Positions 1 to 64,000 of a stretch of DNA of 64,000 nt are shown here, in pieces. The notes beneath the pieces are model-generated. The model did not search any database and had not been told where the DNA came from. It saw nothing but the letters and a program-made list of their open reading frames with translations. Source of the stretch: Periplaneta americana (Eukaryota; Arthropoda; Insecta; Blattodea; Blattidae); assembly GCF_040183065.1 (NCBI RefSeq), contig NC_091131.1:102735330-102799329 (forward strand). The letters are read 5' to 3'. Both the position numbers and the translations under genes were made by a program. Within the stretch, counting starts at the first letter, position 1, and every line of letters begins with the position of its first letter.

Positions 1-1527
1 GCAGATCATACACGTTGTAGATCCCCGAGCCAGAGCCTGGGAAGTCTTTTACGCAATCTTGAACGTTACTCTGCCTTTTATTGAAAATGAACGGAACTAC
101 AATAACTGACGAATATTGACGTTCTGAAGAATATTACGCACAGTGGATCACAGTATTGTGAAAAAAATTGTTTTAGTTAAATTATTTTTATAATTTTAAC
201 ATTAAAGACGCCAGAAAAGTAGCCAGGTCGCCAAGTGGAAATTTTCGTCGCCGCAAGGAACATAAAAGACGCCAGAATGGCGACAAGTAGCCAAATATGG
301 CAACTCTGTCTACACTCATTAAGAACAGTTCTGCCCACTGACGTTCTCAGAAGAACAAGCACTATTTCTTAGTAAGCAGTTAATATTGTACTTTGTCATT
401 TGACATACCATCTGCAAGACTAGTTATGCGTAACATACAAAAGCTGTTTCTCCACACCCACAAAAAATTTGACACATGTTTATATGAACTTTTCTTTTAC
501 CAGAACAGTCCATTTATCATCCCATAAAATTATTGTTATTCCACTTGAATCACTTTGTATTTTCTTTGCATTTGTACGGAACTAATATTAAGATGAAGAA
601 AATGCGGACGTGAAATAATAAATTATGAAGATAAAGAAAAATTTTGTCAAAAGCATTTACCGTCACTAAATGGGCAAACACATACAACGTATTGCCGCAT
701 TGGTCAGGTGGCAGAACGCTGGCTTACAAAGATCGCAGACCGGAGCTTAAATGTCGGCGATGGCGGAGTTATATTTGTTATGAACAAAGTCAAGGCAATA
801 AGTGTTATTCTCGGTGTTCTCTAGATTTGCCCACGTCATTCCACCAACACTCTCTAACATTCCCCTTTTATTATCATCTCCGTCTCCAAAAATATGGCAC
901 CACTAGTGTCCTCCAATCTGGATGATCCTCGCGGTTTGTCAAAGCATTGGCAGATGTAAATGGTGGTAGATTATAGACAACTCATATCTACATAAGAGCA
1001 CCGGAGTCCCTTAGATTCATGCTTGCTTAATGGGAACATGAGCCGTCGTGTACGGCAGACAACCACCAGAGATATGAGATATGGATTTGATGGTTGGAGA
1101 TAAATGCATAGTGTGGCGGATGGTGAGCCGGCTGAAGTGGGCATCACAATCGGCACGCAACTCATTCCATCACGGATACGCAAAAAAACTTTTTTGGACT
1201 GAAGTGCTACAAGCGTCTCTATACTCCATAGCAGGCTTGCAGAACTGGGCGCCAATTGTGGCGTACGTTACAAGTCGGAATGCCACTTTTCCCTTCCTTT
1301 TACCCCACGCGTTATTGTCTTGGTAGAGGAGGGGATTTCTATTAAGTGTCTTTGTTATGTGATTGCGTACGGGTCATAGAGACGTCATTCAACGCCGGTG
1401 AACTTGGACGGGGAACCAACGCTTTCCCCATACTTCCACCCCTCTCTAACCAGTTCTGCATCGCTGCTCTATAGTCTATACGTACATATATATATATATA
1501 TTCAAGATTGACAATTCTTCGTGCGTC
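1..1527. other. Intergenic, no gene recognised
   Basis: No open frame here resembles a known protein, and the short frames present are not supported by splice signals or codon structure. A short stretch at about 200-290 repeats the phrase 'gacgccag' several times, and a (TA)n run lies at 1488-1500. I see nothing that can be called a gene. Confidence 0.6.
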
Positions 1528-1757
1528 GGCCTGGGTGGCGCAGTCGGTAGAGTGCTGGCCTGTGCTCGAGGTTGCGCGTTCGATCCCGGCCCAGGTCGAT
1601 GACATTTAAGTATGCTTAAATGCGACTGGCTCATGTGAGTAGATTTACTGGCCTGTAAAAGAATTCCAGCGGGACAAAATTACGGCACACTGGTGACGCT
1701 GATATAACCTCGGCAGTTGCGAGCGTTGTTAAATAAAACATGATTTAATTTAATTTC
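1528..1757 (+). repeat. tRNA-derived SINE
   Basis: The head resembles a tRNA: an A-box-like 'tggcgcagtcggtagagtgc' is followed by a B-box-like 'gcgttcgatcccggcc' at the right spacing for an internal RNA polymerase III promoter. A non-tRNA body follows and ends in an A/T-rich tail near 1740-1757. This layout is that of a tRNA-derived SINE rather than a working tRNA gene. No target duplication was resolved. Confidence 0.7.
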
Positions 1758-3010
1758 TTCCTGTCCTGTACGAAGTTAACATAAGACTAAATCATAATTG
1801 GTCAAGGGACATGTTTTAATTTTAATGTTAATAATTATCATACGATAAACGCAAGACAAAAATAAACTACTTGAAGCTAACTGAGAAAACATGTTTCAAA
1901 TGAAAACACCCACATTGTTGGTTTTTGCACCTGGATATGAAAATTTGTGAAGTAACTGCTAATAAAGGTTGTCTGCTAAACACAGGAATAAATAAAGTAA
2001 TGAGTAATTTTAGTGAAAATTTGGTTGAAAGTGTTCGGAAAAAATCTGAACTGTATACTCTGAATATTTGCATAGAGTAGGAGTGGATAGAAGGGTGGGT
2101 TCTAGCTTCTCGTAGAATAAAAAACGCCAGGGGCTCGAACCCTCGATAGATAGCCTACGTATGAAAATAAAAAAAAAAAGTCTTCGTACATTTAATGAAA
2201 CTTAGATTTATGGTACTACAGCGCATGCATTATGTCCAGACACTTCCCCACCCTTTCTACAGAGGTGCGCACGAGATCGGATGAGTCTACTTACGAATTA
2301 TAGAGGAATGGGTTTGTTTTTGCCTTGAACTCTGTAGACACACGCCCGATCTTCCCTTCTATTCCTACCCCCTCCACAGATACGTTGTTCCCGTACTGCA
2401 CATCGCGAGTGTCTTGACAAGATGCATGAACTGTACGTTCAACTATTTCAATCAAAGTTTTCATTTGATGTCCGGTGTAGTTGTAGTTGAAACTCAAGAG
2501 ACACGGAGGTTTGCTAAGTTCTTAAAATAAAATTCTTATGCGTAGTACGAGATACGGTGCACGAGTCATATGACTGTTCAGTACAGTAGCTTTTATTTAA
2601 CTAGGTCAAAACCAAAGTACGAGATGTTATCTACTACGTCAAACCCTCGAAGGGTTACACCTCATTACGGAATGCGGACACATGATTGCCAAGATGTGAA
2701 TACAGTATATTATAGCGGAATTCAATAGATAACGCAGTTCAGTGTCAACAAAGGTCGTTGTAAATATACAACAGACTTTGCCGCATGTCGACAACAGACA
2801 AGTGTGCTATGTTATTTCTTTGCACAGAACCAACTCGTTCCAAAGACCGCGAAACTGCTGTACAGTTCTTGAAATTATTATAGGCTATAACTTTTCTGTT
2901 GCTCAACTAAATTTTCATTGGGTCCATCGTGCATTGCTAGCAGTAGTTGTTTGAATAATCTACGCATAATGGATCCAACGAGAAGACGGCTTTTCTGGTC
3001 TTGGGCAATA
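1758..3010. other. Intergenic, no gene recognised
   Basis: AT-rich sequence with only short unsupported frames. A tRNA-like phrase 'ggctcgaaccctcga' near 2132 may be a SINE remnant. Nothing else is recognisable. Confidence 0.5.
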
Positions 3011-3018
3011 TTATTACC

Positions 3019-3205
3019 ACAGTCTAGCATATACAGTCACGAAGCAGAGTTTATGAGGGTACTAGGAACAATAGACTGTGCAGGTACTATTTCGCATTGT
3101 CTGTAATCAGCCGATAGTAGCGATCCTAGTGGTTAGCAACTATCTATGGATGCATATTTACTACGTATTGAGCTTCGTGATTGTATAGGCCTACACTAGA
3201 CTGTG
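3019..3205. mobile_element. MITE, 'CACAGTCTAG' family, copy 1
   Basis: The ends are inverted copies of one another: 'acagtctagcatatacagtc' on the left, and its complement in 'gcttcgtgattgtat...ctagactgtg' on the right. The element is flanked by the direct repeat TTATTACC (3011-3018 and 3206-3213), a target duplication of 7-8 bp as expected of hAT-type insertion. It has no coding capacity. Other copies lie at 44513 and 46092. Confidence 0.75.
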
Positions 3206-3213
3206 TTATTACC

Positions 3214-3344
3214 CTGGACCAGTCGTGGTATTCAATCTTTTTTGCTAGGGTACCCCAAACTCAATTTCAATTATAAGAAATAAAATAAATATTATGTTGC
3301 ATGCAAAATAATAATAATTATTACCATTATTGTTAACTATAATA

Positions 3345-3386
<42 letters not shown>

Positions 3387-3785
3387 CATTGCTACAGTAT
3401 TTATTGATGCAATTATAATAGTAATGAATTATGTAAAATGTTACTTAAGCAAGGAAAAACAATGAGTTTAAATTGCAAAAGAAAATATGTATATCAACTG
3501 CAATAATTATCAACTATAATAAAATAACTGTCAGAATTTTACCTGCAATACTACTGCTCTAGGCCCTATGTAATCCGTAGTATCTGGCTAATTAGTTGTT
3601 TCGAACACCTAGGCATAATGGAACCAACAGAGAAATGGCAAACTTTCCGGTTTTGCGTAATTATATCTTGATAATGGAACCTGCAAGTAGATGTGAAAAT
3701 TTGATATATTTAATCTTAACAAGTAAGTGGTCGGGAATTAAACATTTTGAACACAACGTGAGAACCTAAAATCTCAACTCAAAAT
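3214..3785. other. Intergenic with (ATT)n microsatellite
   Basis: A (TTA)n microsatellite occupies about 3346-3386. The rest is AT-rich and shows no gene. Some of the right part may belong to the terminal region of the MULE that follows. Confidence 0.5.
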
Positions 3786-4263
3786 TCGGTGGGAACGGTG
3801 AATTACCACAGAATTGCGGTTGGGTCAGTGTGAGATATGCGAATTGCCACAAAGCCATATGTGAATTGTCACAACTTTCCGGTGCAACATTTCCCCTCTC
3901 ACTTTGTACACACTTGGGACTGAGCAACCAGCATGGTTGGTTAGGTTAAAAATGTTATTGTCTCTGTCAAAATTAAAAAAAAAAAGTTAGATACCATGGT
4001 AAAAAATTAAGTCTTACTGTCACGAATAAATGTTAAAAGTTAAAAAAAAGTTGGAAAGTTTTACCATCACTTTCTGCGTTTTAATGCCTTGTTCCTATAT
4101 GAAACTTTCTTTATAAATTCAAATCGCGTGATTTGTCAACAGGAATATTCTTGCATGACATTATCTAAGAAAACTTTTTTTTTCCCAACAAGTGAGTTTG
4201 TTTCTGGATGTAATAATTTGTTTTGTAGCACTTCTAATTTTTAAGTAAGTGTTGGTCTGCAAT

Positions 4264-4801
4264 AATGCCTGTTATTATTCGGTTGACAAGCTTTTGTCAT
4301 CTAGTCAAAAAATCTGAACGTTAGAATTTATAAAACAGTTATATTACCGGTTGTTCTGTATGGTTATGAAACTTGGACTCTCACTTTGAGAGAGGAACAG
4401 AGATTAAGGTTCTTAGGAAAATATTTGGGACTAAGAGGAATGAAGTTACAGGAGAATGGAGAAAATTACATAACGCAGAACTGCACGCATTGTATTTTTC
4501 ACCTGACATAATAAGGAACATTAAATCCAGACGTTTGGGATGGGCAGGGTATGTAGCACGTATGGACGAATCCAGAAATGCATATAGAGTGCATGCATAT
4601 AGAGTTGTGAGACCGGAGGGGAAAAGATCTTTGGGGAGGCAGGGACGCAGGTGGGAGGATAATAATAAAATTGATTTGAGGGAGGTGGGATGTGATGATA
4701 GAGACTGGATTAATTTTGCACAGGATAGGGACCAATGGCGGGCTTATGTGAGGGCGGCAATGAACCTTCGGGTTCCTTAAAAGCCATTTGTAAGTATGTA
4801 A
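4264..4801 (+). mobile_element. 5'-truncated RTE LINE fragment
   Basis: Encodes the C-terminal tail of the RTE-type polyprotein: a 'RRLGWAGYVARMDESRNAYR' block, then 'GRQGRRWEDN', then 'RDWINFAQDRDQWRAYVRAA'. It ends in the family's 3' end 'gttccttaaaagcca' and a short TAAG-like tail. A 13-bp target duplication, 'gttggtctgcaat', flanks it at 4251-4263 and 4802-4814, which proves retrotransposition into the MULE. The residual frame 4373-4780 is still open apart from the lost 5' part. Confidence 0.88.
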
Positions 4802-4924
4802 GTTGGTCTGCAATGCCTTTAGGACTTCTATAAATTTAAATATATGGGGGTTTTGATGGTAAAAGTTAGAGTTCAAATCCGAATGGAAAAATTGGCAGGC
4901 ATTAGTAGTGTGGAGTGAATGTGA

Positions 4925-5304
4925 CGAATCATATTTCCGACGGAAAAGTGCTATCTTCATTTATATGAGTGTCTAATAAATAATCGCTATATTTATCCAC
5001 AGCAGTGTCATTAGGCTTTATTGACATGAAGTCCTCAACGAAATAATCACTCACTTCGTCAGAACGAAGAGATGATAGGCCATGAACGTAATTCAACCAT
5101 TTCCAAACTTCACCTTCACCATCAGCAAACGGTTTTGAAAGGCCGAGTTGTTGCATTTTTCTGTGCCACGCTTGCCCCAAATGAAATGTACAACCTTCAA
5201 TTTTACTATCTGGAAACACTGTTTTGATTGCTATATTTGTGGGAATTTCAAAGTTAATGACAAATTTAAGAGGGGAAATTTTACGATTTTTCAAAACGCC
5301 TAAC
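4925..5304 (-). pseudogene. MULE transposase, core fragment downstream of the foldback insert
   Basis: Reads 'FVINFEIPTNIAIKTVFPDS' and then 'KIEGCTFHLGQAWHRK', the D...H region typical of the MULE transposase domain, where an aspartate/glutamate-containing strand is followed by a C-x2-H motif. It is followed by a 'VWKWLNYVHGLSSLRSDEV' helix block. The frame continues into the foldback element on its upstream side, so it is cut off from its N-terminal half. This is a transposon gene remnant, not a host gene. Confidence 0.75.
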
Positions 5305-5316
5305 AGCTTAGTATAT

Positions 5317-5578
5317 AGAATAACTCTTTTCGGGTTTTCAGCCAGGTGAGTTGGAGATAAGCTTCCAAGCTTTCGAAGGCTAGCTCTGCCATCTTCTTCA
5401 GGGATGAAGTCATGTGGGAGCACGTCTAGCCGGCTAGACGTGGTCCCACATGACTTCATCCCTGAAGAAGATGGCAGAGCTAGCCGTCGAAAGCTTGGAA
5501 GCTTATCTCCAACTCACCTGGCTGAGAACCCGAGAAGAGTTATTCTATATCAAACGCCGGGAAAGCCTCAAGTCATAT
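5317..5578. mobile_element. Foldback element inside the MULE
   Basis: Two arms of about 115 bp (about 5317-5431 and 5432-5548) are near-perfect reverse complements meeting at the palindrome 'gtctagccggctagac'. The element splits the MULE gene and is flanked by the 12-bp direct repeat 'agcttagtatat' (5305-5316 and 5579-5590). A unique 30-bp tail lies on the right. It has no coding role. Confidence 0.75.
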
Positions 5579-5590
5579 AGCTTAGTATAT

Positions 5591-5913
5591 GTTCCAAGTG
5601 CCTTATTTGGCAAAAGCGCGAATAACAAAGGTATATGGATATTATTTAACAGGCCATGCACGGAATACAATTGATAAAAGTGACGGGTACAATATTGAAA
5701 TATGTCCCATCTATGTAGACAGTTTCTGCATTTTTCAGAGCTGATACATTTTATGGTACACGAAAAAATCACTAGCTCATTTTCTACATCGGGTAATTGT
5801 GAATTACAGGAACGCCACTTTTTACCTTTTTCAAGAATAAAATCTTCGTCTCTATTTGTCTTTATGGACACGGATTCCAGCACTTCTTGGACCTCTCGTT
5901 TTGTTTCAGGCAA
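5591..5913 (-). pseudogene. MULE transposase, N-terminal part of catalytic domain
   Basis: Reads 'FYQLYSVHGLLNNIHIPLLF' and then 'ALLPNKALGTYTKL', the conserved 'QLYTIHG...PLVFALLPDK...TY' block of MULE transposases. The residues before it carry a 'RDEDFILEKGKKW' stretch. The sequence would run on into the piece at 4925-5304, but the foldback element separates them. Confidence 0.7.
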
Positions 5914-6009
5914 TGCGGAATGTACAGCTGATCTGCCAAAATGTATATTTCGCCTAATAAGTTCAAGATCGCTGTTGTCAACTCATGTTCATTGCCATGA
6001 TTTGCCAAT

Positions 6010-6350
6010 TCAACATGAATGATTTTCTAAGGTTTTTCGGATAAGTTTTCTATTGCAAGTATTGCTTATTTCTTGTCGATTTAATTTTACCTCGGCTATG
6101 CTCGTATGATTCTGAGTAAAGTCACACTTACCCATGTCACATATTTCTTCAGTTAACCCTGTTGTGTAAACCTTCGCTCTGCAGCTTCTTTGGACACACC
6201 GCCATGCATGTTTGTTACTTTTAGATAAATAACGAAAATAAAATTTAAAATTGTTGATCACTAAAAGTTGTTTACTTTTTTCACTGAAAGTCAAATGCAC
6301 TGCCATCACTAAGCAGGGTAGAACAGACACTGATACGAAACATAAGCAAC
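6010..6350 (-). pseudogene. FLYWCH zinc-finger segment of the MULE
   Basis: Contains 'SEKSKQLLVINNFKFYFRYL' followed by 'AWRCVQRSCRAKVYTTG' and an 'NHTS' histidine. This is the order F-L-Y-W-C...C...H of a FLYWCH finger, a DNA-binding domain that MULE transposases and some host proteins carry at the N terminus. The usual 'HNH' appears as 'QNHT'. It lies directly upstream, in the transcribed direction, of the MULE core, which supports one ancestral gene. Confidence 0.7.
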
Positions 6351-6376
6351 TTGATCGACACAGGTACCAATCACAA

Positions 6377-6520
6377 AATTTACCGCAGGTAGTTTTGTGG
6401 CAATTAACATATCTCGCAGATACCAACTCTAAAATTTACCGCAGGTAGTTTTGTGGCAATTAACATATCTCGCAGATACCAACTCTAAAATTGACCGCAG
6501 GTAATTTTGTGGCAATTAGT
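6377..6520. repeat. Tandem repeat, 56-bp unit
   Basis: A unit beginning 'taccgcaggtagttttgtgg' recurs at 6381, 6437 and 6493 with a period of exactly 56 bp (about 2.5 copies). It contains the 'ttgtggcaatt' motif of the MULE ends, so it is best read as a subterminal repeat of that transposon. Confidence 0.8.
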
Positions 6521-6799
6521 CCTTAACATATTTCGATCTTATAACTATCTTTACCTGTTCGGGTTTTGTGGCAATTCACCCGGACCCGAATTCGGTTACC
6601 GACGGAAGAAATCGAGTCTCCCTTAACGTTGTACTTCCACGTAGTACACGCAGTGAAAACCTAGTACAATGTGAAAGTCATAAGTCTACATGTTTCCTTC
6701 CCACTATGTATGAAAGGAAACCAACTCCACTACAGGCCAAATTGACCCAGGGAGTGGTGGGAGGTTAACATTTCCACTTGTATATAAACAACTGGCATT

Positions 6800-7022
6800 A
6801 ATGGCAATAGGGATGTCAGTCCTGCGTGCCCGCCACCTCTACCCCAAGGAAATTTCTCCGATACTCATTTCTGTTCCAGGTTTAATAAACCCCAGCGCCA
6901 TAGTTCGGCCGGAAGGATTAGATCAATGAGAAAATCCATGATCTCATCGGGAATTGAACCCGTGATCTTACGGGTTTGCAGAGTTACGGTTTAAACGCGA
7001 CGTTACCATACGCCCCCACCTT
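6800..7022 (-). repeat. tRNA-derived SINE
   Basis: On the minus strand a tRNA-like head runs from about 7020 leftward, with a B box 'acgggttcaattcccgatga' and an upstream A-box-like region 'gcgtatggtaacgtcgcg'. A non-tRNA body follows toward 6800. No functional tRNA fold is evident. Confidence 0.55.
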
Positions 7023-7433
7023 CTCTGCTAGTAATAATTATTACAAAGACGATTGAAGGTAATAAGTGAAGTCTTAGACAAAAAAAAAAAAAATGACTGG
7101 CTGCCACACGACAAGTACCCTTCGGGAGACTTCGGTTGATTCCGTGAAAGCTAGGTTTACACGTGGAGGAATTTCTTACGCACTACTTCGTTCTATTGTT
7201 CCTTTCTTTTGTTTGTTGGTTTTTCTGTTTGTTTATAGGTGAAGTGTTATGAATATAATCTATGAAAGAATGTAGCCTATATTCAAAGAGTAAATTAGGT
7301 GCAAAATAATCATACTTTCTCTAGTCGTGTGAACCAAGCGCTGCTCGAAGTGGACGTAGACAAATTCACGCTACAGGAGAGCGGTTAATTTTTGTGTTTA
7401 ATGCTGTACATTGTTATATATATATTTTTTTTT
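7023..7433. other. Intergenic, no gene recognised
   Basis: Holds a poly(A) run at 7080-7093 and a short TA run before 7425. No gene or recognisable repeat was seen. Confidence 0.5.
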
Positions 7434-7735
7434 GTCGTGGCGGACATTCCTTAGGGGTGCAAACCAACCCGTCTACTGCTGGCCTAAGTCGGAACAGAGG
7501 TGAACAATCATCCAACCAGTATGTGTGGTTAGCATGAGGATCTCCCCAGTCATTGCAGCCGGCTTTCGAAACCGGTTTTAGCTACTCCCTGTAGATCTCC
7601 AAATTTATCCACGATGTTGAGTGGTCTATACACTGGCCGAAATTCCATGAGCAAACTCTCATGAGAACTCGAACCAGTCCTCATTCTGTATCGCTAATCT
7701 AAGGTATGGGATTTTAGACAACGCTGTAGCCGCGT
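7434..7735 (+). repeat. SINE, 'GTGGCG...CATCCAACCAG' family, degraded copy
   Basis: Shares blocks such as 'gatcatccaaccag' type sequence, 'gtggttagca', and a late 'gagaactcgaaccag' B-box complement with better copies at 41108 and 49348. This copy is the most diverged of the three. It starts beside a TA/T-rich tract, as the other copies start beside AAT tracts. Confidence 0.65.
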
Positions 7736-7855
7736 GGGATATATTTTACCTATTGATCTAGTCTAGATAATAAGGAAAAGTAACTTTATTACGTCTGAAC
7801 AGCATTAATTTTCTCTGGGGATGAGAGAATTTCTTGAATTTGCTACTCACTATAA

Positions 7856-8098
7856 TTGAAGGGTTCAGAACCATAGTGGGTCAAGCGCCATTTACTAAAA
7901 CCGTAGAAAACAAAGGTTAAAATGAAGTTATCACCAAAATTCAATGGAAACATAATAGCAAGTAATATAAAGTATACACATTCAAATTAAATGATATGTC
8001 AATCTTCATTAAACTATGGTATTCACTTAACTTTAACTCTTTCTTTCTCCGCTTTTAATAAATTGCGCTTGGCCCACTATGGCTCTGAACTCTTCAAT
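7856..8098. mobile_element. MITE, copy 1 of a 240-bp family
   Basis: Inverted ends of about 30 bp: left 'gaagggttcagaaccatagt' and right the complement of 'ccactatggctctgaactct'. A second copy in the opposite orientation lies at 10511-10756 and shares most of the interior. It is non-coding. Confidence 0.75.
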
Positions 8099-8559
8099 TT
8101 CTCTTGGAACACATCCTGAGCTCTTATCTACCAATGATCGTCAGTATACTACTAATACAGACCTAGTAATAGAAAGGAAACATTTTATTGATTAATGTAT
8201 ATTTCTGATTCTGTTTCAGACTTACGGCCATCTCAAACTTCGTTTCCGATGCCATACAAAAATACAGGAAAATGCAGAAAGGAAGTTACAAGGAAGAGAT
8301 GAGGCGCCTAGCAGCAATGAAGACCAAACCAGATACTGAAAAGAATAAGATTGACTCTGAAGCTCAGAAGAAATCTAAAGCCAAAACACAATAATTTTCC
8401 CCCGTAATGCCCATTTAACCTCTTTTTCTTCACAGCGCGAAAACGGCGAACATATCTGTACGCACTTTTATCGGAAGGTGAATATGACATCCCGAATCTT
8501 GATCGTGAACCGACCATTAATTTGTATTGCGAAGGACGAATTCCAAGAAAATACCCTCT

Positions 8560-8747
8560 AAAGCCTTGGTTTTTCTGAACCGACGCATGCGACGCGCGAG
8601 GCCCGCGTCGCACAAATCTGGACTATATGAGAAATAGTGAGTGGTTTCTATAGTTACGAGGTGCGCAAACCACGCATCTCGCAGTTATAGAAACCACTAT
8701 CTCTAGTGTAGTCCGTCGCATGCGTCGGTTCAGAAAACTAAGGCTTA
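8560..8747. mobile_element. Foldback MITE, 188 bp
   Basis: Near-palindromic. The left arm includes 'ctgaaccgacgcatgcgacg' and the right arm its complement 'gtcgcatgcgtcggttcag', with a second internal pair around 'gtggtttctata'. It is non-coding, and no clear target duplication was seen. Confidence 0.7.
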
Positions 8748-10299
8748 AAGATGTCAAATATCTCAAACAGAAGCGTCGGTTTACACTGCATTCTTGTTTT
8801 AAGTCTGACTAGTCAGAAATAGCAACTTCGCATAATCCACATTTGCCTCATAAACCAATGTTCGAATTTTGTAGTAAAGCTTGAAAATACGGACCTTGTT
8901 TTGTGGCAAAGGGATTGGTCTATTGTCTGCTGGAAAGTTTCATGCGTGATAAAATTACTTAGCCTGATAGTCCTTTCTCAGCGTAGTAGTGTCCGTAATA
9001 GTTCACAGATAACGCTCATCGTAGAACACTCGCAACAAAAGTAGCAAGTTTCGCATGCGCACAAAATCAACAGTCCACTCGAAACTTCTCATTTGTATGC
9101 ATGCAAAATGACGGGGAAATCAAAATCAAAGAAAAGACACAACAGTGAATTCCGTTACACTACGCCAAAAGTTAAAGTGTAACAACAATGCATTACCGCA
9201 CAGATTTCTCTCCCTCCCTCCCTCCCCCCCTCTCTCTCTGTGTGCGCGCGCGCAAGTGTGTATTTTAACGTGAAACGGCTATGCTCAAGGATAAAATGAA
9301 TAAAACGTTCCGAAAATTTCAACATCCGACGCCACTTGCTTAGCAATGGCAATGATTTAGTACGTCACACTATTCTGACGTCACTTGCTTAGCATCGTAG
9401 CTAACGAGAAAGACAGGCTACGGCGCTATGTCACATTCTTAGTCGTAACATGGCCAACATTGAACAAGTTTATATATAAATGCACTTTTAACATGAGTTT
9501 AATATAGCAATTTCTTTGTTTTTTTTTTTAGAACTTTGAACATGTATTTATATTAGTCGATTGTCAAGATGGCCATGACTAGATCATGATAATCACGTGA
9601 CTCCAATTCGTGCCGAAGCCTGTCTTTCTCGTTACCCACGCTTAGAATTTATATGATGTTTATTAGAGGGATAGGCTTACTTCTTTGTATGAATTATATT
9701 TCTTATTTCTCTTATCACAGGCCCACACTAACGGCTCTCCAACAAATCAATTCAGATGAAACAGTAATTCCGTTGTAAATCCTTGTACAGAATACATGGT
9801 ATATATTCAATAAACAAATAAAGAAAGATTAATCATTAAAGACACAGCACATAAATTGCATTAAATTTATATGGCTCTCAATCGTATTTAAAATTCTTAT
9901 AAGTAGGAAGGAATTCCTTAAAACTCTAAATATCACATTGCCACCAACCGAGAGCATAAGCGTTTCACGCAATTGCAGACTTCCTTGAATCCCCCCCCCC
10001 CATCATTATTTTTTAATATGTGCACTGAAAGGATGGAAAATCCTCCTGCATAGTCAGTGTACGCAGGTCCTTTATGCATACAATTTCCAGAAGGTAAGGA
10101 TAAGATGAAAGATAAACCCTACAAATGACTTTCCATCTCCGGAGGTGCCACGAAAGATGGCTAGCCAGGTTCCTAATGGACACCAGATATGACAAACCTC
10201 TTCCAATAGCGGGACGTCATTTGGGGGGACCTCGACAGACATGAGTCGGCATGACTATCTCTCGGATGCTAGAATGTCTCGCAACATACAATAGAGTCA
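8748..10299. other. Intergenic, no gene recognised
   Basis: Contains a CT-rich and then GT/GC-alternating simple repeat at about 9208-9253 and a C9-10 run near 9990. No coding region is supportable. Confidence 0.5.
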
Positions 10300-10503
10300 T
10301 TAAAGTCTGGTTCACAATAAACCGGGAATGAAGACGACAACGAGAACGAGAACGGAAATATTGTTAAAATAAATGTATTTAAATATGAGCATTCACAATT
10401 AACTATTGTGAACGCTCACATTTAAATACACGTATTTTAACATCATTTCCGTTCTCGTTCTCGTTGTCGTTTCAGTTCCCGGTTTATTGTGAACCGGCCT
10501 TAA
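10300..10503. mobile_element. Foldback MITE with TTAA ends
   Basis: An almost perfect palindrome: 'ctggttcacaataaaccggg' near 10307 is mirrored by 'cccggtttattgtgaaccgg' near 10479, and the 'cgagaacgagaacgg' arms also pair. TTAA lies at both edges (10300-10303 and 10500-10503), the duplication made by piggyBac-type elements. It has no open frame. It looks recent, since the arms pair with few mismatches. Confidence 0.8.
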
Positions 10504-10510
10504 GCGTCAA

Positions 10511-10756
10511 CTGAAGAGTTCAGAGCCATAGTGGGCCAGAGTGGCTAAAATTTATTAAAAACGGAGAAAGCAAGGGTTAAAGTTAGGTGAATACCATAGT
10601 TTAATGAAGATTGACATATCATTTAGTTTTAATATGCATACTTTATATTACTTGCTATATGCTTCCATTGGATTATGGTAATAACTTCATTTTAACCCTT
10701 GTTTTCTACGGTTTTAGTAAATGGTGCTTGGCCCACTATGGTTCTGAATCCTTCAA
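10511..10756. mobile_element. MITE, copy 2 of the 240-bp family
   Basis: An inverted-orientation copy of the element at 7856-8098, with ends 'gaagagttcagagccatagt' and the complement of 'ccactatggttctgaatcct'. It lies only 8 bp from the TTAA-flanked MITE. Confidence 0.75.
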
Positions 10757-12481
10757 GTTTTAAACAGAGTACGATGATGTTGTTTAGTCAACTGTCCGAA
10801 GACAGATCTGGACCCCACAAGTGACACCAACATGGCATCACTCATGAGGCAACTAGGCCAGGAGATAATGGGGCAAGGTGCCCAATTCCTTTCCCCATTG
10901 CGTACATTGGTGACTAGATACATACTACACTAATCAGACTTCACATGTATACAAACAATTTATTGTTCTTCCTCTGACACATATCGTCAATTGAAATGTA
11001 CTATCTGGTAATAGATAAGTACGATATTGTTCAATTTAGAACTCTCAACAAGTAGAAGAAAAGACTTATGTCAAATGTAATTATTTAGATCAGTTTCAAT
11101 ATTGTGATGTCACTTTCAGGGAATTTGGGATTTAAAAAAATGTATATTTTGTTCCACTGTACACTAAACGCGTAAATGTTTTGAAATACTCAAATTGTAA
11201 TAGCAAGAAATAAAATATAAAAAATATAAGAGTCAGGACACTAATGATTAGAAGTAATTTACGTTTACATCCAGCTCAAAATGTAATTCTCGAGATCACG
11301 TCAAACTATTAACCATTCCGTTTCACAGATGGATTGCTAGTAAATGTTGTAATTCATATCATTGAACTTAATAATTGTATTATTCATTACATCATTAATT
11401 TATTATGTACTTGAATGAATAAAATAAATATTACTTTATAAATTACATGACTATTGAAAACTTATTTCCCTTTTTGCACTTCTTACGACTCAGACTGATT
11501 GAGAAGAAGCCGCAGGTGTGTGATATAGACCTTCACGCGCCAGGAGTGTAAATTTTTTCCACAGATTTCATATTGATACATCAAATCTCCAGGATTAGAT
11601 AATTATATCTATACAAATTTTAATTTCTTCTTTGCTAATAATTGTAAATCATCAATGTGCACATTTTTATAAAAGAATAGATCAATTTCTTATTGTAATA
11701 AATGCTAAAAAAAGAAAGAGAAACAACTATGTGGAAATATTAATATACGCCTACAAGCAGAGGCCAATATAAAGCAATTAAATTATGTAGCTGTAACCAA
11801 ATGGCACCCCTTGCAATAAGGCAGATAAGTATCTTTAGTATCTCTTTCCCGATTCTCTCCCTCTCGGCGTTGTACTGCGTGGGCGATAGGTGTACTGTAC
11901 ACATATGAAAGCCACAGCACGGACGGACCACGTTAGACAGTGCCATTGTCATTGCCACGGGGAAATCGGAGGAGAAACATTTAAGAGGTACGTGAAAACG
12001 CCTCCTCAATATGTGAGCTCCAAGTCTCTTGGCCACTTATCTCATTCCGATTTTCGAGGAACTTTAGAGTATTTTGAAAGCCGAAAATGGACCTAATCTA
12101 ACAGCTACCATATGAAGGGTGAAAGAAGCATAACAGAACAGCAACAGGTCAGGGTTGCGCAACGCGCTACTTTAGGCTTACGTGTGAACACGACACGCAA
12201 CCTTTGAGGCTATAGTACAAAAGTTGCGCAGCAAAAGTAGCGACGTGTGACCGTACCCTAAGTACTTCATTCCAGAGGCTTTGTGCATCCATGATGGAAT
12301 GAGATACGCGCTGACAGTGCTGCCAAGCTGAGCTGGCCCTACCGTCCGCCACACTGAGCATTCTTCTCCTCCCTTCAAAATCAATTTTGGGCTCAAATAC
12401 TCAGGGATGTTCCATATCCCGTCCAATAAGCATCTCTATACTCTACTGTATCTGTAGAAAGATATGGCAGTGTAACGAGTA
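10757..12481. other. Intergenic, no gene recognised
   Basis: Mostly AT-rich. A possible degraded hAT-type MITE end, 'cttacgtgtgaac' near 12178 with an opposed 'gacgtgtgaccgtaccctaa' near 12241, is too weak to call. The frame at 11740-12036 and its opposite show no domain. Confidence 0.5.
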
Positions 12482-12635
12482 ATAATAATATTTACTTACA
12501 AATAGCTTTCAAGGAACCCAGAGCTCATTGCCGCCCTCACATAAGCCCGCCATCGGTCCCTATTCTATGCAAGATTAATCCAGTCTCTATCATCATATCC
12601 CACACCCTCAAATCCATTTTAATATTATCCTTCCA

Positions 12636-14375
12636 TCAACGTCTTGGCCTCTCCAAAGGTCTTTTTCCCTCCGGCCTACCAACTAACACTGTATATGCAT
12701 TTCTGGATTCACCCATACGTGCTACATGTCCTGCCCATCTCAAACGTCTGGATTTAATATTCCTAATTATGTCAGGTGAAGAATATAATGCGTGCAGTTC
12801 TGCGTTCTGTAACTTTCTCCATTCTCCTGTAACTTCATCCCTCTTAGCCCCAAATATTTTCCTAAGAACCTTATTCTCAAATATCCTCAATCTCTCTTCC
12901 TCTCTCAAAGTGAGAGTTCAAGTTTCACAACCATACAGAACAACCGGTAATATAACTGTTTTATAAATTCTAACTTTCAGATTTTTTGACAGCAGACAAG
13001 ATGACAAAAGCTTCTCAACCGAATAATAACACGCATTTCTCATATTTATTCTGCGTTTAATTTCCTCCCGAGTGTCATTTATATTTGTTACTGCTGCTCC
13101 AAAATATTTTAACTTCTCCATCTCTTCGAAAGATAAATCTCCAATGTTTATGTTTCCATTTCGTAAAATATTCTGGTCACGAGACATAATCATATATTTC
13201 GTATTTTCGGAATTTAATTCCAACCTATCGCTTTACTTGCTTCAAGTAAAATTTCCGTGCTTTCCTTAATCGTTTGTGGATTTACTCCTAACATATTCAC
13301 ATCATCCGCATAGACAAGAAGCTGATGTAACCCGTTCTATTCCAAACCCTGTCTGTTATCCTGAACTTTCCTAATGGCATATTCTAGAGCGAAATTAAAA
13401 AGTAAAGCTGATATTGCATCTCCTTGCTTTAGCCCGCAATGAATTGGAAAAGCATCAGATAGAAACTGACTCTGTTGTAAGTTTTACTGCGACACATATC
13501 AATTAATCGGACTAGTTTCTTGGGAATACCAAATTCAATAAGAATATTATATAAAACTTCTCTCTTAACCGAGTCATATGTCTTTTTGAAATCTATGAAT
13601 AACCGATGTACTGTGCCCTTATACTCCCATTTTTCTTCAATATCTGTCGAATACAAAAAAAATCTTATCAATAGTCGACCTATTACGCCTAAAACCGCAC
13701 TGCTGATCCCAAATAATTTCATCTACGTACGGAGTTAATCTTCTCAAAAGAATATTGGGTAAAATTTTGTATGACGTCAACAAAAGTGATATTCCTCGAA
13801 AGTTATCACAGTTAGTCTTCCCCCCCCCCTCCCATCTTAAAAATAGGTACAATTATGGACTCCTTCCATTGGTTTGGTACAATTTCCTTTTCCCAAATAG
13901 CAAGTACAAGTTTACCAATTTCGCTAAATAATGCGCCTCCACTCTCTTGTATTAATTCTGCTGGAATTTGATCGATACCTGGAGACTTGTACTTTTTCAG
14001 GTTTTCTATCGCAATTTCGACTTCAGAAAATATGGGTTCGGGTATAAATGACTCAGCAGTTTGTATTTCAATTTCGTCCCGATCATTTCTATTTGGCCTA
14101 TGTACATTTAATAGTTGTCCAAAATAGTTTTTCCGTCTGTTCAGGATTGAATGAGAGTCTGCAAGCAAGTCAACATTCTCATCCTTGATCACGTTTACCC
14201 TTGCCTGATATCCGTTCTTAAATTCCTTTATACCCTTATATAAATCTCGAATGTTTTTATTCTTACTATTTGTTTCTACCTCATTCAGTTTTTCCTTCAA
14301 GTAACCTCTCTTTTTTATTCCTAAGTGTACGACTTTCTTCCCGTCTTTCATTGAAATAATTATCTCTATTCTCAA
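12636..14375 (-). pseudogene. RTE reverse transcriptase, broken
   Basis: Successive minus-strand frames give an early block 'ENLKKYKSPGIDQIPAELIQ' (about 13970), then 'NCDNFRGISLLLTSYKIL', 'QCGFRRNRSTIDKI', 'FIDFKKTYDSVKREVLY', 'LVYADDVN' (near 13306), and the tail 'GRPEGKRPLERPRR'. The order of RT motifs is complete. The frame changes several times (pieces 13812-14375, 13637-13852, 13429-13722, 12918-13223, 12636-12908), so no single polypeptide can be made. Confidence 0.85.
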
Positions 14376-14937
14376 TTGGATCCTGTAAGAATTTCAATTT
14401 TGTTTATTTCGTTCTTTCTACCACCATGCAACAAACTTCATCGAAACACGGTTTCTTTTTCTTAGTTTCATAATAACCTATGCTCTGCTCAGCTGCAATT
14501 TTGATACTATCTCTGATATTTTCCCACATGCTATTAACATCTAACTCTTTGCCAACTTCGTCGGAACTTCCTAAAGGGCAAACCTAATCGAAATTTCGAC
14601 CAGATAATGCTGCTTAGTTTCCTCGTCCTTTAATTTCAGAATACTGAATTTACTAACATTAACTTGTTGCTCTACTCGCTTGGCTACTGATAGTCTTTCT
14701 CTTAATTCTCGAATTACAAAATAATGGTCAGAATTACAGTGTGCCTCCCTGAAAGTTCAAATGTCTAGCATATTAATATGTCTCCGTTTACCTATCAAGA
14801 TGTGAGCTATTTGGTTGTGTGTCACTCCATCTGGAGAAGTCCAAGTAAGTATATTTATGTATGGGGGAATGTACTTTTGGCAATTACATTTTTTGATGTG
14901 GCAAAGTTGACTAACCTAACTCCATTGTCATTACTAG

Positions 14938-15437
14938 TTATGTGTAGGCTCTCTTTTCCAATAATGGTTTAAAAATATCCTCCCGTCCTACTTTAGCGTT
15001 GGAATCCCCCAATAACATTTTCATGTGATATCTAGATAACTGACAAAAGGTATGTTCCAATTCCTCATAGAAGCTATCCTTTATATGGTAGTCTTTCTCT
15101 TCTGTAGGGGCGTGAGCATTTATAACTACGATATCGCACCATCTACCGTTAAGTACTAAATATGATAACCTGTCACTGATAAATTCGACCTTTTTTACTG
15201 CTGATTTTATTCTTTTATGAACAAAGAACCCTGTTCCTAATTGGTGATTATTGTTTCCTTCCCCATAATACAACAAGTACAATCTCCTATTTGTGATAAT
15301 GCCATTCCCATCTAACCTAACCTCTTATACTCCCACGAAGTCTATTCTATATCTAGCTAGTTCTTTCGCTACTAATGTTACCCCTCCTATTCTATAAAGA
15401 CTGATTACGTTCCACGTACCAAATCTCATAACCTTAT
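14938..15437 (-). pseudogene. RTE endonuclease domain, broken
   Basis: Starts 'KVMRFGTWNVISLYR' near 15430 and continues 'LARYRIDFVGV', followed by a stop where the family has the catalytic glutamate ('QE'). The remainder, 14938-15282, reads 'GTGFFVHKRIKSAVKK', 'DRLSYLVLNGRWCDIVVINA', 'HAPTEEKDYHIKDSFYEEL' and 'MLLGDSNAKVGRED'. These are the DNase-I-like endonuclease motifs of RTE LINEs. The family 'GDFNAKVG' is 'GDSNAKVG' here. Confidence 0.85.
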
Positions 15438-15689
15438 TCCTTTGCTGTGGTCGTGCCAGAAAATCAGTCCCATTCCGAGGTTTATTGTGTGGATTCGTAA
15501 CAAGCTGTTTTTTTATAGTAATGGGTTGTTAGCCCTTCGCCCAATCCCCAAACTGGAGGACCACCCCTTATCGGCTCTCCACGACTGCTTATTCAATATA
15601 TTCGCAGCTACGCTCCATATCTGGAGGCCGTCTCCTCTATCCGTAACCTGAGGACGCGCCATGCCGTGGTGATAGGGACCCACAATACA

Positions 15690-15692
15690 TGG

Positions 15693-15734
<42 letters not shown>

Positions 15735-15746
15735 GTAGTAGTAGTA

Positions 15747-15784
<38 letters not shown>
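15690..15784. repeat. (AAT)n / (GTA)n microsatellite
   Basis: Uninterrupted AAT-type triplets with an internal block of GTA triplets. The tract separates the 5' end of the LINE from the following SINE. The long homopolymeric frames read through it on both strands are artefacts. Confidence 0.95.
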
Positions 15785-15785
<1 letters not shown>

Positions 15786-16036
15786 TTTTTAGTTGGTTAT
15801 TTAACGACGCTGTATCAACTGCTAGGTTATTTATCGTCGATGAGATTGGTGATAGCGAGATGGTACTTGGCGAGATGAGGCCGAGGATTCGCCATAGATT
15901 ACCTCGCATTCACCTTACGGTTGGGGAAAACCTCGGATAAAACCCAACCAGGTAATTAGCCCAAGCGGGGGGGGGGATCGAACCCGCGCCCGAGCGCAAC
16001 TTCAGACCGGCAAGCAAGCGCCTTAACCGACTGAGC
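15785..16036 (-). repeat. tRNA-derived SINE between two AAT tracts
   Basis: The minus strand begins with a tRNA-like head: 'gctcagtcggttaaggcgct' as A box (near 16036) and 'gggttcgatcc' as B box (near 15980). A body follows, containing the complement of 'ggttatttaacgacgctgta'. AAT microsatellites flank both sides (15690-15784 and 16037-16084), so the SINE either landed in, or seeded, the repeat. Confidence 0.8.
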
Positions 16037-16087
<51 letters not shown>

Positions 16088-16688
16088 ATGACTACGGAAA
16101 AATAGTGGGATGATGGAACTTGGACTACTCGAGATTACAATCCGATTTTTCAGCGTGCACAATTCTAGTCATTTGTTTCAAAATACATTACGTCTACATA
16201 AATAGTACTAACACACATTATCTAACAAAAGAAATAATTTAACAATGACATTATTCACGGTGTTATAACTAGGCCCGGATCTTCGCAGTTAAAGCACAGT
16301 ATAAATACGCAAACAAAGTGACAAACATAAAAAAAAACATGTGACATTAAATATGCAGGTACCGACAAATAATAAGATTACATTTTCTGTAACAACACGA
16401 ATTCTAAGTGAATATAAACTTACCGGTGTTGCTCAACAGTTTAAGAAAAGTGGTCTAGGATCAACGTGCACTGCAGTTCATGATCAGCACTTCACTGCTG
16501 TCCGTTAAGATAGTTTTGTATCGAAATGAATTTTCCGCATAACACAATATTAATGGGGTATGCAGTATCTAAATGGCAACCGTTCCGCAGAGAAAGATAC
16601 AGTAAGTCATTTTACATAATGGAAGATTGGCCTCCTTGAATTCATCACATTCGTTGGTATCAAAGAATGTTTAAAAATGTTACTGTTG

Positions 16689-16721
<33 letters not shown>

Positions 16722-17020
16722 CATACATACATACATACATACATACATACATACATACATACATTAGGTCAACTTGTAATTTGTGATAATATTTGCATGT
16801 TACTCTATTCGTACAAGAAACTACGTATATACATCATCTATCACCGCAGCTGAGCAAGAAAGTGTGTCTTATTTCTAACTTGCATTAAATGTCAAATGCC
16901 ATGCATCGGTTGCAGTAAATATAATAGTAGTCCATGGGCCTCAGTTTGGCAGCCGAAACCTTGGATTGAAATGAAACAATAACGTGAGTCAAAACGGGAC
17001 TTCCAGAGGAAACCCTAGAT
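16037..17020. other. Intergenic with microsatellites
   Basis: (AAT)n occupies 16037-16084 and (ACAT)n occupies about 16692-16764. The remainder has no recognisable gene. Confidence 0.6.
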
Positions 17021-17270
17021 CATATATGTAACAGATAACTCCTCGCTACGTTAAAATCGGCAGCACTTTGAAGAGAACAACCGCCAGGATCGCCACCCGT
17101 CCGCCGTAAACGAACACGAGATGGCAGCACAGTCGCTAATGTAATTCAAATGGGAATTATGACGTGACACCTGATGTAACAACTAGATGGCAGCGTAGTA
17201 AACCTGACAAAAGTTGTTAACCTCAAAGCCTATAAGCCCGACATATCTGTTACATATATGATCTAGGGTT
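17021..17270. mobile_element. MITE, 250 bp
   Basis: The ends are inverted repeats of about 26 bp: 'aaccctagatcatatatgta' at 17021 and the complement of 'tacatatatgatctagggtt' ending at 17270. The interior is GC-richer and non-coding. No convincing target duplication was seen. Confidence 0.75.
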
Positions 17271-18736
17271 AAATCCAGACGAAAGTAACAATGTAACAGC
17301 GAGTAACTAGTTATTTCGTGTCCAAGTTATTTTTGTAACCGTTACAATTGAGTAACTGTTACAAAGTAATTGCTACGTTATTTTTCGCCCATCCCTATAG
17401 ATATATACCATTATAGGGAAATATGATGGAAACAAAAACAGATACAATAAGATAAATATCACTAGAATATCAAAAATGTAATGAATTTCTAAAATGTAAC
17501 CCACTAAAATATAAGAAAATAAAAGACGTGTTAATGTGTTCAATTTGAATAAATAAATTTATAGTCGTGTTAATGTCTTCAATTTGATTAAATACATATT
17601 ATAGTCTATGTGTATGAATTAATCACCCTGTATTATATTAATGTTCTATAATTTCGGAATATATATGTTTCATAACTTGTCCTACTTGATTCACGTACTA
17701 TATTATTTTTCTGCACGATAATATTATATTATGTAATTTCATTGTAACTGTAATTTTACTTTTAGTTCCTATTTTATTTTATTTATACATTCCTCTTATA
17801 TTAATAATATATCCGAACTGCGACCGAACGCGAGCACTGCTCATTCGGTTCTAAAATTTATTAATATTATTGTATCCTCTTTTTTATATTCATGTATTAT
17901 TTTATTCTATTCCTATTGTTATAATTATATTCTGTAGTCTGTGTTATATTTTGTATTAGGAATAAATAGATAAATGAATAAATGAATGAATGAATAAATA
18001 AATGAATAAATGAATGAATAAATAAATGAATGAATAAATAAATGAATAAATGAATAAATAATAAATAAATAAATAAATTCCACCGCGTTAACAAGTCATT
18101 CCTCAGCCTTACATTAATCCTATTAGTTCTCGCATCCATTACTATTTAAAGTCCAATACAGTCATGTCTAAATATTTAATTATGATTGATTTTATTTTAG
18201 TACGTCTGTTACATATTTCAAGTTTAAGTATGTTCGAATACTACAAGACAACATGTTCCCATAAACTGCAAGTTGCAAAAGATGAATATACATAGGAATG
18301 ATAATTTATATACTATGCATGATACTCAATTTCTGACAATATAGATTTTCAAAACAAGTAGGCGCCAAAATTTTACGAGAAATTTAAACCAGACTTCAAT
18401 ATCCTACAAACAGAAAGAGCACCTATTATTTACTCTTGATTCAACTAACCAATATCAATAGTGTTTCAAAATACACAGTGAGTATTATATTGAAAAGGTC
18501 TCAACAAAAAATGCTTCTGTACTATACCCTAATTTTGTAATAATATTATTAATATTCAATAGTAGTCAAGGCTTCTAAACTTCTCACAGGTTGCATTATC
18601 ATCGAGCTTGTGGGCGAGAGATCGACGGGAAAAGAAGAGCGATTCTGACGTCACAAGACAGCTGAGCGCGCCAAAGCTCAAATGTTTCAAAGCAGTATCT
18701 CGTGTTTTTTCTTGTTTATGATGTTTTCAATGCATT
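17271..18736. other. Intergenic with (AATAAATG)n repeat
   Basis: A long imperfect repeat of AATGAATAAATA type runs from about 17959 to 18079. A CRE-like 'tgacgtca' occurs near 18647, 90 bp before the THAP reading frame, and may be chance. No other gene was seen. Confidence 0.5.
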
Positions 18737-18992
18737 ATGCCAGGTCAAAGGTGTGCTGTTGCATTATGCAACAATTCTAACGATAAAAATAAAGAGTTGT
18801 CTCCCTTTACCATTCCTAAAGATTTATGAATTAGAAAAAAATGGGTAATTGCGTACAAAAGACAGGATAAATTCAATCCTGATACAAGCAGATTAAGCTC
18901 TGATCATTTTAAAGATGACGATTTTGTTCCTGATTTTCGAGCAGCTTTAATGAAAATAAAGCCGAAACGACCGAGAATGTTAAAGCCTACAG
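18737..18992 (+). pseudogene. Orphan THAP-domain exon
   Basis: From the ATG the frame reads 'MPGQRCAVALCNNSNDK', with the C-x4-C pair of a THAP zinc finger. Next come 'LSPFTIPKDL', a TGA stop at 18827-18829, and in the same frame 'KKWVIAYKR', 'RLSSDHFKDDDFVPDF' and 'KRPRMLKPTG'. Family members have a cysteine where this has 'LSS' (usually LCS), so the metal site is incomplete. The frame ends in a good donor, CAG|GTAAGT, at 18993. THAP domains occur in host DNA-binding proteins and in P-type transposases. No downstream exon was found, so this is either a dead gene's first exon or a P-element remnant. Confidence 0.65.
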
Positions 18993-19267
18993 GTAAGTTG
19001 AAATAAATCACGTAGGCCTATATAAGTAGCCTACATTAATACCAGCTTTGCATAATAATTAGATTAGGTTCATCTATGTTAACCTTCAAATTATTTTCTT
19101 TCTTTTGTAATCTTTGCTGGGTCGTACACAACTTACAATTAACAAAATAATCATGCTACTTATACTAACAGTCGGTTTTCAAAGGGGTGGAGAGTTAGCG
19201 ACTGATACCAGTAATGCTTTTTCACTATAATTCTCATTATATTGATTTTATATTAACGATTTATGAC
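18993..19267. other. Sequence between the THAP exon and the hAT element
   Basis: Begins with a splice donor-like GTAAGT. No coding sequence was seen before the hAT target duplication. Confidence 0.4.
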
Positions 19268-19501
19268 ATTTTGTCCAGTGGCGTGCGGTGACCATTCAGA
19301 CAGCCGAAGCACTGAATATTATAATTGTTAGGTACACAATAGTAAATCAAATCACAACTGATAATAATTTAAAAGATCATATATTAAAATAAGTAGACCT
19401 AATATCAATTTAAGTTTCTTAAAGCTACCATTAAACAACATTTGATATAAAATAACAAGCTTCTGGCTTTAAACTCACCCTTGGCACTTCTCACAGCGAG
19501 A

Positions 19502-21540
19502 TCAACGGAACTGAAATTCAATCCTTCTCTCCTGGGAAGCAAATTTGGTAACCACCTCATCGAAGAACTCTTTCTTCTTCCTGAGTTCTCCTAGTAGGCG
19601 CGCTTCAATTGAAATAATTCCAAGATGAGATAGTCTCTCTTCTCCAGTAGAATTTCGAGAGTAGCTTTTGATTCTCTTCAGCGCTGAAAACGACCTTTCT
19701 ACTGAAGACGTACTCACAGGAATTGTACACAGTAATGTCACTAACACATTAAACTGCTGAAAACTTTTTTTCAGCATTGAATTAGTACTCAATAGTTTTG
19801 CAAGTTCACTCATGGTTTTATTTCTAAACTCTTCACTGCTGTACACTACAATCAGCTTATTTTTCAATCGAATGATGCCGAAAAATGTTCCATATGTATC
19901 TATGAGACTTTGAAAGCAACTTTCTGGGAATTGATTAGTATATTTTTCGTAGTTTTGAGGCGACAATAAATTTAAAAATTTCAGTTTAGAATAATTTTGA
20001 AATCTTACATCCAAGTGGTTATCAATATTATCAAACACTTCGCAATACATGCGTTTATAGTTGATATTTTTTCTCTTCGGAGGCTCACCTGCTTGAGACA
20101 CGGTTTCTTGGAAAACCCCTTCATAATCGTCACGTAATGTGGCTATGGAACGGCGAGTTTCTTGTATTTTCTCTTGACAGTATAGCATATCATTTGCTTG
20201 GTTCTGTAGGATGTTGTACAACACATCGGTGAAGCTAAATATTTTGTCAAACGTATTTAAGAGAAAAACAAATTTGAAATCTTCCAAAAGTGTCAAAAAG
20301 CCATTAATTGGTGCTAAAATATCTGACTCAATTTCTTGAGGGTGTTCTAGCATAGCACAAAATACATTACAAAGTTGAATTCTGTTCCTGCACACAGTGT
20401 TTACCAGTCTTGATGAATAATTCCATAGCGTTGGACAGACGTGTGGAAGACGACGTTGCAAAAATTGATCCAAAAAGTTAGCACGTTTCGGCGATCTTGA
20501 AAAAAAAAAGCTGCAAGTCCATTAAGCGTACTAAAAAATATTTTACACTCAGGTATTTGGCTGGTGCTTTGAGACAAAAAGAGGTTAGGTACATGGGCAT
20601 AACAGTGAAAAAATAGGGCTTCTGGATGTGTGACTTTGATTAATGCTTGTACTCCATTCAAATTTCCCGCCATCGTCGCTGCACCGTCATACGTTCGTGC
20701 AATCAATTTTTCATTACATCCGAATTCTGATAAGAAGTGCCGGATAAGTTCTGCAATAGCTTGGGCATGTTTGTCACTACTTATATCACAGAACCCCAAG
20801 AATCTTTCCTTTATCTCTCCTTCATGCACATAACGCAGGACAATAGAAAACTGTGCTTTATTTGCCACATCTGAAGTTTCGTCAACCATGACGGCTACAA
20901 AAGGAACTTCAATAATTTCCTGCTTTATAGCTGATAAAACGGTTGAACCTACAGCTTGGATTAGGTCATTTTGAATTCGATTAGAAATTCCTTTAAACAC
21001 AGTAGAGGTTTCTAAATGCTCCGCTAAAAGAGGATCATATTCTGCAGTGTACTTCAGCAATTCCACATAATTGCCCCGATTAACAGAATTTTCTGTTTCA
21101 TCATGAAAGGCCAACTCTTGTTTTCCCAGAAAACACACTGCATTAATAAGCCTTTTAAGGATGTCCCTGTTCCGCTTTACCTTTTGATTGTGTAGAGATA
21201 TTTCATTTTTAAGCTGGTGGTCAAGTGCAGTTTCTATTCTATTTTCCCCAAAAGCAGCTATAGCTACAGACGATCGTAGGTGGTTAACAGACAGCCCGTG
21301 CTCGGCTATAGATTTTACTAAATTTCCCAAATGCGCGTACCCAGTTCTGGTCCAACTAATATTTCTATCCTTTCCAAACAACAGACAGTACCAGCAAAAC
21401 ACCGCATTTAGCTCAGCGCTACCGGCTAACCAGTCACATTTGCTACACATATTAGACTGAAAATGTCTAGTAAATTTACTGGTCTTTTGAACCAAGTTCG
21501 GTAGTTCTGGTGTTGGCCGTCCATTTTTAATTATCTCATT
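19502..21540 (-). pseudogene. hAT transposase (TTF finger, DUF4371-like, hAT dimerisation), one frame break
   Basis: The N-terminal piece (to 20401) begins near 'NGRPTPELPNLVQKTSKF', then the TTF-type finger 'CSKCDWLAGSAELNAVFCWY' + 'CLLF'. The RNase-H-like core follows: 'VPFVAVMVDETSDVANKAQF' with the first catalytic Asp, and 'RTYDGAATMAGN' with the second. The C-terminal piece (19502-20473) ends in the hAT dimerisation motif 'STSSVERSFSALKRIKSYSR'. The two frames join at a run of ten A (20500-20509). A one-base length difference there would explain the break, so it may be a sequencing or assembly error rather than a real mutation. Such proteins resemble ZMYM- and THAP12-like host genes, but the intact terminal repeats make this a transposon. 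Confidence 0.88.
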
Positions 21541-21872
21541 TTTTTTCTTGGAAAGGATGAGCGGAAAAGGGCTTCAACACAAGCTCTTTTATAATACATG
21601 TAGACATTGTTCTATATTATATAATGTATTGCATTATTAGTTACTACCTGGTACCTTCACGAACTAAAACATTTTCACACACATTCGACAAACATGTACA
21701 CTGAAGAAAACATAATTGTTACTGATACACTTTACACTTTCTATATACTGTACAACTTCTCACATGTGACTCGAAATTACGGGGAATGCTTCTGAGCGCG
21801 ACGGTCTGGACAACACTACAAAAAATAGGGGCGAAGTGTGGCATCTTACTGCTCTAAAAAAAAGCAACACAC

Positions 21873-22098
21873 AGGTATAGTCGGTGACTCAGGAGAAGAC
21901 GAGCGCGGAAGGGAACATAAGAAAGAGTGGTAAACAGATATCATTACTACAACAGTGCAATACTTGTACTACTAGCAGACGGAAATAGTGTTTCCACTCA
22001 CTAGTAGTACAAGTATCGCACTGTTGTCGTAATGTAATCTATTATCCACTCTTTCCCCTCACTCCGTGCTCGTCTTCTTATGAGTTACCGACAGTACT
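21873..22098. mobile_element. Foldback MITE nested in the hAT element
   Basis: Arms of about 110 bp are inverted copies. On the left 'gtgactcaggagaagacgag' pairs with 'ctcgtcttcttatgagttac' on the right, and 'caatacttgtactactag' near 21979 pairs with 'ctagtagtacaagtatcgc' near 22005. It lies upstream of the transposase start, so it may have altered that gene's promoter. Confidence 0.7.
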
Positions 22099-22441
22099 CG
22101 TCTCCATGCTCTTGCAGGCATTCTCTTAGTTGACACGCGTAAGTGACGTCACAACCCATGCTAACTTCGGATTGTGGGGAGCAGACGAACATAGCCCGTG
22201 GCCTTCATCAGAGGTGCGCGCGCAATTCCTTCGCTGTTCAGCCGAAGTAGAAGTGACAATGCTTCGGTTCGCTCACAATACCAATAGTGTAACTTATTAA
22301 GCTCGTAAGTTCTATACGTTCTGAAGAAATCTGACGATTTCATACAGATATTATTGAATAATCGTATAATTATGACATAATATATTGTTACCGAAGCAGT
22401 GCTTCAGTAGCTTACCCTGAATGCAAGCCACTGATTTTGTC

Positions 22442-23096
22442 CTTATGGCATATTCAGTGGGTTAATCATAAAAGCCTCCAGTGACAATTCATTGTTGAGT
22501 TATAATGCTTATTGTAAATGAACGTGTGACTGACATTTCATTACCGATACATGCTCCTTTTTCCAAACTTTAGAATAAGATATTAAATAACATTCGATGT
22601 TAGAATTTTTATAAACACAAGACTGGAAACTAGCAGACGAAAACGGAAGGCATACACTGAGAGCAGACGAATTGTTAAGAAATACAGAAAAATAATGCCG
22701 TGACAAGTGCAAGTACAGTTTTTATATACATAAATACTTTCAACGTATTTACATTATGCCATGACACGTACACAATTGGTTTATACCCATTGTAATGTTT
22801 TTATTTGAGGCGGTTATGTTTATAATGTACGCTGATGTCGCTATAAATTTGAAAATAAAGGACCAATGAGCATGGACACTTCGCGCGTCGTCAGCCAATT
22901 AGCCATTTGATTGGCTAATGAAAAATGAGATAACCCATTGAGTGTATAGAAGCCTTCAATAGTAGTCACCTACAACATTCGTCTTCTTCTTTATCGATCA
23001 TGACCTATGTATCAGGTTATGATTTTATACATGTTTCATGACTTACTCTACAACATAGAATTTAAAGAATAATATCAGCTAATAAAAAATTGTCTT
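22442..23096. other. Intergenic, no gene recognised
   Basis: AT-rich. The hAT right target site is at its edge. No supported gene or repeat was seen. Confidence 0.5.
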
Positions 23097-23575
23097 GCTT
23101 ACAAATGGCTTTTAAGGAACCCGGAGGTTCATTGCCGCCCTCACATAAGCCCGCCATCGGTCCCTATCCTGAGCAAGATTAATCCAGTCTCTATCATGAT
23201 GATAGGGAGGTGGGATATGATGATAGTATCATCATATCCCACCTCCCTCAAATCCATTTTAATATTACCCTCCCATCTACGTCCCGGCCTCCCCAAAGGT
23301 CTTTTTCCCTCCGGCCTCCCAACTAACACTCTATATGCATTTCTGGATTCGCCCATACGTGCTACATGCCCTGCCCATCTCAAACGTCTGGATTTAATGT
23401 TCCTAATTATGTCAAGTGAAGAATACAATGTGTGAAGTTCTGCGTTGTGTAACTTTCTCCATTATCCTGTAACTTCATCCCTCTTAGCCCCAAATATTCT
23501 CTCTGTTCCTCTCTCAAAGTAAGAGTCCAAGTTTCACAAACATACAGAACAACCGGTAATATAATTGTTACATGT
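23097..23575 (-). mobile_element. RTE LINE 3' fragment
   Basis: The minus strand carries the family C-terminal tail 'SRRLRWAGHVARMGESRNAY', 'GRPEGKRPLGRPGRRWEG', and the 3' end complement of 'ggcttttaaggaacccgg'. It is 5'-truncated near 23575. Within it, 23196-23248 contains an extra inverted copy of 'gggaggtgggatatgatgat', making a local hairpin that disrupts the frame. A deletion near 23500 removes part of the 'ENKVLRKIFGA' block. Confidence 0.85.
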
Positions 23576-24171
23576 GCAAAATATTACCAACTGCAATTGA
23601 GTGGTTAAAATAATTTTAACGACTGTTATAGTTAAGTGTTGGTTGTTTTAAATAAAGTGATGTTGAAGAAATGGAAAATACATTAACAAAATGTTAAATA
23701 TAAACACGTTGTTAATTTAACACTACAGTAGTTAAGCCAAATTAAACATTTTTTGGAGAAACTGGTCATAACTCTTCTAGCAACTCTTTAAATTGCCTAT
23801 GGCGAAGGGAGCTTGATTTAATCAAATTCATGCAATTCACAAAAACGGACATAACATAAAACTGATTTTGCACATAAAGCCTCCCTATGAATTATGCAGT
23901 GTATAGACAAAAAATAAGAGGCCACATTCATATTCCTTAAACATTTCTTTAATCTACCAATAAAACTATTTTCATTCCCTTTTATCGACGGGGACTCATC
24001 GGTCGCAACACTAACTAGTATAGCTCATAAGAGAAGAGGTTGAGATTCGCTAAGAGCGGGCAAATTCCTACAGCGAATACTGATTGGCATGGCTGGTATA
24101 TGCTGTGCGCTCGATATCAAGTTCTGCTGTGATTGCTAGCTAATATCGTGTCATGGTCTAAGTAAAACCCG
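23576..24171. other. Intergenic, no gene recognised
   Basis: AT-rich, with no supported feature. Confidence 0.5.
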
Positions 24172-24772
24172 CTCACAAGCAAACGTTCTGATGGGGGCAG
24201 ATAAAAAAGTTATTTTTTTTTTCTTCCATGATGTTAATAATGTCAAAAGAAGTGCTTATACAAATTTTGGCTACTCGACCGCAATTACCAGGGCCGTAAA
24301 AATAAGTTCGCCAGGGGCCGCTAACAGAAAAAAAAACACAATTTAATTGAAACAGACACAGCAATTGTTGAGCTATTTCTCAACATATTTTCTATCGGAA
24401 CTGAGACATTTCTCATATCATGGGATCGACAGAGAGAGGCGCAGAAGCAGTCAAACGCTGGTTCCGTTCCGATCTGAGACGGCTGATTTCTACGACACAA
24501 AAATTGATTCTATGGTATGACAAATGTCTCAATTCCAGTGGGGGATATGTTGACAAATAGCGCAACAATTGCTGTATCTGTTTCAATAAATATTTCTATG
24601 CAATTGTGCTTTTTTCTATAAACGGCCCCAGGTAAAATCACTTTCTGGACGGCCTCGTAATTACGGTCGGGTGGCCAAAATTTGTATAAGCACTTCTTTT
24701 GACTTTATTAACATGGTGGAAGAAACAATTTTAACTTTTTTATCTGCCCCCATCAGAACGTTTGCTTGTCAG
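24172..24772. mobile_element. Large foldback element, 600 bp
   Basis: Long inverted arms: 'aagcaaacgttctgatgggg' at the left edge mirrors 'cccatcagaacgtttgctt' at the right, and the pairing continues inward through 'aagaagtgcttatacaaatt' and 'attgttg...tcaacatat' to the centre, with gaps. It is non-coding. The arms are diverged, so it is older than the TTAA-flanked foldback at 10300. Confidence 0.75.
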
Positions 24773-25499
24773 TGCAAATATGCGTAATGCGACAAACATT
24801 TTAAAGCAAAGCCGCATCACACCGAAGTATTATGGCAAGAAGAAATAGCTAGGAAACAATGAGTTGTATGCATTGTATTTAACAAAGACTACATTGTTAA
24901 AATATACAATACGTTGATACTATGGTTACAGAATTTATTGTTCACTAAGCTCTAAAAGCAAACGGAACGTATTATTCTTTGCAATTCAAAAAGCGCGATT
25001 TAATCGTAATCACGATGTGTTTTGAAGGACTCAGAAGAAGATTTTCACGCCTCATGGTAAGATATTATTGATATTCATTAAAAATTCGGCCGCGCTTTGT
25101 AGAAATAGTGAATCTTTCTTATTGCCTCAATGAAAACGTAGCTTTGATTTTCTTTACTTTTTCTTGAGTAAGAACAAATGAGTCATTCCCTGTGTGTTTG
25201 CAAGTATCATTTTGCACGATGAATTATAGAAGTTGGCTTCATAGTCCTGGAGGTCTGACTTGGGACCTCGGAAAATGAAGTATTAGTGGAATGATGATGA
25301 TAACGGTGAGTGAAAACGCCTTTTTATTCAATGCTGTTGGAATTTTTTGTTTAAGATAAAATGTTTTCATAGCCACGATATATCCTCTTTTTCTTCTCAA
25401 CGTTAAAAGTTTATGTCAAGTCGTTGCCGAAAAAGAGCAGAGTTGCTATTACACGACATTAACAATAACTACGACTAATAATATTTTGTAGTACCCGTA
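24773..25499. other. Intergenic, no gene recognised
   Basis: AT-rich, with no supported gene or repeat. Confidence 0.5.
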
Positions 25500-26757
25500 G
25501 CAGAAGGCATATGACTCGGTTAAGACAGGTGTTATATGATATTCTTATTGAATTTGGTATTCCCAAGAAACTAGTTCGATTAATTAAAATGTGTCTCAGT
25601 GAAATGTACAGCAGAGTCCGTCTGTTGGTCAATTTCTGTCGGATGCTTTTCCAGTTCACTGTGCGCTAAAGCAAGGAGATGCACTATCACCTTTACTTTT
25701 TAACTTTTCTCTAGAATAGGGCTGGGCGATTCCAAACTCTAAACGGGAACGCTTAATATTCATCCGTGACGGCATCAACGCTGTGTGGTGTTCGGAAGGG
25801 GAGAAGTCATATAGCTCCCCGTGAGAGAGTAGAATCCGCTCTGGGTGCCCAGCCTTGTGACTAGAATATGCCATTAGGAAGATCCAGTATAAAGAGAGGG
25901 TTTGGAATTGAACGGGTTACATCAGCTGCTTGTCTATGCGGATAACGTGAATATGTTAGGAGAAAATCCGCAAACTATTAGGGAAAACACGGGAATTTTA
26001 CTTGAAGCAAGTAAAGAGATAGGTTTGGAAGTAAATCCCGAAAAGACAAAGTATAGCTATGTTATGTCTCATGATCAGAATACTGTACGAAATGGAAATA
26101 TAAAAATTGAAAATTTATCCTTCGAAGAGGTGGAAAAATTCAAATATCTTGGAGCAACAGTAACAAATATAAATGGCATTCGGGAGGAAATTACACACAG
26201 AATAAATGGGGAAATGCCTGTTATTATTCGATTGAGAAGCTTTTGTCATCCAGTCTGCTGTCAAAAAAGCTGAAAGTTTGAATTCATAAAACAATTATAT
26301 TTAACAGTTTTTTTGTTTGGTTGTGAAACTTGGACTCTCACTTTCAGAGAAGAACAGAGGTTAAGGATATTTGAAAATAAAGTGCTTAGGAAAATATTTG
26401 GGGCTAAGTGGGATAAAGTTACAGGAGAATGGAGAAAGTTACACAATACAGAACTGCACGCATTGTATTCTTCACCTGACATAATTAGGAACATTAAGAC
26501 CAGACGTTTGAGATGGGCAGGGCATGTAGCACGTATAGGCGAATCCAGAAAGACATATAGAATGTAAGTTGGGAGGCCGGAGGGAAAAAGACCTTTGAGG
26601 AGGCCGAGACGTAGATGGGAGAATAACATTAAAATGGATTTGAGGGAGGTGGGATATGATGATAGATCCTGGATTAATCCTGCTCAGAATAGGGACCGAT
26701 GGCGGGCTTATGTGAGGGCGGCAATGAACCTTTAGGTTCCTTGAAAGCCATAAATAA
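25500..26757 (+). mobile_element. RTE LINE fragment, 5'-truncated, carrying a MITE
   Basis: Starts inside the RT at 'AYDSVKTG' and 'LIEFGIPKKLVRLIKMCLSE'. After the MITE it continues with '[18 protein letters not shown]', where the catalytic YADD box is YADN. It then runs through the C-terminal 'RRLRWAGHVARIGESRKTYR' and the 3' end 'gttccttgaaagccataaat'. The frame is interrupted in several places. This copy is the second longest of the family here. Confidence 0.87.
25719..25860. mobile_element. 142-bp hAT-like MITE inside the LINE
   Basis: The insertion interrupts LINE sequence exactly, with a perfect 8-bp direct repeat CTAGAATA at 25711-25718 and 25861-25868. It begins 'gggctgggcgattcc' and ends 'gggtgcccagccttgtga', so the ends carry loosely inverted GGCTGGGC/GCCCAGCC. 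An 8-bp duplication suggests mobilisation by a hAT transposase. It is non-coding. Confidence 0.8.
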
Positions 26758-27109
26758 GTACCGGTAGCAGGTCGTGGTCAGAGAACGCATACTCAGTTTT
26801 GAAGTAAGAATTTTTTTCCGTTCCATTACTCTTTTATCGTATGATGACGCAGAATATCTGCATGGAAATATCATATATACTTCGGTAAATTATAGTAATA
26901 TACATGATATGCGTAAATCACTTCGTGATTTAAGGCGGCGCTTATTCCGTCGGATTCCGGCCAACTAGTCACTCATTACGAATGCACCTCAGCACATGTG
27001 TGGACTTCGATCCTAGGTTCATAGATATCTATGACGTAGTGCAGAGGGCGGCCGCTAGAGGGTACCCAAGAGTTGGAACTTAAAAAACTGAGACGATTCT
27101 TCAGACGCC
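26758..27109. other. Intergenic, no gene recognised
   Basis: No supported gene. It lies between the LINE 3' end and a SINE. Confidence 0.4.
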
Positions 27110-27298
27110 GGGGTGGAATCCGGTGTGGCTTAGTGGATAAAGCGTCAACACGTAGAACTGAAAACCCGGGTTCAAATCCCGGCGCCAGAGAGAATTTTTC
27201 TCCGTGCCCTTACTCTTTCATCGTAAGTCAGAGATACTTCCTGATCATCCCCGTAAAGAGACTGTAGCTGCCATAAGGACACGACTGCCTGGCGGAAT
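27110..27298 (+). repeat. tRNA-derived SINE
   Basis: A-box-like 'gtggcttagtggataaagcg' and B-box 'cccgggttcaaatcccggcg' lie at tRNA spacing, followed by a unique body. The T-arm 'cccgggttcaaatcccgg' still pairs. The remainder does not continue as a tRNA acceptor stem. Confidence 0.7.
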
Positions 27299-27670
27299 AT
27301 TTATGTAAACTGGGTATTTTACCATCACCTCAGTGTGTCGTTTGTAATGAGGAAAATGCTATTATGAATTGGGAACATTCAGGGCCGTATTCATAGACAT
27401 TCTTAGCGCGGGCTTCCGGTGGATGATCAGCGAACTAACGTTTTTCGTATTCATGAACCAGTGTTAGCGATATGATATGATATTAATCCTGTACAAGTAA
27501 CCTGTCGACAGCCGGGGCTAGTTTAGCACCCTCGTAGCTCGGGCTAGCGAAATGTCTATGAATAGCACCCTTAAATGTTTGTAAAATAACTTGTAAATTT
27601 TAAATCCTCTATGGGGACTTTGTACTGGTCTGCCAGACACCAAATGGTGTTGAATCAATCTGGTTGAGCA

Positions 27671-27701
<31 letters not shown>

Positions 27702-27733
27702 CATACATACATACACACATACATACATACATA
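27299..27733. repeat. Spacer ending in a (TACA)n microsatellite
   Basis: The (TACA)n tract occupies about 27672-27733 and runs directly into the TA target site of the following mariner-type MITE. The rest is unannotated. Confidence 0.8.
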
Positions 27734-28119
27734 CAGTAGTCACAAAAAAAAACCGGACCGACCCTTGTAACAGATTTCAGAGCCTTGTTCACTCCAGAGC
27801 CACGATAGACTGGTAAATAAGACTTTCGTGGTTCGACTCCTGCCTGGGAAGGAAATTTTTTTTTCTGTTCCTTATTCAAATTTATTCCCTATACTGTTCG
27901 ATTGCAGCGATATTTTACTTCTAATTAACTTATTATACCCATAACATGAATTTTACCAGCTTATTATCTAATGGCTTTCCAAATGGGCTACGTCAGCAGT
28001 CGAAACTACAACAATTTCAATAGATTACTCGCTATCTTGTGAATGCGGGCGTGGCATGCGCAGTGGCTCATTTCGGGGACTGTGATTATTCTGTCGGTCC
28101 GGTTTGTTTTGCACTGCTG
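27734..28119. mobile_element. Tc1/mariner-type MITE carrying a tRNA-like module
   Basis: The ends are 'cagtagtcacaaaaaaaaac' + 'cggaccg' and the complement of 'cggtccggtttgttttgcac', inside TA dinucleotides (27732-27733 and 28120-28121). The left part includes 'agactttcgtggttcgactc', which looks like a tRNA T-arm/B-box and is shared with the copy at 52568. It is non-coding. Confidence 0.78.
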
Positions 28120-28121
28120 TA

Positions 28122-28530
28122 CATCTTTTTTATGTTAATAAATCCTGAAAAAGTCATAAAGACTGAAACTATATTACAAAATTTAACTAGTTACAGACTT
28201 ATCTAAAAAAAAAAGAACTCTATATGAATTGCAAATTTATTATAGGCTTGTTATACGCAAAATAATTTCATTTTTAGTGTTCTTGCTTTCATTTTTGCCT
28301 AAAGATCAAGCTGGTGATGCGGATTACAGTAATTTTGACTGATTAATTCCTCCACAAAATGTAACTGCTTTGGTTGAGTGATATATGTTCCACTTGTCAT
28401 CTTTCAAATAAAAATTACAAGTGACAAATTATAGCCTGAATAGTGAGAAGGCATGTAAGCAAGAAGCTAGAAAATACAGAATTTGTGTTTTCGTTATCAA
28501 ACAAAATTCCATTTCGTGAAAAGCAGCTGA
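28122..28530. other. Sequence upstream of the first A unit
   Basis: AT-rich. An undetected first exon (start codon, signal peptide) of the microexon gene would be expected here or farther left, but I cannot identify one. Confidence 0.4.
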
Positions 28531-28863
28531 TATGGGCACCTGCATAACTGTTCTGCATAGAAGTAAGAATACCGATCTACTTAATATTTTGGATATGAAA
28601 TATTGCTTTCGTATAGTGCCCCATAATTATTACAGATATTCTTACCGAATTTCTTATTCATCCAGTCCAGTTTTAGACCTCGATGGTCAGTTATGGTTTC
28701 AATCAGTGTTCTGCTGGTTGCTCCATACTTGTCTGGCCAGAACAAACATTTGGTCATCTTTAGCATTCTCTTGTTGTTCATTCGGAGAACATGCGTATTA
28801 CCGGGATTTCCTGTACGCTTATTATTATATTATAGACTAATAATAAATTATGTTTGTTTTCAG

Positions 28864-28956
28864 CCCAGGCATTGGAGGCGTCGTCCACCTCAACCTCCAC
28901 GAAACGCTCGGCCCTTCTTCTCGCTCTTCACCGAAGAAGAGTGTGAAGAGTTCTCG
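28864..28956 (+). CDS. Microexon A1 (31 codons)
   Basis: Acceptor TTTTCAG ends at 28863 and donor GTAGGTGCAAC begins at 28957. A branch-point-like 'gactaataataa' lies about 25 nt upstream of the acceptor and recurs before every A exon. Phase 0 translation starts 'PRHWRRRPPQPPRNARPFF' and ends 'TEEECEEFS': basic and proline-rich first half, acidic end. Trp is at codon 4. The frame is also open into both introns, so the splice sites, not the open frame, define it. Exon limits are supported by alignment with A2-A4. Confidence 0.7.
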
Positions 28957-29386
28957 GTAGGTGCAACATTTTACAGTACAGCTTTCTTTAAGATCATTAA
29001 AATATTGATTAATGTAATAATATGGAAAATTGTAATCCAAAAATGATCTACATAATTTCAAATATTAAATAAACAATGTCATGAATAATATATATTTTTA
29101 TATGTTTTATGTGTTTAAATGCTAAATATTTATTTACTTTAAGGTTCTTCTAAATTCGTTTTTCTTGGCAAGCAACATTTTCATTTTCACGTTTCCTCTC
29201 TCTGTTATCTTCCTGCGTGGTGAATAGTAAGGAAATTAAATTATTTATTATCGTTTCCGAAAATGCGCTAAATCTTGTCACTCCAGTTCCAGTTACATAT
29301 TTCTCAAAGAACACTCATGACGCAAAAACTTTCCAATTCACAATTCAATATCTGACAATTTGTGTATACCAGTACATTTTCTCGGA

Positions 29387-30136
29387 AAAGAGATAGGTTT
29401 TGAAGTAAATCCCGAAAAGACAGAATATATGATTAAGTCTCGTGACGAGAATATTGTACGAAATGGAAATATAAAAATTGGAAATTTATCCTTTGAAGAG
29501 GTGGAAAAATTCAAATACTTGCGAGCAACAGTAACAAATATAAATGATACTCGAGAGGAAATTAAACACAAAATAAATATGGGAAATGTGTGTTATTATT
29601 CGGTTGAGAAGCTTTTATCATACAGTCTGCTGTAAAAAAATCTGAAAGTTAGAATTTATAAAACAATTATATTACCGGTTGTTCTTTATGGTTGTGAAAC
29701 TTGGACACTCACTTTGAGAGAGGAACATAGGTTAAGAGTGTTTGAGAATAAGGTACTTAGGAAAATATTTGGGGCTAAGAGGGATGAAGTTACAGGAGAA
29801 TGGAGAAAAGTTAGCCTACACAACACCGAACTGCACGCATTGTATTCTTCACCTGACATAATTAGGAACATTAAGTCCAGACGTTTGAAATGGGCAGGCC
29901 ATGTAGCACGTATGGGCGAATCCAGAAATGCATATAGAGTGTTAGTTGGGAGGCCGGAGGGAAAAAGACCTTTGGGGAGGCCGATACGTAGATGGGAGGA
30001 TAATATTACAATGGATTTGAGGGAGGTGGAATATGATAGTAGAGACTGAATTAATCTTGCTCAGGATAGGGACCAATGGCGGTCTTATGTGAGGGCGGCA
30101 ATGAACCTCCGGGTTCCTTAAAAACCAGTAAGTAAG
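29387..30136 (+). mobile_element. RTE LINE 3' fragment in intron A1-A2
   Basis: Begins at 'EIGFEVNPEKTEYMIKSRDE' just after the YADD region and runs to the 3' end 'gttccttaaaaaccagtaag' with a TAAG-type tail. The C-terminal 'RRLKWAGHVARMGESRNAYR' is intact. The frame is broken near 29634, 29812 (a small insertion giving 'RKVSLHN') and 30047. It is inserted in the sense direction of the microexon gene. Confidence 0.87.
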
Positions 30137-30650
30137 TAATGCGTGTTATTATTCGGTTGAGAAGCTTTTATCATCCAGTCTGCCGTCAAAAAATCTGAAA
30201 GTTAGAATTTATAAAACAATTATATTACCGGTTGTTCTTTATGGTTGTGAAACTTGGACCCTCACTTTGAGAGAGGAACATAGGTTCTTAGGAAAATATT
30301 TGTGGCTAAGAGGGATGAAGTTACAGGCGAATGGAGAAAGTTACACAACGCAGAACTGCACGCAATGTATTCTTCACCTGACATAATTAGGAACATTAAA
30401 TCCAGATGTTTGAGATGGGCAGGGCATGTATATAGCACGTATGGACGAATCCAGAAATGCATATAGAGTGTTAGTTGGGAGGCCGGAGGGGAAAATACCT
30501 TTGGGGAGGGCGAGACGTAGATGGGAAGATATTAAAATGTATTTGAGGGAGGTGGGATATGATGGTAGAGACTGGATTAATCTTGCTCAGGATAGGGACC
30601 AATGGCGGGCTTATGTGAGGGCGGCAATGAACAAAAGCAAGTAAAGAAGT
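30137..30650 (+). mobile_element. Second RTE LINE 3' fragment, adjacent
   Basis: Starts at 'tgcgtgttattattcggttg', directly after the tail of the previous fragment, and runs to 'gcggcaatgaacaaaagcaa'. It has its own deletion (between 'REEHR' and the 'KIFVAKR' block) that the first fragment lacks, so it is not a simple recent tandem copy of it. Confidence 0.82.
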
Positions 30651-31129
30651 AGATATATTTTCCCGTAAATCATGCAGTACTAGATGGTTACGTAATATGT
30701 AACAATTACTAGACGTTTGTCTCATGCTATGTATTAACTGACCGCTATAGTATATCAAATTAAATACTCTGATGCGTTTTCCCCTACCTTTGCATTCAGT
30801 AAGGAAATAGGTCCGAACTCGTATGTGATGCAAAATTTATATGTTCTCGTACATACTGCAAAGTGGAAGGATTTAAATCATTGTTTATTTTGGATATGAA
30901 ATATTGCTTTTTTGTAACCCCTATTATTATTACATACATCCTTGCCAAATTTATTCCAATCCAGTCCAGTTTTAGACCACAATGGTCAGTTATGGTTTCA
31001 ATCCATCGTCGTGCTGCTTGCTCCATATTTGTCTGACTAAAAGAAACATTTGAGCATTTTCTTTAGCATTCTCTTGTGGTTAATTCAGAAAACATGTACT
31101 TTCCGGGATTTCATAGATTATTATTATTA

Positions 31130-32097
31130 CTAGCCGTACCCGTGCGCTCCGCTGCACCCGTTAGAAATAAATATAAAGTAATTACATAATTAAAATAGGA
31201 AATTTGATCCAAGGAACATTCGTGTTTGATAGAAGGATAAATCTGTTACTTAATTTAAATTGTATTAAAAAATTAAAATGCAATCATTTTGATCTAGAGA
31301 CCACCCATTTGGTCATCAAAATTATTTTAGGAAATACAGGAAACGAATTCCTATCAAGTTTTCTGTGCATAAGAAGCTATTTTAATCTTACCTGTCTTCG
31401 ATTCACTCAGAAGTTACTGTAATAACATTATAGCATTATGTCCATCTAGAGAAACTACACTTTCCAATGGTTAAATAATAATTAATTATACAAATCGGTT
31501 AATTTAGCTTCCGATATTACTTCATACAATCACAGAAACATTCTCTGTAGGCTATGTTTCATAGCTTTCGATTGTTTTTGTCCAAGGCCCCTTATAGATG
31601 GAGTCATTTGCTTTTTATTTCATTACACCGCCTTAGATTATGTTGTTATTGTAATTTTGAAACTCATTTATATCATTAAATATCAGTCGTATCAAAATTT
31701 TGCATGGAATAAAACTTATCGAAAATTATTTTTAAAGAAACGTTTGTTATGTAATATTTTTCATAAAAATTAATAATAAGGGAGATATTTCGATTTATTT
31801 AATTCAAGCCCCCTTATAACCCCCCTTTTAAATAAAATATTTTGAATACCATATAGCCTAAATTCTAAGTTACAACGAACTTAATTTATATTCCAATTGT
31901 CATAAAATCGGTTCAGCCATTATCACGTGAAAAGGTAACAAACATCCAGACAGACAGACAGACAGACATACAAACAAAAATTTCAAAAAGGCGATTTTCG
32001 GCTTCAGGGCGGTTAATTATATATGTTAGGACCAATTATTTTTGGAAAATCGAAAATTACCAGAAAAATTTTGGCTACAGATTTATTATTAGTATAG

Positions 32098-32098
<1 letters not shown>
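31130..32098 (-). mobile_element. Helitron-like non-autonomous element
   Basis: On the minus strand it starts TC ('tctatactaataataaatc', from 32098) and ends CTAG at 31130, preceded by the hairpin-forming 'gggtgcagcggagcgcacgg'. The host bases are A before and T after. These are the structural marks of Helitrons: 5' TC, 3' CTRR with a nearby hairpin, AT insertion site, no duplication. It is 969 bp with no Rep/helicase frame. A direct 'cagacagacagacagaca' run lies at 31951-31969. It splits the upstream flank of exon A2 from the exon. Confidence 0.65.

Positions 32099-32165
<67 letters not shown>
32099..32165. repeat. (ATT)n microsatellite
   Basis: TTA triplets between the Helitron-like element and the acceptor region of exon A2. 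Other A units have only a few triplets here ('ttattatattatagac'), so the tract expanded after duplication. Confidence 0.9.
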
Positions 32166-32166
<1 letters not shown>

Positions 32167-32195
32167 GACTAATAATAAAACGTGTATGTTTTCAG

Positions 32196-32303
32196 CCAGA
32201 GCACTGGAATCAGCGGGGACCAAGAACACAGATTTCCGCTTCCCTTAGCTCGTCTCTCAGCTCCTCCCTCACTTATCTATCTAGGGAAGAAGAGACTACG
32301 AAG
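32196..32303 (+). CDS. Microexon A2 (36 codons)
   Basis: Acceptor TTTTCAG at 32189-32195, donor AAG|GTAGGTGAAAC at 32304. Phase 0 reads 'PEHWNQRGPRTQ', a serine/leucine-rich middle 'SASLSSSLSSSLTYLS', and an acidic end 'REEETTK'. Trp is again codon 4. The order (Trp motif, basic, low-complexity Ser, acidic) is that of A1 and A4, although base identity within the exon is low while the flanks align well. Confidence 0.72.
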
Positions 32304-33094
32304 GTAGGTGAAACATTTTACAGTAGGCCTTTCTTTAAGATTATTAGAATATTGCTTAATGTAATAATATGGATAATTATAATCCTAAAATAATCAACAT
32401 AAATGGGAAATATTAAGTAAATGATATCATGAAATGGTATAATTTTATTACCTAAGTTATATGTTTTCTTCATACAAAAGAAAATGTTACATATTTCTTT
32501 AATTTAAAATTTTTTTCAAATCCGTTTTTGCTGGCAAACATTTTCATTTTTACGTTTCCTCTCTCTGTTCTAATCTTTTCCCGAGATGAATTATATGGAA
32601 ATTAAAGTTATTACAGTTTCTTAAAACTTGTCGTTATAGCCCGCATCACCGTTTTTGGCGTATGAAATAAGTAATGGGAACGTTAAGTGCGAGTGTTTTA
32701 CCTTTGCCGCAGTCAGTCTGACAACTGTGTTTGGCAAACGGCTGATGTGACGTTTATAGGAAGTGGTACCATTCTTAGCTGCACTAGCACCATGCTCAAA
32801 AACTGAGCATTATACTCGAGGACACACGTCAAAAACGCTGGCGCCAGCTATACAATAACTTACAGTTACAGATTTTTCAGAGAACATTCATGATGCAAAA
32901 ACTTTGCAATTCAGAGTTCAAGGTCTAACAACTTATGTTTTCTCGTAAATCTTGCAGTACTAGATTGTTTCGTAATACGCAACAATGTTTCCTTCACGCT
33001 ATGTATTAATTGACTCCTATGTATCAATCTATAAACTCGTGCATTTTTTCCTCTTCCTTTGCATTCAGTAAGTAAATAGGTCCAAACTCGTATA

Positions 33095-33770
33095 CTTACT
33101 TATTTACTGGCTTTTAAGGAACGCGGAGGTTCAATGCCGCCATCACATAAGCCCGCCATTAGTCCCTATCCTGTGCAAGATTAATCCAGTCTCTATCATC
33201 ATATCCCACCTCCCTCAGATCCATTTTAATATTATCTTCCCATCTACGTCTCGACCTCCCCAAAGGTCTTTTTCCATCCGGCCTCCCAACTAACACTCTA
33301 TATGCATTCCTGGATTCTCCCGATACGTGCTGTATGCCCTGCCCATTTCAAACGTCTAGATTTAATGTTCCTAATTATGTCCGGTAAAGAATACAATACG
33401 TGCAGTTCTGTGTTGTGTAACTTTCTTCATTCTCCTGTAATTTCATCCCTCTTAGCCCCAAATATTTTCCTAAGTACCTTATTCTCAAACACCCTTAACC
33501 TATGTTCCTCTCTCAAAGTAAGAGTCCAAGTTTCACAACTATAAAGAACAACCGGTAATATAACTGTTTTATAAATTCTAACTTTCAAATTTTTTGACAC
33601 CAGACTGGATGATAAAAGCTTCTCAACCGAATAATAACAGGCATTTCCCATATTTATTCTGTGTGTAATTTCCTCCCGAGTATCATTTATATTTGTTACT
33701 GTTGCTCCCAGGTATTTGAATTTTTCCACCTCTTCAAAGGATAAATTTCCAATTTTTATACTTCCATTTC
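33095..33770 (-). mobile_element. RTE LINE 3' fragment in intron A2-A3
   Basis: An antisense insertion flanked by a 15-bp target duplication 'gtccaaactcgtata' (33080-33094 and 33771-33785). It reads on the minus strand from '[20 protein letters not shown]' to the 3' end. The frame 33427-33804 is open over most of it. The clean duplication dates it as younger than the A-unit duplications, because the interrupted sequence is continuous in the other units. Confidence 0.92.
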
Positions 33771-34120
33771 GTCCAAACTCGTATATGTTGCAAAATTTAT
33801 ACACTAAAGGTTATGTGCTGGTACATGCTACAGAGTGGAATGATTTCAATCATGGATATGAAAGACTGCTTTATGTAATGCCCCATAAATATTACAGACA
33901 TTCTTAGCAAGCTTCTTCATCCAGTGCAGTTTTAGACCTCAATGGTCAGTTATGGTTTCGATCCATCGTCGTGCTGGTTGCTCCATAGGCCTACTTGTCT
34001 GTCTAGAAACATTATATTTGGGCATTTTCTTGTTGTTCAATCGGAAAACTAGTATTTTTCGGGATTTTCTATACTCTTATTATAATATTATAGACTAATA
34101 ATAAATTGTTATGTTTTCAG

Positions 34121-34219
34121 AGACGGTGCTGGGGCCTCTGGAACTGGTGTTGCCAGCTTTTCCGCCGTTGCCGAAAGGCAAAACGTCAAACCGGCTCCAA
34201 TATCGAAACCGGCCGTACA
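34121..34219 (+). CDS. Microexon A3 (33 codons)
   Basis: Acceptor TTTTCAG ends at 34120. The donor is the variant ACA|GTACGTGCAAC at 34220, aligned with GTAGGTGCAAC of the other units. Phase 0 reads 'RRCWGLWNWCCQLFRRCRKA' and ends 'GSNIETGRT'. Trp is at codon 4. This exon is unusual in having five cysteines and three tryptophans, and it lacks the acidic end of A1, A2 and A4. Confidence 0.68.
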
Positions 34220-34517
34220 GTACGTGCAACATTTTGCAGTTATTAAAATATTGATTAATGTAATAATATGGATATTAATTCTGAAATTATTAATATAATT
34301 TCAAATATTAAATAAGCGATGTCACGAAATGGCATATCTTTATTATCTATACGTTTTTCTGTATACACAAGGAAATATTTAATATATATTTGTAATTCCT
34401 TCCAAATCCGTTTGACAACCTGTGTTTACCAGTATGTTTTCTCGTTAATCATTGAGTACTAGATGATTACATAATGTCAAAATTAGGAAATCATATCTGT
34501 CTCATGCTTATGTATTA

Positions 34518-34518
34518 A

Positions 34519-34565
<47 letters not shown>
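34518..34565. repeat. (TA)n microsatellite
   Basis: Uninterrupted TA dinucleotides directly before the next LINE fragment, probably at its insertion point. Confidence 0.9.
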
Positions 34566-34568
<3 letters not shown>

Positions 34569-35437
34569 CTCTAGAGTATGCCATTAGGAAAGTCCAGGAT
34601 AACAGAGATGGTTTGGAATTGAACGGGTTACATCAGCTGCTTGTCTATGCGGATGACGTGAATATGTTAGGAGAAAATCCACAAACGATTAGGGAAAACA
34701 CGAGAATTTTACTGGAAGCAAGTAAAAAGATATGTTTGGAAGTAAATCCCGAAAAAGACAAAGTATATGATTATGTCTCGTGACCAGAATATTGTACGAA
34801 ATGGAAATATAAAAATTGGAGATTTATCTTTTGAAGAGGTGGTGAAGTTCAAATATCTGGGAGCAACAGTAACAAATATAAATGATACTCGGGAAGAAAT
34901 TGAACACAGAATAAATATGGGAAATGCCTGTTATTATTCGGTTGAGAAACTTTTATCATCCAGTCTGCTGTCGAAAAATCTGAAAGTTAGAATTTATAAA
35001 ACAGTTATATTACCCGTTGTTCTATACGGTTGTGAAACTTGGACTCTCACTTTGAGAGAGGAACATAGGTTAAGGGTGTTTGAGAATAAGGTGGTTAGGA
35101 AAATATTTGGGGCTAAGAGGGATGAAGTTACAGGAGAATGGAGAAAGTTACACAACACAGAACTGCACGCATTGTATTCTTCACCTGACATAATTAGGAA
35201 CATTAAATCCAGACGTTTGAGATGGGCAGGACATGTAGCACGTATGGGCGAATCCAGAAATGCATATAGAGTGTTAGTTGGGAGACCGGAGGGGGAAAAA
35301 CCTTTAGGGAGGCCGAGACGTAGATGGGAAGATAATATTATAATGGATTTAAGGGAGGTGGGATATGATGATAGAGAATGGATTAATTTTGCTCAGGATA
35401 GGGACCAATGGCGGGCTTATGTGAGGGCGGCAATGAA
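34566..35437 (+). mobile_element. RTE LINE 3' half in intron A3-A4
   Basis: Starts just before the intact catalytic box '[17 protein letters not shown]' near 34636. One frame (34767-35552) then runs open for 261 codons through 'RRLRWAGHVARMGESRNAYR' to the end of the element. It is the best-preserved C-terminal region of the family in the window. It ends 'gcggcaatga', without the usual 'cctccgggttcctt' tail. Confidence 0.88.
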
Positions 35438-35806
35438 AAATAATATCAATATAAATACTCTGATGTATTTTTTTCCCTTCCTTTGCATTCAGCAAGTAAA
35501 TAGTTATGTAAAAGACTATGTGCTAGTACATGCTGCAAGGTGGAATTATTAAAATCACGATTTATTGTGGATATAAAAGACTGCTTTTGTGTAATGTCCA
35601 TCATTATTACATATATCCGTACCAAATTTCTCCCTCAACGGTCAGTTATGGTTTCGATCCATCGTCGTGCTGGTTCTTCCATACCTGTCTCACCAGAAGA
35701 AACATTTGGGCATTTTCTTTGTCATTCTTTTGTTATGTACCTTCTAGGATTTCCTATACTCTTACTATTATATTGTAGACTAATAATAAAATGTGTATGT
35801 TTCCAG

Positions 35807-35890
35807 GCATGGCGCTGGAGATCGTGCCGTCGACGTCGCTCCCCCAGCCCTTCCCCCAGTCTCTCCTCCAGCGAAGAGGATAATACTTCG
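35807..35890 (+). CDS. Microexon A4 (28 codons)
   Basis: Acceptor TTTCCAG ends at 35806; donor TCG|GTAGGTGCAAC begins at 35891. Phase 0 reads 'AWRWRSCRRRRSPSPSPSLS' then 'SSEEDNTS': an Arg run, SP repeats and an acidic end. Trp is at codon 4 (also at codon 2). The 60 bases of intron after the donor are almost identical to those after A1, yet the exons are hard to align. Confidence 0.72.
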
Positions 35891-36019
35891 GTAGGTGCAA
35901 CATTTTACAGTACAGCCTTCTTTAAGATTATTAAAATATTGATTAATGTATATGGAAAATTGTAATCCTAAAATTATCAACATAAAACGTAAATGAATCC
36001 CCTTCTTTCCAGAAATGAT

Positions 36020-36562
36020 AATTTTGAGGACGGTTCCAAACAACTGGCCACAGAAAATTGGTAACTGGGACAATTGGCCACATAAAATTGGTAATAGGGA
36101 CAATTCGCCACAGATAGACATTTCGCCACAAATAGACAATTTGCCACAGTTAGACAATTTAGCACAAATAGGCAATTTGCCACACTGAGGTACAAAGATA
36201 AATCCATGACTTCCAGAAGCTCTATATTGTGCGAATGGATACAGAGATTAATAATTGTGACTTCCACTAAGTATGTGAATTGCTATGTACATATAAATTT
36301 GGCTTCAAAAATGTCCTGCTAGGTTGTGGCCTACAGCTCTCAAGTACCGGATGACGGTGCCTTCTGCCTTGTACCGCGGGTATTCTTCAACTGTGTCGAT
36401 GTACTTCCGCTTCTTTTTGGTAGGAGAATGACCACCTTCCAATCTCTATATATATCTGTCCACTTCTTCCACTTCCAACTGCAGTTGCTCCAGCACGTGA
36501 TACAAGGAAGGATGCGCTTTCCCCATTAATAGGTTCAATCTCCTGTGCCACTGCCAGTCAGG
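36020..36562 (-). mobile_element. MULE fragment: transposase C terminus and repeat-bearing end
   Basis: On the minus strand 36562-36297 reads 'PDWQWHRRLNLLMGKAHPSL', 'YHVLEQLQLEVEEVDRYI', a stop, 'RLEGGHSPTKKKRKYIDTVE' and finally 'VIRYLRAVGHNLAGHF', matching the C-terminal region of FLYWCH/MULE transposases. Beyond the stop, 36030-36190 is a degenerate tandem of 'gacaatttgccacaaata', the same motif as the ends of the MULE at 3786-6592. It is a 5'-deleted relic in the intron after A4. Confidence 0.6.
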
Positions 36563-36698
36563 AGAGCTGCATATTATACTAACTAGGCCACTAAAGCGTC
36601 ATATAATTATACTAAGAAAACTATTAAAAATCAGTGGAGTATTTAGTTAAGACATATCTTTCAAGCATAAATTATTACAAGTTTATTTTATTTTGTAG

Positions 36699-36758
36699 GA
36701 AACGGAGAGAGAGATTATCCTCCGGGGACTATTAACACCTGTCTATCACCCCATGGAT
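36699..36758 (+). CDS. Microexon B1 (20 codons)
   Basis: Acceptor TTTTGTAG ends at 36698; donor GAT|GTAAGTAACTC begins at 36759. Phase 0 translates 'ETEREIILRGLLTPVYHPMD', open throughout. The upstream flank ('caagcataaattattac') and the start of the downstream intron ('gtaagtaactcttcaatg') match those of B2 and of B3/B4. The exon has no similarity to the A exons or to the other B exons. Confidence 0.7.
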
Positions 36759-36850
36759 GTAAGTAACTCTTCAATGTACAGAGAATAATATAGAGTATGA
36801 TGCTTAGAGGTAGGGTATATGGATCGTATGCGGAGACTAAAATGAAGATA

Positions 36851-37248
36851 CAGTAGTGGCAAAAAAAAAAAACCGGACCGACCCTTGTAGCTGATTTCAG
36901 AGTTATATATTCAAATTTTGCTAGTCACAAAACACATCCATCTTGTATAATTAATTGTAACAATGAAATTTATTGCATTTGTTCGATTCTTACCGTCTTC
37001 TGTTTCCTTCAGTGCCTCAAACTTACAGACGAAAAAACTTTGAGAGTTTTATTTTCATCTGGCATCAATATTACATTTCTACCTCTATTCGCAAAGATAA
37101 CTTGCTTATTTTTACATTAAATAGCAGTACCGGTACATACCTTTGGCTTCACTATCCATATTGAAATTACCACAGTTTGACACAATACACAGCACAGGAT
37201 TCTTTTGTATCAGCTACAAGGATCGGTCCGGCTTTTTTGCCACTACTG
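36851..37248. mobile_element. Tc1/mariner-type MITE, 398 bp
   Basis: Ends 'cagtagtggcaaaaaaaaaa' and the complement of 'cttttttgccactactg', bounded by TA at 36849-36850 and 37249-37250. Inner terminal regions 'ccttgtagctgattt' and 'tcagctacaagg' also pair. The interior differs from the related copies at 27734 and 52568 and lacks their tRNA-like module. It truncates the conserved part of the intron after B1. Confidence 0.85.
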
Positions 37249-37639
37249 TACAAAATAGGAAAGATTGGAGAATGCTGGGTTTGCAGTGAAAGGCTATGAA
37301 TGAATCATTATAATAAAGAGACATTTTCAATAATTTTACGATAAACATATTTATATTATGAAAAAGTGCATGAATATTTTCTGAGTTGTATGTGGTTCTT
37401 TCCATTCGTTTCATAAATTTTAATGAACCACTAGGCTACTTCACATATGGCATCAAGAGAAAGATCATGGATTTGAGAATACAACGAAGAATTTCTAGCA
37501 CCGTTAAGGCCAAATGTACAAAGACATGTCAGTTACAAGTGGCCAATATAACTTACTAGTTTAAGATCGCATGTTCAGAATCCAGCTACTGCAGTCCATT
37601 GAAAACTGTGGTAAAAGATGAAGATCATTCAAGTAAAAT

Positions 37640-37700
37640 AGTCCATGTCTACTAAGAAGATTAATAAAAGTAGTGGGATATTAAATTTAGTTCACTGATA
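37640..37700 (+). other. Ghost of another B-unit upstream flank
   Basis: The stretch 'ctaagaagattaataaaagt' + 'agtgggatattaaatttagtt' resembles the flank upstream of B1 (36596-36650), B2 (about 38568-38610) and B3 (about 42700). No exon follows, because a non-LTR element begins at about 37700. It probably marks an additional B unit whose exon has been lost. Confidence 0.45.
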
Positions 37701-38535
37701 CCTATTGTTGTCATCGTCGTCTAACTGCATACTTCTTGGTTCGGTTCATAACCATGTCTTCTGGCTTCCCACTTCCCACTTAGGGTGGGGACTTCTCAAA
37801 TCAAGGCGACGAAAAACCAGACTCACCGCATTGTTCAAGGCACAAATGGGACACAAAGCATGGACCGATATCAATGCTAGATTAGCAACACCATCATACT
37901 TAGGAAGGACTGATCATATTAGGAAGTTTAAATGTAGAAAACAAAGAACGGACGTGGCAAAATTTTCCTTTGTTAACCGCACAATAGTAGACTGGAACAG
38001 CTTACCTGCGGCAATCTTTCAGGGTGGTCCTCTTAAAATCAATACATTTAAGGAAAGGTTGGGAAGATTAGACTGAAAATTTAATTGGAGGTGCAGTGTA
38101 ATTATTTAAGTTGTCATGTAATTAATGGAGTTGATATATAATTAATTAAGTTGATATGTAATTAATTAAGATATGTAATTTAGTTGATACGTAAATAAAT
38201 TAAGGTGATATGTAATTAATTAAGATGATATGTAATTAAGTTGGTATGTAATTAATTAAGGTGATATGTAATTACTTAAATTGGTAATAGATGGGTGAAG
38301 TAGAAGTACTTATAAGTTAGATTTACTTTTGCTTATCGTAGGCGTTATTATAGAATAGTTTTTATTTATAGTCCTAGGTTTATTGCATCTACTATTTATA
38401 GATTACCGGTACGTTTATTTTATTTTATTTTATTTACGTTTATTTTATTTTATTTCACGTAATTGTAATTATTGTATATTATATATCACGCCCACCGGGT
38501 GTATACCCAATTGTAGTGTTAAATAAATACATATA
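37701..38535 (+). mobile_element. Non-LTR element 3' end (CR1/L2-like), copy 1
   Basis: Codes for the C-terminal tail of a reverse transcriptase polyprotein (37795-38076): 'KAWTDINARLATPSYLGRTD', 'KQRTDVAKFSFVNRTIVDWN', 'SLPAAIF'. The 3' UTR follows, with irregular repeats of 'gatatgtaattaattaag' (38110-38280). It ends in 'caccgggtgtatacccaatt' and an AATAAATACATA tail. The clade assignment is by motif memory and is uncertain. The same 3' end recurs at 42056. Confidence 0.75.
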
Positions 38536-38656
38536 CAATATGCCTAAGCTTCATATTATATACTAAGAATAATATTAAAAGCAGTGAAATACTTAGTTGA
38601 GTGATATGCCATATATTTCAAGCATAAATTATTACTGGTGTATTTTATTTTTATAG

Positions 38657-38722
38657 GATTCTGAAGATAACGCCAGGATAACCCAACATCCCGGCCCGCT
38701 TATACTTAACAACGGGGAAGTG
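38657..38722 (+). CDS. Microexon B2 (22 codons)
   Basis: Acceptor TTTTTATAG ends at 38656; donor GTG|GTAAGTAACTC begins at 38723. Phase 0 begins 'DSEDNARITQHPGPLI' and ends 'LNNGEV'. The intron after it keeps blocks seen after B3, B4, B5 and B6 ('ttttagaacagagatatt', then 'gttattgtcttctttttat' near 39571), showing duplication from a common unit. Confidence 0.7.
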
Positions 38723-41040
38723 GTAAGTAACTCATGACTGGACATAGTTAATACGTTGCTTAGAGACTCTTCTTAATAGCAATATGACTGGGTCTCCCTC
38801 CGTATGAGAAGTGTTTATTAAAAAAGTTTTTTTTTTTTTCGAAAATAGATATAATTTTAGAACAGAGATATTGACACCACTGTAGGACTGTATACCTTAC
38901 TTTAAGGGGGGGATATACAGGTTTTAGAGTAAAAAAATGTTATGGTTTAATTTAAATTTTGTATGAAGATTGGACATTTATCTTTATATCAGTGAAGGAA
39001 TTTTTACAATATATACAATATTTTAGTAGATATGACCATAAACGTGCGAGCGTGCGCTTATTTAGCTCTCCACACATAAGGTATATTTAACGCTCATTTC
39101 CGTAACTTGTATTTTTCAAAACCGTTTTTGTGATAACTCCGGAAGTTTTTAAGATATCCCAGTAAAATTCTGCATGCAACTGTCTTTCATACTTGTGAAC
39201 AAGATGAACTACAAATATTGCTGTAAAATTTATAGTTTATTTGAAAAAAACAAAACTAAAAACATTGAACATATAACTTCTCATTAGAAATAAAAAAAAT
39301 ACTATTGTAGACGCTTCAAAGATTGTAGTTCACATTGTTCATTTGACATTTAGGAATAAATGGAATAAATAATAGCTCAGAAATATTCATATCTGTGGAC
39401 ATCATCATAAAAACGGCACATCAGTGAAAATAGTCTATAATTGCAGAAGCAGTGAATATTGAGCATTTCAAATTGCAAGATTGAGGAGTCATTAGCTGCT
39501 AAGAAAAAAAATATTGAATTTCCCTCATTTTTCGTGCTGCTTTGTTCCATCTCCACAATGGGCACTGCGAGTTATTGTCTTCTTTTTATGTAACACTAAT
39601 ATATTTATTAATATAATAATTATGACATGTGGGCAAATTCTGCAACAAATTTGGAATTGTATGCAGTAGTGCAGTAATGTCGATTCCTGGAGTGCAGTGT
39701 TCAATGCCCAGTAGCGACCAAGACAAGAGTGAACATAATTTAAAATATCCAGATGCAACAACTGTTTTCGCTTTTGTTTACCCATTTTTAACGTGGGCTG
39801 AGTTAACATACATTGTTTAGGTGGCCATCGAGAAAATATCCGTAATAATTCTTGTAGCACTATTTATGCGCAACCCGCTGCAATATATCAGTGCCGGAAA
39901 ATTAAACAAAGTTTGAAAAATTATGTAGACCTTATATACAAATTGAACAGTAAGTAATGTCAATAATTTCAAGGGGTTATTCTTTTAGATATTTCAAACA
40001 AAAAAGTTTAATACAATTTTGCTTATTTTACTCTATATGAAACATTCACAGCTTCTTTCGGAAAAGCTACTGAATTAATTCCCAATATGCTTTGTCAATT
40101 TAAGAGAGCTTTGTGTTATGATGATAAATTATTGAAAGAATATTAATTTTTTTCTTTAAATCTGCAGAATTTTGATTCGTATAAATGTAACTTTTAAAAC
40201 GTAATGCACTCTGATAACGCCGTAAAGATTATTGCCTGGAGAGAGGCAGATATACGAAGCCCTAAGTACCCTGAACATCTCGCGTGTGATTGTGACAGGG
40301 ATGCAAGAGACGACGAGAAATGTAAACATAACCGCTTTTAAAGACGGCTCGGGAAATTTGATTTATTGCATGTAAGTTTACCGGTCACCACTTTACAAAT
40401 GAAAGTGAGAGGGAACTGTTTCTAATTGCCTGAAGAAATGTTTGCAATATGAAAAACAGAGTTTTTTAATTAATTAAATAGATTTGTAGGCCTATAACGT
40501 AAGAAAGGCTTTCATTATTGTCTGTGTTCACCGAATATTTAACTAAAATCAAATCGAAAGACTTTACAAATAATATTGTTCGTTTAATTTAAATTAAGTC
40601 TATCGCATTTTCATTTATTCCTGTAGAGTTTCAAATGTTTTAAAATTTCGTTTTAAGCATCATTATTGTTTACGTTCTGTAAAGTATTCAACTGAAATGG
40701 GAGTGTAGAAATGTTTCTTAATCTTTTAAATTTATTTCGAAGTAGGCGTATCATATTGTCTGCGTTCTCTGAACGTTTAATTAAAATTATGTTATAGAGA
40801 TCATTTTAAATTGACCAAGATTTGTTTAACGTGAAATGAGCAGTATTTATTCTCCGCTGTCTAACACAGTTTAAACACAAATATTAAAAACGGTATACCA
40901 TATCTTACGAGTTTAAAAACAAAGTACATGACCATGACCTTCCACTTCCCTATTCCGTAGAAGCTAGGTGAAGAGGTTGTACAGAGCAACACAATCTCAT
41001 GTGCACTCTCTCCTGATTACAGCGTTGCATGATCTTGTTA
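38723..41040 (+). other. Intron B2-B3, first part
   Basis: About 2.3 kb of AT-rich intron. The first kilobase carries the conserved B-unit intron blocks. The remainder to 41040 has no recognised gene or transposon. Confidence 0.5.
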
Positions 41041-41045
41041 TTCAC

Positions 41046-41107
<62 letters not shown>

Positions 41108-41408
41108 CCGTGGCGCTACAGCTCGTGAAGGACCTAGACCGACCAGCCGGCTGCTGGCCTCATGCCCACATGCCGGAGCAGAGGTGGACGATCATCCAAC
41201 CAGAATGGAGGTATCGTGTGGTTAGCACGATGATCCCCCAGCCGTTATAGATGGTATTCGCAACCGGATTTCGCTACCTATCGTAGCTCCCCAAGTGCAT
41301 TACGATGCTGGGTGGGCACCGGTCCCATACATGAGAAAATTTCTTCCCCCATGAGGACTCGAACCAGCGCGCATTCCGTGACGCGAGTCCTAGGCAGGAT
41401 GCCTTAGT
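41041..41408 (+). repeat. (AAT)n followed by SINE, 'GTGGCG...' family
   Basis: The AAT tract covers 41048-41107. The SINE (41108-41405) reads 'ccgtggcgctacagctcgtg', 'gatcatccaaccagaatgg' and 'gtgtggttagcacgatgat', and ends in a reversed tRNA-like part 'gaggactcgaaccagcgcgc'. It is the best copy of the family, whose others lie at 7434 and 49348. All abut simple AT-rich repeats. Confidence 0.8.
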
Positions 41409-41579
41409 TGTTATTCACACTTTAAAATGCACATTTTTTTTAACTCTTCAAAACTTAGCAAAACGGTATTTGATTTTTTTATTGCTGTTTACTAGAGAAA
41501 TCATCCACCAGAATAAATGGCATTACTTACGGTTCAACCGATTGTTACATAATTATACACAGTATTTAAAGGGTGTAAA

Positions 41580-42106
41580 TGATATGTTGTTATTGAAGTG
41601 TTGTATCAGTGAAGAAGTATGTCGTGTCAGTGAAGTGTGCTGTGTAAGTGAAACGTGTTCCTGTCAGTGAAGCTTTATAGTCTGTAGTGGCAGTGCAAAG
41701 TATTTCAACTGTGAAATGTTTTTGAAGTGTTAGTGAAATCAGGATAGAATCAGTGAAATGTGTCGTAGTTCCAGTGCAGTGAGTGAGTTGACAGCGAAAT
41801 GAGTGTAATGTTGAAAGGTACTTGTGCAGATATGAACGTATTATACTCGTGGGTTTTAGTTCGATCTTAGTTTTAAGATACAAATTAGATTTATTTTAAA
41901 TGTTATTTTAAGTGATCGTTTCATTTAATTTAGGATATTCCCTGTTGTTATTATTATTATTAATTATTCTTAGTATTAATTATTAGTATTATTATTAATT
42001 GTATTTTTAATTAATAAGTTTATTATTGTCATTATTGAGTGTAATTAGTTACCACTGCTACCGGGTATATACCCATTGCAGTGTGAATAAATAAATACAT
42101 ACATAT
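41580..42106 (+). mobile_element. Non-LTR element 3' UTR (CR1/L2-like), copy 2
   Basis: A 3' UTR only. It begins with degenerate 'gtgtcagtgaagtgt' repeats (41597-41800) and ends in 'taccgggtatatacccattg' and 'aataaataaatacatacata', the same terminal signature as copy 1. It has no coding remnant. Confidence 0.65.
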
Positions 42107-42600
42107 TACTTCCAAGATGTGATTAGTGGCATGAGCAGCGAATGCTGCATTTATTTTCTTGTACGGGTTTCGATATTTACTAAAATTTCAAGTTCACTGT
42201 TTTGTGATTATGCTAAGAAGATTCTCACAAATTCGCGATCGACAATTATTTAAAATAGCACAACCGCCAACCATTTAAACGTTGCAAGCAACTATAGGGA
42301 TCTTATGATTCCCCTGTCATCATGTAAATGAAATGAACTATTTCGCAACAGAGAAAATATATAGCCCTTACAGGGTGTAAATGAACAACATCGAAATTTT
42401 GTCACTGACAATAGAAGGATCCTAGCAGAAGCAACTTTAGCAATGGTGACCGACGTAAATGAGCAACGTGTTAAAATAACTAAACATCTGTACTCGACAA
42501 GTAATAATAAACGGGAAGAGGCAGGTATAAGTATTGAATGTAATAGCACTCAATGAATTAGAGTAAATAACAATTATACTAACCAGGTCACTAAAACTTT

Positions 42601-42625
42601 AATAATAATAATAATAATAATAATA

Positions 42626-42658
<33 letters not shown>

Positions 42659-42665
42659 TATTTAT
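42601..42665. repeat. (AAT)n(ATT)n inverted microsatellite
   Basis: An AAT block is followed directly by an ATT block, giving a hairpin-capable tract in the upstream flank of B3. It interrupts the conserved 'cactaaaa...gtcaagattaat' alignment with B1 and B2. Confidence 0.9.
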
Positions 42666-42871
42666 TTATACCGGCAAAATTAAGGCCTTATACTGTCAAG
42701 ATTAATACAAGCAGTGGAATATTAAAATTAGCTATATAAAATACTTGTAAATTCTTTTCTTGGCTTTTTTCTATTAGGACTGCTGTTAAATGAGTAAACT
42801 ACTACTGGCAGTTGTGTAACCCATTGACATATTTTCAGCATAATTGTAACTTGTTTATTTTCTTTTTATAG

Positions 42872-42916
42872 TTCCCCTACAGCGAGGCCATTTTGAACAT
42901 CCTGGTTCAGCAATAT
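42872..42916 (+). CDS. Microexon B3 (15 codons)
   Basis: Acceptor TTTTTATAG ends at 42871; donor TAT|GTAAGTAACTC begins at 42917. Phase 0 gives 'FPYSEAILNILVQQY', open. It is shorter than B1 and B2 and equal to B4. The downstream intron shares 'cctcaatgcacac...tagatcatactatg' with that of B4, suggesting B3 and B4 are a relatively close pair. Confidence 0.7.
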
Positions 42917-44074
42917 GTAAGTAACTCCTCAATGCACACTACATAGATCATACTATGTTACTTGTACTCTCTTCTTTAATAGTTGTCACTGGATCGCCAT
43001 ATGAAAAGTGTTAATTGAAAAAATTGTTTTAAAGAATGGATTTAATTTTAGAATAGAGAGGACATAATGTATAATATAAAAGTCAAAACATATTCTATTA
43101 AAACTAAAATCTTCAAAAATATGTAGGCCTACACAATGTATCTAAAATCCGGTAGAGATAGCGCAAAAGCCACTAATTTCCCAGCATTGGGATTGGTGGG
43201 TGTGTTGTACTAGTGTACAGCCTCAACGATGTATGCTACGTTGAATATTCAAGCACATTAGACTGAAAACTAAATATTTTCAACACCTTTTTTCCTCTTT
43301 CCATTGTTCGCCATCTGCACTAATAACATAGTTTGTCTATGTCGCCAACTTTTGAATCATTCTGTATATACTGTACCAACAGTCTTATTAATAAACCGTG
43401 TATAGTTTTTTATACGAGACTTATGCAGAGTTGAGATAGAAAACTTTACTAATAAACCATGCATAAGCAATGGATGTATAAAAAGGGCTGTAACTATACA
43501 ATGGGAATTGCTTTGCAGTAGTTATATACACGAAACCCCTTGTTTAAGCGTTGTATATAGAGAGAAAATGGCCGCCCCTCTAACAGCTGTTCGTATCGAC
43601 TGTCGTTTTATGATGATGGTTGCCTTGTAACCACAGAAGAACAAACCGAAGAGCACAAAATAATTAGAATAATATTGCTGTATCTTGTACTCTTTGGCCA
43701 AAATATAGTGTGGTAATCGATCAGAGCCAGTTGTACTATCGATACTTAACACGCCACACTAGAGCGCTCTACCTGATGCAATAGAGAACCTCAGATATTC
43801 TATTACCTTTCGTAACTAAGTAATGACGAAACTATGACGTAGCTGTGTAACAGTTACACTGTTATACACGACGTATGTAGTGATTATTAGTAAGGAATTT
43901 AAACACAACGTATAAACGAGCTACTCATTGTATAAGTAAAAGACAGTTGAACGTATGTATATAGAGTTTGTATTAGTAAGACCGTAAGAACATTAATAAT
44001 GGTAGTGAGATATTTGGTCCAGTTATATATTTTCTGATCTAAATGAGGGGTTGGAAAGCAATGGTGGATTGTTA
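42917..44074 (+). other. Intron B3-B4
   Basis: The conserved B intron blocks fill about 42917-43070. The part at 43370-43760 has repeated 'taataaacc.tg' phrases and may be an unrecognised repeat. No gene was seen. Confidence 0.45.
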
Positions 44075-44381
44075 ATGTTTAGGTGAGGGGTTTGCACTTT
44101 TTCCATTGCTGGTTGTCACAATCAAAAAATTAAGACAACGTTTCGAAGGGTGGTTCTCCCTTCGTCTTCAGGCGGAAGGAAGGAAAGAAGAGAAAAAAAA
44201 CCTACTGTTGGGATAGCTATAGCTGCACGTAACGATCCCAACAGTAGGTTTTTTTTTCTCTTCTTTCCTTCCTTCCACCTGAAGACGAAGGGAGAACCAC
44301 CCTTCGAAACGTTACGTGTCTTAATTTTTTTTTATTGTGACAACCAGCAATGGAAAAAGTCCAAACCCCTCACCTAAACAT
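44075..44381. mobile_element. Foldback MITE, 307 bp
   Basis: A long near-perfect palindrome: 'atgtttaggtgaggggtttg' on the left and its complement 'ccaaacccctcacctaaaca' on the right, with 'ggttctcccttcgtcttcag' paired to 'ctgaagacgaagggagaacc' inside. Its right edge is 45 bp from the acceptor of exon B4, so it must be tolerated by splicing or displaced the original branch region. Confidence 0.82.
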
Positions 44382-44426
44382 ATATATTTTCTGCATACTT
44401 ATTGTTGGTTTGTGTTCTTTTTATAG

Positions 44427-44471
44427 ATTGAGACCACGTACATGCAAGCTTACGTGTACGAACGCCGAGTC
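44427..44471 (+). CDS. Microexon B4 (15 codons)
   Basis: Acceptor TTTTTATAG ends at 44426; donor GTC|GTAAGTAATTC begins at 44472. Phase 0 gives 'IETTYMQAYVYERRV', open. Like B3 it is 45 nt. Transposons press on both sides: a foldback ends 45 nt upstream and a MITE begins 41 nt downstream. Confidence 0.7.
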
Positions 44472-44512
44472 GTAAGTAATTCTTCAATGTCCATAGATCA
44501 TAGTGCATAATC

Positions 44513-44691
44513 ACAGTGTAGTACTCGTATATACAGTCACGAAGCTCAATATGTAATAAATACGCATACATAGATAGTTGCTAACCACTAGCATCGCCTC
44601 ATTACAGACAATGCGAAATAGTACCTGCACAGTCTATTGTTTCTAGCAATCTCAACAACTCAAGCTTCGTGACTGTATATACTAGACTGTG
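44513..44691. mobile_element. MITE, 'CACAGTCTAG' family, copy 3
   Basis: Inner inverted repeats 'gtatatacagtcacgaagct' and 'agcttcgtgactgtatatac'. Target duplication GCATAATC (44505-44512) versus GTATAATC (44692-44699), one mismatch. The left end is slightly rearranged ('cacagtgtagtactcg'). It is inserted in the conserved intron just downstream of exon B4, where sequence similarity to the B3 intron resumes after it. Confidence 0.75.
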
Positions 44692-44699
44692 GTATAATC

Positions 44700-45911
44700 C
44701 TTAGAGGCTATCTGCAATAGTTATAGGACTGAATTTTCATATGAAATGAAATCCTTGAAAAATATTTTTTAAACTAGATTTAGAACAGAGATTTTGATAT
44801 CAGTTTCGGATTATATACTGTACTTCAAGAACTTTTATTTTATTTCACCCACACAAAGTTGCTATGAGTTATTGTCTCCTTTTTATCCACATCCCTTGGT
44901 TCATAATCATTCATTGGCACATGCTCTTCAAAAATGTCTCATTTCAATCATGAGTTACGAAGCTTTAAAATTCAGATTTGTCAAAACTTTAAATTTTGAG
45001 TTGTTTCCCTTTTCAACTGGGTCATCGAATTTGGCTTGGATAACAGGAGTCGCAATAATAATTACGAAATCTGCCTACAATATAAATCAGTATCAACAGC
45101 TAGACACGCATTAACTATAAGGTAGGCCTATCATGCAACCATTGTCTTCTGGATAAGAAATTATACATGTGATCAAAGTGGATCCAGCAAGGGTGAATGA
45201 AACATTTTTTGCTTACAACGCAACCCAGCATTACTTTTTAAACCAAACGCTTTCATGTGACACAGTTTGAAGGGCTCTCAAGTAGGAAATGAAAGCATAT
45301 TATAAAACTAGAAGGTTCAAATGTAAACACGAACAGAAAAAAATGTATTTTCTTAACTGTTCACCATTATTTCACCACAGTTTCCCCTTAAAAGAAAATG
45401 TTCTTTTTCCAACTTTACTTCAGTCCGTTACGGTAACGATAATACTGTAACCTGCTGGGAAACGGCCTTCACTCTACCAAGACTGCTCGCCACCTGGATG
45501 GACGTAACTCCACTGGCAACCAGGAGTGCAGCATGGGTTCCCATTCCCCCTTGTCCTCTATACTTCTGTCTTAATCAGAATTTTTCCGTCTTGAACATAT
45601 TAGAGATTTGAAATTATTAATATTTTTGCAGCCCGGTATTTACCAGAAGTCATTTCAGTGGAAGGCTTCCACTTTTCAGCAACTTTTTTATATTATTTAT
45701 TTAATAATAACATATCAAACTGAAAACGTTACATGAAAGTACCCCGAAAGAGCAAAGCTCGTGTTCGGAGACAGTTCCGTTTTGATAAAATAACTTGAGA
45801 ATGACGCAAAATTTTACGTGATTAAAATTAAAAATGTTGGTACCAGAGATTACACATAATTCACAAAAATAAGTCTGTGTTGTTCCTAAAATAACATTTA
45901 TAGTTATTACA
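44700..45911 (+). other. Intron B4-B5, first part
   Basis: The conserved B intron blocks continue to about 44970 ('agaacagagattttgatat', 'gagttattgtctcctttttat', 'cataatcattcattgg'). A 'tttttgcag' near 45624 followed by a short open stretch was considered as an exon and rejected for lack of a donor. Confidence 0.5.
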
Positions 45912-46650
45912 CAAGGGTTGGGGCATAAGTCGTGGCAACTATTTTTTTTTAAGATAAGTGTTGGTATCACAAAATGTTATATGTCGCACGGAAGGCGTGC
46001 AGTCATAGTGTGTGTCCACAACACAAGATGGCTCTATGTTCGTCTGTAATAGAACAGAGAGTGATGTTAAATCAGTTGCCAGTGTAGCGTCACATTCTAG
46101 TATATACAATCACGAAGCTTGAGTTGATGAGGATACTAGGAACAATAGACTGTGCCAGTACTGTTTCACATTGTATGTGATGAGGCGATAGTAGCGATCC
46201 TAGTGGTTAGCAACTATCTATGGATGCATATTCTCTATGTATTGAGCTTCGTGACTGTATATACTAGACTGTGGTAGCGTCGTGCAGAATGGATCTAACT
46301 CGTGCTGAACAACGCTCGTATATCAAAATAGCCGTTCTCCATGGGAGAAATTCTAAAGAATGCCACAGAGAGTTTGTAGAAGCTGTCAGGAATAATGTCC
46401 TTTCATACCGGACAGTCGCGAGATGGGTAGCTAATTTGGGGGCCTTTAGAACGAGTATGTGTGCTGTAATCATTCTGGCAGAGGACCCCTGTAATGTTAT
46501 GGCAACGACCGTAACAAACATAAGAAAAATATTGGCATGTTGTTAAATGTCCGTACATTTCGTCCATTCCTTGTCCTTTCATCTGTATATTTCACATTTT
46601 ACACCCACGCTCGAATTCTCACAAAAAGAAATAGTTGCCATGACAACCCT
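45912..46650 (+). mobile_element. Internally deleted mariner-type element
   Basis: The left end 'caagggttggggcataagtc' with 'gtggcaactattttttttt' matches the complement of the right end 'aaatagttgccatgacaacc' + 'ctgg'. The coding part keeps only the N-terminal helix-turn-helix: 'MDLTRAEQRSYIKIAVLHGR', 'ECHREFVEAVRNNVLSYRTV', 'ARWVANLG' (46289-46440), after which the family sequence is lost. The catalytic domain is absent. The MITE at 46092 has inserted between the left end and the start codon. Confidence 0.7.
46092..46273. mobile_element. MITE, 'CACAGTCTAG' family, copy 2
   Basis: Ends 'acattctagtatatacaatc' and the complement of 'gactgtatatactagactgt'. Perfect direct repeat GTAGCGTC (46084-46091 and 46274-46281). 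It interrupts the mariner-type element 15 bp before its start codon. Confidence 0.82.
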
Positions 46651-48578
46651 GGTTCTTGAGAGTAGAAGATAGACAGAAACATAGGCTACATCAATCACAA
46701 ATATAAATACTATGTAGACTAATATTTAAACACCACTATAAGATACTTAAGAAGTAGCTGCTTTAAGATGATAGTAATAAAGTTAATAACAATAATACTA
46801 GTAATAATTGAGATGATTTATACCATAATTTCAGAGTGAAAAAGGATGATGTTGAGATTGGTGATTGGTTAATACTAACTTATTATTTGTGTAATCAGTG
46901 GCAAATCATGTTGATATAGGCTTGTAACAAAGATGAGATTGAGAGAAATAATATACTTAGGGAAGAAATAAACTTGCTTTACAAAGCATAGCACATATAA
47001 AGTAGGGAAGTTTGTCATATGCGTTGTTTAATCCTGGATTTGAAAATTTCATTATTAAAAGTAGCCAATTTTCGATTAAATTGTTTTATGCTCGACCATG
47101 CGGAAATGTAGTAATTATACACCTGGTAGTAGCTCTTTAATGCACCTCATTAAAGTACACCTATTCATTAAAGTTCAGGTGTTCAGCGAATGACAAGTCA
47201 CCTTTGTACCGTTATAAAACCGCAAGTATCGATTATTCTCGGATATGTAATCGAAAGACAATTAGCGAAAAATCACGGAGGCTGGAAATCCAATACTGTC
47301 GCAGAAGGTTATGTTCTGTTACTATAATAATTAGCGTTAATTGTAAATAATATTCAAATAAATTCAATTTGTCATCTCGTTTTTCAATTCTAAATCAATT
47401 TCCAGGTTATATCAGACTAATGTTCATCTTATTCTCTATCAAGGTCAATGACATTCGGCTTCGGAAAAAATCAATACTTTCGCGTCTGCGCACATCTCAC
47501 AATTCAGGTCAGTTCGCACATAACCATAACATGACCTAATTTTGAATAATTTCAAGTTAGAAATATGGTCGAGCATAAAAAGTCGTATGAAACTTGCCTA
47601 TAATGGTAATTAAGACGCTCGTATGAAAATTATGAAACACGCTTGCGCTCGTTTCATAAACAAACATACTTGCGTCTTAATTACTACCATTATAGGCCCG
47701 TTGCATAATGTACTATTATCAAATTATATAGATGTGTACCATAATTTGTACTATGTAAGAAAGCAGTAGATGTGAAGCATTTAGGTTCAACTAAAGTAAG
47801 AAATTAATTTGTAAAGTAAACAGTATCACGTGACTGAAATGAGGCTTGATTGGCCGCAGCTTAGCGCCACCGATTCTCAGCACGTGATCCCGCCCACTGC
47901 TGTACATTCCGTTTCATGTTAAAAATTTCTCGTTACTCGTCAAAGTAGACCTAGCGTCACTACTATGCATTCGTTTGCTTAGGAAACAATTACTGCCAAC
48001 TTAATTAAATTATTTCAAACTTTCGTGTAAGGCCAATCGCTGGCGGACAAAGGTGTTATTCCTCTGTTACGTTAACCACATTCACTGAGGATGCAGAAGC
48101 CATACTATTATTTGCTTACCTATGGGGACAAACTCAAGATCAAGTGACGATAACTTGTTACAGGAACATATTACCTTCGTATGGTTAATACTCTTCGTTT
48201 TTTATCCGCTTTCGTAGTAAATAAAATATAAAAGTGTCCTTTCTTTTCATAATGTTGTACGTATGAGTTACGTTATAAGCTTTATCGCTCTAGTAGGCCT
48301 ACTAACTAAAATTTAAATTTGCTTCTAAAATAAATACAAAGTTATGATCCTCGAATACGGAACTATATTTTCCTGCGTCGTGTGTTTCGACTACATACGA
48401 GGCAATGACGGGTATGTTAGCCACGAGCCTGTGTTTACATTAGGATTATTCTAACTCCGAAAATATTATGAGTATTGGATTTATTAATATATATTAAATG
48501 GTTAATAAAATGCAGTAGAATATATTATAGTCCACTGAGATTTTTAACATGATTTACAAGTTTCATTTCTTTTCACAG
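46651..48578 (+). other. Intron B4-B5, last part, with a small foldback
   Basis: Mostly unannotated. A foldback of about 105 bp lies at 47594-47698, with 'cctataatggtaattaagac' mirrored by 'gtcttaattactaccattat'. 'tttatgctcgacca' near 47088 and 'tggtcgagcataaaa' near 47567 are a further inverted pair, so 47088-47700 may be one larger old foldback element. Confidence 0.5.
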
Positions 48579-48647
48579 ATCTACGGTGTCCAGTTCGGGC
48601 GTGTAGTAGACCGTCCATATGTAGTCTTGCTTGTCACACGACGTCCG
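48579..48647 (+). CDS. Microexon B5 (23 codons)
   Basis: Acceptor TTTTCACAG ends at 48578; donor CCG|GTAAATAACTC begins at 48648. Phase 0 begins 'IYGVQFGRVVDRPYVVLLV' and ends 'TRRP', a hydrophobic beta-like stretch. The intron repeats the B pattern later ('acactgaattttcacatgat', 'aacaaggattttcatatcat' near 49000-49075) after a 300-bp insertion of unknown origin. Confidence 0.7.
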
Positions 48648-49347
48648 GTAAATAACTCTTGGTTATATATAGATAATAGTAATTTATATACAGGACATTC
48701 ATTTCAAAATTTCATTAAATTTAAGTTAAACAAAGCACGTCAATTTAGATATTGAGGGGAAAGTTTAAAACCAGAATTAATTGTCATTTGAAATTTCAAA
48801 GAGTGGGTGAGAATCGAGAGGATTAAAACTATAACGCAATTAACACTCGTTTTAACTTATTCCTAAATATCTAAATTGACACTTTTTTGTTTAAATTTAA
48901 TGTAATTTAATTCAAATAGTACATAGTTATTTAGACTTGGAAGTTTTGAAATGAAAGCCCTATATATTGCTTGTATTCTTTCCATAATCGTTGTAACACT
49001 GAATTTTCACATGATGGGCCGAAATATTTATTGAAATCAATTTTTTAAGCAGGGAACAAGGATTTTCATATCATTTCGTAGTTGCTAGCCGTCCATTATA
49101 CAACTTGATTTTGTTTCACTTACACAAGTAAACAGATCTTATTGTTTTCGTTTTATCCACACTTCTTAATTCATATAATCATTCATTGACAGAGGTATTG
49201 GCTTAATTCACAATTTGCCATTTGAAAGTAATTTGATCGAACTTTTTTTTTTTTTTTTGAGATTACTAAATTTAAAGTTTTTGTTGCATATAACTCGTGA
49301 ATTAACATAACTTCTACCAAATTATATAAAAGTATAGCCTACTTATA

Positions 49348-49589
49348 ATTAAGGTTTCGGCCAGTGTACGGGACCGGTGCCCACCCAGCATCGTGATGCA
49401 CTTGGGGAGCTATGATAGGTAGCCAAATTCGGTTGCGAATGCCAGCTATAACCGCTGGGGGCATCATCGTGCTAACCACACGATACCTCCATTCTGGTTG
49501 GATGATCGTCCACCTCTGCTTCGACATGTGGGCATGAGGCCAGCAGACGGCTGGTCGGTCTAGGCCCTTCAAGTGCTATAGCGCCATGG

Positions 49590-49650
<61 letters not shown>
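49348..49650 (-). repeat. SINE, 'GTGGCG...' family, with (ATT)n
   Basis: A reverse-orientation copy of the SINE at 41108. 'ccattctggttggatgatcg' and 'tgctaaccacacgatacctc' match the complement of that copy. The ATT tract at 49591-49650 is on the same element side as the AAT tract of the other copy, so the microsatellite travels with the SINE end. Confidence 0.8.
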
Positions 49651-49651
<1 letters not shown>

Positions 49652-49739
49652 GGTAATGAGATAAAATTTTCACAAAAATACTCTTCATTTTTTAGCGCTA
49701 AAATAAAAAGATGATCAAATTTGTCAAAAATCGACTCCT

Positions 49740-49885
49740 TTCAGTAGTACATCACCTTAATGGATTGATGGAAAACCACGGGAAAAACATGAAACAGGTA
49801 ACTTGTCCCAACCAGGATTTGAACCCGTGCCCTCTCGTTGCAGTGTCACATGTGCTAACCATTATCCACAGCGATGAACCTCACG
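49740..49885 (-). repeat. tRNA-like SINE fragment
   Basis: The minus strand contains an A-box-like 'ggataatggttagcacatgt' and a B-box 'gcacgggttcaaatcctggt' at tRNA spacing, followed by 'gttgggacaagttacctgtt'. No acceptor-stem pairing could be made. Confidence 0.55.
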
Positions 49886-50184
49886 AAAAAAGTGCATACA
49901 TTTTTAAGAAGTGGCATCTGAGAGCAGAATTAATAAAAATCACAATTAGTTTTATTAATGTTTGAACATTGAAGAAATTATACTTTTTTACAAATTAAGA
50001 AATCAAGAGTATGGCATTACTAATGCTCCATTGCACAATATGCAATAAAGATAAAAAAATATTTTTTTAAGAAATAAGTTTTTCACTAAGAAAAAAATAA
50101 AGAGAGCAAAATAAGTTTAATTTTTTTAAGTGTTTATAAGAAAAGATTGAAATTAAAAACTTGTACTTATGATATTGATATGTA

Positions 50185-51293
50185 CAGGGACATTATTCTA
50201 TTTTTCTAATATTTCTAATATTAACCTGGCTATACCTTTGGATCAACGATTAAGAACCGGAAACACCGTTTGCTACCCCCTTCCACGACTGGAGTTCGAT
50301 GATACTGGCGTAATATACAAACAAATCACTTTACTAGGTATAGGAGGGAAGAAAAGTAGTTCATCCATTTACGTAAACTAGGAAATATCGCGATTTTGAG
50401 TTTGATAATTTTCATTAGGTTTTTGTTTAATCAAAATACAGTACAGTATTAACAATGAGAGTTTTTACTCACGAACTGAGCTATCCATGCGGACGTATTC
50501 ATTATGCAGTGTATATTATGCCGTCTACAGCACATTAGCGTACACTATAAATAATGAAGTTAAATTGAAAAATAATCATAATATGGATATTTAAACACAT
50601 TTTTGAAAATGGTGACCGTTCATTTCGATACAGGCTTCAGTTCTAATGTACATATTATCGCACTATAGACTATTTTACGTAATTTCAATTACCAGGTTCG
50701 TACTTCGTACCAGTAACTCATGTTGAAATAATTCTGTACCTATTCTATAAAAGAGACCTTACGTACTGTAAATTCAATCTTCACTTCTGCCCGATCCGAA
50801 AAGATAAAATTACTCAGACATGCTGTCTACTGTCCGTCCAAGTGGTTATGTCGTAGGGTCGTAGAAAGGGGGGAAATCACGTGACAGTTAATTACTTAAC
50901 GAGGCCCTCTTATTTAAGTTATTTTAAACAGTTGTATAATATTACGTAGACGTCCAATTCCTAACAGAAATTAATATTCTCAGAAAAGAGCTAAGACAGC
51001 CCAGCCACTAGCATTTACAGAGAGGCGAATAGAAGCAAGTGGGGAAAACCAGGATGCGACGTAGGCCAATATAGAAAATGATGCAATATTGAAAGCTCTT
51101 TCGTCACTGGAAAACGCGAACATATTTTTGGGACGTACTGTTTACTATGACCGTAAGGCTACTATGACTGTATATGCGGTCTTGGATCTGTGTGGAGGAC
51201 GGTTGAACTTCATTAGTAGAAGGGGTGGGAGTGAAGTACATTAAAAAACTCACGTACAATAAAAATTGAAGTAAAAATAAAGTGATGTCCCTG
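50185..51293. mobile_element. Tc1-type non-autonomous element, 1.1 kb
   Basis: Ends 'cagggacattattctatttt' and the complement of 'aaaataaagtgatgtccctg', bounded by TA (50183-50184 and 51294-51295). The left 330 bp are shared with the element that starts at 63560. No transposase frame remains. Confidence 0.78.
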
Positions 51294-51581
51294 TATATTC
51301 TGTAAAAATTTCAACTCTGCAGCTAAAAAATTGTGGAAAAAAAAAGTTTGCAGATCCCTGGTCTACACTATTATATTGTCACGTTGTCGGTCATGGTTCG
51401 AATCCATCCCAGTTAGGTCTGGAATATTTCACTGATACTTGTGGCGTATAAAGTCGCAGTTGCGATATTTTTGGGGTTCTCCCATTTCGCCATCTTGGGC
51501 ATGAACATAATTAAAGTCAAATCAAGATTTTCAGGTATAACTCCCTGTAAAGTTGATTTGAATAATTTCGAGGGAAAAACT

Positions 51582-51656
51582 GTTCCGTAGCCGGGTATCG
51601 AACCCGGGACCTTTGGTTTAACGTACCAACGCTCTACCACTGAGCTACTCGGGAAC
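51582..51656 (-). tRNA. tRNA-like sequence 1 (probably SINE-borne)
   Basis: 75 nt starting 'gttcccgagtagctcagtgg'. The D arm GCTC/GAGC, anticodon stem TTGGT/ACCAA and T arm CCGGG/CCCGG all pair. The acceptor stem pairs only in part and is the weakest of the three. The loop ACGTTAA would place GTT at the anticodon, but base 33 is C instead of T. The loop anomaly, multiplication and non-tRNA tail argue for a repeat rather than a working gene. Confidence 0.4.
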
Positions 51657-51867
51657 TCTAACCGACACCGATCCAATTTTTCCCTCTATATCCACAGACC
51701 TCAAAGTGGGCTGACAACCGTCAAGCAACCAACTTCGAGTGCACACTAACTCCGTGTGACTTAAATTGTGGTTTTCTGTTAACGAACAGTGACGTGTATT
51801 ATGCAAATCAAGATTTTCAGGTATAACTCCCTGTAAAGTTGATTTGAATAATTTCGAGGGAAAAATT

Positions 51868-51942
51868 GTTCCGGAGCCGGGTATCGAACCCGGGACCTTT
51901 GGTTTAACGTACCAACGCTCTACCACTGATCTACTCGGGAAC
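51868..51942 (-). tRNA. tRNA-like sequence 2 (probably SINE-borne)
   Basis: The same 75-nt fold as copy 1, with 'gttcccgagtagatcagtgg' at the 5' end: a C-to-A change breaks one D-stem pair. The acceptor stem is GTTCCCG against CCGGAAC with one mismatch. Confidence 0.35.
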
Positions 51943-52155
51943 TCTAACCGACACCGATCCAATTTTTCCCTCTATATCCACAGACCTCAAAGTGGGCTGA
52001 CAACCGTCAATAATACACGTCACTGTTCGTTAACAGAAAACCACAATTTAAGTCACACGGAGTTAGTGTGCACTCGAAGTTGGTTGCTTGACGGTTGTCA
52101 GCCCACTTTGAGGTCTGTGGATATAGAGGGAAAAATTGGATCGGTGTCGGTTAGA

Positions 52156-52230
52156 GTTCCCGAATAGCTCAGTGGTAGACCGTTGGTACGTTAAACCAAA
52201 GGTCCCGGGTTCGATACCCGGCTCCGGAAC
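52156..52230 (+). tRNA. tRNA-like sequence 3 (probably SINE-borne)
   Basis: Plus-strand copy, 'gttcccgaatagctcagtgg' to 'gctccggaac'. The 'gtagaccg' after the D loop replaces GAGCG and breaks one D-stem pair. The T arm and anticodon stem are intact. Confidence 0.35.
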
Positions 52231-52567
52231 AATTTTTCCCTCGAAATTATTCATAATTAAAGTCATTGTTTACTCTATTCAATTACATATCCATATCATT
52301 TCTCTCATTACAAGTTCTCGGGTTATTTCTGAGTTCATAAATATTCTCGGGCAGAGTTTTGTAAACCTAATAAAATGTAGCCTACCTGTAATCAGTAGGG
52401 ATCGTACTTAATCCCAGAAGGCTACAAGACGCACGTCCATATAGTAAGCGAAGTACTTGACTGAAGGCTCACGCGTCTCTTGTTTCGTCAAGTAGGGCAG
52501 AACAAAACATGGACCACTTTAACAATATTACACTAATATTTACAATTAAAATTATTTACACTATGTA

Positions 52568-52945
52568 CAGTAGTGGCAAAAAAAAAACCGGACCGATCCT
52601 TGTAGCTGATTTCAGAGCCTTGTTCACTCCAGAGCACGATAGACTGGTAACTAAGACTTTCGTGGTTCGAATCCTGCCTGGGCAGGAAACTTTTTTTGTT
52701 CCTTATTCCCAATACTTTTCGATTGCAGCGATATTTTACTACTTAATTAACTTATTCCCAGAACATGAATTTTACCAGCTATCGAAAAGTATTAGGAATA
52801 AATTTGAACAAGGAACAAAACAAAGTTTCCTTCCCAGGCAGGATTCGAACCACGAAAGTCTTAGTTACCAGTCTATCGTGCTCTGGAGTGAACAAGGCTC
52901 TGAAATCAACTACAGGGGTCGGTCCGGTTTTTTTTGCCACTACTG
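52568..52945. mobile_element. Foldback mariner-type MITE with mirrored tRNA-like arms
   Basis: Ends 'cagtagtggcaaaaaaaaaa' and its complement, within TA (52566-52567 and 52946-52947). Arms of about 150 bp are nearly perfect inverted copies, each containing 'actttcgtggttcgaatcct'. Compared with the copy at 27734, the left arm has been duplicated in inverted orientation to replace the right arm. Confidence 0.85.
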
Positions 52946-53557
52946 TACACTAAAACATGCTGTTTTTAATATTTACACTAGGCCTATCGCCAACCAAACT
53001 TTACAAGGGATACTCAAAATGAAAAAAAGGAATTCACAGAACTTCAGTATTTCTTGATTTATTCTGATACACTCTAATCGTAGATATGAGATAGAACAGA
53101 TCAGTCATTTAACTGTGAGAAAGACAATGGGCTGTTTTCGTGATAGATTGGGGCATTGGCTGTGAATAGTTCTCATTTTGAGCATTTGTTAAAAAGTTTG
53201 ATTCGTGATAGTGTTTTGTTTATTTTTATGACCTATTTCACATGATTTTACGTATTTTATTTATTTGTCTCAAGTTTAATAAAGAGTTAAAAGATACGAA
53301 ACGGGTAAAATTTAATGGAGACTGAATTAAAATAGAATGCCATTTTGAAAAAAAAATGAAGTTTACTGTCAAAATCTATATGCCTGAATAACGTTTTTCG
53401 AACACTGGTTTATCTCTAACAGCTTTTGTGTAAAACTCTTTCCTGCCAAATTAACATTTAAGACATTAAGAGCAATATTCCATACTTAATGAACACACTA
53501 CATAATTCAGCTATGTATTTTCGACATTATTTTAATTAGTTACTTTTCTTTCAACAG

Positions 53558-53677
53558 GTGCATCCAGGTCGCCGAGATATAATTTATCCTGACGACAGGG
53601 ACATTATTGATATGGGTCTGGGCCCACGGAGACCTTCTATAACAATAGAACGGTTCACGGTCTACTACGACCACAGG
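53558..53677 (+). CDS. Microexon B6 (40 codons)
   Basis: Acceptor CTTTCAACAG ends at 53557; donor AGG|GTGAGTACTGAG begins at 53678. Phase 0 begins 'VHPGRRDIIYPDDRDIIDMG' and ends 'SITIERFTVYYDHR', open. It is the longest exon, and the only one in the B series with a GTGAGT donor. The B intron blocks follow ('aaggatgttgatattagttt', 'aatcattcactgacatagg'). Confidence 0.72.
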
Positions 53678-54798
53678 GTGAGTACTGAGTATTTTGTTAC
53701 GTAGATGACAGAGAGTGTTACTTAAAGGCTTTCTGTAATCCTTGTAATACCAAATCTAATGGTAAACATTTACTGAAATCAGTTTTTAAGCTATATGTAT
53801 ACTTTATGGTTTATTACAAGGATGTTGATATTAGTTTCGCAACTGTATGCCTTCTTTAAGCGCTTTACTAAACTTTTGTTCCAGTTTTACAATAGGTGCT
53901 ATCCTAGGATGCTATGTGTAATTATCTCTCTTATTCACCTTCCTTAATAATCATTCACTGACATAGGTATTCCCTTCATTTGCAATTTGTCTTTTGAGCA
54001 CAGTTTTATTAAACTTGTTTGATGAATAGGCATGCTACAGAGTAGGTCTACTGATAAATATTCCCATTCTTTTTAAATATAAAAATGAAGGCTAGGAAGT
54101 GAAAGATAATTGTTATGTTTATGTTTACTGTTTATATTCTTAAAAATTAAAATGGAATAACTTTTCGAAAGTGATAGCTGCTCACTCAAAGTTACATAAA
54201 CAAAACAACAACAGCTCTAGTACTATTGCATTAAAAATTACTAGCATACATAAACTAAAATATTATCTTGCTTCAATTTATATGTATTCTGAATCTTCAT
54301 GGTAACCCATAGAAAAGGCAACTGTAACTTTTTGTTATCTCTCTCTGTCTCGCCCTGACATTGCAAAATTACCATATATCTTCTGTGATTAATTTTAAAT
54401 GTTATGGCACAACTAAGATGTGCTTAAATAATACGCTGTAAATTCTTGAAATGTGTTCATTCTTCCATCTTTGTAAGATATCTCATCATTACCATCCTCA
54501 TGATTCTGAGAAGGTGATCCGTTTGTATGTTAAATATTTATGCACTCTTCGAAATCCCTGTTTGCCAGCAAACAACTTCTGTCTCGTGGATTTTTCTATT
54601 CCTGTTGCAACCCTCAGTCAAGGTAATAGTGGGATAGGTAGATTATTTATTTCTAGCTTTTACAAATAATTTATTCCTGCTGAAACGTGTATTACTCTAA
54701 TTTCTTAGCATTTTCCAGTGTCCTCTCATGACAGGGTACCTAAGTAATGTAAGGTAATTCGAGTGTCGATTTTGCGACACCTCTTGTTTATAATTTTG
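53678..54798 (+). other. Sequence after exon B6
   Basis: The B-type intron signature is recognisable to about 54010. Beyond it is AT-rich sequence without a supported exon or repeat. Confidence 0.5.
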
Positions 54799-55014
54799 GG
54801 GAGAGTTGAGTAGTTTCGGACATCGGGTAATATCGGACAGTGAGTTTCTTTCATCTTCCACCAGATGATAGTACCTGAACGACATGGTTACGTTTCTATG
54901 ATGTCGCATACAGAAACGTAACCATGTCATTCAGGCACTACCATCCGTTGATAGATGAAAGAAACGCACTGTCCGATATTACCCGATGTCCGATACTACC
55001 CAACTCTCCCCTAT
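54799..55014. mobile_element. Foldback MITE, 216 bp
   Basis: Palindromic: 'gggagagttgagtagtttcg' mirrored by 'actacccaactctccc', and 'atggttacgtttctatgat' mirrored by 'acagaaacgtaaccatg' at the centre. It is non-coding. Confidence 0.8.
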
Positions 55015-55482
55015 ATTAACGAACCATCATCCTTACAAAATGGACAGGTTTTTATTAATTCTGATGATACAACACTTCTCAACTACAATAGCAGCAAAAT
55101 TCAGATATCCCATTCTTGATTTTTTCCGAATTAAATTAGCCTGCCATCAACAGATCTGTGCAAATCTCTCTCTCTCTCTCTCTCTCTTTTTTCGAACTGT
55201 CGCTTGGTCTATTATTGCGTAACTTCGTCCAAATATACCAACATTATTTCCATCTTCAGAAAAGAGCTCTTAGATATATTTTCAACTTAAACATACAGAT
55301 TCATGCAGACAAGCATTTAGTTCGTTAAATTCCCTACATATAATGGAAGTGATTATATTAATATTATCATATCATTAATATCATCATATTATATTATATC
55401 ATCATAATAATATCATATAAAGAAAGTTATATTAATATCTCTAATCAACTCATTCATACACACAATGCCAGAATATATGAAA
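55015..55482. other. Unannotated spacer
   Basis: Holds a (TC)n run at 55167-55188 and TATCA-rich sequence at 55350-55420. No gene was seen. Confidence 0.5.
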
Positions 55483-55680
55483 CGAGTTGGCTCAGGCGGT
55501 AGCGTTTGAGACTCGCATTTGAGAGGTCCCGGGTTCAAAACCCGTTGCCGACCAATCTGACTGAGAATTTTCATGGCTTCCCTCTGTCACAGATGCAAAT
55601 GTGGGATTGGAAATTTGCATGTCATGATTCATCATCGTCTCAATCACCAATACCACAAACATTAATCAAACATTTATAAT
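55483..55680 (+). repeat. tRNA-derived SINE
   Basis: A-box-like 'gttggctcaggcggtagcgt' and B-box 'cccgggttcaaaacccgttg' at tRNA spacing, then a unique body ('atgcaaatgtgggattggaa'). The right limit is approximate. Confidence 0.7.
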
Positions 55681-56169
55681 CACTTAAATGAACGTTAGTC
55701 ATCTACAACAACCAACAGAAACAGGAACTCAACAATAGTAAAAACTGCCTACTGATAACCTCACAATTCCTAACTACGCGATATGACCACAGATTATAAA
55801 GCGTGTATAAAAGAACTTAACAAAATAAACTATCAGAATAAATTGACATTCACAAAAAGAAAAAAAAATCACAACCTGGAACTCACAAAATTAGAAATCT
55901 TCTGTGACAGGGGGTAAATCCTATAACAAACTTCCAGATGGAAATAAACACTGTACAAACCAACAAGATCTTTAAAACTAAAACCAGGAAATTCCTGATT
56001 GTTCATAGTATTCAAAAAAAGACTACAAGTATCACGATTTTCACTTTTATTATTGAGAACAAAATGTCTATTTACTACAGCAATTTATTATGTATGAATT
56101 TATTTTATAATTTTGTAATACTATGTCCAGTATCGGTATATTATTTTTTTATATATAATTTTGTTGTAG

Positions 56170-56208
56170 GCACAGTCATCTCGCCGCCCAGACCCCGCCA
56201 GCCAATAA
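56170..56208 (+). CDS. Tentative terminal exon of the microexon gene
   Basis: A pyrimidine/T-rich stretch and TTTTGTTGTAG end at 56169. Phase 0, the phase left by exon B6, then reads 'AQSSRRPDPASQ' and TAA at 56206-56208. The GC-rich, charged short peptide fits the style of the other exons. However, the LINE monomer array starts about here, so this may just be its edge. Low confidence. Confidence 0.25.
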   Translation, partial: AQSSRRPDPASQ

Positions 56209-57528
56209 CATCAGGCTTACCACCTCAACACCTCTCCACACCACAACCTCCCACCAGATGTATGGCATGGCGAGGTGTTATGCGTCTGGTGTGGAGGAAG
56301 GCATTAAATGGAGCAACCAAGAGGTGGTGTGCGTCGAGGCATAACATCTACGCCTCCGCACAATTACCAGGCCTCCCACCTCACATACCAGCTCTCCACA
56401 CCACAACCTCCCACCAGATGTATGGCATGGCGAGGTGTCATGCGTCTGGTGTGGAGGAAGGCACAAAATGGAGCAACCAAGAGGTGGTGTGCGTCGAGGC
56501 ATAACATCTACGCCTCCGCACAATTACCAGGCCTCCCACCTCACATACCAGCTCTCCACACCACAATCTCCCACCAGATGTATGGCATGGCGAGGTGTCA
56601 TGCGTTTGGTGTGGAGGAAGGCACTAAATGGAGCAACCAAGAGGTGGTGTGCGTAGAGGCATAACATCTACGCCTCCGCACAATTACCAGGCCTCCCACC
56701 TCACATACCAGCTCTCCACACCACAACCTCCCACCAGATGTATGGCATGGCGAGGTGTCATGCGTCTGGTGTGGAGGAAGGCACTAAATGGAGCAACCAA
56801 GAGGTGGTGTGCGTAGAGGCATAACACCAACGCCTCCGCACAATTAACAGGCCTCCCACCTCACATACCAGCTCTCCACACCACAACCTCCCACCAGATG
56901 TATGGCATGGCGAGGTGTCATGCGTCTGGTGTGGAGGAAGGCACAAAATGGAGCAACCAAGAGGTGGTGTGCGTAGAGGCATAACACCAACGCCTCCGCA
57001 CAATTAACAGGCCTCCCACCTCACATACCAGCTCTCCACACCACAACCTCCCACCAGATGTATGGCATGGCGAGGTGTCATGTGTCTGGTGTGGAGGAAG
57101 GCACAAAATGGAGCAACCAAGAGGTGGCGCGCGTAGAGGCATAACATCAACGCCTCCGCGGAACTAACAACGAACTCCATACCATTACCTACCACTAGAC
57201 GTATGGCATGGCGAGGTGTCAAAGTCTGGTGTGGAGGAAGGCACAAAATGGAGCAACCAAGAGGTGGCGCGCGTAGAGGCATAACATCAACGCCTCCGCG
57301 GGACTAACAACGAACTCCATACCATTACCTACCACTAGACGTATGGCATGGCGAGGTGTCATGCGTCTGGTGTGGAGGAAGGCACAAAATGGAGCAACCA
57401 AGAGGTGGCGCGCGTAGAGGCATAACATCAACGCCTCCGCGGGACTAACAACGAACTCCATACCATTACCTACCACTAGACGTATGGCATGGCGAGGTGT
57501 CAAAATCTGGTGTGGAGGAAGGCACCCA
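56209..57528 (+). repeat. Tandem 5' monomers of a LINE (160 bp, then 140 bp)
   Basis: 'ctctccacaccacaa' recurs at 56232 and then every 160 bp to 57032. Each unit runs into 'atggagcaaccaagaggtgg', with ATG at 56308, 56468, 56628, 56788, 56948, 57108, 57248 and 57389, before the true ORF1 ATG at 57529. The last three units are a shorter 140-141 bp type with a different middle ('gaactccataccattaccta'). Because 160 and 140 are not multiples of three, the long frames through the array are not a repeat protein. The layout is that of promoter monomers in front of a LINE ORF1. Confidence 0.85.
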
Positions 57529-58450
57529 ATGGAGCAGCATAATAGCGACGAAGAAAGTAGTAACAAGAAAATGAAAAATGAGTTTCTCTCGAAAATCGTA
57601 GCAGAACTTGCGGACATTAAAAAACAGAACGAGTCATTCACAGAGGACACAATAAAAGAGTTAGAAGCAATGAGAATCGAACTCAAGAATAGAGAGCAAG
57701 CTTGGAAACAAGATAGAGAAAGAATGTAAATAATGATAGGCAATAGGAACAACACGATAGAAATTAAAATGAAAACGATGGAGCAGCGCATTAAAGATAT
57801 CGAAGAGGAAGAAAAAAAGAAGGCACAGAAACGAAAGAAGAAACAACATCGTTATCAAAAGCACCGAAATAGAAATAAACAAAGAGATATTACTAGAAAC
57901 AGTAAATGAGATCTTCAAGAAAACAAATAGAAGTGCCGAACAATGACGTGAGATACATGGGAAAAGACTGGAAAAACAGAGGCCTGGTACGAATTACCAT
58001 GAAACATTTTGAAGGCAAGGTCAGAGTAATGAGGAAAATACGAAAACTCACAGGAGAAGAGTGCAAGCGGCTATACGCAAATGGGCGAAAGAAGAGAAAG
58101 ATAAAAGCAATGCGGTGAAGATACGATTACAAAAAATTAGCATCAACAGGGAAATGGAAATTCTGTAATGACCTTGTTCCAAAAAACGCGAGATACGAAG
58201 GAAAAGATTGGAAAGATAGAGGCCCGGTGCGAATTACCATGAAAAATTTTGAAGACAAAATCAAGGCAATGAGGAATAAACAAAAATTCAAGAGAGGAGT
58301 GCTATGAAGAGGATGATATGACGAATAAAGACGGGGAAATTCAAACGGCTATGATACGCAAATGAGCGAAGGAAGAAAAAAATAAAGGCAATGAGGTGAA
58401 GATAGGATTTTAAAAAAAATCAGCATGAACGGGAAATCGGGATCCTGGAC
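57529..58450 (+). pseudogene. LINE ORF1, coiled coil plus RRM-like region, broken
   Basis: From ATG 57529: 'MEQHNSDEESSNKKMKNEFL', then a charged coiled coil ('IKELEAMRIELKNREQAWKQ') to a stop at 57727. The same frame resumes 'IEIKMKTMEQRIKDIEEEE', then shifts to 'TEIEINKEILLETVNEIFKK', then to 'DVRYMGKDWKNRGLVRITMK' (57940-58000). A second copy of the last block ('YEGKDWKDRGPVRITMKNFE') lies at 58195-58255, so an internal duplication of about 250 bp is present. ORF1 proteins of this kind bind LINE RNA. No ORF2 follows: 58500-58930 looks like a 3' UTR ending in 'cataaaataaagtaac'. Confidence 0.7.
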
Positions 58451-59307
58451 GGAAAGTGTTCCAAAAATCGACGGAACAGTCCGCAAAATAGGAAATATCC
58501 CTAACGTCCACCAACAAACATATTTCTAAATCTTTGATTCGATAACTGATAGTACTTGTCAACATAACACAGATGTAATTTTAACAAATATGTACAACTA
58601 GTTCATTAAAATTGTTTGCATTTTAACTGTTTTATAATTAATACATATCTATTGTGCATAATACTTTGTAATTCTGGTTTTTCCATATTAGACAATGATG
58701 TACAAATACTTTAAAAATCACACATACACACATTACCGATACATGTTCCAAAAAAATTCATCTGAGTTTCTAGTTTTTGTCGTAATGGCATAATTCATGC
58801 ATGTTGTAAGTTGTCAACCACATATTCTATAATGTGTTTATGTAATGTTCAGATGACACCTGATGATACCGTAAATAAGGCGAAAGCGCTCATCATAAAA
58901 TAAAGTAACATATGTTTTATCTTAAGTCATTGTTTTAAGTAATAAGTATTGACTGAACAGTAACCTAATATAATTGTTTCATTGGTAACGTATCTGAAAA
59001 CAACGTCTGTCAAATTATCAAACGAAAATAATAATATTCTCGGATCACAATCATGAACAATACATCAGGATGGCAACACTAAACGTAAAAACACTTGGGA
59101 TTCTTTCATCATAGGCTATCGCTTTATTTTCGTAAAGTTTAACAAACGATGACGTCACAACACGAAAAATTGAAAATAGGATATCAACACAATCCATAGG
59201 TGAAATTTCGGCGTTTCTCCAACTATGCACGGGAAAGAAAACATAGGCCTACTTAAATAATTGAATTCACAGTATTCGACCTCATGTCGCTCAGATATCC
59301 CCTCAAC
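58451..59307. other. LINE 3' UTR-like sequence and spacer
   Basis: 58500-58915 is AT-rich and ends in 'taaggcgaaagcgctcatca' and an AATAAA signal, compatible with the end of the LINE. 58920-59307 holds no recognised gene. Confidence 0.45.
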
Positions 59308-59584
59308 CAGTACGAATAGAAGAAATAGTGTACGCACTTCTATGCTTCCCCATTGTCGGTGGCGGACCTGATAACTAGTGGCGCTTCGATCGCTAGGAGC
59401 CATATGTTGTCTGAAGTCAGATACCTCGAAAATATATTTCTCGCGCGTTTAATGATGAAAGTTGCTAGGAGTTGTTAATGTGCTTTGTTGTTGAGAGTTA
59501 TGTAGATGTCTTCAATTTGTTGTGCTTTGAATTAAGCAGTGACAAAAGAATATTGTGTGGTGGTTTACAAAATAATAACAAAAA

Positions 59585-59710
59585 ATGCCGTACTGTTTTG
59601 TTCCGGGCTGTAGATCGGAATACAGTAGAAATAGTGTAACAAGACATATCTTTTCATCTCCCAAAAGACGAGTTTGGAAATTGGGCCAGAGCGATTCCGC
59701 GGAAAGATAG
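59585..59710 (+). pseudogene. P-element transposase: THAP finger
   Basis: Reads 'MPYCFVPGCRSEYSRNSVTR' then 'HIFSSPKRRVWKLGQSDSAE' and stops after 41 codons. The C-x4-C pair and the Trp of the THAP fold are present, while the later C/H pair is not in this frame. It lies 278 bp inside the left terminal repeat, as expected for the first exon of a P transposase. Confidence 0.78.
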
Positions 59711-59929
59711 GTAGCTTTCGGTAAATAACCAATCAGACTGTTTTAATATAAATCGTCATAAGACAGATATACCGCGAGTGCGTTGAAAATTACAACCAAG
59801 AGTTGTTCCTCACATTTTCCCTAATTTACCGATATGATGAAATATATGAAATTAAACGTTGCGGAGTGGTAATATTCGATGAGGTCAAATTCAGAGAAGA
59901 AATTCAATTTAATAATTATTCCCTTAAAG

Positions 59930-61180
59930 TGGAGTATTTGTTGATTTCGGAGATCTCACGTCTGATGTTCAAAAGAAACAATTAGCAAATCATGCATTAG
60001 TATTTATGCAAGATTAGATTCAACCAATTGCTATTTACGCTAGCAGAAACGCTACTCCAGGTGATATTCTCGCTAAAATTCTTATAAAAGTTATACTACA
60101 ATTAGAAGCAGTTGGGACGAGAGTAGTCGGTTTCACTTGTGATGGCAGTCAAACAAATAGAAAGGCCTGGAAGTCTTAGAAAACAATGGACAACATTTCC
60201 AGCATAATACTATATTCATAATCCGTTCGACGACAAAAAGAAAGATAGGGGAATTCTCAGATTTTGTGCACATACTGAAATGCATAAGAAATTATTTCCA
60301 TGATAAAATCGAACTCTCTTGCAAGGAGAAAAATATCAATTTTAGTTTTTATAGGAGAGTTTTTAAGGAAGACTTATCTGGATGTGCGAATGTGTAGGGT
60401 TTGTCCCAAGTTTGACAACAGCTCATTTATATCTCTCGTCCTTTAAGAGAATGGATGCCACCAGACTCGCGTTCCAACTCCTTAGCAACAGGTCGCCAAA
60501 GCCTCAAATTTTATCGAGAATTAGGGTCATCGAGTTCGAAGGAAGTGAGGGCACTGAAGAATTTACAAGGCATTTAAACTGTATTGCCGCCGCATTAAAT
60601 TCACACATTTCTGCTAAGGCTGTTTATGAAGACTCTTCTGATCACTAATTCCTTATTGATTTTCTTCAGTGTCTCACAACTACAATCAACACATTTGCGT
60701 CTGCTACAACAGTGTTTAGTAGTAACCTCGCAGAGTAACTTAGAAATGAGCGAATGGCTCCGGAGCAAAGGATACAAATATATCCTAACAGGGAAACTCG
60801 CCCAAGACCCCTTGGAACATCACTTCGGAATTTTGTCTTCACTCAGTTCAGATGACCATCCTTCGACGATAGATTTCCTCCATATGCATTTACTACGAAG
60901 CAGATCCTTCTTAACATTGCTGGAAACTCTGAAATGAAAAGTGATGATGAACTACTCACACCGTTTGTGAACCAAATGCGAACATTAGCGCGAAATGTGG
61001 AATTACTCAACAAGACAATTAGAAGACTGTAGAAACTTGTATAAAAGAAAAAAATGTTATTCTTGAAAAAATACATGGTCAATACTGGGAAAGTGTTGTG
61101 CCCGAGTTGGTGAATACCACTGCTGCTGCGTTGATTGACATGTTTAGTGTATTATGTGACCGGTTATGTAGTAAATCATT
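59930..61180 (+). pseudogene. P-element transposase: catalytic and C-terminal remnants
   Basis: 59938-60178 gives 'FVDFGDLTSDVQKKQLANHA', 'IYASRNATPGDILAKILIKV' and 'GTRVVGFTCDGSQTNRKAW', with the D of the catalytic core in 'TCDG', interrupted by stops. 60410-60648 gives 'SLTTAHLYLSSFKRMDATRL' and 'FTRHLNCIAAALNSHI'. 60740-60860 gives 'LRSKGYKYILTGKLAQDPLE' + 'HHFG', the hallmark 'LTGK..QDPLE..FG' of P transposases and THAP9. The order matches one ancestral gene, now unable to make protein. Confidence 0.8.
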
Positions 61181-62013
61181 CCTCTAAGTTTATTGCGTGT
61201 ACACTCTGTGCCCTTCGACAGGAATGTAATAGGTCTCATTGTGCAGCTCTCACCCAAATCAAGGACTACCGATCAGGTAGGAACGTCAGTTTTTTAAACC
61301 ATCCCTCCTAAGCTGTGTATGACGTACTTATTCAAACAGAATTGAAAATTAAAGAAAAGATTAGCTCAGGAAGTGCAATGTGGGATGAGCTCTATCTTGA
61401 CGCTCTTTCGATCCAGTCTTCGGGACAGGTTGTTGCAGGGAACACATCATCGATATTATTCCGAAATTAGTCTACCACTATTTAAAGTGCCGATTCTTCT
61501 TCAGGACAAAGTAAATCCGAAGATTTTTACAAGCTCGTAAAACCGTCAAGTCATCTCGCAAACTCTCAAAGGTAGCGAGCAACTAATCATGGTGAGTAAT
61601 TTAATTCATTTATAGGCACGTAAAATATTATTCAACTCTTTATTTACTAGCATTTCGTAGGTTTTTCTGTCCCTGAATTTGCAACTTGTTACGAAAAGAT
61701 TATTTAAATACTGAACGTATAATTGCTTTCACAACGTTTCAGATCCCATTGTATTTTCTGTTACGAACGTTCATAATAGTAATACCTGATAGAAGACTAT
61801 TAATTATGAATGAGAGACTATAAAGGTATTTCTTAAGTTCGAATAGCCGGGTTAAATGGAATAAATTTGCTTTTAAAAAGGACTACATTCAGCGTAACAT
61901 GTACTCTGAATTCCTTCCGAGTCCGCGCTTAGCAGTAACAGCGCCGCGTTGCGGCGGATCAGTGTAAACTCACAGAGTGCGTACACTATTTCTTCTATTC
62001 GTCCTGCCTCAAC

Positions 62014-63268
62014 TAACCTTGTCACATACCTCGATCTCATGTCACTTAAGCTATCCCCATTTAACCTAATTCATAACTGTGGTCTTCATACAAATTTAAA
62101 ACTCAAATTAAATATAAATAAAAAGAAACAACGAACATACACACATTACCGATATTCTATAGGCTAATAGACCCGCAAATCATTTCCTTCTGTATAAAAT
62201 TTATGCAAAGTAATTAAAAACTTACCATTGTCGAATGAAACTGCCGCCGTTTCTTCCTGAAGGTCATCTGAAGGTGGAAGAATTCATTTTACGCACAGCA
62301 GATTCTACATAAGTTACGTTGATTCTGTTCACAAAGTCCATTTCCCAACGTCGGGAGAGGACTAACAGTAGTCTTTCGAAATACTAGCGTATAAATCTTG
62401 ACGTTATGCATTAACATACCGACACACTTCCAAGCAAATGCACTTTACCATTAATATGGTACCAAGTCATAAAAAAAATGCTTTGCCGAATGATATTGCA
62501 CGAGTCAATGTTTTTCACGTTATAATTCGCTCCCTCCTTCGTAACATGTCTCAGGTTAAATGTCATCATTTAGCCTACATTACTGTAAGTTCTCAGCTTG
62601 GCACTGTACATACACACGATGAGTACAATTTTATTAAAACACAGCTGTTTAATATTTTCCGCTACACACTATAAGCAATGCCTCAACTCATAACCATGAA
62701 AGCACCAATTGTCATACGCTGATGGTAGAGTCAGCTGATCTGTTTTGTGCAACGTCACTGGTTCACATACAAAATCAGTCTCCCGGGCTTTTAGGACTAT
62801 AAAAAATTATAATATCAGAACATTAAACTTGTCAATACTTGAATTTACAACAATGTAATGCAATTTCGTTGAATAGGCTATATTAAGAAACCATCTCTCT
62901 CAATCACAAAAACGTATTTTGCATCTTCCGATATACAGTATATAACAGTCTTGTTCCTACAGCCGTTATTTTTGTGATAATGTACGTTTTAACTGTCAAA
63001 TAAGATAAATATTTTGTTTTCTTCTTCACGTATATAACTGTGTGCAGTTTATTCATAACATTCGCCATTACATTTAATCATAATATATCTTTAAAACGTT
63101 TGTTATTTTAAAAAGAAATCTTCATTATTCGTTGTGTTCCGTATGCAACTTTTCTGTTCGTACACTTACAAGTCTTGCCCCATCTCACCGTTTCAAAATA
63201 CGCTAACCGGTTCGTGCTTGCTACTGCTGAGTGGTGGCTGCCCTTGTTTACATTTTTACCTTGCAAGC
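62014..63268. other. Intergenic, no gene recognised
   Basis: A stretch at 62032-62066 loosely repeats the sequence left of the P element (59279-59308). The rest is AT-rich, with no supported gene. Confidence 0.45.
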
Positions 63269-63559
63269 ATGACAGTAGTGTACAAGATGGCGAAGCGAAA
63301 GCAGCTTTCAGAATATCTTAAGAAAGTTACTGTTCAACTTATCCTTAAAGGCAAGTCTTTAAGGGAAATAAGTAAAATTGTTGGATATACACATTCAATA
63401 GTTCAGCATATTGTAAACAAATTTAATTATGAAGGGTCTTGGAAGAATTTTAGGCGAAAACCAAAAGAAAGAGAATTAAATGAAAAGGAAGAAAGATACA
63501 TTGTACAACAAATTAGTCGTTACCCTAGGTTAAGTGTTGAAAAACTGCGTTCACAAGTA
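63269..63559 (+). pseudogene. Tc1-type transposase N terminus, interrupted
   Basis: Starts at ATG 63269 or, more likely, 63286. 'MAKRKQLSEYLKKVTVQLIL', 'KGKSLREISKIVGYTHSIVQ' and 'HIVNKFNYEGSWKNFRRKPK' form the first helix-turn-helix of a Tc1 transposase, followed by 'EERYIVQQISRYPRLSVEKL'. At 63558 a TA-targeted element has inserted, so the catalytic domain is missing in this window. Confidence 0.78.
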
Positions 63560-64000
63560 CAGGGACATCACTTTATTTTTACCAACATTTTTAACATTAA
63601 CCTGGCTATACTCGGAAACACTGTTGCCCCCTTCCATTACAGGAGTTTGATGTTACTAGTGCAATATGTAAACAAATCATTTTACTAGGTATAGGAGGAG
63701 AGAAAAGTAGTGTATCCATTTATGTTGTAGGGAAATACGATATTACGATTTTCAGTTTGATCATCACTTTTACGGAATTTATCAAAATACAGTAGAGTAG
63801 TAACATTTTTTTTTTTTTTTCAAAAACTCGACTTTTCAGGCGGCTATGTTCGTTATGTAATGTCTACTTTATTTAGCATATTAATTATTGATGTTATCAT
63901 ACAATATAGAGAGTGCATTTAAATTGAGGGGGTCATAAGTAAAGGGCTGTAAGTGCACTTAAGTTACTTTTGAGAAAATGGGGTTTAAATATTTAAGCTT
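63560..64000. mobile_element. Tc1-type element, left part, runs past the window edge
   Basis: Begins 'cagggacatcactttatttt' at a TA site (63558-63559) inside the Tc1 frame. It follows the left part of the element at 50185 through 'actaggtataggaggagaga' and 'tcaaaatacagtagagtag'. The right end is outside the window. A T14 run lies at 63807-63820. Confidence 0.75.

What the first reader, a model, noticed from the sequence alone, without database searches (positions are those of the whole stretch)
28864..53677. An undescribed microexon-array gene
Ten short exons (93, 108, 99, 84, 60, 66, 45, 45, 69 and 120 nt) lie in line on one strand. All are multiples of three, all are open in phase 0, and all have proper acceptors and donors. 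They form two series of tandem duplications. No known protein family comes to mind. Comparable gene plans are the aphid bicycle effector genes and schistosome micro-exon genes, whose many small symmetric exons feed secreted, fast-evolving proteins. A similar role here is only an inference.
Basis: partly seen in the sequence, partly recalled or inferred. Interest (0 to 1): 0.93.

Follow-up and report, generated by a model that had tools for sequence, protein, structure and literature searches.

The report
Cockroach microexon gene in mobile unit
In what appears to be the American cockroach, a real but uncharacterised gene built of many tiny interchangeable exons belongs to a family, so far seen only in this species, whose distant members differ more in their exons than in the introns between them, and this copy seems to have been carried to new chromosomes inside a 64-kilobase jumping segment.

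Summary
In detail: all ten exons exist as listed (AG/GT edges, open, phase 0), well above chance. The genome fits Periplaneta americana PAMFEO1_priV1. The gene is not wholly undescribed: a public 150-aa 'uncharacterized protein' joins a first exon (36351-36419), E6-E10 and a last exon (56170-56208); E1-E5 are not in it. No Pfam, PDB or non-Periplaneta relative was found. (1) It is one member of a family: loci picked through intron similarity carry an open 42-45-nt exon in 10 of 10 fetched cases; a splice-site pattern gives 29 genome matches (control 0), all multiples of three. Between distant members exons, synonymous sites included, mostly differ more than adjacent introns. E10 is under purifying selection (dN/dS below 1 in 21 of 21 pairs), and recent copies show no exon excess, so protein-level positive selection is not shown. 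(2) The copy lies in a ~63.7-kb unit, ~98% identical on four chromosomes, with MITE-type ends and 6-7-bp target duplications in both copies read at both edges. Bicycle-gene and schistosome-MEG membership fails (phase 0, no CYC, exons of 45 nt or more). Function is inferred only.

The parts
17013..64000 (+). part inside the window of the ~63.7-kb mobile unit (continues to C15:102816043, plus ~11 nt of edge)
   Evidence: ~98% matches on C12, C17, C8 begin at 17011-17014 with different flanks; right edge
17013..17268 (.). left edge: 256-bp MITE with 25-bp inverted ends CCCTAGATCATATATGTAACAGATA; preceded by AGGAAA
   Evidence: 35 of 40 scored places match this part only, 2124 first-look candidates
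28864..28956 (+). exon E1, 93 nt, PRHWRRRPPQPPRNARPFFSLFTEEECEEFS
   Evidence: pattern found in 13 of 13 close copies, match length implying 93 nt in 10 and 84 nt in 3
32196..32303 (+). exon E2, 108 nt
   Evidence: stop in the C17 copy
34121..34219 (+). exon E3, 99 nt (weakest donor, GTACGT)
35807..35890 (+). exon E4, 84 nt
36351..36419 (+). first exon of the public model (ATG, 23 aa, donor GTAGGA), joined there to E6
36699..36758 (+). exon E5, 60 nt; not in P0001; an E5-like stretch by eye in P0005
38657..38722 (+). exon E6, 66 nt
42872..42916 (+). exon E7, 45 nt, FPYSEAILNILVQQY
44427..44471 (+). exon E8, 45 nt
48579..48647 (+). exon E9, 69 nt; in P0001, absent from the P0002 and P0003 models
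53558..53677 (+). exon E10, 120 nt
56170..56208 (+). last exon of the public model with stop (AQSSRRPDPASQ*)

Best explanation
The window holds a member of an orphan gene family, so far seen only in P. americana. Its protein is put together from phase-0 cassette exons of 42-120 nt. SHOWN: exons, frames, a public partial gene model, paralogues with the same splice edges and frames, purifying selection on E10, and, between distant members, mostly more difference in exons than in flanking introns. SHOWN FOR THIS COPY: it lies in a ~63.7-kb unit with MITE-type ends and short target duplications, present at ~98% identity on C15, C12, C17 and C8 (the left edge also on C14). INFERRED: one pre-mRNA is spliced so that any cassette can be kept or skipped without a frameshift; exons multiply by tandem duplication; introns, alike between copies, serve as homology for unequal exchange and gene conversion, which keeps introns young while old, different exons are retained; a MITE transposase acting on two MITE-type ends moved the whole gene. 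INFERRED, weak (about 0.3): the product is a flexible binding protein in a biological conflict (immunity, reproduction or genome defence).
For: Public protein P0001 (150 aa) matches E6-E10 exactly, on a contig of C15's length. E10 paralogues: 8 of 9 fetched have an open 120- or 111-nt exon with the same AG and GTGAGT; dN/dS 0.09-0.41, above 1 in 0 of 21 pairs. E7: 10 of 10 fetched loci of the 17 found by intron match alone have an open 42-45-nt exon, and 2 of 2 fetched of the 7 nearer paralogues. Pattern: 29 matches, control 0; 28 of 45 nt, 1 of 48 nt; 13 of the 14 distinct exon sequences translated, 13 open in frame 0, the 14th is open as L045. E1 pattern: 13 matches, control 0. Divergence. 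Mobile unit.
Against: No positive selection: dN/dS below 1 in E10 (21 of 21 pairs; the 7 window pairs have saturated dS) and E2 (3 of 3, 0.23-0.54). In the recent copies exons are not clearly faster: substitutions C12 1/789 against 28/3656 in flanks, C17 7/789 against 25/3473, C8 5/789 against 33/3715. In E10, 4 of 28 pairs (all with L042) have synonymous difference below one or both intron sides. In E2 of close copies the exon differs more than the next 100 nt in 2 of 4 and less in 2 (L006, L008). E1-E5 have no direct model support in this copy. Both outer edges were read in only 2 copies, with one base missing at the C12 left and C15 right ends. The 8 other close copies are not among the 40 scored left-edge places. 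No RNA-seq seen.
Confidence: 0.7

Rival explanations
1. The introns are not homogenised but constrained: they carry long splicing-control sequence, so exons merely look fast.
For: Strongest conservation lies at the acceptor (pairwise mismatch 0.06-0.16 in the last 15 nt) and the first ~10 nt of the donor (0.00-0.11); in distant E7 types the downstream 35 nt are only 0.63 identical.
Against: Similarity runs 276 nt upstream between E1 and E3 (78%) and 329 nt downstream between E1 and E2 (76%) (queries were cut at the exon edges). An exon-free stretch 259-589 nt beyond E10 matches near the C5:147.75 locus at 83%, but its second part (query 282-497) is a dispersed repeat, and only this one of the nine E10 paralogue loci was among the 40 scored places.
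Confidence: 0.25
2. Selection on the spliced RNA: small RNAs target the mature mRNA of a mobile gene family, so exons change at all codon positions while introns stay.
For: Between the window and seven C3/C5 E10 exons, synonymous codons differ at 50-67% of shared residues while introns differ by 10-18% (one side of one copy 27%); several exon types are multi-copy.
Against: Recent copies show no exon excess; no small-RNA data; old exons with young introns give the same picture.
Confidence: 0.1
3. The dispersed copies are ordinary segmental duplications, and the shared edge is a coincidental MITE.
For: 8 of 13 close copies are not listed with the left edge; three C2 copies lie within ~160 kb.
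Against: C15, C12, C17 and C8 start at the same base (C12 one base later) with different flanks; AGGAAA and TTATAG stand on both sides in C15 and C12.
Confidence: 0.15
4. The ten exons are decayed remnants or chance open stretches.
For: One stop in E2 of C17; E3 donor weak.
Confidence: 0.03

Closest known systems
Aphid bicycle genes (PMC9168663; passages seen)
   Same: Large lineage-restricted family, many small internal exons of one phase, gene structure better kept than sequence
   Different: Bicycle exons are almost all phase 2, with CYC motifs and many signal sequences; here phase 0, no CYC, no signal peptide evident by eye; here also carried in a mobile unit
Schistosome micro-exon genes (PMC4671649; passages seen)
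   Same: Mostly symmetric small exons that can be skipped in frame; orphan proteins
   Different: MEG microexons are under 36 bp between long end exons, the 5' one with a signal peptide; here 45-120 nt and no signal peptide evident by eye
Snake venom phospholipase A2 genes (recalled; only a search listing seen)
   Same: Introns more conserved than exons in a gene family (recalled)
   Different: No microexon array; secreted enzyme; positive selection reported (recalled), which was not found here
MITE-bounded or composite transposons (recalled) and giant transposons (PMC6431247; passages seen)
   Same: Two related ends move a long stretch with cargo
   Different: Enzyme unknown here; 64 kb with a whole multi-exon gene

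Membership tests
Bicycle genes | internal exons phase 2 | tested here: not met
   10 of 10 exons phase 0
Bicycle genes | CYC motif | tested here: not met
   absent from the E1-E10 translation
Bicycle genes | N-terminal signal sequence | tested here: inconclusive
   no predictor available; none evident by eye in P0001, P0005
Schistosome MEGs | central microexons under 36 bp | tested here: not met
   shortest listed exon 45 nt, shortest relative read 42 nt
Schistosome MEGs | symmetric exons | tested here: met
   10 of 10
Schistosome MEGs | signal peptide in long 5' exon | tested here: inconclusive
   model first exon has 69 coding nt; no predictor available
MITE-bounded composite transposon | matching inverted ends | tested here: met
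   left CCCTAGATC (CCTAGATC in C12); right edge CTAGGG in C12, GATCTAGG in C15; one base short at two of the four ends
MITE-bounded composite transposon | target-site duplication | tested here: met
   2 of 2 copies read at both outer edges: AGGAAA, TTATAG (6 bp; 7 if an edge G is counted); C17 and C8 right outer edges not reached
MITE-bounded composite transposon | transposase of the MITE family | not tested
   the hAT-type and P-type genes inside were not linked to these ends
Any Pfam or PDB family | profile match | tested here: not met
   P0001, P0002, P0003, P0005: best Pfam E 0.16, below cut-off; PDB none at E 1 or less

The most novel reading that the evidence does not exclude
The hypervariable microexon genes are themselves passengers or parts of a set of mobile units, and the exon excess of divergence at all codon positions, synonymous ones included, records selection or mutation acting on the spliced RNA (small-RNA escape, or rewriting of exons from a cDNA) rather than on the protein alone. 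I lowered this from 0.15 because recent copies show no exon excess.
Probability: 0.1. Interest if true: 0.9.

Novelty: new variant of a known kind. Interest (0 to 1): 0.7.

Why it matters
It adds another animal lineage, besides aphids and schistosomes, with a family of symmetric small-exon genes, in a species with a good genome. It gives a simple tool, intron-anchored search, that finds relatives whose coding sequence is past recognition. It offers a case of a whole multi-exon gene moved in a 64-kb unit within an insect genome. The excess of synonymous over intron divergence between distant members makes a testable choice between gene conversion, intron constraint and RNA-level conflict.

Tried and rejected
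A transposase gene as owner of the array: the P-element-type sequence at 59.58-61.0 kb has its own THAP-like start (by eye) and runs through several frames, so it is a nested remnant. A THAP exon at 18740 ends in phase 1 and has a stop, so it would not join a phase-0 array directly (by eye; the Pfam match of its second part, 20.9 bits, is below the cut-off of 23.9). A TTAA (piggyBac-type) unit: unit flanks are not TTAA. I first read the edge as a P-superfamily duplication; the MITE search replaced that. Exon-only hypermutation as an ongoing process: not supported by recent copies. Structure prediction: pLDDT 38.6 from five sequences; no fold search made. Relatives in other species: none listed, which see only proteins sharing short words and of similar length; several of the 12 hits match unrelated tails of P0002/P0003. 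Other cockroaches and termites could not be searched as DNA. Paper searches that gave nothing to the point (listings only).

Not done: RNA-seq, long-read cDNA, small RNA. The searches of window:48400-48760 and of the pattern TTTYTTTTTATAG..GTAAGTAAYT did not complete. The script stopped with an error after printing the exon table; its other part was run again. A note of mine counts 9 window-type exons among the 29; the list gives 8.
Full report
Where the window lies. The window is G000:C15:102735330-102799329 of a 3,231,669,367-base genome in 91 contigs. Size and 91 scaffolds fit P. americana PAMFEO1_priV1, GCF_040183065.1 (PMC12774602, passages seen). Proteins that match the array are named Periplaneta americana, and one lies on a contig of exactly C15's length.

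The observation. All ten exons are present with AG and GT edges, lengths divisible by three, open in phase 0. The plus strand of 27-57 kb has 13 candidates where 20 first-order Markov sequences give 1.7 (sd 1.3); the minus strand has 5 (matrices recalled, thresholds set on the listed exons, so the comparison favours them; the minus strand also exceeds the Markov mean). With a combined score of at least 14, 9 of 11 hits in 17-64 kb are listed exons. The public protein P0001 (150 aa, 'uncharacterized protein') reads MTVPSALYRGYSSTVSMYFRFFL, then E6, E7, E8, E9, E10, then AQSSRRPDPASQ; its outer exons are window 36351-36419 and 56170-56208. E1-E5 are not in it. I did not see what evidence the model rests on. 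A second model, P0005 (122 aa, contig of C3's length), starts with arginine/serine-rich and acidic stretches like E1-E4, then what looks by eye like E5, E8 and E10. That is the only hint that both series share a transcript.

Close copies. The block 28800-31000 has 13 close places including the window (C15 x2, C12 x2, C17, C8, C14, C13, C2 x5) at 93-100% identity; 4 of the 13 match only its first ~1.3 kb. E10 and E7 give the same 13, and so does a pattern for E1 (13 matches, control 0; by match length 93 nt in 10, 84 nt in 3). In C12, C17 and C8 all ten exons were compared: 29 of 30 open. E1 and E2 were also read in L005-L008: 8 of 8 open, with E1 of L008 9 nt shorter in frame. In these three recent copies exon substitutions (1, 7 and 5 of 789) lie below, slightly above and below the flank rate (28/3656, 25/3473, 33/3715).

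Distant family. E10 has 9 further relatives at 70-76%, spaced 46-52 kb apart in three pairs on C3 and C5. I fetched all nine: 8 have an open exon of 120 nt (7) or 111 nt (1) with the same acceptor and a GTGAGT donor; L034 does not. E10 is under purifying selection: dN/dS 0.09-0.41, median 0.28, above 1 in 0 of 21 pairs among the seven 120-nt relatives; against the window dS is saturated. E7 has 7 relatives beside the E10 ones and 17 more hits that match only the intron before the exon; 16 stop at its last base, one runs a base further. I fetched 10 of the 17 and 2 of the 7; 12 of 12 have an open 42-45-nt exon; L050 needs the second of two AGs. A pattern of this acceptor and donor with 40-50 nt between gives 29 genome matches and none for the reversed control; 28 are 45 nt and one 48 nt. 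There are 14 distinct exon sequences; 13 were translated and are open in frame 0 in 13 of 13 cases, against 2 of 13 and 10 of 13 in the other frames; the 14th is L045, open. Exon types in the 29: the window type 8, ELVQ 7, VKFV 7, ELYQ/ELYY 4, three single ones. Of the 29, 6 lie on C15:175-182 Mb, 3 on C13:39-43 Mb and 6 on small contigs C19-C26.

Exons against introns. E1-E4 (6 pairs): upstream 55 nt 0.80-0.86 identical, downstream 95 nt 0.58-0.87, exons 0.42-0.57 against 0.45 (sd 0.03) for shuffled exons. E7 types (8 types, 28 pairs): upstream 22 nt 0.81, exon 0.48 (shuffled 0.44, sd 0.05), downstream 35 nt 0.63; exon below upstream in 28 and below downstream in 26 pairs. E5-E10 within the window: exons about at the shuffled level, flanks above it. 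E10, window against seven C3/C5 copies, substitutions only: introns differ by 0.13-0.18 upstream and 0.10-0.27 downstream, synonymous codons in 10/20 to 16/24 shared residues, amino acids in 13-20 of 40. Over all 28 E10 pairs the synonymous fraction exceeds both intron sides in 24; the other 4 all involve L042 (counted). So the excess is not an amino-acid effect alone. Results against a general rule: E2 of close copies differs more than the next 100 nt in L005 and L007 but less in L006 and L008; recent copies show no exon excess; in distant E7 types the downstream intron, ungapped, is as different as the exon after about 10 nt. An exon-free stretch beyond E10 matches near C5:147.75 at 83%, partly within a dispersed repeat.

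The mobile unit. C12, C17 and C8 copies match the window from 17011-17014 onward at about 98% with different flanks before it. The first 256 bases are a common MITE with 25-bp inverted ends. The match between C15 and C12 ends at C15:102816043, 63,702 bases from the left edge. In C15 the edge reads CTAGATCTAGG then AGGAAA, in C12 CTAGGG then TTATAG; the same six bases stand before the left edge of each. In C17 and C8 the right edge runs on into a second MITE-like end, whose outer limit I did not reach. The full left edge is listed in 5 copies (C15, C14, C12, C8, C17; 40 places scored); the right edge is complete in C15, C8, C17, C12 and to within 3 bases in C13, C15:179.7 and C12:7.9. So the unit reached at least four, probably five sites, while the other eight close copies are probably older or native loci. 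The enzyme is unknown. A hAT-type gene (19502-21573, minus; Pfam DUF4371) is split between two frames here and open over 690 aa in C17, but nothing ties it to these ends.

How it most likely works. The cassettes are in one phase, so skipping any keeps the frame: the P0001 model lacks E5, and P0002 and P0003 lack E9. The product is short and without a recognisable fold. I favour gene conversion and unequal exchange keeping introns alike while distinct exons are retained (about 0.4), over intron constraint (0.25), RNA-level conflict (0.1, lowered from 0.15) and other causes. A role in a conflict is an inference from lineage restriction and exon turnover only.

Comparison. It works like bicycle genes and MEGs in gene plan and is a member of neither. 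Novelty: new variant of a known kind, with the mobile setting and the synonymous excess between distant members as the unusual parts.

Noticed in passing
window 19502-21573 (-); L017 5838-7907 (-): hAT-type transposase (Pfam DUF4371) inside the unit, split between two frames in the window copy, open over 690 aa in the C17 copy.
   Followed up: partly
window 59579-61029 (+): P-element/THAP9-type transposase remnant spread over several frames (TNP-like RNase H N-terminal domain, E 6.8e-9).
   Followed up: partly
window 18740-18995 (+): THAP-like exon with one stop and a phase-1 donor near the left edge of the unit (Pfam match of its second part below the cut-off).
   Followed up: partly
window 56232-57536: Tandem array of 160-bp then 141-bp units just behind the last exon of the public model; a minus-strand frame is open across part of it.
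   Followed up: no
window 63095-63688 and L029 589-1222: Open frames that look by eye like pieces of a Tc1-type transposase.
   Followed up: no
L017 8291-9445 (-): A 385-aa open frame that looks by eye like another hAT-type protein, in a stretch of the C17 copy that does not align to the window.
   Followed up: no
window 29415-30640, 33096-33776, 34746-35440: Three fragments, about 90-97% alike, that look by eye like a non-LTR retrotransposon, among the array introns; similar pieces are dispersed in the genome.
   Followed up: no
C15:175-182 Mb and C13:39-43 Mb of the genome: Several microexon types occur near each other (9 of the 29 pattern matches), as if these regions were nests of the family.
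   Followed up: no
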